From Saitoella complicata NRRL Y-17804 (Eukaryota > Ascomycota > Saitoellomycetes > Saitoellales > Saitoellaceae), in contig NW_017567022.1 in the NCBI RefSeq assembly GCF_001661265.1, forward strand, positions 111,543-175,542: a DNA stretch of 64,000 nt. Reading direction: 5' to 3'. The position numbers and the translations under genes were made by a program. Shown here piece by piece: positions 1 through 64,000 of the stretch (its first letter is position 1; every line of letters starts with the position of its first letter). Below the pieces are notes generated by a model, which did no database searches, was not told where the DNA came from, and saw only the letters and a program-made list of their open reading frames with translations.

Positions 1-121
1 TTCCAGCCTCGAGGGAGAATGAGGAGGAGCGCGAAGACGCCAGAGAAAGGGATGGAGTCGAGGGGTAGGAGTCGATGCCGTTGTTGATTTGAGATGTTTC
101 GCGGGCCATTGGTGAAGACAT
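1..121 (-). CDS. N-terminus of an unidentified Ser-rich protein, cut by the window edge
   Basis: On the minus strand an ATG at 121 opens a frame that runs 40 codons without a stop to the left edge. The peptide starts MSSPMARETS and continues with a Ser/Thr/Pro-rich, low-complexity run typical of disordered N-termini in fungal regulatory proteins. A second ATG lies four codons in. No domain is visible in so short a piece, so no function is proposed. The roughly 3 kb to its right would be its promoter side. The call rests on composition and on the open frame reaching the edge; it could be a chance ORF. Confidence 0.45.
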   Translation of the reverse strand, partial: MSSPMARETSQINNGIDSYPSTPSLSLASSRSSSFSLEAG

Positions 122-3102
122 GGATGGTGCGGCGAGGTATGCGGAAAGGTTCATTGGGTGTGACATCGTTGTTGAGTCGATGTTTACTAAAGGCGACAGA
201 TAGATACCGTCCAAAGGTTGGCGAAGAAGAGTTGATGAGAGATGATATCAACGCCGTTCAATATCAATCACAGTAATCGTTGTACACAGGGTCCACAAGT
301 CCACGAGTCGTAAGCCGGGTCGTATGCGTAAGACGTAGGGCGTATATGCGTACGGTATCGGGTCGCAAGTAAATTCTCGATGCTCAATGTGGTGATAATT
401 TACCGACAGAACTTGACAGCCTTGACAGCTGCAGGGAAGGCCGTTGCGAACAATAATGAAGTGTCGAAACAAGTTACCCCTTTTGCGATGGGTAATGTGT
501 TTGCAAAGTCGTTGAGTAGGCCCGACAAACGTGAAGTACACCTGTTGCAGTGATTTGAATAGTTTATCGTCCCTTTGTGCGCGAGCGTCGTCGACAACCT
601 CGATCGATGGGGAGCAGGGCGGCGGTGGTACTTATACTTGACCTCCACCTCACAGTTCCGGGGCCGCCACGACTGTTTCAACCTTCAGCTAAATGGATAA
701 CCCGGGGGCGCCAATTGGGCTTCAATTTCCAGAACGTCACTCTGTGCGTTGTTTTGGATATATGGCGGCGTCGACGCTTTCCATTTACATTTGGTGGTGG
801 TGTGTGTGTGTGTGGAGTAAGTAACAGTGGGAGATTGAATCAGGGAGCCGGATGGCCATGGCCCGCCCACGCACGGGTGTGGGTATTTCCGTTGGCTCTC
901 GTGTTCTGAGATGGAATGAAAAACTGTCCATGGAATGTCTTTGTCTCGTTCGATATACCTCGCCAGAACCCACCCTCACCACACCCCGTATCGAACGCAT
1001 CCACGGCCAACCGGAACTTTCTCCCTCGAACAACTCACACATACATGAATTCTCAAATAGAACCCCCAAAATGAACCCGCACACCACGTCTCATGCTCAT
1101 CATACTCAGGGTACGCTCTCGAACCTCTCAGGAGGCAATCAACCGGCATAATCCGCAAAAGACGATCCCATACGAGTTCTCGATAAGGGTGATCAAGGTT
1201 TCGGGGCATACCACGAATGGGTAGGGGTCCTGAGTGAGTGGGAGTGGGGAGCGAGGGAGAGGCATGTGCGTAGGCTTGGCCCGTGGCCAGATCGGCGAGT
1301 AATCGGGGGAGCCGCGGGTTGGTTTGCCTCGGCTGTTCTGTGTGTTATATACGGTGGAGATGTTGAGAGTGAGCCTTTACGACAGCGATTGCTACCTGAG
1401 TATGTCTGCACGGTCCATCCCGCCACGCCGGACCCACCTCCCATCTACGGCCATCTGCTTCACCTCCACCATATACCTCTCACCACTTCTAATAACATAC
1501 CTAGTACTTCCGCATCCTGTCTCGAGCTCACCAAGGTTATCGTCGCGGCCGCAGCCTCGTCGTGGCATAAATTAAGGTTTGAACACGGACCATGGCGAAA
1601 GGATCGACATCCGCCTCAGCAGGGAACGGGCCGTTTTGGGTTGCTCCGCAGTGCAGGGTCCTATGACGGGTGCGGGGTAGATTACGACGACGCTGGAGCG
1701 GCTTGGCAGCTCGAGCTGTCAGAGTAGTTTGTGTGGGGAAGAGTGCTGGCTGGTGTAAAAGAAGGTGAAGAACAATGGGGTTGGACTTGCCTTGCATTTC
1801 CCGGGGGATGGAAGACGGGAGTGTTGAGTCTGAATATCGCGGATGTTTGCGGAGGAGCTGTCAGCTGGCCATAGCCCGAGGAGTACGTAATCCGATCCTG
1901 ACGGCTGTGATCAACCTTGTATCTAGATATCGAGACTCCCCCCCTCCCATGCGAGGCCACGCAATCCCGATTACTCATCGTACCACTTGCCACGCCCTAC
2001 AATCACTCCAGTCCTCACTCTTTCAATCGTTGAACCACGCGAGCCTACCCGTAAGTTTTTGGTTTTGGGTGGTGAGTGCGGAGTTACAGTAGGCGACGGC
2101 TGTTTCCCGCGGTCCCAGCGCGCGCGCGTTCTATCACGCTCCTCTCCCCCATCAGAAGCTTAGCCCACCCTCGAGCCCCCCCCCCCCCACACACCTGGCC
2201 CAGGGACCCCTCCCCGTCCGCGTCATCCGCAGGTATCGGATAGGGCTGTTTCTTCTGTTGACTGATGCACGATATCGATATCCATATCGATTCGTGAGCT
2301 CGAGTGTGCTGTGTCTATCAAACACCGTTTGACACCGTCATGAGACCAGTACCAATATCACGCTCGACAAACAAAGAGGGCTATGGATAGGAAGTCACGG
2401 ACTACTGTCGCAGATTACTACACGTACTTGACCCTCGTTCTCGAGTTAATGATATCAACCGCAAACGCCGGATATCACGGAGCTTCCCACACTCCCAATT
2501 CCCAAATTCCGCATTTGTGTAACGTACCTCCCGGCCCGCTCCGTCTCTTCCGCTCTCTTTGCTTCTGGATATAGCGGAACGTCATCCCCTCGAGCCTCTC
2601 CACAGGAAGAACTAAGGTCCGTCCTGTGTATTCTCTTCTTGGCGTTTCCTACCAAGCTTTTGTCTCGAACTGGAATTGGAGACGCGGAAGCATGATCTCG
2701 GCGCAGACCTTCCCAAAATTCCGCATTTTTGTAACCTCCATATGCATTCTCAAACACCCGCAGCCGCGGCACGCCCCATCTCTTTCTCTCAGCGCTGTCG
2801 AGCTTCTTGAGCGTTGACGTTGATCCCGCTTACACTCTGGACATAGCGGACCGCGGGAAGAACCCAAGTCCGCACGGCTGCAGCTGACTGGTTCTTGGCA
2901 CGAGATCGAAGCTTCGGAAGCACCATGTTCATGTTCCGGCTTTCGAGACGCCAACATGCACGCGGTGAGGGCTGCGGCCATTTTCCCACGACCCCAGGGC
3001 CTATCTGTGACGATACCCAATAGATGGAGTGGAAAAGGTAGTATTACCTAGATGAGGGGGTAGTTCCCTTATATGCTAGCTAGTCAGGGATAGGGGTAAG
3101 CT
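122..3102. other. Long stretch without a confident gene
   Basis: Only short overlapping ORFs occur on both strands, none with recognisable motifs or steady coding character. It holds a TG dinucleotide run near 800-814, a run of about 13 C near 2176-2188, and an imperfect duplication at 2484-2880 (listed separately). The left part is probably the promoter of the gene at the left edge. Confidence 0.6.
2484..2880. repeat. Imperfect two-copy duplication in intergenic DNA
   Basis: Blocks near 2500-2527 and 2711-2735 share an AATTCCGCATTT-type core followed by TGTAAC. Blocks near 2562-2612 and 2837-2872 share CTGGAYATAGCGGA and then GGAAGAAC...AGTCCG. Spacing between the matched blocks differs (about 210 and 275 bases), so the copies have diverged by indels. 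On the minus strand the copies read as similar peptides (DL.SS...PL.PE.KR and VT.MRN.G), which may mean a decayed coding repeat. Confidence 0.5.
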
Positions 3103-3130
3103 CTGCATGTGGCTATGTCTTCCCTAACAC
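3103..3130 (+). repeat. Short dispersed repeat abutting element A
   Basis: These 28 bases, ending in GTCTTCCCTAACAC, recur with three small differences at 21935-21961, just outside the right LTR of the gypsy element. The copy here ends exactly at the TA target site of element A. Confidence 0.55.
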
Positions 3131-3132
3131 TA

Positions 3133-3160
3133 CTGCTGTGTGCAAAATCCTTGACGCGCA
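3133..3160 (+). repeat. Left terminal inverted repeat of element A
   Basis: Twenty-eight bases matching the complement of 5668-5695 with one mismatch (C for T at position 17). The tip is preceded by the target dinucleotide TA. Confidence 0.9.
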
Positions 3161-3251
3161 TTTTCGTACATGCGCGAGACCCCTGTAACGGTAACATAAA
3201 ACACCTCCAAACAGCTCGAAAAAGGGTCTAGGAAACTCAGTAAGGGTCGAA

Positions 3252-3750
3252 ATGCTTGGGAAGATATGTGCCGATGTCGACCGCGACAAGGTAATCAACC
3301 AATATGCTTCTGCGAAGGATGTCTACGAAATAGCGACCGACATTGAGAGGTCTCCTCGCACGGTTTACCGAATTGTGATTCGAGGAGACAGGGCTTACTG
3401 AGCGTAAGGGCAACTCAACCTGCGGGCGCAAATCGGCTGTTGACGAGTTTCTGGGCTCGGTAAGTAGACTATTACTGCTCATGGGTACCACCAAGGGCAT
3501 GACTAAATGACCGCAGCAAATCAAGTACTTGTACGACAAAAACCCTACCCTGTATCAAGACGACTGTGCTGAGTTCCTCAATGATCAATTCGCTACATCT
3601 CTATCGCGCTACCATGTCACCCGCTACCTGCAAAAGATTGGATATACCCGTAAGGTTTTGACCTTACGGGCAGCCCAGCGCAACCCTATCTTACGCGCAA
3701 ACCATGCCATTGAAATGGCTGACTATATATATACTGTGGTTATGCGCTGA
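3252..3750 (+). pseudogene. Degenerate Tc1/mariner transposase of element A
   Basis: The first 40 or so codons read as a transposase helix-turn-helix with the family-typical S-P-R-T-V-Y-R-I recognition helix. A frameshift near 3380 moves the continuation (ETGLTERKG, then CGRKS) to the next frame. A canonical intron (3460-3516, GTAAGT...GCAG, 57 nt) links it to a second segment with LTLRAAQRNP and RANHA, the linker before the catalytic domain. The frame stops at 3748-3750, before the first catalytic Asp, and nothing resembling the DDE core follows. The intron sits at the same place as in the transposase of element B, which confirms common descent. It cannot encode an active enzyme. Confidence 0.85.
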
Positions 3751-3987
3751 CCGGCATGGATTTGCGCCAATATGTTGATAACAACCGTGAAATGGCCGCT
3801 CGAGCGGCTGAGCGGGTGTAGCTATCATTCATTAGTCCTTCTCAGTATTTTCATGAATCAAAGGAACATTTCGTTCATTATTTACGTACTTGCCGTTCTC
3901 ACGGGTCCTTTCCCTAACAAAATGGCCGGGAACTGCCCCACCTACGTAGCATGCGAGTGTAGCTCACTAGATTACGCTCCTCTGAGA

Positions 3988-4073
3988 CAAGAATTATGCA
4001 TGCTAAGGCAGGGCATGATGTTTTGTCAAGGATTGTGCACGCTCAATACCTGCCTTAGCGTGCATAATTCTTG
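3988..4073. repeat. Hairpin and TIR-like motif cluster inside element A
   Basis: Arms 3988-4012 and 4049-4073 are inverted copies of 25 bases with one mismatch, separated by 36 bases. Three motifs resembling the element's own TIR core (TGCAWAATYCTTGAC) occur here: inverted in the left arm, inverted near 4025-4041, and direct near 4059-4075. It lies between the 3' ends of the two convergent genes. It could be a nested MITE, a relic of a related element's ends, or internal transposase-binding sites. Confidence 0.65.
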
Positions 4074-4157
4074 ACAACGTCGTTTCGTGCGCGAGTACAG
4101 GTTTGCAAAAGAATCAAGCATTGTGGATTGAAAAGCAGTACAGTACCACAGAGATAA

Positions 4158-5603
4158 CTATAAATCAAAGCTTTCGTCAAACTCCTGGCTTTCGTAAACC
4201 TCGAAGGGTGTCTCCTTGAGGCCTAGGGGACCCCTAGGCTTCGATTGCTGCTCCCGCTGGATACCTTTCCAAACCGGCCACCATTTGCGCATAATCCTCA
4301 CCCATCCATGCTTCACAGGCGGTAGGCCATTCGGATCGATGTTCTTGAGATCGTCTAGCACTACTCCATTGTCGATAATTGCATCTCGAACCGTCTGGCA
4401 ATCAAAGTCGATGTATTCCGGAACTTTGGTCTTGACATAGGCTAGAAACCCGTCCAAATCATCAGCAGCCGGCCCTTGAAGAGGGCTCGAACCCCTGAGT
4501 ATTTGCGGGTCAATGGTCGTGGTTGTTGGGGTTGGGGTCGGAGTAGGCTGACTCGAGGGAGGTAGCAGCAGTAGATCGAATCGAGGCGCAGTCACTGGTG
4601 TAAGTAGTTGAGGCATACCGAACGAAGAGTGCCTGCTTTCAGGTGTTTCCGATTGATCTGTCTCCTTGAATGGTATGAGCAACCCAGCGAAAAGGGGATC
4701 ATGGATGGGTGGTTCCTCAACGGTAACCCCATGTTCTTTCGCGACCAAGTACTTAGACCATAGATTGAGGAGATCATTGGTAATGTATCGATGTTGGTGA
4801 GAAAAAGGATGAACATAGCAGTACTGCTGGTGGTGCTTGGCGCATTTGTGCTTAGCCTGTAGGGTCTGAACAGCAAGGATCCTTTTGTAGTGTTGAGGAT
4901 CATTCGCAAGTTCATTCGAAATGCCCTGGAGAGCAGTGTTGGTAGCACTGTGCCTAGGTCGAGGGATGAGAGGCTTTCGGGCCCTGGACTGAGTCTGAGA
5001 GGGGTGCAACGGGGTTTGCTGGTCGAACTCGAATTTAGAAGCAGCCCTTGTAGGGTCGTAGTGTGTTTCGATTAGGATAAAAGCTGGCCATTCGACCTTG
5101 GGTGTGTTGCGCTCAGTGTGGACGGCATCAATGAAGCCTTCCCAGTCGTCCTCCGTTCGTAGTCTACACCATGCTGCATCCCGGCTCCTTCCACGGCAGA
5201 CTTTCCAGCTGATATTGGGCTTCAGGGAGTATTTGTTGACGCCTTCGACGACCATATGATCATGACGGAGCTCCTCGAGGGCGACATCGATCAAAAGCTG
5301 CTCTTGGTCGGCCCAAGACTTGACTGGATTGACCGTCCAGGGTGCTTGAGGATACCTGTGGTTCTTTTGCCTAGTGACGAGAACGAAGACCTGGAAGTCG
5401 TCGAATCTGCTGATAGTATCAACCGGTGCGTCTTCGTCTTCGAGTTCCTTGACTGTCTTAGGCCGTTTTTCCCTCCGGACTGTATTTGTAGGTGGTGGTG
5501 AGTCTGCATCTTCGAGGGGTCGGGAGGGCAGTTTGGGGGTACGAGTCGATGCCCTGCGCTTATACGAAGCCTTAGCAGCTCCTTTCAGCTTCCTAGGAGG
5601 CAT
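4158..5603 (-). CDS. Element A partner protein, 481 residues, unknown function
   Basis: The start is taken at 5603 (MPPRKLKGAAK), because the longer frame runs out through the TIR into flanking DNA. Seen in order: a basic Lys/Arg/Ser-rich N-terminus (about 1-60); an alpha/beta-looking region with RGRSRDAAWCRL; a Cys/His cluster of the form C-x2-H-x3-Y-C-Y followed by spaced His (about 255-290); a Pro/Thr/Ser linker with a PT repeat; and a C-terminal helical region of about 70 residues (FLAYVK...VLDDLKNI...WWPVWKG) resembling a SAM-type fold. The protein encoded in element B aligns along its whole length. It is convergent with the transposase and begins about 65 bases from the right TIR. The frame is fully open although the transposase is ruined. 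No known enzyme motif is seen; nucleic acid binding is only a guess from the basic N-terminus. Confidence 0.8.
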   Translation of the reverse strand: MPPRKLKGAAKASYKRRASTRTPKLPSRPLEDADSPPPTNTVRREKRPKTVKELEDEDAPVDTISRFDDFQVFVLVTRQKNHRYPQAPWTVNPVKSWADQEQLLIDVALEELRHDHMVVEGVNKYSLKPNISWKVCRGRSRDAAWCRLRTEDDWEGFIDAVHTERNTPKVEWPAFILIETHYDPTRAASKFEFDQQTPLHPSQTQSRARKPLIPRPRHSATNTALQGISNELANDPQHYKRILAVQTLQAKHKCAKHHQQYCYVHPFSHQHRYITNDLLNLWSKYLVAKEHGVTVEEPPIHDPLFAGLLIPFKETDQSETPESRHSSFGMPQLLTPVTAPRFDLLLLPPSSQPTPTPTPTTTTIDPQILRGSSPLQGPAADDLDGFLAYVKTKVPEYIDFDCQTVRDAIIDNGVVLDDLKNIDPNGLPPVKHGWVRIMRKWWPVWKGIQREQQSKPRGPLGLKETPFEVYESQEFDESFDL

Positions 5604-5667
5604 TTTCAAGGTTTGGCGGCGTGTTTGGTGGATTGGTCGCGTCCTGCACGAACATGCGGTAAAATGA

Positions 5668-5695
5668 TGCGCGTCAAGAATTTTGCACACAGCAG
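5668..5695 (-). repeat. Right terminal inverted repeat of element A
   Basis: Inverted copy of 3133-3160 with one mismatch, followed by the target TA at 5696-5697. Confidence 0.9.
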
Positions 5696-5742
5696 TATCT
5701 GCACCCCGCACTCATCTCCTGCCACGTATAACCAACCACACA

Positions 5743-8346
5743 ATGACAACCCTCACCGCAAAAATAAAACAGATCCTCCCAGACCCAACACTCCTCCTCC
5801 TCCAGAACCCCTCCTCCCCCTCTCAAACCCGTCAAATCGCAATCCACGGCATCACCATCCCCAGACTCCGCCGCGAAGGGGATGAAGATGGTGCATGGGA
5901 CGCGAGGGAGTATTTGAGGAAGATGGTGGTGGGGAAGGTCGTGAGGTTTAGGGTTGTGTATACCGCTGCAGGCAGGGAGTATGCGAGGGTTTGGGTTGAT
6001 GGGGGGGAGGATCTCGCTCTTCACCTTCTGCGAGCTGGATGGGCTAAACTCCGCTCCACTCCTTCCTGCGACGAAGACGACACAGCAGCCTACACCGAAG
6101 CCGAGTCATCCGCCCGCTCCGCCTCCCTCGGCCTCTGGGCCCCCACCTCCAACATCTACGCCTCCTACGACACACCCCCCAACCCCGCCTCCTTCCTCGC
6201 ACAATGGCAAAACAAACAAATCGACGCCGTAATCGAACAAGTCCGTGCCGGAGATCTCGTCCGCGCCCGTCTGATACTGTCACCCGCCCAGCACCAATAC
6301 CTCCCCCTCATCCTCGGCGGGGTGCGGTGTCCCACTTCCCCACGGACCGAGCCCACCACTGGTGCCGTCCTCGATGCGGGCGAGGAATTTGGGGATGCGG
6401 CACGAGCGTTCACCGAAGCGCGACTCCTCCAGCGCTCGGTCAAAGTACAGCTTTTGGGGACTACGTCGAGTGGGGGACAGTTCGTCGCGAACATCATCCA
6501 TCCCGCGGGTGATATCGGCGCTCTCATCCTCGCGTCCGGCTTGGGACGGGTGGTGGATTGGATGAGTGGTATGGTCGGTGTGGAGAGGATGGGTATGCTT
6601 CGTGCTACGGAGGCGAGGGGGAGGGGTGCGGGGGTTGGGGTGTGGAAGAACACCACCAACACACTGGGGAAGGAAAAGGGGTTCGAGGCGGTTGTTGTGA
6701 GGATTGTGTCAGCCGATACGATCCTCGTCGAAGCCCAGAACATGGAACGCAGAATCCGGCTCTCGTCGCTGCGTGCGCCCCGTGCCACCGACAGCGCACA
6801 AGCACCCTTCGTCACTCTCGCGCGGGAGTGGCTCCGTCGTCGACTGATCGGGAAAACCGTACGCGTCCAGATCGACTCCACCACCAAACCCTCTGCCGCT
6901 TCCAATGCCGACTCGATCGATGTCGCGACCGTCACCGTCGGCAACACGAATACGAATGTAGGGCTGGAGGGCGTCCAAAAAGGTTGGTTGTCCGTCCTGA
7001 GGCATAGAGCGGACGACACCCATCGTGCGCCTGGCTCCATCTACGACGCACTCATCGCGGCCGAAGCTGCGGCGCAGGATTCACATGTTGGCATGTGGTC
7101 ACCCAAACCACCGGGAGCAGTGGGGGCTGGGAGGGTGGTGGATGCGAGTGAGAGCGTGACAAGGGCGAAGGGGCATATCAATGCGCTCACCCGGGCGGGG
7201 CGGGTTGGGGGTGTGGTTGAGCATGTGTTTTCTGGCAGCAGGTTTAAAATCCTCCTCAAACATCAAGGAGAAACCAAGATTACGTTCGTCCTCCGTGACG
7301 TACGCTCCCCACGCTCGGACGAATCACACGGAAAGGAGGCATTGGAGTATGCGACCCGGAGGTTCCTGCAGCGCGATGTCGAGGTTGAGATCAATAACGT
7401 TGATCGTGGGGGGGCATTTATGGGAGCTATGTTCTTGGGGGGTCGGGATGTGGGAGTGGGGATGGTGGAGGGGGGGTTGGGGTGGGTTGGGGAGTATGTC
7501 GCTGGTCCTGGTGCTGGGGTGTTAAGGGAGGCGGAGGGGAGGGCGAAAGAAACCAAAAAGGGTGTGTGGAAGGACTATCAACCCGAAGCTGAGGCGGCTG
7601 TGGTAAGAGAGGGAGGGGAGAATGGGAGTGGGCGTGGGGGTGGGGAGAGGGAGTATGTGGATGTTGTCGTCACGGAGGTTGAGAGTCAGGGGAGGTTTTG
7701 GGTACAGCTCATTACGCCCAAAATCCAGGAACTCGAGATACTCATGCGGGATCTCCAAGTCGCCTCGTCCGCTGCTTCCCTGTCTGGTCCACCCCGCGTC
7801 GGGGATCAACTTCAGGCGAAATCGGCCCAGGATGGGATGTGGTACCGGGCTCGCGTCAGACGTGTCGATCGTGCTGCTGCAAAGGCGGAGGTGGTGTTTG
7901 TGGATTACGGCAACACCGAACACATACCATTCGCAAACCTCCGACTGGGCGCACCCTCCGGGTTGCCGCCACAAGCACAGGAGGCAACATTATCATTCAT
8001 CCGTCCCCCACCTGCCGGAAGCGAGTACGCCCTCGACGCACGCGCCTCCCTCGCCTCCCTCATCACAAACCGCCAACTCGTCGCATGCATCGATCGTAGC
8101 CCCGGCGGCTCCCCACTCGAACTCACCCTCTACGACCCCACGAATAGCGCGAGTGTTGATCCGAGTGAGAGTGTTAATGCGGAGATGGTGAGGGAGGGGA
8201 TGTGTCGTGTCGTGCCACAGAAGGAACGGGGGTGGGAGAAGGCGTTTGCGGGGGTGTTGACGGGGTTGGAGGAGAAGGAGGGGGAGGCGAGGAGGGGGAG
8301 GAGGGGGATTTGGGAGTATGGGGATGTGTTTGGGGATGATGAGTAG
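5743..8346 (+). CDS. Tudor-SN nuclease (SND1/p100-type), 867 residues
   Basis: The start MTTLTAKIKQ at 5743 is preferred over the upstream in-frame Met at 5683, which lies inside the transposon end. The protein shows four repeated staphylococcal-nuclease-like modules (each with a VxVEV/VRV strand and E...A...GxW endings such as SLGLW, VGVW, VGMW, KGVW) and a Tudor domain near the C-terminus (WYRARVRR...VDYGNTE), then the tail of a fifth SN module. Length is close to the roughly 910 residues of animal SND1. Members bind and cleave structured or inosine-containing RNA, act in RNA-induced silencing and splicing, and concentrate in stress granules. The gene has no intron. Its 5' side is occupied by element A, leaving 47 bases of native DNA before the ATG, so element sequence may drive or disturb its transcription. 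Confidence 0.9.
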   Translation: MTTLTAKIKQILPDPTLLLLQNPSSPSQTRQIAIHGITIPRLRREGDEDGAWDAREYLRKMVVGKVVRFRVVYTAAGREYARVWVDGGEDLALHLLRAGWAKLRSTPSCDEDDTAAYTEAESSARSASLGLWAPTSNIYASYDTPPNPASFLAQWQNKQIDAVIEQVRAGDLVRARLILSPAQHQYLPLILGGVRCPTSPRTEPTTGAVLDAGEEFGDAARAFTEARLLQRSVKVQLLGTTSSGGQFVANIIHPAGDIGALILASGLGRVVDWMSGMVGVERMGMLRATEARGRGAGVGVWKNTTNTLGKEKGFEAVVVRIVSADTILVEAQNMERRIRLSSLRAPRATDSAQAPFVTLAREWLRRRLIGKTVRVQIDSTTKPSAASNADSIDVATVTVGNTNTNVGLEGVQKGWLSVLRHRADDTHRAPGSIYDALIAAEAAAQDSHVGMWSPKPPGAVGAGRVVDASESVTRAKGHINALTRAGRVGGVVEHVFSGSRFKILLKHQGETKITFVLRDVRSPRSDESHGKEALEYATRRFLQRDVEVEINNVDRGGAFMGAMFLGGRDVGVGMVEGGLGWVGEYVAGPGAGVLREAEGRAKETKKGVWKDYQPEAEAAVVREGGENGSGRGGGEREYVDVVVTEVESQGRFWVQLITPKIQELEILMRDLQVASSAASLSGPPRVGDQLQAKSAQDGMWYRARVRRVDRAAAKAEVVFVDYGNTEHIPFANLRLGAPSGLPPQAQEATLSFIRPPPAGSEYALDARASLASLITNRQLVACIDRSPGGSPLELTLYDPTNSASVDPSESVNAEMVREGMCRVVPQKERGWEKAFAGVLTGLEEKEGEARRGRRGIWEYGDVFGDDE

Positions 8347-8431
8347 CTATAAGATATGAGCATCGAGTCTTAGATTGAACACGCATCACATCTTTTTGAT
8401 ATTTGCTCCCCGTCTATGCTACCGCACGTAC

Positions 8432-9964
8432 CTATTTATCAAGCACGACCAAAACCCCCCCAATCAAATGCAAACTCCCACTAACAAACACCTGTTTCCC
8501 CCCCTCAGCCTCCACCCCCCTCACAACCCCAACAGCCTCCTCAATCGTCCCACACACATGCACATCACCACCTGCTCCGAGCTTCTCCCAAGTATCGCGG
8601 AGTTCGTGTTGGACGGTGAGTGCTTTGACGTCGTCTGCGCTAGTGTTGATGGAGAGGAGGTCACTGTTGTAGCCGGACGCTTTGAAGGTGACGTTTGTAC
8701 AGAAGATGACTGTGTCGAAGATGGGGCCTGTGGGGATAGATGTAGATAGGGTGGTGCGGATTGTGGTGTAGAGGGTCGTGAGCAACTCCGTCGCGTTTCG
8801 TGTCTGTTGGTTAAACACGAGAACCCTCTTCCCCGGACGATCTTCTTGCAAGAATCGAGTGGCGATCCATACACCAGCTGCTTCGAGGGATTCAGTCGTG
8901 TGCGCACCGTCGAGACACCATTCAGTCTCGCCCTCGACTCGGACGTCACATCTCCCGGGCCAGTTGACGCGTTCGAGACCACGAACCATTTCTTCTGGTA
9001 GGTCTTTGGCGAGGTCGGGGATTGGGAGACCGACGTGTGGGAGATGCGAGGCGACGAGGTTCATTGCTAGGGATGCATTTGACTGTTGGAACACGGCCGG
9101 TAATCCCATCTTGATCTGGGGTACTGCAGGATGTACCGGCACGACCTCGAATGGTTGTGCTTCTCTCTCCTCCGCTCTCTTCCTCAATAACTCCAGCGCG
9201 CTCCGTGAGGATTGCTCCACACTAAATGCCGGAACACCTTTTTTGTAGATCCCGCCCTTATGCCACGCAATTTCCTCAATCGTACCTCCCAGAACCGCAA
9301 CATGGTCGATACCCAAACTCGTGACGCCCGTGACAGTGGGCCTTTGTACAATATTTGTCGAGTCGTATTCGCCGCCTACGCCGACTTCGTAGATCGCAGT
9401 ATCGCACCCTTCGGAGAGGAAGACATGCCAGGACATGAGTGTAAGGAAGCGGAAGTATACCGGTTTATTGGCCGGATCGAGGTTTTCGGCCAAGGCGGAG
9501 GATTCGAGACGATCCCAGATTTCGAAAAAGTATTTTGCGAAGAGAGGTTCTGGGATGGGTTCCCCGTCCAGCTGAATGCGTTCTCGGACGGCTTTGAGGT
9601 GTGGTGAGGTGAAGAGACCGATTTTGTGGGGTTTGGAGTATTTGGCTTGGTATTGTCGCAGAATAGAGTTGACAAATGCGCATGTTGAACCCTTCCCTTT
9701 CGTACCTGTGACGTGAATGATATTGAGTTTGTCAAAGTCAGAAGCGGTATACCCCACCCGACGAATCCACTCGTGCATCTCTGGCAGTGAGGTCGCGTTC
9801 ATTTTTCCTCCGGATTTTCGGAGTGCGTCGAGGACTGCTGCATTTGTTTGGAGTGTGTTTAGGGCGTTTACCGCGTCGTTGTAGGTTCGTGAAGATGTGG
9901 ACATGTTTCTTGAGCGCAGAAACAGATGGATCCGACGTGTGAAGGCGGCGGTGGATCTGAGCAT
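8432..9964 (-). CDS. Folylpolyglutamate synthase (MET7-type), 510 residues
   Basis: It adds glutamate residues to reduced folates in an ATP-dependent ligase reaction, keeping folates in cytosol and mitochondria for one-carbon metabolism. The ATP-binding loop VTGTKGKGS is at about 85-93, followed by the family's LGIDHVAVLG and HKGGI.K segments; the glutamate-ligase half carries CLDGAHT. The start MLRSTAAFTRRIH at 9964 gives an Arg-rich amphipathic presequence for mitochondrial import. A second ATG at 9904 (MSTSSRTYND) would give a cytosolic form, as known for this family. A longer frame reaches 10090 but looks non-coding. The gene is divergent from the PTEN gene, with about 160 bases between the start codons. 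Confidence 0.9.
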   Translation of the reverse strand: MLRSTAAFTRRIHLFLRSRNMSTSSRTYNDAVNALNTLQTNAAVLDALRKSGGKMNATSLPEMHEWIRRVGYTASDFDKLNIIHVTGTKGKGSTCAFVNSILRQYQAKYSKPHKIGLFTSPHLKAVRERIQLDGEPIPEPLFAKYFFEIWDRLESSALAENLDPANKPVYFRFLTLMSWHVFLSEGCDTAIYEVGVGGEYDSTNIVQRPTVTGVTSLGIDHVAVLGGTIEEIAWHKGGIYKKGVPAFSVEQSSRSALELLRKRAEEREAQPFEVVPVHPAVPQIKMGLPAVFQQSNASLAMNLVASHLPHVGLPIPDLAKDLPEEMVRGLERVNWPGRCDVRVEGETEWCLDGAHTTESLEAAGVWIATRFLQEDRPGKRVLVFNQQTRNATELLTTLYTTIRTTLSTSIPTGPIFDTVIFCTNVTFKASGYNSDLLSINTSADDVKALTVQHELRDTWEKLGAGGDVHVCGTIEEAVGVVRGVEAEGGKQVFVSGSLHLIGGVLVVLDK

Positions 9965-10124
9965 ACAGGTGCAGCGCGAAGCTGGATCGATCCTCTCGAG
10001 CGTAGTGGTGCCGTCCAAGCTGTTCGCGGTGTTGCAATTGAGGTTTTCGTGTACGTCAACGTCAACGTCAAAAGTCAAGGTGTCGATCACGTGCAGTGAC
10101 GTTGCGAATGTCTACGTTACATCC

Positions 10125-11183
10125 ATGTCCCACCCAGGCCTCCTCGGATCCATCATGTCCCCACTCCTCGGCCTCCTCCGCACCCTCATCTCCTCCCCCC
10201 GAATCCGGCACCACGACCCCCTCACCAAAACCTCCCTCGACCTCTGCCACCTCACCCCCCAAATCATCGTCATGTCCATGCCCGCTCCATCCTTCCCTCG
10301 CACCCTGTACCGAAATCCATTGAGAGAGGTGCAGCGCTATCTTGAGGGGACGTATGGTGAGAGATACGCGGTATGGGAGTTTAGAGCCGAGGGGGCAGAG
10401 TACGCGGATGAGGATTTCAGGGGGCGGGTGTGGCATCATCCGTTTGTCGATCATCACCCGCCGCCGTTCTCGCTCTTACCCGCAATCGTTGAATCACTCC
10501 ACACACATCTCGATTCATCGGAGAAAAACGTCGCGGTTCTACACTGCAAAGCTGGAAAAGGCCGCTCGGGGACAGCTGCGTGTGCATACCTGATCGCATA
10601 CAAATCCTACACAGCACACGATGCCATGGAACTATTCACAGCGAAACGGATGAAGCCGGGTTGGGGGAATGGTGTCAGTATCCGGAGTCAGAGACGATAT
10701 TTGCAGTATGTGGAGCAATGGCAGGGGAATGGGCGGAAATATGTCGACCAGCGGATACGGTTGAGGAAGGTCATGGTGTATGGAGGAGTGAAGGGTCTGA
10801 AGGTTTCCGTTGCGGTGTTTGCAGAGGAGGGAAGGGAGATCAACACCATACATACGTTTACACCCCAGGAGACGACAGACACAGCGCCGGCAACATACAG
10901 CTGCGTTCCTAGCACGAATCTGGTCTGCCCAACAGATATCTGCATCAAGATCGACCACCACTCGTTCTTTGGGTTGGTGCAGACGACGATGTCGCATACA
11001 TGGTTCAATACGTACTTTGAGTCTGTTGCTTTGGAAGGCCAGGATAAGGAAGGGAGGTATGAGGTTGATTGGCTTGATGTGGATGGATGGAAGGGCACGA
11101 AGTCGAAGGGGCGAAAGGTTTTTGAGAGGGTCGTTGTTGAGTGGGAGGTTGTGGACGATATGGTGGATGATGTACCGAGGTGA
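10125..11183 (+). CDS. PTEN-like phosphoinositide 3-phosphatase, 352 residues
   Basis: It is expected to remove the 3-phosphate of PtdIns(3,4,5)P3 at membranes and so oppose PI3-kinase signalling. The active-site P-loop HCKAGKGRSG spans about 140-149 with Cys141 and Arg147; the two Lys residues of this loop are the hallmark of PTEN rather than ordinary dual-specificity phosphatases. The general-acid loop is FVDHHPPP near 107-114. The conserved GxxIRSQRRY-type segment follows, and a C2-like beta region fills the C-terminal half (about 210-345). Start MSHPGLLGSI at 10125 is chosen because upstream residues lack family character; 10155 is an alternative. The acidic tail and PDZ motif of animal PTEN are absent. 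The gene has no intron. Confidence 0.9.
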   Translation: MSHPGLLGSIMSPLLGLLRTLISSPRIRHHDPLTKTSLDLCHLTPQIIVMSMPAPSFPRTLYRNPLREVQRYLEGTYGERYAVWEFRAEGAEYADEDFRGRVWHHPFVDHHPPPFSLLPAIVESLHTHLDSSEKNVAVLHCKAGKGRSGTAACAYLIAYKSYTAHDAMELFTAKRMKPGWGNGVSIRSQRRYLQYVEQWQGNGRKYVDQRIRLRKVMVYGGVKGLKVSVAVFAEEGREINTIHTFTPQETTDTAPATYSCVPSTNLVCPTDICIKIDHHSFFGLVQTTMSHTWFNTYFESVALEGQDKEGRYEVDWLDVDGWKGTKSKGRKVFERVVVEWEVVDDMVDDVPR

Positions 11184-11623
11184 GGGACGATACCAATGAG
11201 TGTCAGTCGTGACGGGATCAGGGACGGGTTTACCCTTTGCGGTGGTTCACGGCGGGGTTTACAATGAACACCAATTACAATTTTATCGCATAGGCAGATG
11301 GTGTCCGGCGTTAGGGTTACATCGAACACCCCAGACTTCTTCTAATATTAACCTTCTAATATTGACGTACACGTAGGTCGAACGGGACGATGGGAACCAT
11401 CACATGAGGGTCAAGACTTAAAGCCAATAATACGACCCAATATTCACTATCCAATGATATCAAATACCAAAAACGTCTTGTCTAAAGCAAAGTAAATAAA
11501 CGCCATATGCCGGGTATACCCCATTTCCCTCATTAGGGAAAAATGTACCCAGAAATCCCAAGTTGTGGATATCCATCCGATCCATGGTCATCCATCCTCA
11601 TAAGTTCATGCTCCATCCATCAA
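11184..11623. other. Convergent 3' intergenic region
   Basis: It lies between the 3' ends of the PTEN and histidine kinase genes. It is AT-richer than the flanking genes and contains a short direct repeat of CTTCTAATATT near 11338-11365. No gene is seen. Confidence 0.6.
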
Positions 11624-14600
11624 TTAACCGACCGCCAGCCTCGCCTTTTCAATTCCTTTCAAGATCTCACCCAACTTTTTCAAACTAACAGGTTTCGTTA
11701 AAAACTCGTCCACGCCGCACTCATACGCCCTCTTGACATCCCCGGGAGTGTCCAACCCCGTCAACGCAACAATCTTCGCTCTCCTTCCTACTCCTCCATC
11801 TTGCTCCGATTCAATTTGCCGGATATCCCTTGTGGCATCAAAGCCATCCTTGACAGGCATCTGCACATCCATCAATACAATCGGATAAAACTTCTTCTTG
11901 ACGGCATCGACGGCGATTTGTCCATTCGCCGCATGGTAGTGCGGATACCCATTCTTCTTGAGCCAGGTTTTGAGGAGCATGGCGTTAATGGGGTTATCCT
12001 CCACCACCAACACGCTCGGTAACCCCACTTCCGCGTCGTCCATCTCCGACATAACCGCGGTCGTCGCAAAACTCGTTACGGTCGTCGGCGTCTCAGGCGG
12101 ATATGAGATAGAGATCTCATTCATCGCCGTAACGACCGCACTCGTCAAGGTCGGACTTCCCTCTCCTCTCCTGTGAATCCTCTCTAACCCCGCACGAACA
12201 GCCGCGCGAACTTTGCCAGGTCCATGCGGAACAGTAACCACGACAACGTTCTCGCCCATCTTCCGTCGCATATCGGCGCTCAGATGCTTCCTCTCTGTAA
12301 CAGAACAGAGCATCACGACAAGTCTGTCCTTGGGCGCCTCATCTAGAGCCATCCGAGATCGCTCACCAACAAGCAAAATATCCGCCTCCTCAACCTCCTG
12401 CACCACATTCCCGCCCAAATACTCCGCCGCACGACTCCTCGCCCCAAACTGCTCCAACAACACCTCCCCCGGCGTTATCCCGACCTCTTCCCTTTCTTGC
12501 TCTGGCTCAACCCAAACCCGATACGCATCCAACCCCTCATACGGCAACTCCTCTCCACTCCACAACGCCAGCCTCAGATTAAACCGCACCAACACCTTCG
12601 TCCCCTTCCCCACACTACTCCCCACCTCGATATCACCTCCCAACGTCTCCCGCACCAAACTCTTACAAATACTCATCCCCAAACCCGCGCCCATCGCGAG
12701 TGGATCCTCCTGCTGGAAAGCCTGGAAGAGCTTTTGTTTGATGAAATCGGGAGATATGCCACGGCCGGAGTCTTCGACGGTTAGGGTGATGGAGGTGGGA
12801 GAGGTTTTCGAGAGGGTGACGCGGACGTGGTTAGTGGGTGAATTTGGGGTGTATTTGAGGGCGTTCGTGATGAGGTTCATCAATACCCTTCGAATCGCTG
12901 CTGAGTGCGGAGTGTGGAAGCGCCATTCGCTCGGTGTTGTCGGATTCATCTCGAACAACAACATCAATGACTCACTCCCATTCCCAACATTCACATTCCC
13001 ACTCCGAAACTGGAACCCAGCAAAACAGCTCTCAACAACCTCCTCACTCAACTTGACCAAATCAACCACAGCATGCTCCTCCCCATCGACTCTCGATCCT
13101 CGCCTCCCGAGATTGTCTGTAGAGTTGCCGCAACCACCACGCGCAATCTTCCCAAAGTCCAAGACGGAATTAATGACCTCCAACAAAACCCCTCCACAAC
13201 TCCTGATAACCCTCACCAACCCCCTCTGCTCAACCGACAACCCGCCTCCTCCTCCTTCATCTTCTCCTCCTTCTCCGCCGAGTCCAGCACCACCACCAGA
13301 GCTCGCCGTCACTCGCCCAGTCTCCTCCAACATCTCCGCACTAGCAAGAACCCCATGCAACGGACTCCTCAACTCATGACTCACATTACTTATAAACAAC
13401 GCCTTCGCCGCATCCGCAACAGCCAACTTATCCCTCTCCTGCTCACTCACCGCCGCACTCGCGAACCGATACAAAAACGCTCTCTCATCCGAGGACAATC
13501 GAGGACGTGGGTGGGTGGTGTAGAGGGTTAGGACGGAGTGCGGGGTATGTGACGCGCGGTGGAGGCGGACGGGGACGAGGATGAGGGCGGTTGTGGTCGG
13601 TGGGAAGAGGAATTGGAGGGCTGGTGTACGTGCGAGTTCTTCGGCGTCAATGATTACCCCCAACTCTGCATTCTCTTTCTCGAATAACGTCGATACCGCA
13701 CTCGCCGCAATCGACCGCGCCGAAGAGTGGGAGTCGACATGGAGAGGTTTGCGCGGATCGTGCCACGATTCGAGGACGTGCCATACCTCACTCCGTTTAT
13801 TCTCCCCAGGATGGATCCACGCGACGTCATCAACATCGAACGGCTCAGCAAGACACTTCCCAATCATCTTACACGCCCTCTCCCAAACCGTCTCATCCGC
13901 CTCCGCTTCTCTTTCCTTCCCAGCCAACTCCGGCGAAGGTGCAGCCTGAGCCTTCTTGTCGGACTCGCCGGACCCCGGCTCAGGCTGCGCCTTCGCCTTC
14001 GCCTTCCCCCCCCTCATCCCCCCAGCGGTAAACTCCGTCAAAACCTCCGCCATAACCCCCAACACCCCAACCATCCTCCTCCCCCTCCGACTCTCCAACC
14101 CCTCCGCGACCATATCCGCGACGTGTCGGAGGAGGGCTTGTTCCTCCTGCGTCCAGTTGCGTGGTTTGTCGTCCAAGACACAGAGTACCCCAAGGGCATG
14201 TCGTTCGGAGCCAGGGCCTAACGGTCCCGAAGCGTAGATCGGTGCACCCATGTATGCCCTCAACCGCAACCCACCCGTAACGAACGGCTTCTCCCTAAAC
14301 CTCCAATCCAGGCTCATATCCGAAATAGTGTAGACAGGCGTCAAGTGTGCATGCAATAACGCATGTGCACAGATTCCTGTTGAGCGGCGTAAAGGTGAGG
14401 AGAGGGAGAAGACGGTTTCGGAGGAGGTGTTGGTGGATAAGGGAGAGGGTTGTACGACTTCACCGAGTATATACTGATCCGCCGCATCGAAAAAAGATAC
14501 GTTACCGACTTTGGAAGAAGTTAGTCGTGTCGCGATCTGCACGTATCGTTCAAAATCCATTCTTAGGTTTTGATCTCCTCCTGCGCCTAAAAAATGGTCT

Positions 14601-14991
14601 TGATCTACACACACCAAGTATCAGCATTCATGCACAACACTCTCTGTACAAAAAAGAGCATACATTTCCAAGTTTCGCGTTGTCTGTCACTTTCGTCGGG
14701 TGGGTTAGGCGCATGTACCTCCCCATCACTCGCGATGATCGAGCCGTACGCGGAGGGGGGTGGTACTGGTACGGGTACGGGTGAGGGTCCGGTCATCGAG
14801 GTGAAGATGTCGGGGGGGAGGGAGCCGGAGGCGTAGGTGTTTAGGAACATTTCGCATGCGTCAATTTCTTCGTACGGGACTGCTTCTGGTTTTACTGTGG
14901 TGGTACTGGTCGTCCCCGTCCTCGTCGTCGTTGAAGAAAGTGTCGGAGAGACGGTTTGTCTGAATGTATGCGTCGAATCAGGCGGCTCCAT
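11624..14991 (-). CDS. Hybrid histidine kinase with GAF sensor domains, about 1,102 residues
   Basis: Exons are 14991-14664 and 14604-11624; the 59-nt intron (14605-14663, GTATGC...GTAG) joins the two frames exactly. Domains: GAF-type region at about 120-290 (MGAPIYASGPLG, LGVLCVLD); a second weaker GAF-like region at about 345-500; HisKA with phospho-acceptor His near 519 (NVSHELRSPLHG); ATP-binding domain with N-box NLITNALKY near 686-694 and glycine boxes VEDSGRGIS and GAGLGMS; receiver domain near 973-1095 with phosphorylated Asp near 1022 (LMDVQMP) and conserved Lys in FLTKP. It should relay phosphate through an Hpt protein to response regulators. No membrane segment or chromophore-binding PHY region is evident, so a cytosolic stress or redox sensor is plausible; the signal is unknown. 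Confidence 0.9.
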
Positions 14992-15348
14992 TGTCTATAT
15001 GCTACGGATCAAGCGACTGTATGCGGTGCTGGCAGATGCTTCCTGTTGGCTCTTCGGTGGAGTAGCACTTTCTACGCGCGGGCTTCTAGACACATGCAGG
15101 TGCAGATCGTGACGTCCGAGCAGGAACACCCGCGGTTATCTCGGTTCTGCGTTCCGAATTGGGAAACGCGAAGATCACGACCTGCTGCGTGGGTGACCGC
15201 CATAACAAAATTTCAGGGGAGTAGAGATTGTGGAGGGAGGGTCTCATCTTGATACCTGGCATGTGCTAGGAAATGGCTAGCCAAGACACAAGTATTCGCT
15301 TCATTGTGCAACCCTAAACCTAACCCTAAACCTTCGAAAACACCCCGC
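14992..15348. other. Promoter side of the histidine kinase gene, up to the gypsy element
   Basis: No ORF of note. The segment ends at the left LTR and contains a telomere-like tract at 15310-15332, listed separately. Confidence 0.6.
15310..15332 (-). repeat. Interstitial telomere-like tract beside the gypsy LTR
   Basis: Four consecutive units of the form AACCCT/AAACCT, the complement of TTAGGG with variants, end 16 bases before the LTR start at 15349. Confidence 0.7.
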
Positions 15349-15479
15349 TGAAGGCAAAGTATCTCGGAGCTAACAAAGCAGTGTATTGGGTATTGGTAAG
15401 GTCTAGGAGTAAGCCCCCTCGACGACTAGATATAGGGTAAGAGCCCTGACTAATCCCGAAACGAAATAGTGCGCCCACA
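15349..15479 (-). repeat. 3' LTR of the Ty3/gypsy element (131 bp)
   Basis: It matches 21750-21880 base for base by eye. On the element's strand it begins TG and ends CA. It is unusually short for a gypsy LTR. Confidence 0.92.
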
Positions 15480-15496
15480 GCTTATCCCCCCTCTTG
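15480..15496 (-). other. Polypurine tract of the gypsy element
   Basis: On the element strand this reads AAGAGGGGGGATAAGC directly before the 3' LTR, the expected primer for plus-strand DNA synthesis. Confidence 0.75.
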
Positions 15497-15628
15497 AATG
15501 AGCTCGACCCCGAGCTCCAATGAATCAGACCATTTAGCGAAATAGCAATGCCCCATGCTTCCGTAACACCGGAAGAAACAAACTGAAACACAAACAATAT
15601 ACCCACCCAGACAATTATACTCACTCAC

Positions 15629-17230
15629 TCACTTAGGATCCTCATATCCCTCAGCAAACTGGCTTTCCTCACGAGGGCAATAGACCTTCAGGTGATTCAT
15701 CTGAAAACGACCTCTTATGCTCCCTTGAGGGGTCCCAAGTTCATGAAGCCAACAAGAGCGCCCATGATGCGCAACCTTCACAACCAACAATGGTCCCGTC
15801 CACCTAGGCTCAAGCTTCCTACCCCTCTGATTATCAAGATCAGTTCTCCTCCTTAGAACCAGATCCGCAACTCGAGGAGGGCGAGTCCGGCGCTTCAGTA
15901 GACCAATCTCAGCCTGGCGCTGTTGGTACTTGACAAGTTCCTCTGTCGAATGCACCCTCAGTTCATCCATTTGTGCTAGACGGACGGAATAGTTCCACAG
16001 CGCGGCCGGGGTGCTCTGTTCAGGACTCCCAACGAGTAACACAGCTGCTTCTCGGGTAGATCGGAATGGGAAAACCGGGCGGTTGGCATTGTAGCCGAAA
16101 AGAATCTGCGCTGGGGAGTAACCATGGACCCGAATGCATCGAGTGTTGATAGCCCAAATGATCTCAGGTAGGAACTCCTCCCAATCATCCCTTGTAACAC
16201 ATTTCCGTACCAAACCCCGCTCAATCAACTGGTTGACCCTCTCCACTAGCCCGACACTAGCAGCATCAGACACTGGTGCGGTGAAGTGCACAATACCATT
16301 GTTTCTGCAATAATCTGGGGTTGTACCCCCCGTAAAATGCGCACCATTGTCCGTATACAATGCCCTGGGCAAGCCGAACATCGGTTTCACTTGGGTTTCC
16401 ATGAAATCAACGACCACTTCTGAGCTTGCGGAAGGGACAGCCTTGGCGATCACGAATCTCGAGAAGTAGTCCACGAAGACAAGTAAATACTGGTATCCCG
16501 ATTTCCGACTGGCTGGCGTAACCTTTCCGACAAAATCAAGCCCGCACATGTCGAATGGTTGTAACTGCACAATGGGCTTAATGCTCACACTTGGGCGCAA
16601 TGGACCCACCTTCTGGCAAGCCTCACAAGTCCTGACATACTCCTGTGTATCTTTCACTCTAGTAGGCCACCACACGCGACCTACAATGTTCCGTAAGGTC
16701 TGTCCCACCGAAAAGTGTCCATGTAGGTCGTGCGCTTTAGTCAGGACGTCCCTGACCTGACCCTGCATTATGCACGGAACCCACTTCCCGTCTGACTCTC
16801 GATAGAACAAGTCAATGCCTTGTAACGAGTACCGATGAGCCATATAAATGATTCGGCGTCGGTAATTCTGGTCGCATTCTTCCTCAAAAGTGCGATTTCG
16901 TAAGTACCGCACCACATCGATGTACCAGGGATCACCGAGCACTGGGTTGTTTCGAGCTTCCACTGTGAATGCATCAATATCATCCACGGTAGGGTCTGGG
17001 ATAGACATTGCCCGGGTAGGTATCCTGGACAGTCCGTCGGCAACTGTCATTGTTTTCCCTGGTCGATGGTAATACCTCAGGTTGAACATACTGAGCAATA
17101 GCTCCCACCTTGCTACTCGGCCAGAACAGGACTCTTCCTTACCGAACAGGTTAAGAATAGCAGAATGGTCATTGTACACATGTACCAGTTTGCCTCCATA
17201 CACCCAACTCATCTTATTTGCATAATCCAC
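15629..17230 (-). pseudogene. Gypsy RNase H end and integrase
   Basis: The segment begins with the rest of RNase H (VHVYNDHSAI..., then RPGKTMTVADGLSR), continues with the integrase zinc region (H-x3-H...C-x2-C: HDLHGHF, CEAC), and the catalytic core with Asp in GLDFVG, Asp in YTDNGAHF and Glu in VGLVERVN. A C-terminal region with RWTGPLLVVK resembles the GPY/F module. It ends at 15629, about 130 bases before the polypurine tract. The frame is open throughout, but the TGA at 17234-17236 cuts it from the reverse transcriptase. That TGA stands where the family has a conserved Trp (VVWA). Confidence 0.85.
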
Positions 17231-17233
17231 GGC

Positions 17234-18685
17234 TCAAACCACGCCCAAAACCTCCTTTTCGGTAGTTGTATACCGAGTTTCGGCTCCCGTGAACTTAAAG
17301 CTCAGAAATGCCAGTACCTTTTCCCTACTCTTGTGGGTAGGCTTTGCCTCCTCGCCAGGGCTGAGTCCTTGTACCTGAAAGACGACTGCTCCACTCCCTG
17401 TTCCGCTTGAGTCGGAAGCTATATGAATATCCAGGGCCTGATCGGGTCCCGAAATATGTCCAATGCAAACATGTTCCTTCACCTTTTCGAATGCAGCCTG
17501 CTTTTCAGCATTCCAGGACCAAGGTTCATGGTCATTCCCCTTCCCCTCTCCACTTACAATCGACTTTTCCTTCGCCTTAGTCGGTTTTCCTGGCCTTTTC
17601 TCATTTCCGACACACAGGGCCCTCAATCCCGCAAAACCCGGGACTTTATGTCGATAATATTGCACACTTGCGAAGAACAAGGACACTTCAGCCTGTGTAG
17701 TAGGCATTGGCCAGTCCCGAAACTTATCCATCTTCTCTGGGATTGCTGTTAAGCCGTTTTTCGTGATCCGCCATGACAAAATGTCATTGTGATCCTCGAA
17801 AATTGTAGACTTATGCGGAGCCAACGACATTAGACTCCATATCACTCGAGTGAAGTACTTGGTTCGGGCAAACTCGAATGCAGTCTCGAAATCAGAAGCT
17901 GCATACCCATTATCGTCTTGGTATGGGTAAAAGTCCACATTCCCATGGTCTCCAATGATGGATTTGTGAGGGTCTGGGCCTGGGATCTCACCAAATGTGT
18001 AGTCAACAAGCTGCGCATAGAAGTGCGGACCGTCCGTCACTCCTTGAGGCATGCGCAGATGATAATATACCCCAAAAGGGGTGACAAATCCCAGCAGCGG
18101 CACTGTCTCTTCAGTAGCGCCAATGCTCCAGAATGCATTTGACCCGTCTCCTCCAAACCATACCATCATCCCTGGTTTAGCCAGACCCGTAATAACAGGC
18201 TCAACCCTAGGGGCTGGGTAGTGAGCCTTGATGGTCACAGCATTCAATGCCATGAACGGGTGGGTCATCCGAAAACTCCCATCCTTCTTTGGAACCAACT
18301 TGACACCAGCAATGAATCTCCCTCGTTGCTTAAACAGCTCAGGGGAGACATTCCTAGAGTGGGTAATGAACCCTGCCTCTTCCATCAACGGTAGGGTCTT
18401 GCGGAACCACTCTTGCTGTTCAACACTCCAGTTTCGCACTTTGATCTTTGGTGGGCGCGCTCCTGGTTCCAATACAATGTGAAACTGCAGTAAGTCGGTT
18501 TCTTTTGTACAGCGAATGTTCCGGGCCCAGGCGTCTTGGTATGTGAACAGCAAGCGCTTGACTCTTTCCTCTCTTTCTGGCGTATTTACCAGTGCACCCA
18601 TTTTGAACTGCATGCTTTCGCACCAAGCATCAATCACTCCCATACTGACCTGACTTAGGTCCCGTACTTCTGGTCTCCTCTTCAC
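17234..18685 (-). pseudogene. Gypsy reverse transcriptase and start of RNase H
   Basis: Reverse transcriptase motifs appear in order: FIAGVKLVPKKDGSFRM, LRMPQGVTDGP and the catalytic YQDD box, then the RNase H start (LDIHIASDSSGTGSGAV, followed by E-K-E-V-L-G-V-V). The frame is continuous with both neighbours but bounded by TGA at 18713-18715 upstream and TGA at 17234-17236 downstream. The first codon listed is GTG, so this piece has no initiation codon of its own and depends on being part of the polyprotein. Confidence 0.87.
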
Positions 18686-18712
18686 AGGATAATGCTGAAT
18701 GCCAATCCGATG

Positions 18713-20179
18713 TCAAATCCGACCAGTAGAGACCTCTCTCTCCACCACTCCATCGCTGGTCCCAGCCAGCATCTCATATCCTTTGTTTCTCGAGGTTTTA
18801 TCCAGTTGAACCTCACTAGTCCTCCCCTTCTCAATCCTTTCACTCCCATCCTCAGCACCACTCAATGCGCTCGTAACACCTTCCACCACAAGCGCAGCCC
18901 GCAACTTCATAGCGACCAAGGGACTAATGGCCGCCGAAGGAAAATCCTTAGGGTTAGGGTTATCCTTCGGATTCCCATCCGGCTCATCATCCGTCTCGCT
19001 TTTGGAGCTTCCAGCTTCCACAGTGATTGAGGATATATCCTCATCATCGAACCCCCTCATGCGGCGAACATCCTTGGTCAGGGCTACCTCAACAATGAAG
19101 CAGTCGGTATCACTTTCTTCTTCCAAGTCATAGTCATCGGCGCTATCCTCTTCATCTCCAGAATAGTCATCGTTTGACTCTTCGTTGTCGACCCTATAGC
19201 TGCCGCGGGCAATCCCCTTTGTCACAGCCTCCTTCGGCACATTGACCATTCGATTGGGACATACATCTGGGATGTATGTAGGCACTATACCCCCAACCGG
19301 AGCAACAACATGCCCAATATTGTCCTTGCCGCGGATGATATAGTAGTCATCCTCAAAGGAAGCCCAAGCTTTACACTGGATCAACCAGCTCTTGCTGAGT
19401 AAGGCTCGATACGACTTCCTGGTATGAAGGATCCAGAACCGGACCCTTTGTGTAACAGAAGACACAGTTACCATTGCCTCAACATACCCTTTGAGTGCAA
19501 TCCATCTTCCATCCGCCACACGAATAGACATGGTCTCATCCTCAATAAAGGTAAGTCCGAGAATGTCGATTTCCGACTGATGCATCAAGTTCACCATCGA
19601 ACCGCCATCAACAACTAGCTCAATCGCTGTTCCATTGACTTTGGATGCCGCCATGAACGTTTTCGGTACCAATTCCTGCACCTCGACGATTTTTGCCCCT
19701 GGGAAACAGGTTCCATCGACAGCATAGGCATTAGCCACATACATCCCATCAGCGCCAACCTTCTTCTTCCTTACAACCTTGGGCCTAGACGACTTCAGGG
19801 CATCCAACAGGATAGCCCTACCCCGCGGACTTTCGTCAAGGTACTGCATATATGACATATGCGGACCCAAAGTTGGATCCCTCATTGCCCCGAGAAGATC
19901 AAACGGTGTCACTCCAGCCATACCCTTGATCGGGTATCGGATTGCCGCCTTCTTCTTGCTTGTCGCTTTCGGCTGCCTAAGGGGTTCCACCGGTTCGTCG
20001 CCTTCATTCATAAGGTCTTCTATATTGACCCTTTTCCTAGGGTTCGCTTCAGCAGCGAAGACCTCAGCGCTACGACGCGCCTCAATCAAGTAAGACTCCC
20101 GGATCTCCCGGACAGCCTCGTCCAGCTCTTCCGGGGACGCCTCATCAGCTGTTCCCACGGGGCCTGTTCCCACGGTCAT
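18713..20179 (-). pseudogene. Gypsy protease region and linker
   Basis: A retropepsin-like segment carries the active-site Asp in ELVVDGGSMVNLM, with DGG in place of the usual D[ST]G, a variant I recall in fungal gypsy elements. It is preceded by a basic linker (KKKAAIRYPIKG) and followed by an acidic spacer of about 150 residues before the reverse transcriptase. It starts in the same frame as gag, 18 bases after gag's TGA, and ends at a further in-frame TGA. The short tract TTAGGGTTAGGGTTA on the plus strand at 18948-18962 is part of this coding region. Confidence 0.78.
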
Positions 20180-20194
20180 GTCCTCATCATGGCC

Positions 20195-21697
20195 TCAACC
20201 ATGTAGGACTCTTTGTTGAGGTTGATTCCCATTGGATGGGCTTCCCCATTGGCGTCGAAACCTCCTGCTTTCAACCCTAAGAGCCGCTTTTTCCTGAACA
20301 TCAAGGGGTGGGTGTGGGCAGTCCGGTTTAATATGCCCGACTTCGTAGCAGTTGTAGCAGTTAACAGGCTTCGTATCCCTCATGGGTTGGCCTTGGATGC
20401 GAGCACCTTGAGGTTGGAATCTGACGGATTGACCTCTGGTTGCATTCCCATTGCCAACGTTGTTTGCCCAGCCGCTCCCTGGGTTATGAGGGACCTGCCG
20501 AGCACGAAGGTTCTCATAGTTCATCCTTAGTTCCTGCATTTCTTTCTGCAGGCCACGGATGATGTCATTGGAATCAGACTTCGAGGATCCCACGCTACTG
20601 CCAGAGGCCGAGTGTGTCTCGGACAAAGCAGGCATATCCGTCACTCGGGGAGCCCTGTGTTGGCCACTGTGCGGGATGGCTTTCGCGGCTGCTGCCTGCC
20701 AGAGCTGTGACATCTGGTTCGAAGCCTTCAAGACATCCACCATAGCGCGCGCTCCACTCGCCTTCTGAGCACATTCAATAACGATTTCCAAAGAGAGACT
20801 AGGGCTATTGAGGTCAAGGTCCCTGTTAGAAAGGTTCCATGACGTCATTTCCCGAATCCTCTCATCAGCCAGCCCACCGATGAACTGAACCGCCAGCAAG
20901 TTCTCGAGACTGGATGGGGTACGGCGAGCAAGGTCCCGGGTCTTCTGGAGATACTCAGCCAGTGTAAGGTCTCCTTGGCACCAACTGTTCAACTGACTGA
21001 CAGCTTTACGCTGAGCCTCATACTGAGGCTCCCCAGTAGAGTGAAACCTCGAGATAAATGACTTGATCAACTCCTCATAATCCTCAAGTAACTCATCCGT
21101 TTGGTCATTCAACTATAGGGCGGCAGGAGAGTTAGGGACCAAGTTTGACTTGAAAGCTTCGAGCTTCCAATCCGCAAGATATTCTTCGTCATTGATGCTG
21201 AAACGAAGTCCCTTTTCAGCCACATTGAGCGAGCGCATATAATCCTTGGGCTTTTCCCCCGGATAACCGCTAAACTTCCTGACCGTGGTGACCATGTGGG
21301 GATTCATGTGACCTGACATGGTCGGCAGAGGAGGGGTGTTCGTACTGATTGTCGACGAGCCTGAGTTGTTGCTGTTGTTGTCTGACGACACTGTTGCTTT
21401 CAAAGGTGTCGACGTAATGGTTAACTGAGTAAATGCTGTTGATAGGTCTTCGACCAAAGCAGCGGGACTAGGTTGGAAAGGGGTTTCAGGGGTTGAAAAG
21501 GGGTCAGGGGTAACTTCTGACTCGACACAGTTGTAGGGTAAATGCTCTAGGAGAAGAGCAGCTGATAATTCGTCCGCCAGTGTACGGAACCGACGACCTC
21601 GACGATGTCTTCCTATGCTGAAGACTTGACCACAACGCAAACAGGGGTGGGGTAAGAGGCAAACTGCTCTCCCGAACCGCACAGGTGACTCAGACAC
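20195..21697 (-). pseudogene. Gypsy gag (capsid and zinc-knuckle nucleocapsid)
   Basis: The capsid-like retrotransposon gag region includes YEELIKSFISRF, QLNSWCQGDLTLAEYLQKTR and GGLADERIREMTSW. A CCHC zinc knuckle C-x2-C-x4-H-x4-C (CYNCYEVGHIKPDC) sits near the C-terminus. An in-frame TAG at 21113-21115 divides it. The first ATG in frame is at 21319; the frame upstream to 21697 is open and Ser/Thr-rich but begins with GTG, so the true start may be spliced or downstream. Gag ends in TGA, with protease continuing in the same frame. Confidence 0.83.
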
Positions 21698-21728
21698 TCA
21701 ATAAATGCTCTTGTTACGACTGACCGAG

Positions 21729-21745
21729 CCTCACCGAGACCGCCA
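21729..21745 (-). other. Probable primer-binding site of the gypsy element
   Basis: On the element strand the sequence a few bases after the 5' LTR reads TGGCGGTCTCGGTGAGG, starting TGG as expected for pairing with a tRNA 3' CCA end. The tRNA species is not identified. Confidence 0.6.
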
Positions 21746-21749
21746 AATC

Positions 21750-21880
21750 TGAAGGCAAAGTATCTCGGAGCTAACAAAGCAGTGTATTGGGTATTGGTAA
21801 GGTCTAGGAGTAAGCCCCCTCGACGACTAGATATAGGGTAAGAGCCCTGACTAATCCCGAAACGAAATAGTGCGCCCACA
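21750..21880 (-). repeat. 5' LTR of the Ty3/gypsy element (131 bp)
   Basis: Identical by eye to 15349-15479. It should contain the promoter of the element's RNA on the minus strand. Confidence 0.92.
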
Positions 21881-21934
21881 CCGTTAGCATGCCACCTGGG
21901 GCAGGGAAAACTCATGCTAGGGCTGAAACAGACC

Positions 21935-21961
21935 CTGCATCTGGTACGTCTTCCCTAACAC
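21935..21961 (+). repeat. Second copy of the short dispersed repeat
   Basis: Twenty-seven bases near-identical to 3103-3130, both ending in GTCTTCCCTAACAC. It lies 55 bases outside the right LTR. Confidence 0.55.
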
Positions 21962-23267
21962 CCGACGTCGTACGAACAAAGGCGTTCAAAAGGATGGCCG
22001 GTTGAGGTTCCATATCATCCAACCCTGAGCAAAACCTGTGCTCTGATTGTAGTCAGCTGTTGGAGGTGTCTGTTAGAACGGTTCTTTGACTGGTGGTCAT
22101 GATTGCGTAATTTGAACTCTGAGCGATGACGACGACCGGCCGCGGTGTGTTATGTTGGGAGTGAGTCGCAGATGTAACCCTAAAACCTCAAGCAGCGTAG
22201 TATGTGACTGGCAGCATGTCTCCGCCGAGAATGTCGGTAGCGGGCCATGTAACGGTTACCAGATCGAGTCAGCCGGGCCCAGATATATTGGGCCGAATCA
22301 AGGCTGCCGAATTCCGCGGAGTTACAAATGACCCGAATGCAAAAATCTCGAATACGAGGCAGATGAGATAATTTACACATGTGAACGAAAGTTAAACATG
22401 GAACAACGTGATTCGTTGTATCGTTACAATCTTCAAGCTTCAATGGCAACTGTTTCCCTTGAAGTGCCCCATTTATGGCCCATGCGGACGAAGGTGCGGA
22501 GCGAGCACACTACGGTCCGTTCAGGGTTCGCCGAAGCCCGGTACGATTGCGCGATAAACCTGCTTTCGTGATGCTCGCGGTGAATACAGAGGTCCCGAGA
22601 ATGTTGTCTTGACATGGCTGGGACCAGTCTCCCGATGCCGAGCTGAAGGATCCTAGATCCGGCGAATTGCAAGCGTGCACGACATCGGACCGTGATGGTA
22701 TGTCCTAACCTTGGTAACCATCATGGAGCGTTGCTATTTACGTCATCTCACCGTGTATTTCTGCCTGTCCTACGCAGCTTGCATTGGTTCCATGGTTGGT
22801 TGAGCATGTGGTGCTCAGGGTTCATACACAAGGGTTACCTCTATCAGGCGACTTACCCTCGGATGTACCTTTCACCTCTCAGCACCATCAACTTCACTGA
22901 TCGAGAAACACACGTCTTGGGAGGAGGTGTGGTCCTGCGATGAAATATATTTGCCGAGCGAGGGAAGTCTTAAGCGGACTTAAGGAGCATATGAATCGGT
23001 GATTCCCTACGTTGTTGACGTCCGTCCTGGAGGGGTGGGGTAGGACCGGCCTTCGCATCGGTTGAATTAACCTGCCAGTGACCATATGGATGATGCACGA
23101 ACATGCCCTGGAATGGATCCCACGCGATCGCCGAACCAGTCTACGGCAATGCCAACCATACGACCTCCCCGTGTGCTAACGGACCGCGGTTGGGATGCCA
23201 TGCGCTATGTACGCAACTCGAACCTCAGTAACAGCTGTGTTCGTGCTTCACTTCTCATCTTTGCGGC

Positions 23268-23273
23268 TATAAG
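23268..23273 (+). promoter_or_regulatory. TATA box of the aspartic protease gene
   Basis: TATAAG stands 66 bases before the protease ATG, a usual distance for a fungal TATA element in an inducible gene. Confidence 0.5.
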
Positions 23274-23338
23274 AAGCTCACACCTTCATGTTCTTTTCTC
23301 TCCTGACTCAGACTACAAAACAACACCTTCACCGGAAC

Positions 23339-24706
23339 ATGATTTCCACCCTCATCATCCTGCTCGTCGCCCTCGTCAGCGTCATCGCTGGCAACGAAGG
23401 TTATCCAAAACTTACTTTCCCTGCAAGAGTACCATTTGGGAACGAGAAAACAGTGAAGTACTCCATCTCGAAGCGCACTGCTGGGTCGAACCTTTCCTCC
23501 GGTGATCTCGGCAAGCGCCAGAGTTTCGATGCTCCCATCTACATGCCCTCAGTCGCTCCTGTTGCATACGCCGGATACTTCATCAATAGTAAGTATATCG
23601 TTGGGAATGTCTTCATCAACCCTTTTTGACAACAGGTCGCGTCAGTTTCGATTGGAACCCCACCTCAGAATATTACCGTTCAACTTGACACCGGCTCGAC
23701 CGACTTATGGGTCAAGTCCCCCAGCATCCCTCAGTGTGAAGCCGGCAATTGCACTTTGGGCACATACGATTCCTCGAGCTCCTCAACTTTCAACAACCTC
23801 AGCGAAGCCTTCTTAGTCCAATATGGAGACTACACCTACGGGCAGGGTACTTACGCTACCGAAACGGTGGTCATCGGCAATGACACAATCACAAATGTCA
23901 CGTTTGGATATGCCACAGCTGCAAACTCAAGCGAGAGTTTGATGGGGGTTGGTCTCGAAGGAACAGAGGGTTCAGCTACGTTTACGTACCCTACTATCGT
24001 GGAGGACCTGTACAACCAAAGCCTTATCGAAAGAAAATTCTTCAGCCTTTATTTGAACGACTTCGACTCCGGCGTAGGTGAGATTATCTTTGGAGGAGTC
24101 GACAACGACAAATTCGAAGGCGACCTTAGCGGACCTTTCCCAATCCTCGCAAACCCGGCTACTGGGCAGGTGGAACGTTATGTGATCCCGCTCACAACCT
24201 TATCCCTCACTATCAACGGCTCTGCTTCGAATGTCACAGGCTTACCTCTTGACGTCTTACTCGACAGTGGCGGGCAATACTGCCAGTTTCCCCCGGACCT
24301 CGTCGACTATGTGGCTACTGCCCTTGGTTTGAATTCTTCTGAAGAGGCAGGCGGCATGTACTTCTGCCCCTGCGATCTCTCTGTTCCCAGCAGCGATGAC
24401 ACAACGGATAATGTGCTTTCCTTTTCTTTTGACAACGGCACAAGTTTCGTCAATGTTCCCTTTCATGAGTTGATTGTACCCGCTGCTGATAATGACGGGG
24501 CTCCGCTTGTGGACGAGAACGGAAATCCAGTATGCCAATTGGGTTTGACGTATGGAGGCAGCACCGATTACTCAGCCTCCTACATTCTCGGCGATCCCTT
24601 CTTGCGCTCTGCATACGTTGCCTACGACATTGACAACCTCAACATATATGTTGGACAAACAGTCTTCAACTCGACTACCAGCAACATTACGGTGTTTCCT
24701 GTGTAG
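23339..24706 (+). CDS. Secreted A1-family aspartic protease, 436 residues
   Basis: Exons 23339-23588 and 23646-24706; the 57-nt intron (GTAAGT...TCAG) restores YFIN/ISIGTPPQ, the family's strand before the first active site. A signal peptide (MISTLIILLVALVSVIAG) and a propeptide ending near a KR (about 55-60) precede the mature chain. First catalytic Asp98 is in LDTGSTDLW; second Asp290 is in LLDSGGQYC, where the residue after DSG is Gly rather than Thr/Ser. The flap Tyr lies in VQYGDYTYGQG. Many N-x-S/T sites suggest glycosylation. It should cleave proteins extracellularly at acid pH; no GPI signal is seen at the C-terminus. A broken relative lies 2-2.7 kb downstream on the other strand. Confidence 0.9.
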
Positions 24707-24994
24707 CTAGTTATGAGCGGCTGTGTTGTGATAATTCCATCGGAATTTACACGTTTCTTCTTGACTGGGTGGAGTATTGTCTTTACTCTTTGATTGCATT
24801 CAATATGAATTTTATAGTTCAATGAACCTTTCTTGTTCTGATCGACACGCATCACTTTTTCTTGGCCGCTCAAGAAGCATTTGGCCCCCTTGTCTCTTGA
24901 TTCTTTGGAAATCACGGTCTTTGATGTTTGATGGAATAGTTCAATGCGTTGTTGAGCTTCTCTGTCACTGTCTTTGTGCCTGTGACGCCTAAGC

Positions 24995-25819
24995 TCAAGG
25001 CAACGTATACCCACCATCAATAAGCACGTCACTCCCCGTCTGGAAACTGCTCGCATCACTCGCGAGATACAAATACAACCCCTTAATCTCCTTAACATCT
25101 CCCTGCCTCCCAAGCACACTCATCCTATTCGCCTCATTCTCCGCCTCCGTACTCGCTCCCATCTTGGTCTTGAAGAAACCAGGGCTAACCACGTTGACAC
25201 GAGCGAACTCCCGCCATTCGCGTGCGAGGGATTTGCCGAGGTGTGTTACGGCTGCCTTTGAGGCATTGTAGATCGGTTGGTCGACGGGAACGTTGACGAT
25301 GTGTGCGGACATGGAGGAGGTGATGATGAGGTTCCCGCGGCCCTGGCGTTTGAAGACCGCACCGGCGTATTTTGCGCAGTAGACGACGCCGTCGAGGTTG
25401 ACGGACATTTGTTTGCGGTATTCCTCGAGGGAGGTTTCGAGGAGGGGCTTGGAAATCGCCATTCCGGCGTTTGCGACAAAGACGTCAATTCCGCCAAAGT
25501 CCTTCACGACTTCATTCACACCAGCCTCCACCTTCACTGGGTCAGTAACCTCCACTTGATACGCTTTCGCATTGATCCCGTGCTTCTTGGCCAAAGCTTC
25601 TCCCTTCTCAATCGCGGCTGGGTTGGAGTTGTACCACAGTGCCAGATCAGCGCCGGCTTCGGCCATTGCCTCTGCCACGGCGAACCCGATCCCGTCGGCA
25701 GCGCCAGTGATGCAGACAGTGCGGCCTTTGAGGGAGAGTTGGTCGAGGACGTTGGTGGGGGTGTGGGGGACGGGACGGGAGGCACGGGGTTGAGCGCAGT
25801 CTTCGACGGACATAGACAT
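24995..25819 (-). CDS. Short-chain dehydrogenase/reductase, sorbose/mannitol type, 274 residues
   Basis: A classical SDR: cofactor loop TGAADGIG at about 38-45, NAG at 117-119, catalytic Ser near 168-169, and Tyr184-x3-Lys188 (YNASK). Overall similarity is to fungal NADP-dependent mannitol dehydrogenase/L-sorbose reductase enzymes, which interconvert ketoses and polyols in the cytosol. The exact substrate cannot be read from sequence. The gene has no intron. Its start MSMSVEDC at 25819 is about 78 bases downstream of a TATATAAG box. It is convergent with the aspartic protease. Confidence 0.86.
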   Translation of the reverse strand: MSMSVEDCAQPRASRPVPHTPTNVLDQLSLKGRTVCITGAADGIGFAVAEAMAEAGADLALWYNSNPAAIEKGEALAKKHGINAKAYQVEVTDPVKVEAGVNEVVKDFGGIDVFVANAGMAISKPLLETSLEEYRKQMSVNLDGVVYCAKYAGAVFKRQGRGNLIITSSMSAHIVNVPVDQPIYNASKAAVTHLGKSLAREWREFARVNVVSPGFFKTKMGASTEAENEANRMSVLGRQGDVKEIKGLYLYLASDASSFQTGSDVLIDGGYTLP

Positions 25820-26769
25820 CTTGACGGAGTGATCTTTGGACTTTAGTGAAGGATTGATTGATGGAAGAGGATAGATATCGATGGAATGGGACGAGGCTTA
25901 TATACTCGAGGAATGGGGATGTCGAGGACTGGTGGGGTTATTCAATAAGGGGGGCCATTGGTGGTGATTTACGTCACAGCTGCTGCTCCGCGCTCGGAAC
26001 AATGATTGTCCGAGGAGCGCGAGCGGATCTCCCGCTCAACACTGCAGCGGCCGCGGCGCGGCGCGACGAAGGCAAATTCGAAGAATGTCAAGCTTAACAC
26101 CAATGATACAATACAACGTGTTCTACTTGCCAGTGTACTGTACCCCTACCAATGATCTCAAATCTAACCGCCAGGTCTAGAATCCAACAAACGTTCGATG
26201 TCAGTTTTCGAACCTTGATGCATATGCCCAACATTATGAGTATGGTACCCAGGAGGCCCGAATATAGATGCCCATCTCCCAAAGCTTGATGCATGGTATT
26301 GTTTATCTGATAGGCTAAGTAATACTCAGCTTGCATCCGAAAGGAGTCATCTTACGGTTGCCAAGGCTTCGTGGGAAAAATATGGGTGTCATATTTTACG
26401 TGATATGACTCGGTCGCATGACTCGATGTAGCACAACAAGATCAGTCGCACAGCTCGTCAGCATGACCAGCCCTTTGCCCCGTCTTACCGGGATAATAAT
26501 GCACTGCAAAACAAACACAGCAGCCGACTCAGGTCAGCGTCCACGAGCAACCCCGACATAAAAGGATTACACTGGCTGTGGGCGTTACGTCTCAAACGAG
26601 GGTTAGGCGTGTGATGAACGGGGTCCGAAACGACAAGTGATCGATTATCGAGGCTGCTTGCATGTCGCGTTGAACTTACTAAGATATGTGCTACGTGATA
26701 CTGTCCAACCTTATGGACGATTCCCGGGTTGGACGGTCAGCTCCGGACAATCGAAAGAAAGAAAAACAT
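25820..26769. other. Promoter of the SDR gene and gene-free DNA
   Basis: Contains the SDR TATA box at 25897-25904 and a GC-rich patch near 26040-26070. No coding segment is recognised up to the protease relic. Confidence 0.55.
25897..25904 (-). promoter_or_regulatory. TATA box of the SDR gene
   Basis: On the minus strand this reads TATATAAG, 78 bases before the SDR ATG. Confidence 0.55.
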
Positions 26770-27385
26770 TTATTGATAGTAGCCACCCATATAGACGAGA
26801 AAAACCTGCATTCCAGCCCAAACCAAACCAAACCCTCCGAGTGTCGCCATGTCAGTACCATCAATATATTGCAAGACCAGCATGCATAGATAGTTGCCAT
26901 CCTCATCTTGCCCATACGGCTCAATAAATTCCATCGAAGGACAAGTTCTTGCCCTCATCAAACGAGAAAGCAACCATGTTGTTATCAGAAGTTTCACGGC
27001 TGGAAACAAGTCGCACAACCCGCCGTACATTCCTCCGTCCAAAAGATCAGAGGGCAGCCCCATCGCAGTCACGACTGTCCACGAAGTGTTCAGGAAGACC
27101 ACAGAAAAAGACGCCACCATCCAGAATCACCGACAAAGGCGCTGTACTATTGACAAGATCAGTGGACTCTCCAGAGACGATGATGGACACGTCCGTCACA
27201 TTGATCGCGTATTCAATGACTACATCATCATACAGTTTGAGCATCGAGAACGGACGGGGAAGCACGTCTTCCTCGTACCTGTTATTATCGATGCCTCCGA
27301 AGTTTATTTCCCCAATGCCTGCATCGCGGTCGTTTAGGTACAGACCGAAAAATTTCGCGTCGATATATTTTTCATCATAAAAGAG
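26770..27385 (-). pseudogene. Relic of an A1 aspartic protease (C-terminal half)
   Basis: Minus-strand segments align in order with the intact protease at 23339-24706: KFFGLYLND...GIGEINFGGIDN near 27290-27365 (intact copy KFFSLYLND...GVGEIIFGGVDN), YAINVTDVSIIVSG...VILDGGVFFCGLP near 27080-27215, and EPYGQDEDGNYLCMLVLQ...DGTDMATLGG near 26830-26930. The pieces fall in different frames with stops between them, the second catalytic motif reads DGG, and the N-terminal half with the first DTG is missing. It is a decayed, inverted paralogue; whether it arose by local duplication is inference. Confidence 0.8.
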
Positions 27386-27693
27386 GGGACGGCGGTCGCA
27401 CTCTTGTTTGGGCCTTGCTAGCTATAGCTACGGATCATCGCTAAACGCTTCCCAGTTACTATACCTCCAATGTGCTCACATCCATTTCTTCGTACCCTTC
27501 TCCCTTTCCTCACGAACGACCTCTCGAAACAGCCATACAATCCAACGTAGCAGGAGGCCCAAACGCCGTATCATGTATAACAGCCTCCTCGAAACCCGAC
27601 CCCCCTTAACCCCCTATTTCCATGACCATATAACCCCATCATATCTCCAGAGTCATTCCTTTCTCATTCAATATCTCATCCCGCTTCATAACG
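27386..27693. other. Promoter of the GPI-type protein gene
   Basis: About 300 bases with a TATAA motif at 27629-27633, some 61 bases before the next ATG. No other feature is seen. Confidence 0.5.
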
Positions 27694-28218
27694 ATGACCC
27701 GCGCACCGCTCCTCCTCCTCCTCCTCCACGTCCTCGGCACAAGCCTTCTCAACGGGGAGGTAGTGACGACCGCGGTATCCACCGTCACAGCCCCCGCCTC
27801 CACCTTGACAGTGACGTCCACGCTTGGCGATATCGGCGCCGTCTCGACGACTGCAATTCCGAAAGGGCACTTGCGCGTCGAGGTGGCCTCATCTGCGGTC
27901 TCCGCGCACTCCCCTTCCACCACTACAATCTCCAGTTCAATTCCATCATCGCTTTCGTCTTCCTCGTCGTCAGCATCAGCGTCAGAAGAAGAGGCCACGA
28001 CCTCCAAGAACTCAACCGCAACCGTCTACGTCCCCAAAGAAGCCATCGCCATCACTATCCAAACCGCGAATGCCGACGTCGGTGCGAACGCGTATGGAGG
28101 AGCGGCCGCTGCGGCTGCTGGTGCGAGGAAGCACAATGACGAAGGTGCAGGGAAGTTTCTTGTTTTGACAGGGGTTGTGGGGGTCGTTGTTGGGGTTGGG
28201 ATGGGGTTTGGGTTTTAG
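27694..28218 (+). CDS. Small Ser/Thr-rich GPI-type cell-surface protein, 174 residues
   Basis: The protein has a leucine-rich signal peptide (MTRAPLLLLLLHVLG, cleavage near 20), a Ser/Thr/Val-rich middle with a poly-Ser run (about 80-100), an Ala-rich stretch, and a C-terminal hydrophobic tail (FLVLTGVVGVVVG) after a small-residue region, the arrangement of a GPI-anchored wall or membrane protein. No enzyme domain is seen. A longer ORF in another frame overlaps it but has no such organisation. A TATA motif lies about 61 bases upstream. Confidence 0.75.
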   Translation: MTRAPLLLLLLHVLGTSLLNGEVVTTAVSTVTAPASTLTVTSTLGDIGAVSTTAIPKGHLRVEVASSAVSAHSPSTTTISSSIPSSLSSSSSSASASEEEATTSKNSTATVYVPKEAIAITIQTANADVGANAYGGAAAAAAGARKHNDEGAGKFLVLTGVVGVVVGVGMGFGF

Positions 28219-28720
28219 AAAGCCACGGGGAAGATGGGGGGTGAGGATTGAGGTGAGCGTCGGGTACGTGGTGGAGGGAAGGCTGATTCACAGAACGTGA
28301 TCTTAGAGTTTATTTTAGCGATATATACCCTTGAGCACTTACATACGTTGGACTGCCTATAATTCTAATTCTTATTCCTTGAGCTCTGAGGACTTTGGGT
28401 TCCCACGCTTTCCCGGTCCGTCGCTTCGCTACGTCGGTGTACATGATGCTGCACCCTGATCGTCCTCCCATTACTTTACGAACTGGAAAGTTCAAAGATA
28501 AGAATTGCCGAGATAAGGCAAAGCCGGGGTTCGATTCGCGTCAGGCCATGGTTACCGATCGTGCCTTGCTCAGGTTGCAGCGGCGTGGTGACGTCTCTTA
28601 TCTACACTCTATGGATCTCCCAACGCTGTGCATATAAGTTACTCTTCCTGCCCTTCCATAGACTCCAAGTTACAAACCATTATAACAAAGAACCAAACTT
28701 CTGCCACTTCACCGACCACA
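28219..28720. other. Intergenic, promoter of the 64-residue gene
   Basis: No ORF of interest. TATAAG at 28633-28638 is 83-88 bases before the ATG at 28721. Confidence 0.5.
28633..28638 (+). promoter_or_regulatory. TATA box of the 64-residue gene
   Basis: TATAAG about 85 bases upstream of the ATG at 28721; it supports the small gene model. Confidence 0.45.
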
Positions 28721-28975
28721 ATGGAATTTCCCACCGAACCAGTCGCCCGCGGCGTTGAAATCCCGCAAAAGAAGGAAAACGAACTTTCTGTTGAGCAGAT
28801 CCAAGAGATGACCGACAGTGGGTACCCAGTTTTCTGCGCAAAGTGGATCAGATGCTAATGGTGAGTGCGGCGAACAGATGCTTCTAAACACATCAAGGAG
28901 GGTGAGGCGAAGGGGAAGGGAACGGAGATTCAGCCGCCAAAGGATTTCAGGCCAGGGATGAGTGATGACCTTTGA
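28721..28975 (+). CDS. Small spliced gene, 64-residue hydrophilic protein
   Basis: Exons 28721-28817 and 28878-28975. The 60-nt intron (GTGGGT...ACAG) has a GCTAAT branch-like site and joins two pieces in frame. The product begins MEFPTEPVARGVEI and ends FRPGMSDDL; it is rich in Lys, Glu and Gln (ELSVEQIQEMTD, then NASKHIKEGEAKGKG), with a likely amphipathic helix in the middle. It is too short for most ORF finders. Function is unknown. Support comes from the clean splice, exact frame closure and an upstream TATA box. Confidence 0.6.
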
Positions 28976-29329
28976 ATGGCGACATTACTTGAAGACGAGA
29001 GAAGACGAGGATGGGGATGAGTTTCGAACTTGCCATTGAGATGTTTACGACAGGAACGACGTATGAGTTAGGGATGCAAAGACAGAATGATACCACGATT
29101 GCAATATCCAGATTCAGCGCTCATTTCCTGCATGTTCGCCGTTATTGCTTTTACACGAGTCCATGTTCGAGAGAAGATGCGCGTGTGAGAATCTGGTATG
29201 AATTTCGATGACAACGTGATCCACTGTGGATCCCCAAAGACTTCCATAGCATCGCGGACAGCAGATAACCAGACAACACGAAAACACTTCACAGAATCTA
29301 AAACCAGACAACGAGATAAAATTCTACAC
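28976..29329. other. Convergent 3' region
   Basis: Lies between the 3' ends of the 64-residue gene and the adenylate-forming reductase. No gene is seen. Confidence 0.5.
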
Positions 29330-32300
29330 TTACGCCGCCTGCGTAGCACGTCCCGTCCTCCCAAATCCCTTCGTCCCCAAAACATCAATCCTGCCCAAAT
29401 CAAGGTTGCCCGCACCAGCAGGCTTACCCAAGAACCCAACACTGATCAAATACATCAAACTCTTCCTCGTGTTCTCCGCAGGACCATACCCAAGCTCCTC
29501 CCAACTCTCCCTCTTCGCTCCACGACGTGCGAATTGAGCAAGTCCACCATCACGGATCCGCTCCAAGAGGGGAAAGAGAGGGTGGCCGAGACCTTGCTTC
29601 TCGATGTCGTCTTCGAACTTGGACATCCAGGTCTCGGCGTCGACGGGTTTCAAGTAGTAGCCGGCGGCCTTCATGACCTCGTACCACCCATCAAAGGATA
29701 CTTCCTGGTTAATGGTGTGGATGAGCGATTCCGGTGCGTTGCTCAATTTGTGAAGGATCACATCCGCAACAACATCGACAGGAGTCATGTTCGTCCACAG
29801 CTCCGCATCCTGCTGGTAGATACCCATCTCAATCGCACACTTTGCCAACCTCCAAATGAAATCGTCCGTGTTCGACACACCTGAGTCACTTGCACCCACG
29901 ATGAATCCAGGACGGACTACGTAGACAGGATACCCACGTTGATGTGCAACCTGACAAACACCCTCAGCGACGTACTTTCCATGAGCGTATCCGTCAGCGG
30001 CGACCAGCGCAGTTTCGTTATCCTCAACATCAAGCGGCGCCTGTCCACCACCACTGATAAAGACGACATGCTTGACATGCCTGGAGGTCATGGCGGCCAG
30101 TACCACATCCCTTGTACTCACTGCATTCGGCGCCTTCAATGCTTCATATGGCTTGACCCAATGCACAGCCGCTCCGTTGTGCACGATGCCCGTAACATCG
30201 CCCGCACACAACCTCTGCCAAAGCTCATCCGACAAGCCGATCCTGGGCGCAGCAAGGTCGCCTGTCCAGAACTCAACACGGGATTCGTATTCGTCTTTCC
30301 AGTACAGCGCGGCCTTGGCGGCGGACACAATACGTTCGCGGGCCTCGGATTCGGTGGATGCACGGACGTGACAGATAACCTTAACACTCGGGCGACGGAG
30401 GAGTTGACGGAGGATGAAGGTTCCCAAGAATCCTGTACAACCCGTAACGAAGATCGTTTCCTTCACCTCGCCCTTTACCAAGTGCGAGGCATCGAACTTG
30501 TCCTTCGGAAGAACAGCGGAGAGGTCCTCGATCTCAGCGGCAAAATAAGCCCTGAGTGAGGTCCTCTTCGCACTCTGACTCTCCGGTGCCAACTTAGCCT
30601 GAAGAGCCGCTGCCAATATCCTGGGCGTCGCCGTCTCGGCCAAAATCTCGCTAGCAGGGACAGCAACACCAAACGTTTTCCTCACAAATGCAGAAACCTG
30701 CACAGCAGTGATCGAGTCAACACCCACCCTTGCCAACTCAAAGTCCCTACCCTTCAGAATGTCGTTCTTCAAGATTTCCGCAACGCCCTCACTGATCTTC
30801 CTCGCGTCTTCGTCCTCCTCCCGGAGATCAGCCAACCCAGCCAGCCTCTTCTCCTTCACCATCTTCTCCGCAATTCCCTGCATCGTCTTGAAATCCTTCT
30901 TCCCCGTAACACCCATCGGCAAAGCCTTAACCGGAAACATCTCCACAACAAGATGCGAAACACCCTCCCTCTTCAATGCTCCGTTAACCGTACTCCTCAA
31001 ATCCTCTGGATCAGCCGAGTTAGGCGCGGGAACATACGTGACAACGACTTGACTCCCCACAGCAAGCGTGATCAAGTCGCCTACGCGGACGGCACCCATG
31101 ATGAAGGTATCATACCAACTAAGGTCGACAAAGACCCCATTCATCTTGATCCTCCTTCCCGTCCTTCCACCCACAACAAACGTCCTCTCAGTCTTCTTCA
31201 CTCCATAATCCGCAAACAAAACCACCTTCTCTCCATTCTCCGTAACACGGAAAGTGTCTTTGGCGTCGATAGCACTCTTCTCATCCCCGTCGACGCAAAG
31301 GTAAGGTTCATTCCCCGCATCCGTAACAATGCAAATCCTCCCCTCCGTTCTTCCTTGATCAACAATGACCTTGCCCGGCTCATCGTTCTCAGGATCAACA
31401 TACAGAATCCTGTTCACAGGCCAATTCGGTTCATAGACACATTCCTCAAAGTCGTCTTCCTCACCGGGCGCGACATCGCACCTGAAATTCGCGCAGTAGC
31501 ACTCAGAAGACCCGAACATGGCCGAAATTCTGGCACGAGGAAACGCAGCCCGGAGCTTAAACAGCGTAGGCTTGACCAGCGCCTCTCCTCCCGCAAACGC
31601 AACCTTAACACCCATACCCTCACCAGGCGCCAACAACCCAGCCGTCATCGACAAAATCGTTGGAGTACCGGTAACAACGTCCGCGCCCCTTCTAATGGCA
31701 TCAATCATTCTCCTTGCCGCTTTCTCGCCCGGAGACAACTCAACCAACGGTCCCTTGCCTGGCTGCACCTCCTGAGACGAGGCGGGGGGAGGAGTGGGAC
31801 CGGGCAACACGAACCCAGATCCACTGACCATCACGAACCCCAAGAACGCGCAGGTCATGGCGAAACCTGGCGCTGCGACCAAGCCGTACATCGCATCGAC
31901 CGGGTATGATTTGCCACGAACTTCACAGTATGCTGCAAGGGTGGCGGAGAGAACGGGGACGGACTTTGGCACACCAGTCGAGCCGGAGGTGGTGATGTAC
32001 AGCGATATCTCACCTGGCCCGCGCCACTCCCTCTTTGTCCTATCCGACTTCTCTCTCGTAACGACCACGCCCAAATCATATATATCTACGCCTTGCACCT
32101 GAGACTTAGGTGTCGCATGGCTATATAGGACTCTTTTGATCCCATGCCTCTCCAGAATCGTCTTCGTGATCGCCGAAGACCATCCCAGATTCAAGGCGAG
32201 GAATGAACGGCCGGTCATCCAGCATGCAAGGGAGGCAGCGACCCAGTCCGGTTCCAGGTCCATGTGAAGGCCGATACACTCATTGGCAGTGCAAGGAGAA

Positions 32301-32464
32301 GCGTCAAGGAACTCCGCGATCGCCCCTGCTCTGGTCACGACCTCTTCCGCCGTCAAAATGAGTTCATGTCCTTGATCGTCTCGAGTCTTGATAAAGTGGA
32401 AGTTGGGCTTGGCGTCGGTAAAGGTAAGGAAAGCGGGAAGGGGGTGTTGAGTTTGGATGGTCAT
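29330..32464 (-). CDS. Adenylate-forming reductase (A-PCP-R, NRPS-like), 1,044 residues
   Basis: Domain order: adenylation domain (about 1-530) with TSGSTGVPKS near 159-168 and the late Lys motif PMGVTGKKDF near 516-525; a carrier domain with phosphopantetheine Ser584 in VGVDSITAV; a thioester reductase domain (about 665-1,000) with NADP-binding TGCTGFLG near 674-681 and Tyr826-x3-Lys830. There is no condensation domain. Such enzymes activate a carboxylic acid with ATP, load it on the carrier, and release it as aldehyde or alcohol with NADPH. The substrate is not readable: the pocket differs from L-aminoadipate reductase, so a secondary-metabolism acid is likely. No intron. A TATAAG site lies about 155 bases upstream. 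No clear biosynthetic cluster surrounds it. Confidence 0.9.
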   Translation of the reverse strand: MTIQTQHPLPAFLTFTDAKPNFHFIKTRDDQGHELILTAEEVVTRAGAIAEFLDASPCTANECIGLHMDLEPDWVAASLACWMTGRSFLALNLGWSSAITKTILERHGIKRVLYSHATPKSQVQGVDIYDLGVVVTREKSDRTKREWRGPGEISLYITTSGSTGVPKSVPVLSATLAAYCEVRGKSYPVDAMYGLVAAPGFAMTCAFLGFVMVSGSGFVLPGPTPPPASSQEVQPGKGPLVELSPGEKAARRMIDAIRRGADVVTGTPTILSMTAGLLAPGEGMGVKVAFAGGEALVKPTLFKLRAAFPRARISAMFGSSECYCANFRCDVAPGEEDDFEECVYEPNWPVNRILYVDPENDEPGKVIVDQGRTEGRICIVTDAGNEPYLCVDGDEKSAIDAKDTFRVTENGEKVVLFADYGVKKTERTFVVGGRTGRRIKMNGVFVDLSWYDTFIMGAVRVGDLITLAVGSQVVVTYVPAPNSADPEDLRSTVNGALKREGVSHLVVEMFPVKALPMGVTGKKDFKTMQGIAEKMVKEKRLAGLADLREEDEDARKISEGVAEILKNDILKGRDFELARVGVDSITAVQVSAFVRKTFGVAVPASEILAETATPRILAAALQAKLAPESQSAKRTSLRAYFAAEIEDLSAVLPKDKFDASHLVKGEVKETIFVTGCTGFLGTFILRQLLRRPSVKVICHVRASTESEARERIVSAAKAALYWKDEYESRVEFWTGDLAAPRIGLSDELWQRLCAGDVTGIVHNGAAVHWVKPYEALKAPNAVSTRDVVLAAMTSRHVKHVVFISGGGQAPLDVEDNETALVAADGYAHGKYVAEGVCQVAHQRGYPVYVVRPGFIVGASDSGVSNTDDFIWRLAKCAIEMGIYQQDAELWTNMTPVDVVADVILHKLSNAPESLIHTINQEVSFDGWYEVMKAAGYYLKPVDAETWMSKFEDDIEKQGLGHPLFPLLERIRDGGLAQFARRGAKRESWEELGYGPAENTRKSLMYLISVGFLGKPAGAGNLDLGRIDVLGTKGFGRTGRATQAA

Positions 32465-33734
32465 AATGTTGGATGATACTGGTCGTTGAAAGGGCGGTAT
32501 AGGTAGACCGTATGATATTCGTGAAGTAGATGTAGGTGTGTTTGGATTAGGTGATGCTCGACGATCGGTAGGAGCCTCTATCGATGGGAGGGTAAGACCA
32601 CGTCGACGACTGTCCTCTTATACCAAAATCCCATGCCTTGGCATCATACCTCGGCATCAACACTCCGGATCACCTCTCACACATCAACAAAGCCTCCAAC
32701 ATACTTTCCACCTATCCCCGACACTACTCCATACCCCTTAACACCACCATATCTTGCGGCAATATGTCGTATACACATGCACGGTTTCTCCGGAACGGAA
32801 CCGCTCTCTCACCCGTTCCACTCTCGATATGCACGGATCAAAGCCAAGCGGCCAATGAGCCTCAGTATCCCCTTAACTTCACTGGCATAACCGAGGGACC
32901 GTACACGTACTCATCTTTCCCCGCACGTCATCCTGTGCCCACAAAACACCACCATGTCCGAGCTCGGTCCTCATGGGGAACGGTGTTAACCGGAGTTTAC
33001 CTCGGCTCCGTCTAACCACCTCCATCCGTAGTCGTTGTCATGAGCTCCTAGGGCCTTGGTTCGAGGTTTGGCAGTTTCGAGTTGCTGATCACCTTCCTTC
33101 ATGGTGGTTAGTTTGGTGTGTTGCTGCAGTGTGCGCTGTGCGTGGTTGAATAGCGTCGGTTATTTCGGCCCATTTTGAGCTCAAATGGGGTACGGGAATA
33201 GCGACAGTTGCCCGAAATTGGTGACGGCCGTGGGATGGTATGAAGAGCATCTGATGTGCGGTGATCAGGAGAATTCATATCCGGCGGATCCGGATATCGA
33301 AGCTGGTTTGGCTTGGCTTGGCCGTTGACGTTGTACGTCAATTACGGGGATACAGGACATAAGACAAAGGTGCCATGGAGACCGGTTCCGGCTGCCCGTT
33401 GCTTCGGCTGCATAGCATACGTATACATACAACCCTTATCCGCAACATCGAGCAATCTGAGGCAGGCGGTTTATGCTTGCAGTTGACCGTCGACGACGAG
33501 GCGCGGGTTGGCGATGCAAGTCGAGATGGGCAACATCGACGGTCGTCGTCACGTGAACTCAACAATTGCGAGGCGATATTACAGAATACACAAACTCCAT
33601 TTCCTATCATACTTTTTGAACGACCGTATATCTTAGCCTATTACTTCCCCAAGAAAACTTGAATGAGTGTCCAGACACTCTCCCATCATCCCCAATACTC
33701 AAAAGTCTAAAATCCAGCTACGCAAACGAGACGC
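32465..33734. other. Intergenic, promoter of the adenylate-forming reductase
   Basis: Contains the TATAAG site on the minus strand at 32617-32622. Several short ORFs show no family character. No gene is called in 1.27 kb. Confidence 0.5.
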
Positions 33735-34709
33735 TTACTGGAGCTTAGCCTTAAGCAAGTCCTTAAGGACAATAGCATCAGCAGCGAACTTCCTGATACC
33801 CTCAGACAACTTGGAAACAGCCATCTCATCCTCGTTGAACTCGAATCTGAATTTGGCCTCGTCATCGACGAAAGAGACCTTCTCCATCTTGTCGTTAGCA
33901 GCCTCCTCAGACTTCAACTTCTGCTCCACAGGCTCCTCAGAAGCAGCCAACTCCTTAAGAAGGGAAGGAGAGATAGTGAGGTAATCACATCCAGCCAACT
34001 CCTTGATCTCACCGATGTTACGGAAAGATGCACCCATGACGATGGTCTTGTATCCGTGCTGCTTGTAGTAGTTGAAAATCTTGGTGACGGACAAGACTCC
34101 GGGGTCCTCGTGGGACTCGTACTTCTTGCCACCGTTCTTGGCCACGTAGTAGTCGAGGATACGGCCGACGAAGGGGGAGATAAGGGTGATACCAGCCTCG
34201 GCACAAGCGATGGCCTGGACCTGGGCGAAGAGGAGGGTGAGGTTACAGTGGATATCGTGCTTAGACTCGAGCTCGCGAGCGGCCTGGATACCCTCCCAGG
34301 TGGAAGCGATCTTGATCAAGATACGGTCCTTGTCGATACCCGCCTCCTTGTAGAGGTTGATCAAGTGCAAGGCCTTGTTGATGGTGGCCTGCTTGTCGAA
34401 GGAAAGGGAGGCGTCGACCTCGGTGGAGACACGGCCGGGAACGATCTTCAAGATCTCCTTACCGAACTCGACGAGGAGGCGGTCGAGGGTGGCCTCGACC
34501 TTGTCCTCGAGGGAACCGTCGTGCTTCTTGCCGTACTCGACGGCGGCGTTGACGAGGGGAGCGTAAGCGTCGGATTTGGCGGCGGCGAGGATGAGGGAAG
34601 GGTTGGTGGTGGCATCTTGGGGCTTGTACTCGGCGATGGTGTTGAAGTCACCGGAGTCGGCGACGACGACGGTACCGGTCTGCTTAAGGGCGTCAAGGGC
34701 GGAAACCAT
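33735..34709 (-). CDS. TAL1: Transaldolase, 324 residues
   Basis: It transfers a dihydroxyacetone unit between sugar phosphates in the non-oxidative pentose phosphate pathway (sedoheptulose 7-phosphate plus glyceraldehyde 3-phosphate to erythrose 4-phosphate plus fructose 6-phosphate) in the cytosol. Family motifs include DATTNPSL at about 32-39 and the Schiff-base Lys133 in [23 protein letters not shown] and VMGASFRN follow, as usual. Length equals the family norm. The gene has no intron, and its strong third-position bias produces long antisense ORFs that are shadows. Its 5' side carries unusual splice-like repeats (35171-35592). Confidence 0.96.
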
Positions 34710-35687
34710 TTTCTAGACGATAGGATTAGAACGAGATCAAACGAATCAAGCACAGATCAGAACGTACATTTATTTTTGACTGTGTTGGTCTTTGATGGGG
34801 ATTCAAGGTCGAGATGGATGATGCGCAGTATTTCTACGGGGGTTTGTCATTAGCGCGGGAACTGGTTGGGCCTTGCTGGCTGATACGTCAGATAGCACCC
34901 CAAGCAGCGGCACCGCCCGGGATGAACACGGAGGCGAACTATTAGCCGCGCCTGTTTCCAAGGATGGCTCCGGGTAATTCGAAGATACGTTGGCAGAGGG
35001 TAAACGTTCTGATAAACGGTATCTATACTGGAATAACTCGACTCCCTGCGCCTGCGGTTAGCATGCTCAATCACGATATCACCAGGTGCGGTCACAGTCT
35101 TCTGGACCGCGGAGCGACGACCGAGGATGTAAGCACCGTACCCATGGGCCATGCATAACCGAAACCCAACCCCAAATAACCATACAAACACGAGACCCTG
35201 CGAGTTGTGTAAACAGCCGAAGCTATCCTCGGCACTCATCCTATACCGTAATACCTCAACCCAGAATCCCAACTGTGTCACAGTTAGCATGAGTCAAGGC
35301 CGTGCGCGCAAAAGATTGTCCCACATACCTCATCCGCCTACGGCTTGAACACCCTGGAGAAACCCAATTTATCCTGCGGGTAGAAGTCAGCACGGAGCAC
35401 TGAAACATTGCACACGCATATCGTCCCACCTTCCAATCTCCTTATACACATCCTGGTATAGCAATACATAACGCCAATCTGTAGGAGGCTGTCAGCACGG
35501 ACCGAGTAAGGTACCGTTCCGAAGGTCACTCCCACCTTCCGAACCTGACCTCTCGTCCACATCCGGCATTATAACGATACAAAACGCCAATCCCGACCCT
35601 GCGAAGAAAACGTCAGCCTCGAACTCGAGATTCACGGTTGCGCCATCTTCCTCACCATAGTGATCCACCCCAACCTTGTTCCTCCGT
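34710..35687. other. Transaldolase upstream region with degenerate splice-like repeats
   Basis: On the minus strand, upstream of transaldolase, four related 30-36 base segments lie at 35557-35592, about 35447-35480, 35233-35268 and 35171-35202, sharing a GATTGGCGTT.TGTAT..TATA pattern to varying degree. Several are bordered by good intron signals (GTGAGG...GCTGAC...GCAG, GTGGGA...GCTGAC...CGCAG, GTATGT...GCTAAC...ACAG). No single frame crosses all of them. It may be a spliced non-coding leader, a decayed gene with repeated exons, or both. Confidence 0.4.
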
Positions 35688-38537
35688 TCAGAGAAACACC
35701 TCCCCCTCCTCCTCCCACACCCCCTCCATCCTTCCCAACACCTCACAAGCCATTTTCTCCGCAACACTCCTACACCTCCTCTCAACATCCACACTATCCA
35801 ACACCGCCGCTTCCTTCCTCTCATCTCTCACGCCACCCAAACCGGGCTCAAGCACAACACCGCCCAACTCCAACCTTCCCATGGACTTGGAAGTCTTGAG
35901 TACACGCGGTCGAGCGACAGGACCAAAATGCTCGTCGACTTTGGCTTTGAGGTCGCCCATGCTTTTCGTTGTCGCAATATTCTTGTTTTTCGTGGGAGAC
36001 CAATTGATGCCGTGATCGCGGTGATCGGCACTGTTACCGCTCTTCAAACTCGCACTCGTGGTGTCCAGTTTGAGCGTAGACTTTGTAGACCGACCACTGA
36101 CAGAGCGATGGCGGAGGTCGTCGAGAGCTTCGTTCCACTTGCCCTTCTCTTTTTTCTCGGACTGAGGTCGAGGCTGGGAAGAAGGGCGAACGACGCAATC
36201 AGCAGCGCTACTCCCGAAATGCCTTCCACTCCTCGGGACACGCATAGCATTAGCCTTAGTGGAAGTGGTACTCTTCGTGCTCCCCGAGCTGTTCTGCCTT
36301 TTGGGAGCTGGCCGTGTCGTGGGTGCGCAGGTGAGCGTGGGAGTCGCCGGCGCCGACAGGGGTTTGCAGACCGCAACCTTCTGCGGCGAGATGCACTTCA
36401 CCTCTTGTGCTTGGGTTTGACATCCCACACTCAGACTCTCAACGACATCCTCCGCCCAACTGTTCTCCTTCTTCACAAGCTTGGCTTTAGGCGTACTCTG
36501 CGCAACGGGCGTCCCTAACAGTCCATGACCTCCATGACCGCAGACGACACCAGCAGCACGACCCGGTGTCGAAGGCCTGGAGATGTCACAAGAGGGCCTC
36601 TCCCTGACAACCTCGACGGACCTCCTCGGCTGAACAGGTATGCGCTGATGATGGTGATGAGACTCAGGCGAATCCTCAACCGTGAAAGACCCGCTTACGA
36701 CTCTCCCTCTCAATGCTCCATCATCAAAACTCCTCCTCCCCATGCCCTGAACGGTCATACTCACAATAGGTCCCGGTTGCTCCTCCGGACAAGGTCGATA
36801 AACGGCATGATTGACGCCACTCGCCCCAGAAGGGACTTGACGGACAACCTTGGGCGTACCCGCGACAGTTGCCACGGTTTCAACTTTCCACTCCCTTCCG
36901 CCCTCGTAGGAGACACGGGTATTGGTTTGAGGCATACTCCTCGCTAACGACTCCCTTACGTAGAACCTCCTTTCTTGACCTTCAGTCGCGGTGGCAAACG
37001 CACGTTTCGGGTTCTTTGCTGGGATGGGCGGAGGCGACGTAGGAGCGAGAGACTTGGCTTCCTCCTTCACCGCCCTCTGTGCAAGTTCTTCCGCATCTCC
37101 TTCGTACGCGACGAAGTTCGGCACACCATCACTGACTTTCCTGGCGGTGGAGAGGGCAGCCCAATTTCCGCTTTCGAACCTGACACGACTGAGACCTTCT
37201 TCCTCGTCGCCCTCGCCATACCTCAAACTCAACGTGACACTCCGCTTGCTCATCCGGCTATCCATCCCATTTCGGTACCCAAGCCGGGATTCGGTGACGC
37301 GCCCAGGAATGCCATAGTACTCCTCATCAGGATCCCTCTCTCTACCCCTCTCCTCGTACTCATACTCATCATCCGAAAAGTCCGTTTCGTGGTGATCATG
37401 GTGCTGCCCCTTGTTCTTCGAATTATTTTTCCGCCCAAACTTGGCCTTGAACTTCAACTTCATCTTCCCCAGGAACTCCTTGACCTGATCCCTCTTTCTC
37501 GCACGCCCTTGCCTCTCTTCACCGTATCCAGCCCTCGACGCGCTCCTCGACCTGCGCCCACCATTTGACTGCCTCGAGAACGCTCGGAACCCGCTGCTCC
37601 TGCTCATAGGCCGACTTCTCTCCTCCCTGAACACGAACATAGCCCGAGATGGAGCACGCGTAGTAGCCTGTTCACTCCTCTCTTCCAACGTTCCCAAGCC
37701 AAGACTCGTGCCCGGTCTATACGCATCCGCACTCCTTCTCATCAACGCTCCATCAGCTGTAGCAGGCCTTCCAGCCCAGTCCCGGGCATCAACGCTTTCA
37801 CGCATACTATGACTCATACTCGTACTCGGACGTGACTGGGTCCTCATTGCGAAGTCCGTCCCTCCCCTCAAGAAACTCTGACTCCTTGCCTTCCTCATCG
37901 CAGGTCGCGTAACACCACTAGCAGTCGTACTAACAGCAGCTTTGGCACCAGAGGCCGCCCATACCGTCGTCGTGGGTTGCGAGTCGCGTAGTCCTGCGAT
38001 AGGCGACTCGAGTGAATCGTACGAATCGACTTTTCGAAGCGCGGTGTGAACGTTTCGCTGGAAACTAGTCTGAGTACGGAAAGAGGGACGAGAGCTCATC
38101 CCAGCTGCACTCATGGGCCTGGCTCGTACTGGACTGGAACCATCATCGGCGGACATGGCACGTGGGCGACTTTGAGGACGTGACACCGGTCCATCGTCGG
38201 AGGATGCAATAATCGCGGATAAAGGAACCGAAGCGGTTTTGACTTGCCATACAGCGTTTTCCGGAACGGATCGCAAACCAGCGATAGGCTCTTCCAAACC
38301 AGCCAACGCGCTGCTCGGCCTCGAGCTCTTTAGGATCCCCTGGACATTCGCTTGACTGGGCGTAGGGGGCCTACTCCTCCCCTGCACCGACGTAGGTGCA
38401 AACCGGACAACTGATCCTCGGCTCATCGGGCGTCCTGGAGGACCAGTGTTCGAGTTTGACGAAGCGGCGAGTGCTCCCATTGCTTGCTGGGCAGCCAGGA
38501 CGGACAGGCGAGTGGGAGGTGGTGGTTGGCGTGGCAT
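35688..38537 (-). CDS. Large disordered, basic, Ser/Arg-rich protein, 949 residues, unknown function
   Basis: A single open frame from MPRQPPPPTR. Composition is dominated by Ser, Arg, Pro and Ala, suggesting intrinsic disorder. A motif E-x-P-I-A-G-L-R followed by V-W occurs twice (about 82-97 and 177-193). A strongly basic segment (KEFLGKMKLKFKAKFGRK, near 350-370) could bind membranes or nucleic acid and is followed by a His/Asp/Glu-rich acidic stretch. The C-terminus has short conserved-looking pieces such as KSMGDLKAKVDEHFGP and KTSKSMGRLELGG. Many RPxS sites suit phosphorylation. No catalytic domain is seen; a cytoskeletal or signalling scaffold is possible but unproven. Confidence 0.75.
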   Translation of the reverse strand: MPRQPPPPTRLSVLAAQQAMGALAASSNSNTGPPGRPMSRGSVVRFAPTSVQGRSRPPTPSQANVQGILKSSRPSSALAGLEEPIAGLRSVPENAVWQVKTASVPLSAIIASSDDGPVSRPQSRPRAMSADDGSSPVRARPMSAAGMSSRPSFRTQTSFQRNVHTALRKVDSYDSLESPIAGLRDSQPTTTVWAASGAKAAVSTTASGVTRPAMRKARSQSFLRGGTDFAMRTQSRPSTSMSHSMRESVDARDWAGRPATADGALMRRSADAYRPGTSLGLGTLEERSEQATTRAPSRAMFVFREERSRPMSRSSGFRAFSRQSNGGRRSRSASRAGYGEERQGRARKRDQVKEFLGKMKLKFKAKFGRKNNSKNKGQHHDHHETDFSDDEYEYEERGRERDPDEEYYGIPGRVTESRLGYRNGMDSRMSKRSVTLSLRYGEGDEEEGLSRVRFESGNWAALSTARKVSDGVPNFVAYEGDAEELAQRAVKEEAKSLAPTSPPPIPAKNPKRAFATATEGQERRFYVRESLARSMPQTNTRVSYEGGREWKVETVATVAGTPKVVRQVPSGASGVNHAVYRPCPEEQPGPIVSMTVQGMGRRSFDDGALRGRVVSGSFTVEDSPESHHHHQRIPVQPRRSVEVVRERPSCDISRPSTPGRAAGVVCGHGGHGLLGTPVAQSTPKAKLVKKENSWAEDVVESLSVGCQTQAQEVKCISPQKVAVCKPLSAPATPTLTCAPTTRPAPKRQNSSGSTKSTTSTKANAMRVPRSGRHFGSSAADCVVRPSSQPRPQSEKKEKGKWNEALDDLRHRSVSGRSTKSTLKLDTTSASLKSGNSADHRDHGINWSPTKNKNIATTKSMGDLKAKVDEHFGPVARPRVLKTSKSMGRLELGGVVLEPGLGGVRDERKEAAVLDSVDVERRCRSVAEKMACEVLGRMEGVWEEEGEVFL

Positions 38538-39121
38538 AGTGGATGTATGCGCTCAAAAATGTCTTGATGGGTGTCAAAAAAGGGTATAACAGGTGGTATC
38601 AAAGGTGAGTCAGCGGGTATGAGGTTTGCGTAGCTCTTCAGCTAGCGAGAGCGATCACGGAATAAAGAAAAGCGAGAGAAGAGGTAGAGTAAGCGAATGA
38701 ATGCCGAATTATAAAGAACCTCCACGAACGATAGCAAGATCGCAGTCCCCTGTAAGCAATTCTGAGCGAATGTTACCGTGTAGGCTTCAGTACTCGGTGT
38801 TGGTATTGGTGAGATGTCCAATCCTCCCGTGCTGCAAGTCGGCCTCAGCGCCGCTTGTGGGAACGCTCGATTTCCGGGGATAGAGTTCGATCTAGGAAGA
38901 AATCAGAACTCAATTGCTATGAAATATTCAAAAAGAAAAGGTATGATATGATAGAAATATATAAGAGATATAGACGATATAAAGCCGAAACGAGCTCCGT
39001 CCCGCGGATCAACCCACTCATTACTCCTCGCTGCGCACCGAGCCCCGAATGGAGACACCAATAACCTTTTTTTTCCTCAGGACTACCTCTCCATTTCCCG
39101 CATCACCAAGAGTCCAAAATC
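38538..39121. other. Promoter of the 949-residue gene and 3' side of the next gene
   Basis: The stretch contains an AT-rich segment near 38930-38985 and no coding signal. Confidence 0.5.
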
Positions 39122-41260
39122 TTAACGAACTTCATCCTCCCCCTCAGACTCGACCCGCATCTCATGCCTCCTCCTGCTCAAAAACTCCTCCTTCGCAGTC
39201 CTTGGCGGCCCCAATTTCAACCAATCCCCAAACTTCCCGCCAATATCTTCGGTAGGATCCTGCCTAACCTCCGCCAACCTCCTCCTCCACATATCAACCG
39301 CCCTCGCCAAATACAACGGCCTATCGGCAAAAACGCGGATATTGGCCCAGGCAAGACGCCAGCCGAGTTCGTTGAACATCATCTTAAGGTCGTATTCAGC
39401 TTTCTGAACTTCGTCGAGATCTTCGCGGTTGATCCCGAAAGCGGAGCGGAAGAGACAGTGCTTGCGGCGGAAATCATCGGGGATGGCCACCAAGTTGACG
39501 TGCGAAACCAAGACCTTGACCCTGACCCTCGCACCCGGCCTCAACGGGTCCGCCATCAAAAGGTACTTTGGCCCAGTCTTCTTGTGAACAGTCTTCATAA
39601 TCACTTCGGCTTCCTCGGCTCCATCTGCCAGAGCAGTGTCAACCTCCACCTCCCTCTCCGGAATCCCAGCAGCCAGCGCCTCCCATGATCCAAGTTGGTC
39701 AACATCCCCCCCAAGCACCGGGATCTTCGTCAACTCCGTCACAACCTTCGCCTTCTTCGGGTTACCAACCTCGTCCTCCTCATCCGCCATCCTCTTCGCA
39801 GCTTTCTTGATCCTACGACTCCTCATCCCAGGTTCCTTGTTCCTCCACGAATCGACCGCACGTTGAATTAACCCACGACGGCCCCTGAGGCACGGGTTAA
39901 CCCAACACAAACCCCAAGCAAGACGATTACACTCCGTCTCATACCTCCACCTCACGCCTTTATACTCGCTCTCATCACTGACCACAGCCTTGGGATAGAC
40001 ACAATGATCCTTCTTGAAATCCTCCGAGAGCCCAGACGGAGGCGGACAGGACGATATATCGGTGAGGATGGTATACAGCGTCTTGTGCCTCTGCAACGAA
40101 TACGTAAAGGATAACAACGTATTCCCATTCGTGTCCTCGGTGACTTTCACACGATCAGCCGGCAACGGACCCGAAGTGATACTAGGCGTCTGCTGAATCC
40201 CAGCTTGCTTCGGCGTGTCGTTGATCCTCGACTTACGAGGCGCGGTCGTAGGTCTTCCGCCGCCAGACCTGTTTAAGGTGGGACTACCCGCGTGGTGACC
40301 GAGAACAGCAGCATCGGTCAAGATCATCGCGACCGGATCAATGTTGGAAACGTCGACAGGAGCAGGCGTAGCCCCGGTGGTACTTCCAGCCTTCCCCGAA
40401 ACAAACACAACTCTCTCATCCTCCAAACCCGACCGCATCTGGGCGTCCTGGACGGAGGTCTCGTGTCCCTCCACCTCTTCGTCACCGACGCTGCTGCTGC
40501 TCGGCTCATGTCCATCCCCAAGCACAATCGGAGCAAAAAAGATCCCCTGCCCCTTCCCACTCTCCCTCAAAATCGGTAACTGGTACCCTCCTCCTCCACG
40601 ATGATACGAAAACAACATGGGTTCCTGCGGGACCGGATCCACCATCACAGCCCCGTTACGGGAGTTTGGGGGTGGTGGGGCCGCCGGGGGTTGGTATCTC
40701 CAACCGACTGGAGAGGACAACGAGTTCGGGGGCGGTGGGAGCCAGGATACTGGATGGTTTGGCGGCGCTGGGAGTGCGAGGTCGGGCCGGGGGTCCCAGT
40801 GGGAGTGCCAGGAGTTAGAGCGGTGGGTGTACTCTGCACCTGCGTACGAGTACGACGACCCGTTCTGATACTCGACAGATCCGGTTGGAGCGGGGGATGA
40901 GGACAATGTGTGGTGGGAAGAAGGGGAGAGGGTATGTTGCGAGTGCGGCCTCTGGTCATAGCCGTGACCGATAGAAGAGGAGGAGAGCGCATGGTGACTC
41001 GACGTCCTCATCGACTCTTGATCTTGGTCCTGGAGGAGAAGGGACTGAGAACCCCCAACTGCCTCCTCGATGGACCTCGGACGAGGCTTCTCGTGACCAA
41101 GTAACTGAGGCCCATGAGCATACCCGTAATATCTCTGGTGCGACGACGAACCAGCGGCGAAGCGCCAAGGCGGAGGAGGGGATGTGGGTACGTTGTAAGG
41201 CGAACCTGTGTGGTGGAAGGGCGTGGGAGTGAGGTCCAGCACTTGGTGATGTTCGGACAT
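39122..41260 (-). CDS. Putative nuclear protein with a duplicated DUF8032-like domain, 712 residues
   Basis: The first 360 residues are low-complexity (Ser, Pro, His, Tyr, Gly). Two copies of one domain follow, about 370-483 and 555-665. Matched landmarks are FKKDHCVYP (415-423) with FRRKHCLFR (597-605); ECNRLAWGLCWVN (443-455) with MFNELGWRLAWAN (628-640); and RAVDSWRN (467-474) with RAVDMWRR (653-660). A bipartite basic segment RSRRIKKAAKR (480-490) looks like a nuclear signal. From memory this resembles a fungal domain of unknown function (DUF8032) in putative transcription regulators; that family name is not checked. No intron. Confidence 0.75.
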   Translation of the reverse strand: MSEHHQVLDLTPTPFHHTGSPYNVPTSPPPPWRFAAGSSSHQRYYGYAHGPQLLGHEKPRPRSIEEAVGGSQSLLLQDQDQESMRTSSHHALSSSSIGHGYDQRPHSQHTLSPSSHHTLSSSPAPTGSVEYQNGSSYSYAGAEYTHRSNSWHSHWDPRPDLALPAPPNHPVSWLPPPPNSLSSPVGWRYQPPAAPPPPNSRNGAVMVDPVPQEPMLFSYHRGGGGYQLPILRESGKGQGIFFAPIVLGDGHEPSSSSVGDEEVEGHETSVQDAQMRSGLEDERVVFVSGKAGSTTGATPAPVDVSNIDPVAMILTDAAVLGHHAGSPTLNRSGGGRPTTAPRKSRINDTPKQAGIQQTPSITSGPLPADRVKVTEDTNGNTLLSFTYSLQRHKTLYTILTDISSCPPPSGLSEDFKKDHCVYPKAVVSDESEYKGVRWRYETECNRLAWGLCWVNPCLRGRRGLIQRAVDSWRNKEPGMRSRRIKKAAKRMADEEDEVGNPKKAKVVTELTKIPVLGGDVDQLGSWEALAAGIPEREVEVDTALADGAEEAEVIMKTVHKKTGPKYLLMADPLRPGARVRVKVLVSHVNLVAIPDDFRRKHCLFRSAFGINREDLDEVQKAEYDLKMMFNELGWRLAWANIRVFADRPLYLARAVDMWRRRLAEVRQDPTEDIGGKFGDWLKLGPPRTAKEEFLSRRRHEMRVESEGEDEVR

Positions 41261-41479
41261 ATCAAGAGCAGACGCTCAGAACTCGGGGGTTGTAGAGTGC
41301 GTGCAGGGTTGCGAACCGTGGTCAACCCCCCTTTTACCTCTGACTAGGGATCCCATTATCGCCATGGCGCATGTCCGTCGCCTTGTTCTCTCTCGAGATA
41401 TGAACTTTGAGTTGACACTGGCATCTCGCGCGCTAACCCGATCGGGACATCTAATACTGCGCGCGTGGGAATGGATTGA

Positions 41480-43488
41480 TTATCTATGCTCACCCAGCGC
41501 CATCTCCCTCAATACCTTCAACCGTCCATCCCCCTCAGCCTCACCCTCCGCAGTACACTCAACCACACAAACCCTCGCGTTCTCCCTCACCCCCTTCTCC
41601 GACGACAACCCCAAGACCTCGTGCACCACCTCCCCGACGACTTTAGATTTCAGGACCTCTCGCACCTGCGCCCGGCCTTGTTGGTTCGTCTTCCCCAGCA
41701 ACGCGAGCGCCAGGAATCCCTCGGCTTGGAGGGCCGGCCATGTCGATTGCGTGACTAAACACGCCAATGCGGATGCCGTGCGGTCGTGTTTCGTCATGGG
41801 CATCAATAGGGCGGGGTTGTGGGCAAAGTGAAGTGTCCGTAACACCGCCGCGATCGTCCTAGCGCGCTCGATCTCGAGATGTGGATCATCACGAACGCCG
41901 TTCTTCTCTTCTGTCGTCGGGATGACATTCATGAGTGGATCGAACAACCCCGGACCCAACATCAGGTACGACGAATTCGACAAATTCATGTTCACCAACA
42001 TCCTGCAGACCCCAACACCATCAATCCGTAACCTTACATCCTCACCCTCCCACAATCCCCGCAAAACATCCCAACATCCCTCGACACTCGCAATCACATC
42101 TTTATTCTTTGGCGGAATTGCGAGATTCCTCAGGAAACCTGCAGCGAAATGCACGGCTTCCTTTTCCTTTGCAGTCCCCATGATACGCACCAAGTGTCGG
42201 TGGAAAGCGTTGTGGACAAATTCAACGCATACGTCCTCCAAAGTCGCCACATTCCCAAGCAGCACACACGCAGTAATCCACAACTCCTCACTCGATCCCT
42301 GGAGCCAGGTGAGGAGTATCTCGTCGTCCACGCTATCACGGGCAAACTCAACATCACCCAGGACGCGATCCAACTCCTTCCTTGCGCGTTTCCACTCCCC
42401 TTCATCCTCGTCGTACTCGTTGTCGATTTCTTCGTCGTCTGCATCCGACTGCTCACCCAACAGCTCCTCATCCGCGTTAGGGAAGAAATTCACTTCCCGT
42501 GCATCAGCTGAGACGGTGGCAGCGTCCTCTAGAGCTCGGAGGAGAGACGTCAGCCCCTCCCGGGTGTCGATGGCTGCCTTTCCCGGCTCGTGGGCGAGGG
42601 CTGAGATGAGGTTGTCGAGTGTGAGTGTCCGTTCGTAGAGGTCGATGTCGCGGCACACGTGTCGTAACAATACCTGCACGATTTTGTCCAATTGTGTAAT
42701 TAATTGTCCTCCTCCTTCTTCTTCTTTTTCTTGCGTTTGTAAGACAAGTCCCAACCCACGCAATGCCGATCCACAATCACCCCCATCGCCCTCCCGCTCA
42801 ATGACTTCCAGCAGTGTGGTGACAGCACCAGCCTCGACAGCTGCTCGTTGCGCGGCAGGATATCCCGTAAGGAGGTTGATGAATACGATTTGCGCGATCG
42901 TGGAGACCATGAGATCAGGGTGTGCGAACAACGGCAACAATCTCCCCAAAAGATCGTCTTGGAGGAGGAGGAGTCGTGTGGGGTCGTGGTCGATACAGGC
43001 GTTTCCCAGGACGCGCAAGGTCTGCAACAAGACTGGTCCCATCATCAACGAATCAGAATCATCCGGCTCGGCCTCATCATCAGGAGGAGTGGGAGTGGTT
43101 GAGGGGAATTGAAGTTTGAGGAGGGTCCCGGCGGAGGAGATGTGTACGCTCAACACCTGCTTCAGGAAAGACCGGAGGAGCTCGGCTGCTGTACTCGTGA
43201 ATACAGGTCTGAGCTTTGGCGTGCGGAGTGCATCTGCGAGATCTTTGAGTTCGGCGTCGACTGACTGCGTGGACTCTGTTGGTTCAGCTGGCGCGGCGGG
43301 TACTGGGGGAAAACATCGGTTTAGTAATTTGATGGAGTGGAGGCGGAGGGCTTCTTCGGTTTCTGGACTTGGGCTGTGAGGGGGGGGGGGAGTGGGTTAG
43401 CGAACTGAGCGGTGGATGTGTGCGAGCAAGCTGAGGGGTTTGATGGTTACTTCTCTGTGAGCTTTGTAAAGAGATGCGTCAAGGTCAT
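41480..43488 (-). CDS. Armadillo-repeat protein, SmgGDS (Rap1GDS1)-like, 643 residues
   Basis: Exons 43488-43451 and 43373-41480. The 77-nt intron (43374-43450) starts GTAACC, contains an 11-base C run on the coding strand, ends CTCACAG, and joins MTLTHLFTKLTEN to PSPETEEALRLHSIKLLNR in frame. The protein is almost all helical repeats: LRVLGNACIDHDPTRLLLL, IAQIVFINLLTGYPAAQRAAVEAGA, ACVLLGNVATLEDVCVEFV and FAAGFLRNLAIPPKN are armadillo-type units with the N-A or N-L turn. Proteins of this shape act as guanine-nucleotide exchange factors or chaperones for prenylated small GTPases. An acidic loop near 300-330 (DADDEEIDNEYDEDEG) is notable. Assignment is by repeat pattern. It is divergent from the aminotransferase gene, sharing about 167 bases. 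Confidence 0.78.
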
Positions 43489-43592
43489 CTCTATCTCTAC
43501 CGCTATCTCTATGGCTATGCTACGGATTGGTCGGTGTGTGGGGCAGCAGTCGTGACGGAGATGGTGGTGTGACTGCTGCGCCCAATGGCTGA

Positions 43593-45020
<1,428 letters not shown>

Positions 45021-45286
45021 TGATGGGGTTGTAGTGTATATATGGGATGTATGATATGTAATTTTGATTGCGATTTGTGCTTGATCCAAGTTATTCTAAT
45101 CACAATATTCAGCGACAGGCGCCGGCAGAGCGGTTCCGTCCTTCAGGCACCCAAAAGCTTAAGTAAAGCGCGACTATGTACAGCGTTCGTCGTATTCGGC
45201 ATCAGGTCAACAAAAAAACCACAGAGTCGACCGACATCGTGTTCTCTATTCACTCGTCTTCACTCATTCATTCGCTCACTCGCACC

Positions 45287-47541
45287 ATGCCTCCACCGGC
45301 AAAGAAACTTGGTACCCTCATCGTGGTGGTGATGAAGGGAAAGAACCTACCGAACCGAGTAAAACTCGGGAAACAGGATCCGTATTGTATTTGTCGTATT
45401 GCGCATGATGCGAAGAAGACGAATACACATAAGAGAGGGTACGCCTGGTCGTCAGGGGTGTGAAGTGTTGTGCTGACCCGTGATGATTGTGTAGAGGACA
45501 AAACCCAGAATGGGACCACGAACTGCGATTCGAGATCATGGATTCCGCGGATCATAAATCTATGAAACTTTCGGTATTCAACGACGACTCCAAAAGCCCG
45601 GATTTGGTGGGTGATACGGTTGTCGACCTGAAGGAGACACTGCGGAAGGGGGAGTTTGACGATTGGGTGGAGTTGAGGTATAAGGAGCGGTACGCGGGTG
45701 AGATCTATATGGAGATGACGTTTTATAGTGCGGTATGTGATCCCCAGATAACCGCAACGGCAACAGGAGTAGCTGATGAGGGTTTTTTTTTAAAGGCACC
45801 ACCTCCCATCCCTCCGCAACCGCCTGCGTTGGCACCGAGTCCCTCCAGACCGAAAAGAAGGCCTTTACCACAACAACCGGGGTTACCCGAAACCGGTGGA
45901 TCTGGGTCTTTACCTCCTGCGAGCGCACCAGCTGTTCCCATGGCTCACCATCGCCGAACACAGGCCGGAGCATCAGCCGCGCCTCCTCTACGACACTACG
46001 CAACCGAACCCGTCGACGCTCGGGGTGGTGATCCACCACCTCAGTTACTCCACCAACACTCCGCACCACAACAGCATGGATTGGCCGTTGGAGCGGATGA
46101 ACAGTACTACCCAGACTACGAATCTGCGCCATATCCGGAGGAGATGTACACGCAACCCTTGCCCTCCTCCACACGCCGCCACCACAGACCCAGCGATATC
46201 AGTGTCGGTGTCAGCGTCGGTGGTGGAGGAGGGATATTACCCGAAATCAGCGTACCACCCAGCGGAACAGGGTATGCCCGTCGACCACACACGCCGCTCT
46301 CGGCACCCCCCCACGCCCAACCGACGCGGTATGTGAGCGTCACATCTGGTGCCGGTCCTGGCTTGTATCAACCGCAGGCTGTCTACGCGGCGGCGGATGA
46401 GTTCCAGCTAAGCGTGCCCGCGCAGCCGGAGGTGGTGTATAGCGCCCCGCCTGGGGTTGCTGGGTATGAAGTCCCGGTTCGGAGGGTGAGTCCGTCATAC
46501 GCGCCGGGTAGGGGTTCGTATGGAGGTGGTGGGGTCGTGCCGGGTTATCAATCGCGTGGATCGAGCGGGAGGTATTCGGCGGCGGCGGCGGAGGTGGTGG
46601 AGTATGGTGCACCACCGCAGTTGTATGAGCAGCAACAGGTTCGGAGGGGGAGTGGTGGACTTGGTGTTGGTGGTGGTGGTGGTGTACTCCCGCCCCCTCC
46701 TTCTGTGCAGGAATATCCCCGGCAGCCGAGTCCGCTGCGGATGCAACAGCCGCCAGCACCATCACAGATGATGGATCAACAGCAGGCATATCTCGACATG
46801 CCATCTCCACCAGCCGTCTCCAAAGGTTTCGTGCCGTTCAATCCGGCGACGTATGATGAATATGTCCCCCCCACCACTCTGACGAGTTCGGATCCGCATG
46901 GGCAGTTGCATGGGAGTACGGCGCCGAGCTCGTATGATCCGTATCCACAGGAGGATTCGCCTGTGAGACAGTTCTTGCCGCAGCAGAATCATTACGTACA
47001 GCAACCGGCGTACAGCAGCCACGATGGATATGGATACGACGAAGCTTCGGTACCACCACCCCATAGTCAGCCGGTGGACTACGACTACGACTATGAACGT
47101 CACGAACGTCGAAGCAGCGACCGCATCCCGCCGAGTTCGTATGCGCCGAGTCCAGCCGAGATTCGACATCAACATCACAGGCTCCCCGCCGTGCCGCCGC
47201 TCCCACCGAAGATTCCAATGGGGATGAGTAGGGATGAGTGGTATGCGACGGAGGGTGGGCAGTATGTGGAGCACCCTGACCATGATTATGGGTATGCGCA
47301 TGAGCAGGGGGGGTATGATCCTCATGCGGGTTACGCCGAGGGGTACGACGATCAGGGTGCGTATGGACAAGGTTCAGGACACGGTCTTGAGAGTGGATGG
47401 GAAAGGGATTTACGAGGGAGCTTGGGTGGTATGAATGACGATCCGTACGCGACAGCGGCGAGAGTCGGGTCTGGGTATTCACAAGGTCCTCATGCGAGGA
47501 GGAGCGGGTATGGGATTGATGGACGGCCTTTGAGAAGGTGA
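45287..47541 (+). CDS. C2-domain protein with Pro/Tyr-rich tail, ingression-protein (Inn1/Fic1)-like, 732 residues
   Basis: Exons 45287-45438 and 45495-47541; the 56-nt intron (GTACGC...GTAG) restores KRGGQNPEWDHELRF inside the C2 domain. The N-terminal C2 domain (about 1-125) has GTLIVVVMKGKNLPNR and KQDPYCICRI; a usual calcium-binding Asp set is partly present (QDPYC). The long tail is rich in Pro, Tyr, Gln and Gly with many PxxP-type sites (PPIPPQPPAL, PAVPPLPPKIP). This architecture matches fungal cytokinesis ingression proteins that link plasma membrane to the actomyosin ring through SH3 partners. The match is by architecture only. Confidence 0.75.
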
Positions 47542-47855
47542 TTTTTAGCATTTTTGGTTGCGTGTTTACGTACGCTGGTCGTGACGAACCGAGACCGATA
47601 TAGTCATATACATGTATCGCATACAACTCAAATGGCTCTCCAGTCTCGTAGGCCGTTCGGTACCGGTACCGGTGTAGTACGTCTACGATAAAGCGCGCCG
47701 CAATCACAGCCACGCAAAACACTACACCAGACCTCCTGAGTGCACCGACCGCCTCGTCTCCTGATACAAGCCGTGCGCTGAACAGGCCTCAGAAAACAAG
47801 CAACTGGGCTAGAGCTTGAGCTTCTCCTGATCGACGGGACGTGGCATATATAAGG
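47542..47855. other. Intergenic, upstream of the MFS gene
   Basis: Contains CATATATAAGG at about 47845-47855, immediately before the first ATG of the transporter. If that is a working TATA box, translation must begin downstream. Confidence 0.5.
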
Positions 47856-50062
47856 ATGGGTGTTCCGCCAGAGGACGGACGAGATGAGGAACCTCGACCC
47901 GGACAAGCTCAAGGTCAACACGACGAGCGGCAAGACGAAGACGAAGACGAAGCACGACCGAGATTTACAGACCCATTCCACCATTCACAGCCTCTACCAC
48001 CCGAACTCGAGCTTCCCGCTCCAGCACCAGCACCTACCTCTCCAATCCGTGTCGACTTTGTCCCACCTCCACTACAGCGTGACAGGCATCAATCCACTCT
48101 CTCCTTCATCTCAAGAACGGAAGAACAAGAACCTCCCCACCCCCGTCCCTTCCGCTTTTTACGCCGTAAAAGTGTGAAGATGTTGCATTCATTGGGTGTT
48201 TTGCATGATCAGAAGATTGAGGATCAACTCGACGTTCCTGGTATGTCTTTCCCCCTATCTCCCTTGTCGTGTATGCTAATGAATCTCGCGCGGTAGGAAC
48301 GGTACAGCTCTATGCTCCAACGGGTGAATCATCCACAGCCCCCTCCCTCTCCTCCTCCTCCCACAACGACCCAGCCCTCCAAACAAACAACGCCGGCATC
48401 ATCCTCCGTCCCCAACCCTCCTCCGACCCCCGCGACCCCCTCAACTGGCCTCTCCGCCACCGCGACCTAGCATTCACCTTCCTCATCATCCACTCCCTCG
48501 TCGGCGGGGGACAAACCCCAATCCTCGCCGCTGCGTTCCCACAAGTCTCACAGGATTTGGGGGTGTCGTTATCCAAGGTTTCGATTACGACGGGGAGTTA
48601 TATGCTTGCGCTTGGTATTGGGTCGGTGTTTGCGAGTCCGTTGAGTTTGAGGTGGGGGAAGAGGGGGGTGTGGATTTTGGGGATCTTGATTATGTTCGTT
48701 AGTACGCTCTGGGCTGGATTTTCGCACTCTTATGGGAGTTTGGTGGCTGCACGTGTTGTTGAGGGATTCGGTGTTTCGCCATGCGAATGTCTCGCGTCCC
48801 CTATCATCGCCGACCTCTACTTCCAACACCAACGTGGGTTTAGAGTCGGGCTCTACACCCTCTTTCTCATCGGCGGCAAGAACTTGGTACCACTCGTTGC
48901 GGCGGCGGTTTTGGAGGGGACGGGGAGTTGGAGGTGGATTTTTTGGATTGTGGCGATGATTTGTGTGGGGTCGTTCGTGGGTGCTTTCCTATTCTTGCCT
49001 GAAACCTCTTGGGTGAGGGATTATTCGGGGTCGTCGTGTGACAGTTCTGCGGTGGAGGAGAAAAAGGAGGGGGATGTCGGTGCAGATGCGGTTGAGGGGG
49101 GTGATGGTGTGCAGAGTACGGGGAGTTCGCCGACGAAGGTTGGCGGTGCGCGGCCCCATGTCGAGGACGGCGGAACGGTCACGCTCAATCTTCCCATCGT
49201 CCAAAAGTCTGTCTCGCCGCCTGCCCCGTCCGCGCATGCTACCCAGAACGAGAGCAACCCACCTTCATCCACTTACACGACCGAGAAAGACAAAGACCCT
49301 GAGTCGGGCGCGATGAAGCCTCACACCCTCTTCTCCGATCTCCGTGTCTACCGTGGTCGACTTACGCAGACTGCACTTCCGACGTTGTTTGCCCGTCCGT
49401 TTGTGCTGTACACTTACCCGACGATCTTGTGGTCGGCACTTCTTTACTCGCTCTCGGTTGTTTGGCTTATTGTCATGTCGGAGGTTCTCTCTCAAGTCTT
49501 CCGTGCTGAACCATACAATTTCACGCCGATGGGGGTTGGGTTGACGTATATCTCTGCGCTTATTGGGAGTATGGCTGGGAGTGGTATCGCGGGGAAGATG
49601 AGTGATTGGACCGTGAGGTGGATGACGAAGAAGAATGGAGGAGTCATGGAACCCGAATTCCGTCTCGTCCTCGCGGCGCCCGTGGCACTCACGACGACGA
49701 TTGGGTTATGGGGCTTCGGCTGGTCCGCCTCCCGTGGCGACCCGTGGATCGTCCCCACCGTCCTCTTCGGTATCCTCGCATTCGGCTGCACTCTCGGCTC
49801 CACCGTCGCAATCACCTACACTGTCGACTCCCACCGCGAGATAGCGGGAGAAGCCATGGTCACCATCAACCTCTCCAAGAACCTCGTTGGATTCGTGATT
49901 AGTTTGGTGGTGAATGAGTGGGTTGATGGAATGGGGCTCAAGGGGGTTTTCTTTGTGTTGGGGGGGATTCAGTTGGCGGTTAGTGCGTTGACTGTGCCGT
50001 TGTATGTTGCGGGGAAGAGGACGAGGGGGAGGATTCATCGGAGGAAGGCGTTGAAGGTGTGA
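47856..50062 (+). CDS. MFS transporter (DHA1-type multidrug/polyamine family), up to 716 residues
   Basis: Exons 47856-48240 and 48297-50062; the 56-nt intron (GTATGT...GTAG, branch GCTAAT) joins LDVPG/TVQLYAP in frame. Twelve hydrophobic segments are expected; visible signatures include DPLNWPLRHRD before TM1, the SLRWGKRGVW motif between TM2 and TM3, RVVEGFGVSPCECL, and GVGLTYISALIGSM. A large hydrophilic central loop (about 315-420) separates the two halves. Such proteins export drugs or polyamines by proton antiport at the plasma membrane. The acidic N-terminus from 47856 is uncertain: a second ATG at 48180 (MLHSLGVLHD) would give about 608 residues and fits the TATA-like site better. Confidence 0.88.
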
Positions 50063-50414
50063 GTACTGTCATCCATGGGGCGTCTTTGATGACGGTTGTA
50101 TTGGATAGGTTGGTGTGGAGCGATACAAAGCAGGAAGGTGAGTGAGGTGTGGCATACGTGTGTGTTTTTCATATTTCGGATTCAGTTTAAAGTATGGTAT
50201 CGTGTCGTTCGATGGAAGGCAAGGGTCAGGTATTCTGGAGTTTCTATATTGCTATCATAGCGTACTCGCGCTTTATTCGGTTCGGGACTTGGGCGTTTTC
50301 TAAATCATGTTGTTTGCTCAACCCAGACCCATTTTGTCGATGTGGTCGACTGATAGACGACTCTCCTTTTGCGCTCAAGATTGTGAAAGCACTTTTCCAG
50401 AGTATTCATCTTGA
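50063..50414. other. Convergent 3' region
   Basis: Lies between the MFS gene and the Zn2Cys6 regulator, whose 3' ends face each other. No gene is seen. Confidence 0.5.
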
Positions 50415-52277
50415 TCACGAACGTCCGTGCTTTTGCACCAACGCCTTCCACCTCTCTCTCACAACATCAACTCCCTTCTCCGCAACCGGGCTCGTCCCCC
50501 GTATACTCTCGAGGAAGTCGACAATCCAGTTCAACTTGGCGCTCTTGGTGCTCATGAACCCTAACTCATCATCCCTGGCTGCGGCGAATGTCAAGACTGC
50601 GAGCGCAGCATTGAAGGTGTAATACGACACCGTCCACGATACCTGTGCGTGAGCTCCAAATTTCGGGACCAAGGCCCGTATCAACTCCACCGTATCGTAA
50701 ATCGCGGTGAGATACTCCTTCTCATGCCAGGTGTGTTCGAAATCGGAAGGGTCAGGACGGGGGAGAAATGGAGCGTGCAGTGAGATTTGAAGGGAACACC
50801 GCAGTAATGCAAGGACGGCTGTCTGCATCGCCAACCTCCTGTCGGACTTTTCCGCAATGTATTCCGGATCAAGAACCCACGTAGTGTTGATGGCTTCTTT
50901 TATCTTGAACTCCTCCGGGAGCGCCCAGGAAAAGCGTTTGAGTGAGTCGTGTAGCTGTCGTGCCTTGGCTTCGTCTGTGGGAGAACAGGCCCGGATTTCT
51001 CGCATCAACTTACCGAGCCGCATCAGCGCGACATCGAAAGCGTCGTCTCTCCCATGCTTTGTCGTGAGATCCTTGTCCATATTGAGAGCATCCAGGGCCG
51101 GGATGGGCGTGAAGTCCGCGTCGAGGACGGAGGACAGGAACGAATCTTGGTAGACAAGTAGACGAATTACGCGTCTCATCTCCTCCGTGTCCCCGGTCTC
51201 TCCTTCAGCAGTAGCACTCCCATCACCCCTCCGCTTGCCTTGGCCGGGCTTCCTATGGGCCAACCCCAATCCACCTTCAACCCTCCGAGCCAGCCGCAAC
51301 ACAGATCCCATGAGCGCTTCACCCTCCTGTACCCTGTTTTCGTGTAAGAGATATGAGATCGTGAGTGCGAGCGCGGTCATAACATTCAAGGAGGGAGTCG
51401 GGAGGGATAGAAAAGAAGATGCACGGAGTGACTGCCAAGAGGCTGAAGCGTAGATCGCTGCAGTCAATCGCGGTTGTTGGGGTTTCTCGATTTTGGGTGC
51501 GGGGGAGAATAGTGAGGCGAGAGAGAAGATAGAGAAGGCGACTGCCAACCACCCCGAATTCACGCCGGCCTTTTCTGCCTCGCCTAATACCTCGAACCTT
51601 TTCCATTCATCCTCGAACCGGGGTAGATCCACCACATGGTAGAGTGGATCGATCTCCATTTTGTATACTTCTAGGAGATCTCGCACTTCTGCGGACGACG
51701 GAAGAATTCGGATCAGGTCGCTGATTTGCGTACCGACGAGGTAGCCGTTCCATAATGCGGGAAATGGGAACCCTTTTGGGTCGTGGAGGAAGGATGCGGC
51801 GAATGATGGATTCACGGCGGTAGGGGGCAGGGGCCGTTGTACGTTTGTCGGTTGTGGCCGAGGAGAGGGTGGGCGGGTTAAGGTCGGTGGGTGGGTGGTG
51901 TGATCGTTCGTGTTCCCAGGCGCAATACCATCCGCCGCAAGTTGATTTTCCATGAACCTTTCCAATCTCTTCAATCTTTCCTCTACCGTCAGGCTTCCAC
52001 TAGCTTCCATGCTCCCCTCCACAACCCTATTACATGTCCCATTTCCTACAAGCCCACTCACATCCTCGACCTCGTATTCACAAACACTCGGTAACCCCCT
52101 CTTCACGCACTGATCACACGCTGGTCTGGCTCGATCGCATTTTGTTTTTCGGGCGTGGCAGGGGAGACAGACATTTGTCGGACGAGATCGGTGCCGTTTT
52201 GTAGAGGGTGCTGGAGAGGTTTCGGAGCCGGTACCAGAACGACTGCGTTTGCCGCTGGTATTCAGGGAGGACAGCAT
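50415..52277 (-). CDS. Zn2Cys6 fungal transcription factor, 620 residues
   Basis: The binuclear zinc cluster has Cys at 37, 40, 47, 54, 57 and 66 (C-x2-C-x6-C-x6-C-x2-C-x8-C), flanked by basic residues (KRHRSRPTNV). A linker and a short coiled stretch follow (SLTVEERLKRLERFMENQL, about 95-113). The middle homology region of fungal-specific regulators spans about 170-520 (RILPSSAEVRDLLEVYKMEIDPLYHVV, then helical repeats). It should bind CGG-type half-sites as a dimer. Targets are unknown; the neighbouring MFS gene is a candidate because regulator-transporter pairs are common, but the two are convergent. Confidence 0.92.
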   Translation of the reverse strand: MLSSLNTSGKRSRSGTGSETSPAPSTKRHRSRPTNVCLPCHARKTKCDRARPACDQCVKRGLPSVCEYEVEDVSGLVGNGTCNRVVEGSMEASGSLTVEERLKRLERFMENQLAADGIAPGNTNDHTTHPPTLTRPPSPRPQPTNVQRPLPPTAVNPSFAASFLHDPKGFPFPALWNGYLVGTQISDLIRILPSSAEVRDLLEVYKMEIDPLYHVVDLPRFEDEWKRFEVLGEAEKAGVNSGWLAVAFSIFSLASLFSPAPKIEKPQQPRLTAAIYASASWQSLRASSFLSLPTPSLNVMTALALTISYLLHENRVQEGEALMGSVLRLARRVEGGLGLAHRKPGQGKRRGDGSATAEGETGDTEEMRRVIRLLVYQDSFLSSVLDADFTPIPALDALNMDKDLTTKHGRDDAFDVALMRLGKLMREIRACSPTDEAKARQLHDSLKRFSWALPEEFKIKEAINTTWVLDPEYIAEKSDRRLAMQTAVLALLRCSLQISLHAPFLPRPDPSDFEHTWHEKEYLTAIYDTVELIRALVPKFGAHAQVSWTVSYYTFNAALAVLTFAAARDDELGFMSTKSAKLNWIVDFLESIRGTSPVAEKGVDVVRERWKALVQKHGRS

Positions 52278-52752
52278 ACTATTGATCTATGCTTGTGAAC
52301 CCTGATCCGAATGTGAGAACTGTCTAAACGGGTCCGCAAATACCGCTCTCGGAAGATGACTTGGGGGGATAGCGCAACGTGCGATCACTGCCTCTCGGTT
52401 TTAGGGCCACACATCCAATGACAGGTTGGTGGATCGATATATCAATGTTGGTGGTGGGTAGAAAGGATAGATATTGAGGACATTTCAACAATTTCGACGG
52501 TGACGTTACTTGGGTTTGATGCAAAAGACTGCATCTCGGCAATTTTGACCAAGCGAGCAAGTACCGAAAGTCCCGAGCGTGCGCACAGCTCGTATGTATC
52601 TCATTTTCGGTATGGCAATCCCGTAGATCGAATGGGTGACACGTAGAGTACCAGTATTACATACGTGCTCTTGAAACCCAGGGTTCTGCAGTGGCAAGAG
52701 CAAATCGCGATCGCGCAGTGGCAGGCCAGGATCAGCATCCAGCGGTGATGAT
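52278..52752. other. Promoter of the Zn2Cys6 gene, up to element B
   Basis: No coding signal. The native sequence ends at the TA target site 52753-52754. Confidence 0.5.
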
Positions 52753-52754
52753 TA

Positions 52755-52803
52755 CAGCCAAACGCAAAAGTCATGCGAATCACGTGTAGCACGCGTACAC
52801 CAC
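52755..52803 (+). repeat. Left terminal inverted repeat of element B
   Basis: Forty-nine bases starting CAGCCAAACGCAAAAG, matching the complement of 55726-55774 with one mismatch. Preceded by TA at 52753-52754. Its first 21 bases share 12-13 positions with the TIR of element A, including GCAAAA at positions 10-15. Confidence 0.93.
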
Positions 52804-52869
52804 ACCACCGACAGACCGTAAAACAAATCACGTCGTATCTTGCCCAAATCGAGTCGAAAACGACTGCTG

Positions 52870-54235
52870 ATGGATGCTATCGAACCATCGCAGCGTAGGG
52901 CTTCATCCCGTGTTGCGAAAGCATGTGTCGACACGTCGTCGAAACGGATGTTCCATCGACAGCGCCACCTAGACTCCAGAACCAAAAAAAACCTTCAACA
53001 ACCCGCGACGAACCAGAACCGCTTCCAATTCCATCAGATGACGACGAAGAGTTCCAGTTGCAGCCATTCGCCATCAAATTTGCCACCACTAGGACTGGGA
53101 GTAAGCCCTCGATGGAAGGGCAGGTCACGATTCTACCGTTATGGGATTATGACTACATCCACGCCATGCTCATGAAAAAGGCAGCCGAAGATCTCTGTGA
53201 CGATCCGAGCTGCCCTGACGACATATCCCCCCAGATTTCTCCATGACCATGGGTTACCGGATCATTCGGGGTAGGGAAAAATCTGCGGTGACGAGACTGC
53301 GCAGCGCCGCCGACTTGGAGGACTTGAAGGATCAAGTGAAGGATCTACAGGAGGTCTACAGTGGTAAGAACAAGAACTGGAGTGTTTCCATCAGTCTTCA
53401 AGCGAAATACGTCCCTCCCATTTCGAGTGGATCTTCAGACGGTGAACTCGATAATCCCGCCCGCATCCATGGAGGACGTAAGAGGGCCAAAAAGCGCGGA
53501 AACAACCCCTCCAAGCGTATGCTGTCCGACGTGAGGCAACACGCTGAGAACAATGCCTTCAAGCGAACTGTTTTGTCTAATGTCACCAGGCTTCAGGAAA
53601 AATGGGTATGTGAAGAACACGAAGGGTACTGCTGGAAGGTCCCGAGCTCAGGGAAGCATATGCACCTTGCATCACATCATCTGAGCCGCTGGGGGCAGTT
53701 CATGGCCCTTCCTCACAGTTCTGTTGATGAGTTGGCCCCACCGCATACACCGACGTTCGAAAAATTTCACAGAGGCACCCTACACGCCGCAGCAAGCTCC
53801 GAGAGCTACAGTACACCAACTCCTACCTCGAGAATTACGCCTGCGATCTCCTCGACTCCCGATGTGCCGGCTAATACTCCGATTCCCACGGTCTTCACTG
53901 CGCCGGTACCACCCTCAAGCCCATTACGGATGGAGGACGCCGAGGATGTAGCAGGCTTTATGAGTTTTGTTGCGAAAAACAACCCTAGCTACACCGGGTT
54001 CAATGCTGCGCAGACTGAACAAGCTTTTCGCGAAAATGGATTGGCACTCGAGGATTTAAAGAGGGTGCCTCCCGGTTTGACCATCCCAGGTATCCGACCA
54101 GGAGATACGCTTGCTGCGCAGCGCTGCTTGCCACTTTGGAAGGCGCCGGCTCGAGGCCCAACTGCAGTCCATGGATTCAGACGTATGTCCTCCCAGCACT
54201 CCCCCGAAGAGTACCATGCTGACGAGCTTGCTTAG
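52870..54235 (+). CDS. Element B partner protein, about 429 residues, unknown function
   Basis: Three frames are joined if two 38-nt introns are removed: 52925-52962 and 53197-53234. Exons 52870-52924, 52963-53196 and 53235-54235 then close in frame. These introns are shorter than any other in the window, so two frameshifts are the alternative. The product aligns with the element A protein: a basic N-terminus; GYRIIRGREKSAVTRLR against WKVCRGRSRDAAWCRLR; the C-x2-H...Y-C cluster (VCEEHEGYCWKV against KCAKHHQQYCYVH) with downstream His; a Pro/Thr/Ser linker; and the C-terminal helices (GFMSFVAKNNP, ALEDLKRVP, CLPLWKAP against GFLAYVKTKVP, VLDDLKNID, WWPVWKG). No catalytic motif is seen. Confidence 0.68.
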
Positions 54236-54541
54236 TAATGATGTTCTAAGCTTTTCCGCAGAGCTGTGCAACTTTGCCCGAGTCACCCATTGGCGTGAGA
54301 GCATTTTTGCATATATATAAGCTTGGTCAGCTTAGTTCGTGAAGAGGATGAATGTCGGGCAGGAGAGAGGGGTGTCAGGATCTTTCTTCTTTTATGTTTT
54401 TCGAACTGTACCACTCCCATTGTATATAGTCTATGTTTCGTCAAGTTGTAGGCCTCTTACTCTCCGCCGGTATGTCCCAGAGTTCAGGAACCGAGGATTA
54501 AGGGACATTTCATGATGTAAATGATGTATATTATGCTACAG
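54236..54541. other. Spacer between the convergent genes of element B
   Basis: About 300 bases between the partner gene stop and the transposase stop. No hairpin comparable to that in element A was noticed. Confidence 0.5.
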
Positions 54542-55655
54542 CTACCAAGTTATGCCTTCCAGGGTGAGATCTACAGCGCTTTGCGCCTCTGCATTGCGAT
54601 ATAACTGCAGTTCTTCCTTCGACAACCCATATCCGCGCTTTTTCATTAAGCTGATGCATTTGTCGGGAAATGCATTGATAGCAAGGTCAATTCCCTCCGC
54701 CAAGAACACATTGCAATGATCCACGGCGCAAGGATGGTCACGGTTGCGCTTCGTCCAAGCCTTGAGCATCGAAAATGTGATTTCTATGGGATTCAGGTCA
54801 GGTGAATAGTGTGGTAGGTACTCGATTCGACACCCATGACCAATAATCAACTCCTTTACCCTTGAATCATGATGTGTAACACAGTTATCCATGACAACCA
54901 CACTCCTAGACTCCGGGTACGGCTTGCTAACCCTAACCCTAAGTGCACCAAGAGATCATCCGCTATGAAATCGACAAATCGATCAGCATTGAAACTGCCT
55001 TGGTAGCATGAATAACACAGCATACCATTCATCGAGAATGCGGGAAGCAGAGACCAGCGCAAGCCACGGGCTAGCCGTCGATCTTCGCAAGCTGGAGTAC
55101 CCTCGGGCGAATAGCCGAACTTTCGATAGGTGCAGCGGTTGTCAATACTCGATTCGTCCAAGAAAACAAGCATATCCATCGAATAGTTCGCGAACTGTAA
55201 GGCGTGGTTTGCTCGTAGGGTGGCATTTCTCTGAGCAGCCCGTACTTTAAGCTTTTTCCGGGTCCACTTGATTCGCTTGAGGTACCGCTGAATGTCCCAC
55301 GGATTGATGTCGGTACAGAGCGTTTCGTTGACGAAATCGGCTGCTTCATCGTGGTATAGACTCGGGGTGTTCATGAATAGCAACTGGATATGCTGGGAGA
55401 GATGTAAGTGTATGCTGTTTTTGCGATGGAGAGTAAACCTTCCTGCCCAACATGATCATCAATCTTTCGAGGTCTTCCTAAGCCCTAATGATTGGGCAAT
55501 TCATGGGTACCCTCGTCGTCATAGCGTCGAAGAATGCGGTAAATGGTGCTTCGGTGCTTACCGGTCCATTCTGCTACCTCCTTAGTAGCTTGTCCACGGA
55601 GGCTGTTCTGCACCACAAGCGCTCGAACCTCATTGTGAACGCGCTTACCGACCAT
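54542..55655 (-). pseudogene. Tc1/mariner transposase of element B, broken by a stop and a frameshift
   Basis: Start ATG at 55655 gives MVGKRVHNEVRALVV and a helix-turn-helix (TGKHRSTIYRIL), then an in-frame TAG at 55485-55487 just before GLGRPRKID. A 59-nt intron (55393-55451) leads to the middle part with RAAQRN and RANHA, then the first catalytic Asp in VFLDESSIDN. After FIADDLLVHL the frame shifts within a telomere-like tract (54927-54942) and resumes at KPYPESRSVVVMDNC. Second Asp is in VMDNC and Glu in SPDLNPIE; 34 residues separate them, the DD34E spacing of Tc1. It is inactive as it stands unless the lesions are suppressed. Confidence 0.9.
54927..54942 (-). repeat. Telomere-like tract at the transposase frameshift
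   Basis: On the transposase strand this is two TTAGGG units plus TTAG, placed exactly where the reading frame changes. Confidence 0.7.
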
Positions 55656-55725
55656 TCCCAGGTCCTGAAACGTCCTGGTTGAGGAGTAATTGTATTTTTG
55701 CTGGGTTCACGTCTGCTGCTTGGTG

Positions 55726-55774
55726 GTGGTGTACGCGCGCTACACGTGATTCGCATGACTTTTGCGTTTGGCTG
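55726..55774 (-). repeat. Right terminal inverted repeat of element B
   Basis: Inverted copy of 52755-52803 with one mismatch, followed by TA at 55775-55776. Confidence 0.93.
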
Positions 55775-55874
55775 TACATATACTTCATATTGCTGACCGT
55801 ACCTAAGCTTACACATCCGGCCACTTTCCGGTTGGATCATACCATAACATACAGGAACCTTCGCCAAGATCACC

Positions 55875-56230
55875 TCACATCAGACCTCGATACTTTTCCA
55901 TCTCGTTCCGCAGTCTTGCGAGATTAGCTGCTTCCTCACTTGTGGGGTCACTGGATTCGAAGTTGATGATCCTTGTGTAGTTGTCAGCGTACTTCAGTGC
56001 GGCTGAGTTGATCTCAAGGAGCAGTATGTAAAACTGAAGAGTCAGCAGTTGCCCATCGCGATCTTGAAAGGCTAGGCGCGTACCTTTGGGTGCGTTTCCA
56101 TCAGACTGCGCCGTAGTTCCGAATGATATGATATTGGTTGGTACTCAGAACTTCCATAAGCTGATACCTCTGATCGTTAAACTTGCTTGGACTGATTGGT
56201 TCACGGTAAACGCAGTGTTAGAGGGATTAA
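55875..56230 (-). pseudogene. 3' end of an unidentified gene, probably broken
   Basis: The last exon is 56033-55875 (53 codons with TGA): FYILLLEINSAALKYADNYT and, further on, ANLARLRNEMEKYRGLM, clearly protein-like with amphipathic helices. A 50-nt intron (56034-56083, GTACGC...TCAG) links it in frame to ELRRSLMETHPK. Upstream, FNDQRYQLMEVLSTNQYH (to about 56230) is in another frame, so an indel or a missed exon lies near 56125. No family is recognised. It ends 100 bases from the right end of element B. Confidence 0.5.
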
Positions 56231-56589
56231 AGAGGGTGAAGCCTGGCCGTTGAAGCGTAGCAACGAGATGTTCTGTCCGGACAAGCGTGATATGTGCGCG
56301 CGAACGTCCCACGGTACCGGCCTGCTCACAACCTTACAAACGGGCGACCGGTGCGAACCCGCCACGTCATCAGTCCGGCTTCAACGAAAATAAACGTTCA
56401 TGTGATACCAATGGAGGTCGCCCCGAAGCAACGTGTGGTCGGATGATACACTTGGCACGATCTGGAATTGCGTGATGGGGAGGATATAAGCCGGGTCTCA
56501 CCTGCCGTCCCACGACATCGCTCAAGGCAGACCGGTCTGACGAATTAGTTCAAAATGAAGCAGTCAAGAAGAGGATGCTACAAGGTGCC
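56231..56589. other. Upstream region of the BTB gene
   Basis: No coding signal is resolved. TATAAG at 56485-56490 stands about 100 bases before the ATG at 56590. Confidence 0.45.
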
Positions 56590-57356
56590 ATGGCTCCAAA
56601 GGATGGAGGCGCCGAGAAGAATCAAGCACATGGGTTCGAAATGGTGCCCTGGTTGACGCTAACCAGCATCACCAAGACTTGAGCTGACTATGTGCAGTTC
56701 ATCTTCCAGAATCCCGAACCCGACATCAAGCTCGTTCTAGCGAGCGGCGACTACTTTCTTGCCCATGCAAGTGTTTTGGCAGCTGGTTCCGAATTCTTCG
56801 CGACCGCCCTCAACGGCAACTGGGCAGGATCAGACAGCGAATACACTGATGGAATTCGATATGTCTGGAGAAGATGAGGAAGTCATAGTGTGCTACTTTC
56901 GAAAGTCCTGTACCCAGCCTCAGGTTTTAGCTCCGCACCGATCTTCACTGCTGCTTTGACAATCTTAAGCCTCAAGGACGGTGATAGGTGTCACGACGTG
57001 CTCCTTCTCCTCAGGAATGCCAAGCGGTATTTGGTTGCGGATGGGTTAGAAAACTCGGAGAGTTTGAAAACGAAACTTTCAGATAGGACGACACTCTTAC
57101 GCGTGAAGCAGGTAATGATATTATCCAGCCGGGTGTGCCGATGGTATCATTATATCAGGAGTCTAGCACTTGGTCAGACATCATGGACATATTCTCCAAG
57201 ATCCTGGTGCCTATCCTTTCGATCGTTGACGACTTCGACAATGAACGGCATGTTGTCATGTTTTTGCTGCAGGCAAGACACTGGTACCCGGCGCAAACGA
57301 CAGTACCTTTACGGCTTGAAGGCCTGGCGTTACGGCGCGGACTGAAAGAGTGTTAA
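56590..57356 (+). pseudogene. BTB/POZ-domain gene with two compensating frameshifts
   Basis: Exons 56590-56643, 56698-57111 and 57159-57356; introns of 54 nt (GTGCCC...GCAG) and 47 nt (GTAATG...TCAG) fit in phase. The BTB core is clear: DIKLVLASGDYFLAHASVLA, then GSEFFATALNGNWAGSDSEY. The continuation EFDMSGEDEEVI is one frame off (indel near 56845), and VLLSKVLYPASGF returns to the first frame about 45 bases later (an extra TG near 56892). The first frame meets TGA at 56875-56877. The downstream part (DVLLLLRNAKRYLVADGL, WSDIMDIFSKILVPIL) is intact. BTB proteins dimerise and often recruit cullin-3. It may be a recent pseudogene or contain sequence errors. Confidence 0.68.
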
Positions 57357-57427
57357 CCGAAGGCTAGTTGTATATATTAACAGTGCCCGTTTGAAGATAA
57401 TGGCCGCGAATACACATATTCCTACCG

Positions 57428-58146
57428 TTATAAGTGAGGGAGCATGTAAATCAGAAACACCCCTAACATCCCGAGGAAGACAAGATGTCCCATCTCCATC
57501 CCCTGAAGGACCATAAGTATGGTTCCGTGGCAACCCTGATCGCCGTTCCCACGCCTCAGTCCCGGTTCTATGTTCTTCCATACCCAACATGACCATGACA
57601 TTTCAATCAAAGTCAAACAAGCATGGTATCCAGCAACCGTGGCTGATAAGCTGCTCTTTTACTGTACTTACGTGTAGGCTTTGGTGAGCTATGGCCATTG
57701 AAGACGTGGATTGTCTGCCTGCCTGGCAAGATAACGGCAAGTCCAATGGTTGGTAGGAATGCGAATGTAAGTGGTGGTGAGTAGAATTCCAACTGTCCCT
57801 ATCACTCAAGGTCTTCTGCGTAATGCAGATCGAAAGCTCGTCAAGCAGAGGAAAGGTTTTGCGTAGCGTACCCGGTAGGAAGGACGAGGCACGCAGCCGA
57901 GGTCTGTAAGAGTTCACAAGGTCGTACAGGGAGTCACACGATTGGAGGAGATGTTCCTTTGACAGATAGATGTCTTCGCCGTTTCGGACGTTGTTGGTCT
58001 GCAGATGAATGGCATTCAGAGGGCGCCGGCATGATGAGCTTCAATGTCACCCAATATACACTGGTAGATAAAAGTGAGGACAGGTAAGTTATCTGATATA
58101 GACTCGAACTAACGAAAGGAGATCGCATTCCTTGGTACATGCTCAT
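57428..58146 (-). CDS. Spliced gene, unidentified, incomplete model
   Basis: Exon 1 is 58146-58051 (MSMYQGMRSP, 32 codons, ending VYW). A 52-nt intron (57999-58050, GTGACA...GCAG) leads in phase to an exon with convincing coding character: TNNVRNGEDIYLSKEHLLQS, SLYDLVNSYRPRLRASSF and LLDELSICITQKTL. Beyond about 57790 the structure is unsure: a piece RQTIHVFNGHSSPKPT ends at a GTAAGT near 57670, and a possible last exon near 57430-57560 encodes a hydrophobic tail (HLVFLGMLGVFLIYMLPHL). It is divergent from the gene at 58462. No family is recognised. Confidence 0.42.
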
Positions 58147-58461
58147 CGCAATCGATACTGTTAGGGTTGTATGCACGGCGCCCGGCCCTCGAGATCCATG
58201 AGGTTCGAGACTGGCGGGCCGCACTCATGGACGTCGACCCAAGGTCTGTTGCCAGCTGTTTCTGACTCAACCCATCACCTCCCTCCAGCTTCTCTTCTCC
58301 CAGTCGCTGTTCTCGACGCCGACTTCGCGCGCACCAGCATCCGCAGCCAGCCAGTGACGTCTAGCAGCCTCCTCTCAGCCACCAAAATCAAGAAAACACC
58401 CCGTACTCGACCATCCCAACAACAACCACTCCACCACCACTCGACAAGGAGAGCGGACAAA
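58147..58461. other. Divergent promoter region
   Basis: A frame is open through this stretch into the next gene from 58171, but its composition is unlike coding sequence. It is treated as the shared upstream region of the genes at 58146 (minus) and 58462 (plus). Confidence 0.45.
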
Positions 58462-61275
58462 ATGTACAGATCACCATCCCAATACAGCACCCGCTCCAAC
58501 ACTGGTGTGACAGGTGGCTCCGCAGCCGCCGCGGCCGCGCGGGCGATGAGTCGCTCATCCTCCACCTCGACCAACCTCGCCGCTTCCGCTGCCGGAGCCG
58601 CGCTGAAACGATCGATGTCGTCTGCTTCGGTCAGTGTCGCCCAGCAGAGACCGGGGAGTGCGGCGAGTGGGTTACAGAGGCAGGGATCGACGTATTCGGC
58701 GTATACTACGACGGGAGCGGGGACGTACGCGCCTGTTGCTGGACGACCGCAGAGTGTTGCGAGTCAGCAGATGGGGACGGCGTTGAGGCCGACTGGGTCG
58801 AGGAGGATTGCGGCTGCGGCGGCTGGAAATGCGACGAATCCGGCGCAAATTCCACGACATGCGTATCAGCAACAGCCTCAGCAGCAGGTCGCGGCTCTAC
58901 CTTTGACCACGACTTCGAACGCGAGGCAGCAAATGTACGGCGGGGCACCCATTACAAATGTCCAACGACCATCGAGCTCCAGCGGCGTGGCACCACAAGT
59001 CCAGCAAAGATTGTTGAAGTCAGCCCAGTCACCCCCGGTGATGTCCTCCGCCTCCTCCACCTACTCCCTCGAATCAATCTCCGAGGCACCACACCCCTCT
59101 TCTCACATCACTCCCGCCTCCAAACGCCAATCCCTCCCAGTCCCCGTTAAATCCGCCTTGAAACCCTCCTCCGAGGTCTCCTCCGTCGTCTCTGATGCTT
59201 CGGATATCGGAGATGCGCAGTCAAGGCGGGCGAGGAAGGCTAGGGTGTCGTTCTCTGATGACGTGAGTGAGACGCCTTCTCAGCCCCAATCTCAATCGAC
59301 TTGGGCACGCGTCACCCAAGAGCAGCAGGTGGCACGAGGGCCGGAACAGGTTCCGGGTGGAACGGCACTTGCTCAAGTCATGTCCCGTGCACAAGAAGGA
59401 CATGGGTACGACCTCCCGGACGCCATCCCGGTCGGTGGGGCTCCACAAATCACGACGACTGCTCCCACTCCGAGAATTGAGCAAGGGCCGTATATCACGA
59501 CTACTTCTGCTACGGCCTCGGGTGCTGTGTCTAGATCTGGGTCTGGCTCTCCATCGGCTGTTCCTGAGGATGTGATAGCGTCGGCGAGTGTGGTTAGTGG
59601 GAGTGGATTACCGCAAATTAAGGAGATTTTGACGCCTTCGGAAGAGGTTACGAGGGAGTTGGGTGATGCTGTCGATGCGCATGCCCTCATCTCATCCGAG
59701 CTCGCTGACGCAAAATACGATGAGGGTATGGAAAGCGATGCCACGGGTGAGTCGATCTACTCCGACGCCGAGGAGAATCTCCCAGCTTTCTCGGGGTTGG
59801 ATGGAGTGTTGAACCAAATCCCGGAAGAAGGCGCCTCACGACGTCAACCCGCGGCAACGATGGAGTATGTCCCGCCCCCACCCGTCCAATACAGTCATGG
59901 GAAGTGGAGTGGAGGCGGGTATGGAAGCGAGGATGAGGAGAGCGAGTTTGATGAGACGGCGAGTGTGTCCTCGTTTAGACGGAGAGTGCCGCCGACGAAT
60001 TCTTCTGCTACTGGGTTTAGGACGACGATGAGGAGTGCTTCTGGGGGGGTTGAGCAAGTGGAGAGTCCGAGGATTGAGGGCATGGTGTCTCATCCTCAGC
60101 CGGTGAGAGGGGGTGCAGGAGCAGGGTATGTGGGGAGTGAGGGCGGTGCGGGTGCGTACAACTACGCCCCCTCCATCGACTCCACTACACCAGCGAGGTT
60201 CGGTGGTGGACGATACGCAGCCTCTATCGATGAGGCGGGCGTCACGTACCGTCCTGGCCGTATCTTTGGGTCTGAGGCGGGAAGCGAGTATGGTGATGAT
60301 TCTGGTTTGGGTAACTCCTTCCACGCCGCTGGCCCCGGAGAAGGAGGCGTGGTCGAGTGGGGCCTGAAACGCCAGGATAGTGATTCGAGTTTCAAGAGGG
60401 TGAAGGAGGATGAGGGGGAGAGAATGGTCGGTATGTCGCAGCGGAACTTGCGGTCTCCGCCTATTGAGGTACAGCAGCAACCGCAGAGGATGAGGATGAG
60501 TATGAGGGATGCGCCGAGAGGGGGAGAGGAGAGGAGGGGGATGAGGACGAGTATGCGCGAGAGTGGGGCTGGGAGTGGTGGCGCGGCACCGAGGAGTGCG
60601 AGTAGGGCGAGTGAGAGGAGTCATCAGATGGCTGCTCCTTCTCTCCGTGATGCGCCGGTTACTCCTAAGCGGTCCTCTATGGCTGAACGCTCTCTGAGAA
60701 GTGGTGGAGGGGCGCAAAGGACGATGCCACGAAGCCAGAGTTATATCGAACCCCAACGTACCGGAGGTTCGGTCGCGACGGGTGTTTCGGGATTGCAGAG
60801 GGAGAGCTCGTTTAAGAGGAATAAGAGTAAGGACAAAGCGATGTCTCTTCGCTCCTTTAACCCTCGGCCTGAAACCCAAGCCCCATTACCGCCGGCACCG
60901 AGTACGGGACGGACGACGCTCGTCGATAGGGACTCGAGGGTCTCAGGCAGCGAGGGCTACGGAGGGGTTCAGGGGACGGGAAGACCGAGAAAGGAGAGTT
61001 TTAGTGCGAAGTGGATGAAGCACTCTGGACTTGCGCAGATGAAGGCTTCGAAATCGTCACGGAATCTTGACTCTTATTCGGCTGGGGTGCACGATAGGAG
61101 TTTTAGTGATGGGGCTGCTGGGGAGTTTGGTGGGAGGAGGCAAGCACAAGCACCAGGGAGTAGGGTACCGGTGCAGAGACCGGGAATGGGGGAGAGGCGG
61201 GTTAGTGTGAGTACTAAGACGGGGAAGCCGAAGAAGTTCCAGGTTTTGAGGAGGTTGTTTAGGATTAAGGATTAG
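58462..61275 (+). CDS. Large Ser/Arg/Gly-rich disordered protein, 937 residues, unknown function
   Basis: Start MYRSPSQYSTRS at 58462 is preferred over the upstream in-frame Met at 58171 because of composition. It is low in hydrophobic residues and rich in Ser, Gly, Ala, Arg and Gln. Visible pieces are an Ala/Ser-rich N-terminus (AAAAAARAMSRSSS), RRARKARVSFSDDVSETP (about 255-272), an acidic central part with SIYSDAEENLPAF, repeated SMR-type runs (MRMSMRDAPR, MRTSMRESG, AERSLRSG), and a conserved-looking basic end (KWMKHSGLAQMKASKSSRNL, then KPKKFQVLRRLFRIKD at the very C-terminus). It could be a cortical or cytoskeletal adaptor. Its style resembles the 949-residue protein at 35688-38537, without clear homology. 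Confidence 0.75.
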   Translation: MYRSPSQYSTRSNTGVTGGSAAAAAARAMSRSSSTSTNLAASAAGAALKRSMSSASVSVAQQRPGSAASGLQRQGSTYSAYTTTGAGTYAPVAGRPQSVASQQMGTALRPTGSRRIAAAAAGNATNPAQIPRHAYQQQPQQQVAALPLTTTSNARQQMYGGAPITNVQRPSSSSGVAPQVQQRLLKSAQSPPVMSSASSTYSLESISEAPHPSSHITPASKRQSLPVPVKSALKPSSEVSSVVSDASDIGDAQSRRARKARVSFSDDVSETPSQPQSQSTWARVTQEQQVARGPEQVPGGTALAQVMSRAQEGHGYDLPDAIPVGGAPQITTTAPTPRIEQGPYITTTSATASGAVSRSGSGSPSAVPEDVIASASVVSGSGLPQIKEILTPSEEVTRELGDAVDAHALISSELADAKYDEGMESDATGESIYSDAEENLPAFSGLDGVLNQIPEEGASRRQPAATMEYVPPPPVQYSHGKWSGGGYGSEDEESEFDETASVSSFRRRVPPTNSSATGFRTTMRSASGGVEQVESPRIEGMVSHPQPVRGGAGAGYVGSEGGAGAYNYAPSIDSTTPARFGGGRYAASIDEAGVTYRPGRIFGSEAGSEYGDDSGLGNSFHAAGPGEGGVVEWGLKRQDSDSSFKRVKEDEGERMVGMSQRNLRSPPIEVQQQPQRMRMSMRDAPRGGEERRGMRTSMRESGAGSGGAAPRSASRASERSHQMAAPSLRDAPVTPKRSSMAERSLRSGGGAQRTMPRSQSYIEPQRTGGSVATGVSGLQRESSFKRNKSKDKAMSLRSFNPRPETQAPLPPAPSTGRTTLVDRDSRVSGSEGYGGVQGTGRPRKESFSAKWMKHSGLAQMKASKSSRNLDSYSAGVHDRSFSDGAAGEFGGRRQAQAPGSRVPVQRPGMGERRVSVSTKTGKPKKFQVLRRLFRIKD

Positions 61276-61702
61276 GGGGCCGATTACCGGAGGCCGAAAG
61301 GAACAGATTGGGGGTGGATGAGGAGCATATGGAGCATATGCATTCCGGAGTACATTCGTTCATGATTTCTTTTTCTTTTTTTACCTATTTCTCGGATTAG
61401 TTGACTTCATTCTTATTTTGACTTGCTGGACTAATATTGCGATCGCGGTGAAGCCTCGAGTTCGAGTTCGCAAGTCAAAGCTGCGTGATAACAGAAGACA
61501 TGATAATATTATTGTTTATCTCTTCGTCGACTTTCTTTCATCCTGGCGAATGAAGGCGAGGTAAAGTTGCCGATGGGACATGCTCCATGACGTCCGCGGA
61601 CCCTAACTGACGTTCCTCACTCCGCGGTACCCGAATCGAACACCAAACAAACACTGGGGTTCAGGTTTCCCGTGTGACAACCCTTGCAATTGACAGGCCA
61701 AG
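61276..61702. other. Intergenic
   Basis: AT-rich first half (likely the 3' end of the upstream gene) and the promoter of the membrane-protein gene. No ORF. Confidence 0.55.
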
Positions 61703-62849
61703 ATGGGCTTAACAGATTTCGGAATCAACTTTATCGTCAACTCTGTCGCCGACATGGGTCGGACAGCGGAGCTGTTGTCGTTGGTGGAGTGGCATAATCC
61801 GGATCCATCCGCTCTAACCGTGACGGCTGCTGCAGAGGTTGGGGAGAAGGAGGAGAAGGAGGGTAGAAGAGCGCCAGAGCCAGAGGGGGAGGGCGAGTTG
61901 ATTAAGGAGTCAGTATGTATTGCTTGCGGTGCGCTCGGAAAGGCTCGGAGAACTGGCCATGTGAAGAGGAAGGATGAAGTCTTGAAGGTACGATTTCAAT
62001 AAAAATCACGACTCTTGCTGGTACTAATGTGAACATTGAATTGCACAGCCCTCGGATTCTTACAGGGAGTTCATCACATCTTCCCCCCTCTACACCCTCT
62101 CCTTCCTCCGCACCGTCGACAACAATATTCTCACCACCCTCCAACGCGGGCTCTGGCCACGCCTTCTCCACTCCTGGATTCTTGAACCCCTCCTGAAACT
62201 CCTAGCTTTAATACTGTTGGGGAGATTGGGACAAATGGGAGTTGTGTTGGGAAGTTGGGGTCCGCTGGTGTATGGGGTCGTGATGGTGGTGGCGGGGTGT
62301 TTGGGGTGGCCAGTCGTGTTTTTGGGTGATGCGTCGATTATTGCAAGTCGGCAGCTTGGGACATATGAGAAGTTGAGATTGAAGACACTCCTCTGGTGTG
62401 CACTGAAGGTACTCCCACTGTTCGCACTCACGAACGCGGTAACGTTGGGCGTGGATACCATTCTAGCAAGTACCCTCCTTGAGGAAAAGGTCTTTTGGAA
62501 GATGAACGTGGGCATGATATTGCGTACCCTTATTGGGCAACTTGGACGCGTACTAGTGGCTCGTGAGTCCATCATGGTTCTCAGGGAGGTCGACGTGGTG
62601 ACGATCATCCCCACACCAACACCCAAGGAGACAGGGTGGTTGAGGCAACCGCGGTTGCTTGAGGCAGGGTATGGAGGACTTGGGTGGGTATGGAGGTATA
62701 TGAAGCAGGTTTTCGTGTGGATGGTGGTTGAGTTTGTGGTTAGGGCGAGTTTGACGGTTGGCAATGGCGGACAAGGTCTGAGCGGGATGGGAATGGGAAT
62801 GGAGGGGGTGTGGAGTGGGAGTGCAATGGGAGCGCATCCGGAGTTGTGA
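61703..62849 (+). CDS. Multi-pass membrane protein, 361 residues, unidentified
   Basis: Exons 61703-61987 and 62049-62849; the 61-nt intron (GTACGA...ACAG) joins DEVLK/PSDSYREF in phase 0. The N-terminal 95 residues are mostly hydrophilic with a Glu/Lys-rich tract and CIACGALGKAR. The second exon holds several hydrophobic segments: LLHSWILEPLLKLLALILLG, a stretch near SWGPLVYGVVMVVAGCLG, LLWCALKVLPLFALTNAV, and one near VFVWMVVEFVVR. A conserved-looking loop is GDASIIASRQLGTYEKLRLK. I considered peroxin Pex16 but could not match its signatures, so no function is assigned. It is about 1 kb from the telomere and is transcribed towards it. Confidence 0.72.
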
Positions 62850-62945
62850 GGACCGTGAGTAAGACTAGGTATGAAGACACATTCAAGAAATACATGGATG
62901 GATTTCGCCCGTGAGCCTGACGAAATACCCGTGGGTTAACCCATC

Positions 62946-63604
62946 ATGATGCTCGGGCAAATTGAATCCTACCTCCCATCACTCCCACAACCCGCCGATG
63001 GACCGGGTGAAGGTCCTATTCAAGCACCTGTTGTCAACGCGGGTTCAGCACAGGATATGTACGTTCCTCAGCAATATACGGGTGGGCGCGAAGCAACGCC
63101 TCATTCCCCTTCACCGGTGAGGCCGTTGCACCCCTTGGAAGGACACGAGGAAGGTATGATGAAGGAAGCCCGGAAGAAGAAGCGGAAGCTGCCTGTTTAT
63201 ATTCCGTTCCCCGGCTTGACATTTGATAAGGAGCTTGACGAGGCGGCCAAGCACAGGCCTGGGCCTGAATACGGCGGTGGCACCGGCGACGTTGAAACAC
63301 GTTACAATGGGTATAACAGGGACAGCAGGTTGTTCCAGCGCAAGGTAAGTCCGTGTAGGAAGGTGTCTATTCGCAGCTCATTAAAGTTGTGGTAAAGGTT
63401 GATACCGACAAAAAGGTACACAAGTTTCTGCATACCATGATGGGCTTTGCAAAAGGCATCCTGGATTCCAACAGCGTGTATTTCGAAGAGGAGGAGCAGA
63501 AGGAGAACTTCGTGGAGGATTTCATGGCTTATATTGTTCAATCCAAGCGTGACCAACGCAAAGCTCACAAGAGGTCACCTTACCAAGATGCACCCCCGTT
63601 TTGA
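62946..63604 (+). CDS. Telomere-proximal gene, 201-residue basic protein, unidentified
   Basis: Exons 62946-63344 and 63398-63604; the 53-nt intron (GTAAGT...TAAAG) is phase 0 and joins SRLFQRK to VDTDKKVHKFLHTMMG. The N-terminal third is Pro/Gly-rich; a polybasic run EARKKKRKLPVYIPFPG (about 73-89) could be a nuclear signal; the C-terminal exon is helical and charged (KVHKFLHTMMGFAKGILD, YFEEEEQKENFVEDFM). The stop is 265 bases from the first telomeric repeat. The upstream gene ends only 96 bases away on the same strand, so fusion or a missed 5' exon is possible. Confidence 0.62.
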
Positions 63605-63869
63605 CGTTCTTTTGGTGCCCAATCCGGTAATTTAGCCCTGCCCGCGCGCACGGCGAATGTGAAAACAGACCTGAAAACGGCCAGTACAAAAATGTGAAAT
63701 CGGTAAAATTGACCCGGCGAATCCGTTCTTTTATACTTCAGGTTTATCCCTTTCAAGTTTGAGCCTCCTCAGACCTCAATTACGTGAGATATCCCCTACT
63801 CTAAGTCGACGTAGGGTTAGCCCGAGCACTCGCTGCCAGCCGGGCCTCTCCACCCTCCCCGGCCAACAC
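63605..63869. other. Telomere-adjacent unique sequence
   Basis: 265 bases without repeats or ORFs. A single TAGGGTTAG motif occurs near 63812-63820. No subtelomeric helicase or satellite is present. Confidence 0.6.
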
Positions 63870-64000
63870 TTAGGGTTAGGGTTAGGGTTAGGGTTAGGGT
63901 TAGGGTTAGGGTTAGGGTTAGGGTTAGGGTTAGGGTTAGGGTTAGGGTTAGGGTTAGGGTTAGGGTTAGGGTTAGGGTTAGGGTTAGGGTTAGGGTTAGG
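63870..64000 (+). repeat. Telomere, (TTAGGG)n
   Basis: 131 bases of perfect TTAGGG repeats, almost 22 units, reaching the window edge. The G-rich strand points outward to the right, as expected for a right chromosome end. Confidence 0.98.

What the first reader, a model, noticed from the sequence alone, without database searches (positions are those of the whole stretch)
3133..55774. Two-gene Tc1/mariner elements: transposase plus a conserved partner gene
Elements A (3133-5695) and B (52755-55774) each have TA-flanked TIRs, a Tc1-type transposase beginning near one end, and a second gene beginning near the other end, convergent with it. Tc1/mariner elements normally carry only a transposase. 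The two partner proteins are homologous over their length (RGR block, C-x2-H...Y-C cluster, C-terminal helices with LxDLK and PxWK), although the elements have different TIRs and lie 47 kb apart in opposite orientation. Shared descent of the whole unit, including the transposase intron position, argues against chance capture. The partner may help transposition, regulate it, or act on host chromatin.
Basis: partly seen in the sequence, partly recalled or inferred. Interest (0 to 1): 0.82.

Follow-up and report, generated by a model that had tools for sequence, protein, structure and literature searches.

The report
Two-gene Tc1/mariner transposons in a fungus
In the fungus Saitoella complicata, a group of Tc1/mariner jumping genes, which usually carry only a transposase, repeatedly carries a second, fast-evolving gene that has descended together with the transposase and probably helps the element move or evade control.

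Summary
Confirmed and extended. The window is from Saitoella complicata (Taphrinomycotina). Elements A (3131-5697) and B (52753-55776) have TA-edged inverted repeats (31 nt 97%; 51 nt 98%), a DDE_3 transposase and a homologous convergent partner gene (BLASTP E=1e-24). Both window copies are damaged: A lacks the transposase catalytic core; B has broken frames.

In the 14.1-Mb genome, 40 of 53 partner loci have a convergent transposase within 3 kb (random placement: mean 0.48, maximum 3). In 35 of 35 scorable units the genes lie on opposite strands. Partner and transposase trees share 12 of 28 splits (random 0.17), with one supported conflict. Between A subfamilies the partner is constrained (dN/dS 0.40-0.46). 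Six transposase loci first scored as partnerless carry a very divergent partner (family F; profile E=1.6e-7). I found no intact stand-alone host copy.

Best reading: an element-encoded, self-assembling accessory protein, used as in PIF/Harbinger. Anti-silencing is the main rival. Function is inferred, not shown.

The parts
3131..5697 (.). Element A (family A), TA-edged, 2567 bp
   Evidence: TIR pair; its 398-bp partner end is found at 12 places, the window included, at 82-100% identity, besides shorter and weaker matches
3131..3161 (+). Left TIR of A (transposase end)
   Evidence: 31 nt, 97% complementary
5667..5697 (-). Right TIR of A (partner end)
3252..3818 (+). Transposase remnant of A: matches to residues 1-44, 45-141 and 315-346 of an intact copy; catalytic DDE region deleted
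   Evidence: tblastn; sequence
3460..3516 (+). Putative 57-nt GT..AG intron of the transposase, at the position shared by other families
   Evidence: sequence only, one of three candidate splices listed for this copy
4158..5603 (-). Partner gene A, 481 aa, no apparent intron: basic N-terminus, PB1-fold domain, C..C..H motif, SAM-like tail
   Evidence: AF2 model of the 95% identical P0001; fold match
3986..4001 (-). Internal TIR-core-like 16-mer, site 1 of the central array between the two stop codons
   Evidence: 3 mismatches
4025..4040 (-). Internal TIR-core-like 16-mer, site 2
   Evidence: mismatch
4060..4075 (+). Internal TIR-core-like 16-mer, site 3 (four other family A copies have four sites, - - + +)
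   Evidence: mismatch
52753..55776 (.). Element B (family B), TA-edged, 3024 bp
   Evidence: TIR pair
52753..52803 (+). Left TIR of B (partner end)
   Evidence: 51 nt, 98% complementary
55726..55776 (-). Right TIR of B (transposase end)
53219..54235 (+). Partner gene B, 338-aa open frame; the homologous N-terminal part lies in another frame from about 52871
   Evidence: homology; N-terminal frame read by eye
54599..55443 (-). Transposase B in two frames (break near 54931-54937); D, D and E residues present
   Evidence: tblastn; Pfam DDE_3 E=4e-7

Best explanation
A and B are decayed members of a clade of Tc1/mariner (DDE_3, DD35E) elements whose unit is two convergent genes between TA-edged TIRs: a one-intron transposase and an apparently intronless partner. 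Shown here: the layout, the co-descent and the coding constraint. Inferred: the partner enters the nucleus through its basic N-terminus, multimerises through the PB1 domain and perhaps the SAM-like tail, and assembles with the transposase on the TIRs and, in most families, on TIR-like sites between the genes, so as to help pair the ends and excise the element. The use is like that of the Myb-like protein of PIF/Harbinger, with an unrelated protein. The fast evolution of the partner would then reflect matching to the TIRs and transposase of each family.
Against: No functional evidence. No recognised DNA-binding domain: no Pfam family in full-length partners A and B at E<=1 or in their domains at E<=10; F gives only CoiA_N, below cut-off, E=0.014. 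The PB1 model rests on nine sequences (mean pLDDT 59.5; 63-92 per ten-residue block in the domain), and Foldseek gives only E=0.019. Element B has no internal site; in family C the matches are at the 4-mismatch limit. Other dN/dS values are weaker: window A against C9 0.84, C9 against C7 0.62, two D copies 0.69, B pairs 0.45 and 0.59, B2 0.52. B2 units have no TIR called. Thirteen partner loci have no transposase near, and 12 transposase loci no partner. Classical Tc1/mariner elements transpose with the transposase alone (recalled).
Confidence: 0.5

Rival explanations
1. The partner is an element-encoded anti-silencing factor (like VANC of VANDAL elements) that binds repeated sites in the element and counters host DNA methylation or heterochromatin.
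For: The partner diverges faster than the transposase between families: higher dN in 10 of 10 between-family pairs; A to B partner 27%, transposase 46-49%. Family A has an array of repeated non-coding sites, as VANC targets are arrayed (PMC5735166, passages). S. complicata is listed as holding DIM-2 and RID homologues, with no detectable RIP (PMC7882544, passages; the discussion of that paper also says the Taphrinomycotina lack the full gene set).
Against: No methylation data here. The sites resemble the TIR core, which points to the transposase rather than to a silencing target. Family B has no array. C>T plus G>A exceed the reverse in 11 of 12 comparisons of A copies, but mostly slightly (at most 40 to 21) and transversions are common, so RIP-like mutation is not evident.
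Confidence: 0.2
2. The partner is a self-limiting regulator: it binds TIR-like sites or the transposase and represses transposition or transposase expression.
For: Convergent arrangement with TIR-like sites between the 3' ends; window A keeps an open partner frame while its transposase is deleted, and family F partners at C13 and C14 are open.
Against: Transposase frames are also open in several copies, e.g. C4, C7:243 and C9. Repressors of DNA elements are often truncated transposases rather than a second gene kept across families (recalled).
Confidence: 0.15
3. The partner acts on the host (chromatin, signalling through PB1) and is cargo that benefits element or host, not transposition itself.
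For: PB1 domains are usual in signalling scaffolds (recalled); capture of a PB1 domain by a DNA transposon lineage is reported for plant MUG7 and MUG8 (PMC8616336, passages).
Against: Co-diversification with the transposase over six families in the trees, the same layout in a seventh (F), and no intact stand-alone copy found.
Confidence: 0.1
4. Chance capture or annotation artefact: two elements that happen to carry similar open frames.
For: Many copies are broken; the window has only two.
Against: as above.
Confidence: 0.01

Closest known systems
Tc1/mariner (IS630) superfamily, fungal DDE_3 elements
   Same: TA at the element ends, TIRs, DDE_3 transposase with D/D/E, 35 residues between the last two; 3725 homologues at E<=0.001, of which 120 were listed, and the named ones outside Saitoella are Agaricomycetes and Rhizophagus (ranks recalled)
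   Different: A second gene is a stable part of the unit in seven families of this genome
PIF/Harbinger two-gene elements (transposase plus Myb-like protein)
   Same: Two-gene unit, congruent trees, partner much less conserved than transposase (PMC9179366, passages)
   Different: Transposase is DDE_3 and the ends are TA; partner has a PB1 fold and a C..C..H motif and no Pfam-detectable Myb domain
TBE and Tec elements of ciliates
   Same: Tc1/mariner elements with extra ORFs, one in reverse orientation (PMC4724952 and PMC7325037, passages)
   Different: Three ORFs there, including in TBE a zinc-finger/kinase protein and in Tec a recombinase; hosts are ciliates. Homology of their extra proteins to this partner was not tested
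VANDAL elements with VANC anti-silencing proteins
   Same: Element-encoded extra protein that changes fast; arrayed non-coding motifs (PMC5735166, passages)
   Different: Plant elements of the Mutator type (recalled); no evidence of anti-silencing here
PB1 domain proteins
   Same: Fold of residues 64-184
   Different: No sequence match to Pfam at E<=10; the acidic loop recalled for type I PB1 is replaced by a basic RGR block in A and C

Membership tests
Tc1/mariner superfamily | Insertion at TA with TA duplicated | tested here: inconclusive
   TA at both outer edges of 24 TIR-called two-gene units (where TA was required), and in C7 and C2 a 610-bp element shares the edge TA of a family C element; no empty site was compared
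Tc1/mariner superfamily | Terminal inverted repeats | tested here: met
   24 of 37 two-gene units
Tc1/mariner superfamily | DDE/D transposase of the Tc1 type (DDE_3) with catalytic triad | tested here: met
   P0015 DDE_3 E=1.2e-32; D150, D235, E271; triad present in copies such as C4, C7:243 and C9; absent in window A
Tc1/mariner superfamily | N-terminal helix-turn-helix | tested here: inconclusive
   HTH_33 in P0015, HTH_29 and HTH_23 in P0017, all below the curated cut-off
PIF/Harbinger | Harbinger-type transposase | tested here: not met
   Pfam assigns DDE_3; no Harbinger transposase family listed
PIF/Harbinger | Second gene with Myb/SANT domain | tested here: not met
   no Pfam family in partners A and B at E<=1 or in their domains at E<=10; F gives only CoiA_N below cut-off
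PB1 domain family | PB1 fold | tested here: met
PB1 domain family | Sequence match to PB1 profile | tested here: not met
   0 Pfam families at E<=10 for the domain of A and of C
PB1 domain family | Acidic OPCA loop or conserved lysine (type I / type II; recalled) | tested here: inconclusive
   by eye: basic RGR where the first acidic cluster is expected; D153 and E155 invariant in nine rows but not in the D and F rows
SAM domain | Five-helix SAM fold at the C-terminus | tested here: inconclusive
   helices 381-391, 400-409, 414-419, 430-451 predicted; fold search rows covered only the PB1 part; no Pfam match, no significant PDB sequence match (best E 0.065, not a SAM protein)
TBE/Tec ciliate elements | Homologous accessory ORFs | not tested
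   no TBE or Tec protein was compared
VANC-type anti-silencing factor | Loss of DNA methylation at the element caused by the protein | not testable with these tools
   needs methylation data

The most novel reading that the evidence does not exclude
A whole clade of Tc1/mariner elements has become a two-protein system: a PB1/SAM-type polymer-forming protein encoded by the element co-assembles with the transposase on TIRs and on a central TIR-like array, and transposition (or escape from silencing) needs it. This would be a second, independent invention of the Harbinger solution, inside a superfamily held to need only a transposase.
Probability: 0.45. Interest if true: 0.82.

Novelty: new variant of a known kind. 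Interest (0 to 1): 0.68.

Why it matters
Tc1/mariner elements are the standard example of self-sufficient one-gene transposons and the base of tools such as Sleeping Beauty (recalled). A clade in which a second protein has been kept through seven families, in fixed arrangement and under constraint, gives a testable case of superfamily members that need, or are governed by, a partner. Partner A and its close relatives have no Pfam or NCBIfam hit, and gene predictions call them hypothetical proteins, so similar second genes in other fungi could be missed. Families that differ in TIR, transposase and partner also allow swap tests of which part recognises which.

Tried and rejected
Partner as an ordinary host gene: not supported. 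The 13 partner loci without a nearby transposase span 183-1137 bp; C1:1038889 abuts a run of N, C1:403516 probably does (open frame of 1241), and C16:15376 has a transposase 3.25 kb away.

Transposase-only family as a one-gene outgroup: rejected. Six of the 18 transposase loci without partner (C1:365, C7:316, C13:79, C13:246, C14:209, C15:338) have a family F partner on the opposite strand within 0.6 kb; C15's overlaps it and C7's is in rearranged pieces. Twelve remain without one; C1:361 abuts a run of N and C16:114662 has an over-long open frame that suggests one.

Partner relatives outside Saitoella: none found. Single-sequence search 8 of 8 hits Saitoella, profile search 14 of 14 (only the 7994 candidates sharing most words were scored), IMG/VR scans with P0001 and P0135 none. 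The protein search needs shared exact words and no other fungal genome is held, so absence elsewhere is not shown. The divergent F partner was never a query in the large protein search (cap reached). I recall basidiomycete hypothetical proteins with a similar C..H..C..H..W..PP..F motif; this comes from no call.

The 57 IMG/VR loci of the transposase were not examined. PDB sequence searches gave nothing significant (none, then best E 0.065, 0.28, 0.15). BFVD gave nothing at E<=0.001. The first structure job ran without an alignment and gave pLDDT 39; not used.

One of the 24 TIR calls (C4_261) uses a right arm that belongs to a neighbouring 610-bp element, so 23 are clean. Some misses arise because the far end was not fetched (e.g. 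the C1:854 right arm at 858331-858386).

Papers: listings (the last empty); passages of PMC7325037, PMC4724952, PMC5014426, PMC7882544, PMC8616336, PMC9179366, PMC10085805, PMC5735166. PMC5751038 (Muszewska 2017) and PMC3773815 were not held. These searches showed no two-gene Tc1/mariner element in fungi and no paper on Tc1/mariner in Saitoella; that is not proof of absence in print.
Full report
WHAT IS THERE. The window belongs to Saitoella complicata NRRL Y-17804: it is C31:111543-175542 of a 14.12-Mb, 34-contig genome, and partner A matches only proteins of that species (8 of 8). Element A lies at 3131-5697 and element B at 52753-55776, each between TIRs that begin with TA. Each has a Tc1-type transposase starting just inside one TIR and a second gene starting near the other, the two convergent. 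Partner A (481 aa) and the open part of partner B (338 aa) are homologous, E=1e-24. Both window copies are damaged: the catalytic part of transposase A is deleted, transposase B has a frame break, and the N-terminus of partner B lies in another frame.

HOW OFTEN THE TWO GENES GO TOGETHER. Searching the whole genome with three partner and two transposase queries (13, 81) gives 53 partner loci and 58 transposase loci after chaining. 40 of 53 partner loci have a transposase on the opposite strand within 3 kb downstream; placing the transposase loci at random on 20 contigs gives a mean of 0.48 and a maximum of 3 in 500 trials; 4 partner loci have a transposase within 3 kb in some other arrangement. 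The 13 others span 183-1137 bp; one is seen to abut an assembly gap. The fetched DNA makes 45 stretches. Of 37 units there with both genes, 24 have a TA-anchored TIR pair matching in at least 20 of 26 bases, against at most 18 in three shuffles per unit; one of the 24 uses a neighbour's arm. Of 35 units with at least 60 residues of each gene, 35 have them on opposite strands.

THE APPARENT EXCEPTION THAT WAS NOT. Six transposase loci seemed to lack a partner. One, at C13:246091-249068, has TIRs matching in 25 of 26 bases and, on the opposite strand, an open frame of 435 aa from its first ATG. Direct searches with partners A, B and C had not listed it, but a profile comparison links it to the partner family (probability 93.9, E=1.6e-7, from the C..C..H motif through the linker into the tail). 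All six loci have a relative of this protein on the opposite strand within 0.6 kb, in one case in rearranged pieces. I call this family F.

CO-DESCENT. Distances between partners and between transposases correlate at rho 0.83 over 547 pairs (0 of 999 permutations). Trees of 31 units (4 of the 35 dropped for short alignments) share 12 of 28 splits against 0.17 expected, maximum 2 in 500; with support of at least 0.9, 7 splits are shared out of 10 (partner) and 11 (transposase), and one pair conflicts, inside the young family C. Six families appear there (A, B, B2, C, D, E); F is the seventh and was not in the trees. No TIR was called for B2. A putative short GT..AG intron lies at the corresponding place of the transposase: the script found an in-frame splice there in A, C and F and in a C2 fragment, among other candidate splices; in B, B2, D and E I read it by eye from the printed sequence. 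No intron is apparent in the partner of A, C or F.

CONSTRAINT. Comparing C9 with four A-subfamily copies at dS 0.21-0.27, partner dN/dS is 0.40, 0.43, 0.46 and 0.45 (transposase 0.55, 0.31, 0.42, 0.36), and third positions change more than first or second. Ten between-family pairs also change most at third positions, though dS is near or beyond saturation. Against this, among close copies the partner gives 0.84 (window A and C9), 0.62 (C9 and C7), 0.38 (C9 and C4), 0.69 (two D copies), 0.37-0.38 (C), 0.45 and 0.59 (B), 0.52 (B2): recent copies drift. In 10 of 10 between-family pairs the partner has the higher dN; within families the order is mixed (all, 23 pairs).

A FEATURE NOT NOTED BEFORE. 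I measured 13 of the 24 TIR-called elements. Between the two stop codons 12 of 13 have at least one 16-mer like the core of their own TIR (at most 4 mismatches), while the genes have 0 or 1 and shuffled intergenic DNA averages 0-0.22. Four family A elements (C4:406, C9, C7:243 and C4:212) have four sites in the order - - + +, spaced about 39, 35 and 39 bp, except that in C7 the middle gap is 65; window A keeps three, at 3986, 4025 and 4060; C12 has one. The internal sites most often read GCATAA where the TIR has GCAAAA (A, D, E). Element B has none and in C the matches are at the limit. Family F was not measured. These may be extra binding sites for transposase or partner.

NON-AUTONOMOUS KIN. 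The A-type TIR end (up to 3 mismatches) occurs 92 times against 0 for the reversed pattern; 34 head-out pairs result, 20 of them 600-615 bp long. Three of these were compared: they are about 90-95% alike and share little but the ends with the two-gene element. They look like MITEs that may be mobilised in trans.

MECHANISM. Shown: layout, co-descent, constraint, fold class of one domain (by prediction). Inferred: nuclear entry, self-assembly, contact with transposase and DNA. The nearest working model is PIF/Harbinger, where a poorly conserved Myb-like protein brings the transposase into the nucleus and binds the TIRs, with congruent trees (PMC9179366, passages). Anti-silencing as in VANC (PMC5735166, passages) is the main rival, because the host is listed with DIM-2 and RID homologues without detectable RIP (PMC7882544, passages) and the partner changes fast.

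NOVELTY. Tc1/mariner elements with extra genes are known from ciliates (PMC4724952, PMC7325037, passages). My searches of the open library showed none in fungi and no PB1-type partner; a key survey (Muszewska 2017) was not held. I rate it a new variant of a known kind.

Noticed in passing
window 5697-5743: Element A ends 46 bases upstream of the first ATG of an 892-aa open frame (5668-8346, plus) that looks by eye like a staphylococcal-nuclease/Tudor protein; the insertion may affect its promoter.
   Followed up: no
window 15629-21697 (minus): Five abutting open frames with Gag-like zinc knuckle, protease, reverse transcriptase and integrase-like text by eye: a Ty3/Gypsy-like retrotransposon interrupted by stops.
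   Followed up: no
C7:367889-367890 and C2:690665-690666 of the genome: In two places a 610-bp MITE begins in the very TA that ends a family C element at its partner side, so the edge TA is shared. The two MITEs are 91% alike, so this is not a recent duplication.
   Followed up: partly
L068 (C31:21199-22142) and L066 (C16:102662-103596): Two elements of about 940 bp with another TIR (TATAGTCGAGTTCTAAAGTCATGC) enclose only a piece of a B-type partner (within residues 6-123 of the window B frame) and no transposase match: probably deletion derivatives of a further B-like family.
   Followed up: partly
C1, C2, C3, C9, C17, C20, C25 of the genome: Ten of the 45 fetched stretches contain runs of N, in seven of them between the partner and transposase matches; they produce falsely long open frames of about 550-1400 aa. 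Recent copies are probably collapsed in the assembly.
   Followed up: yes
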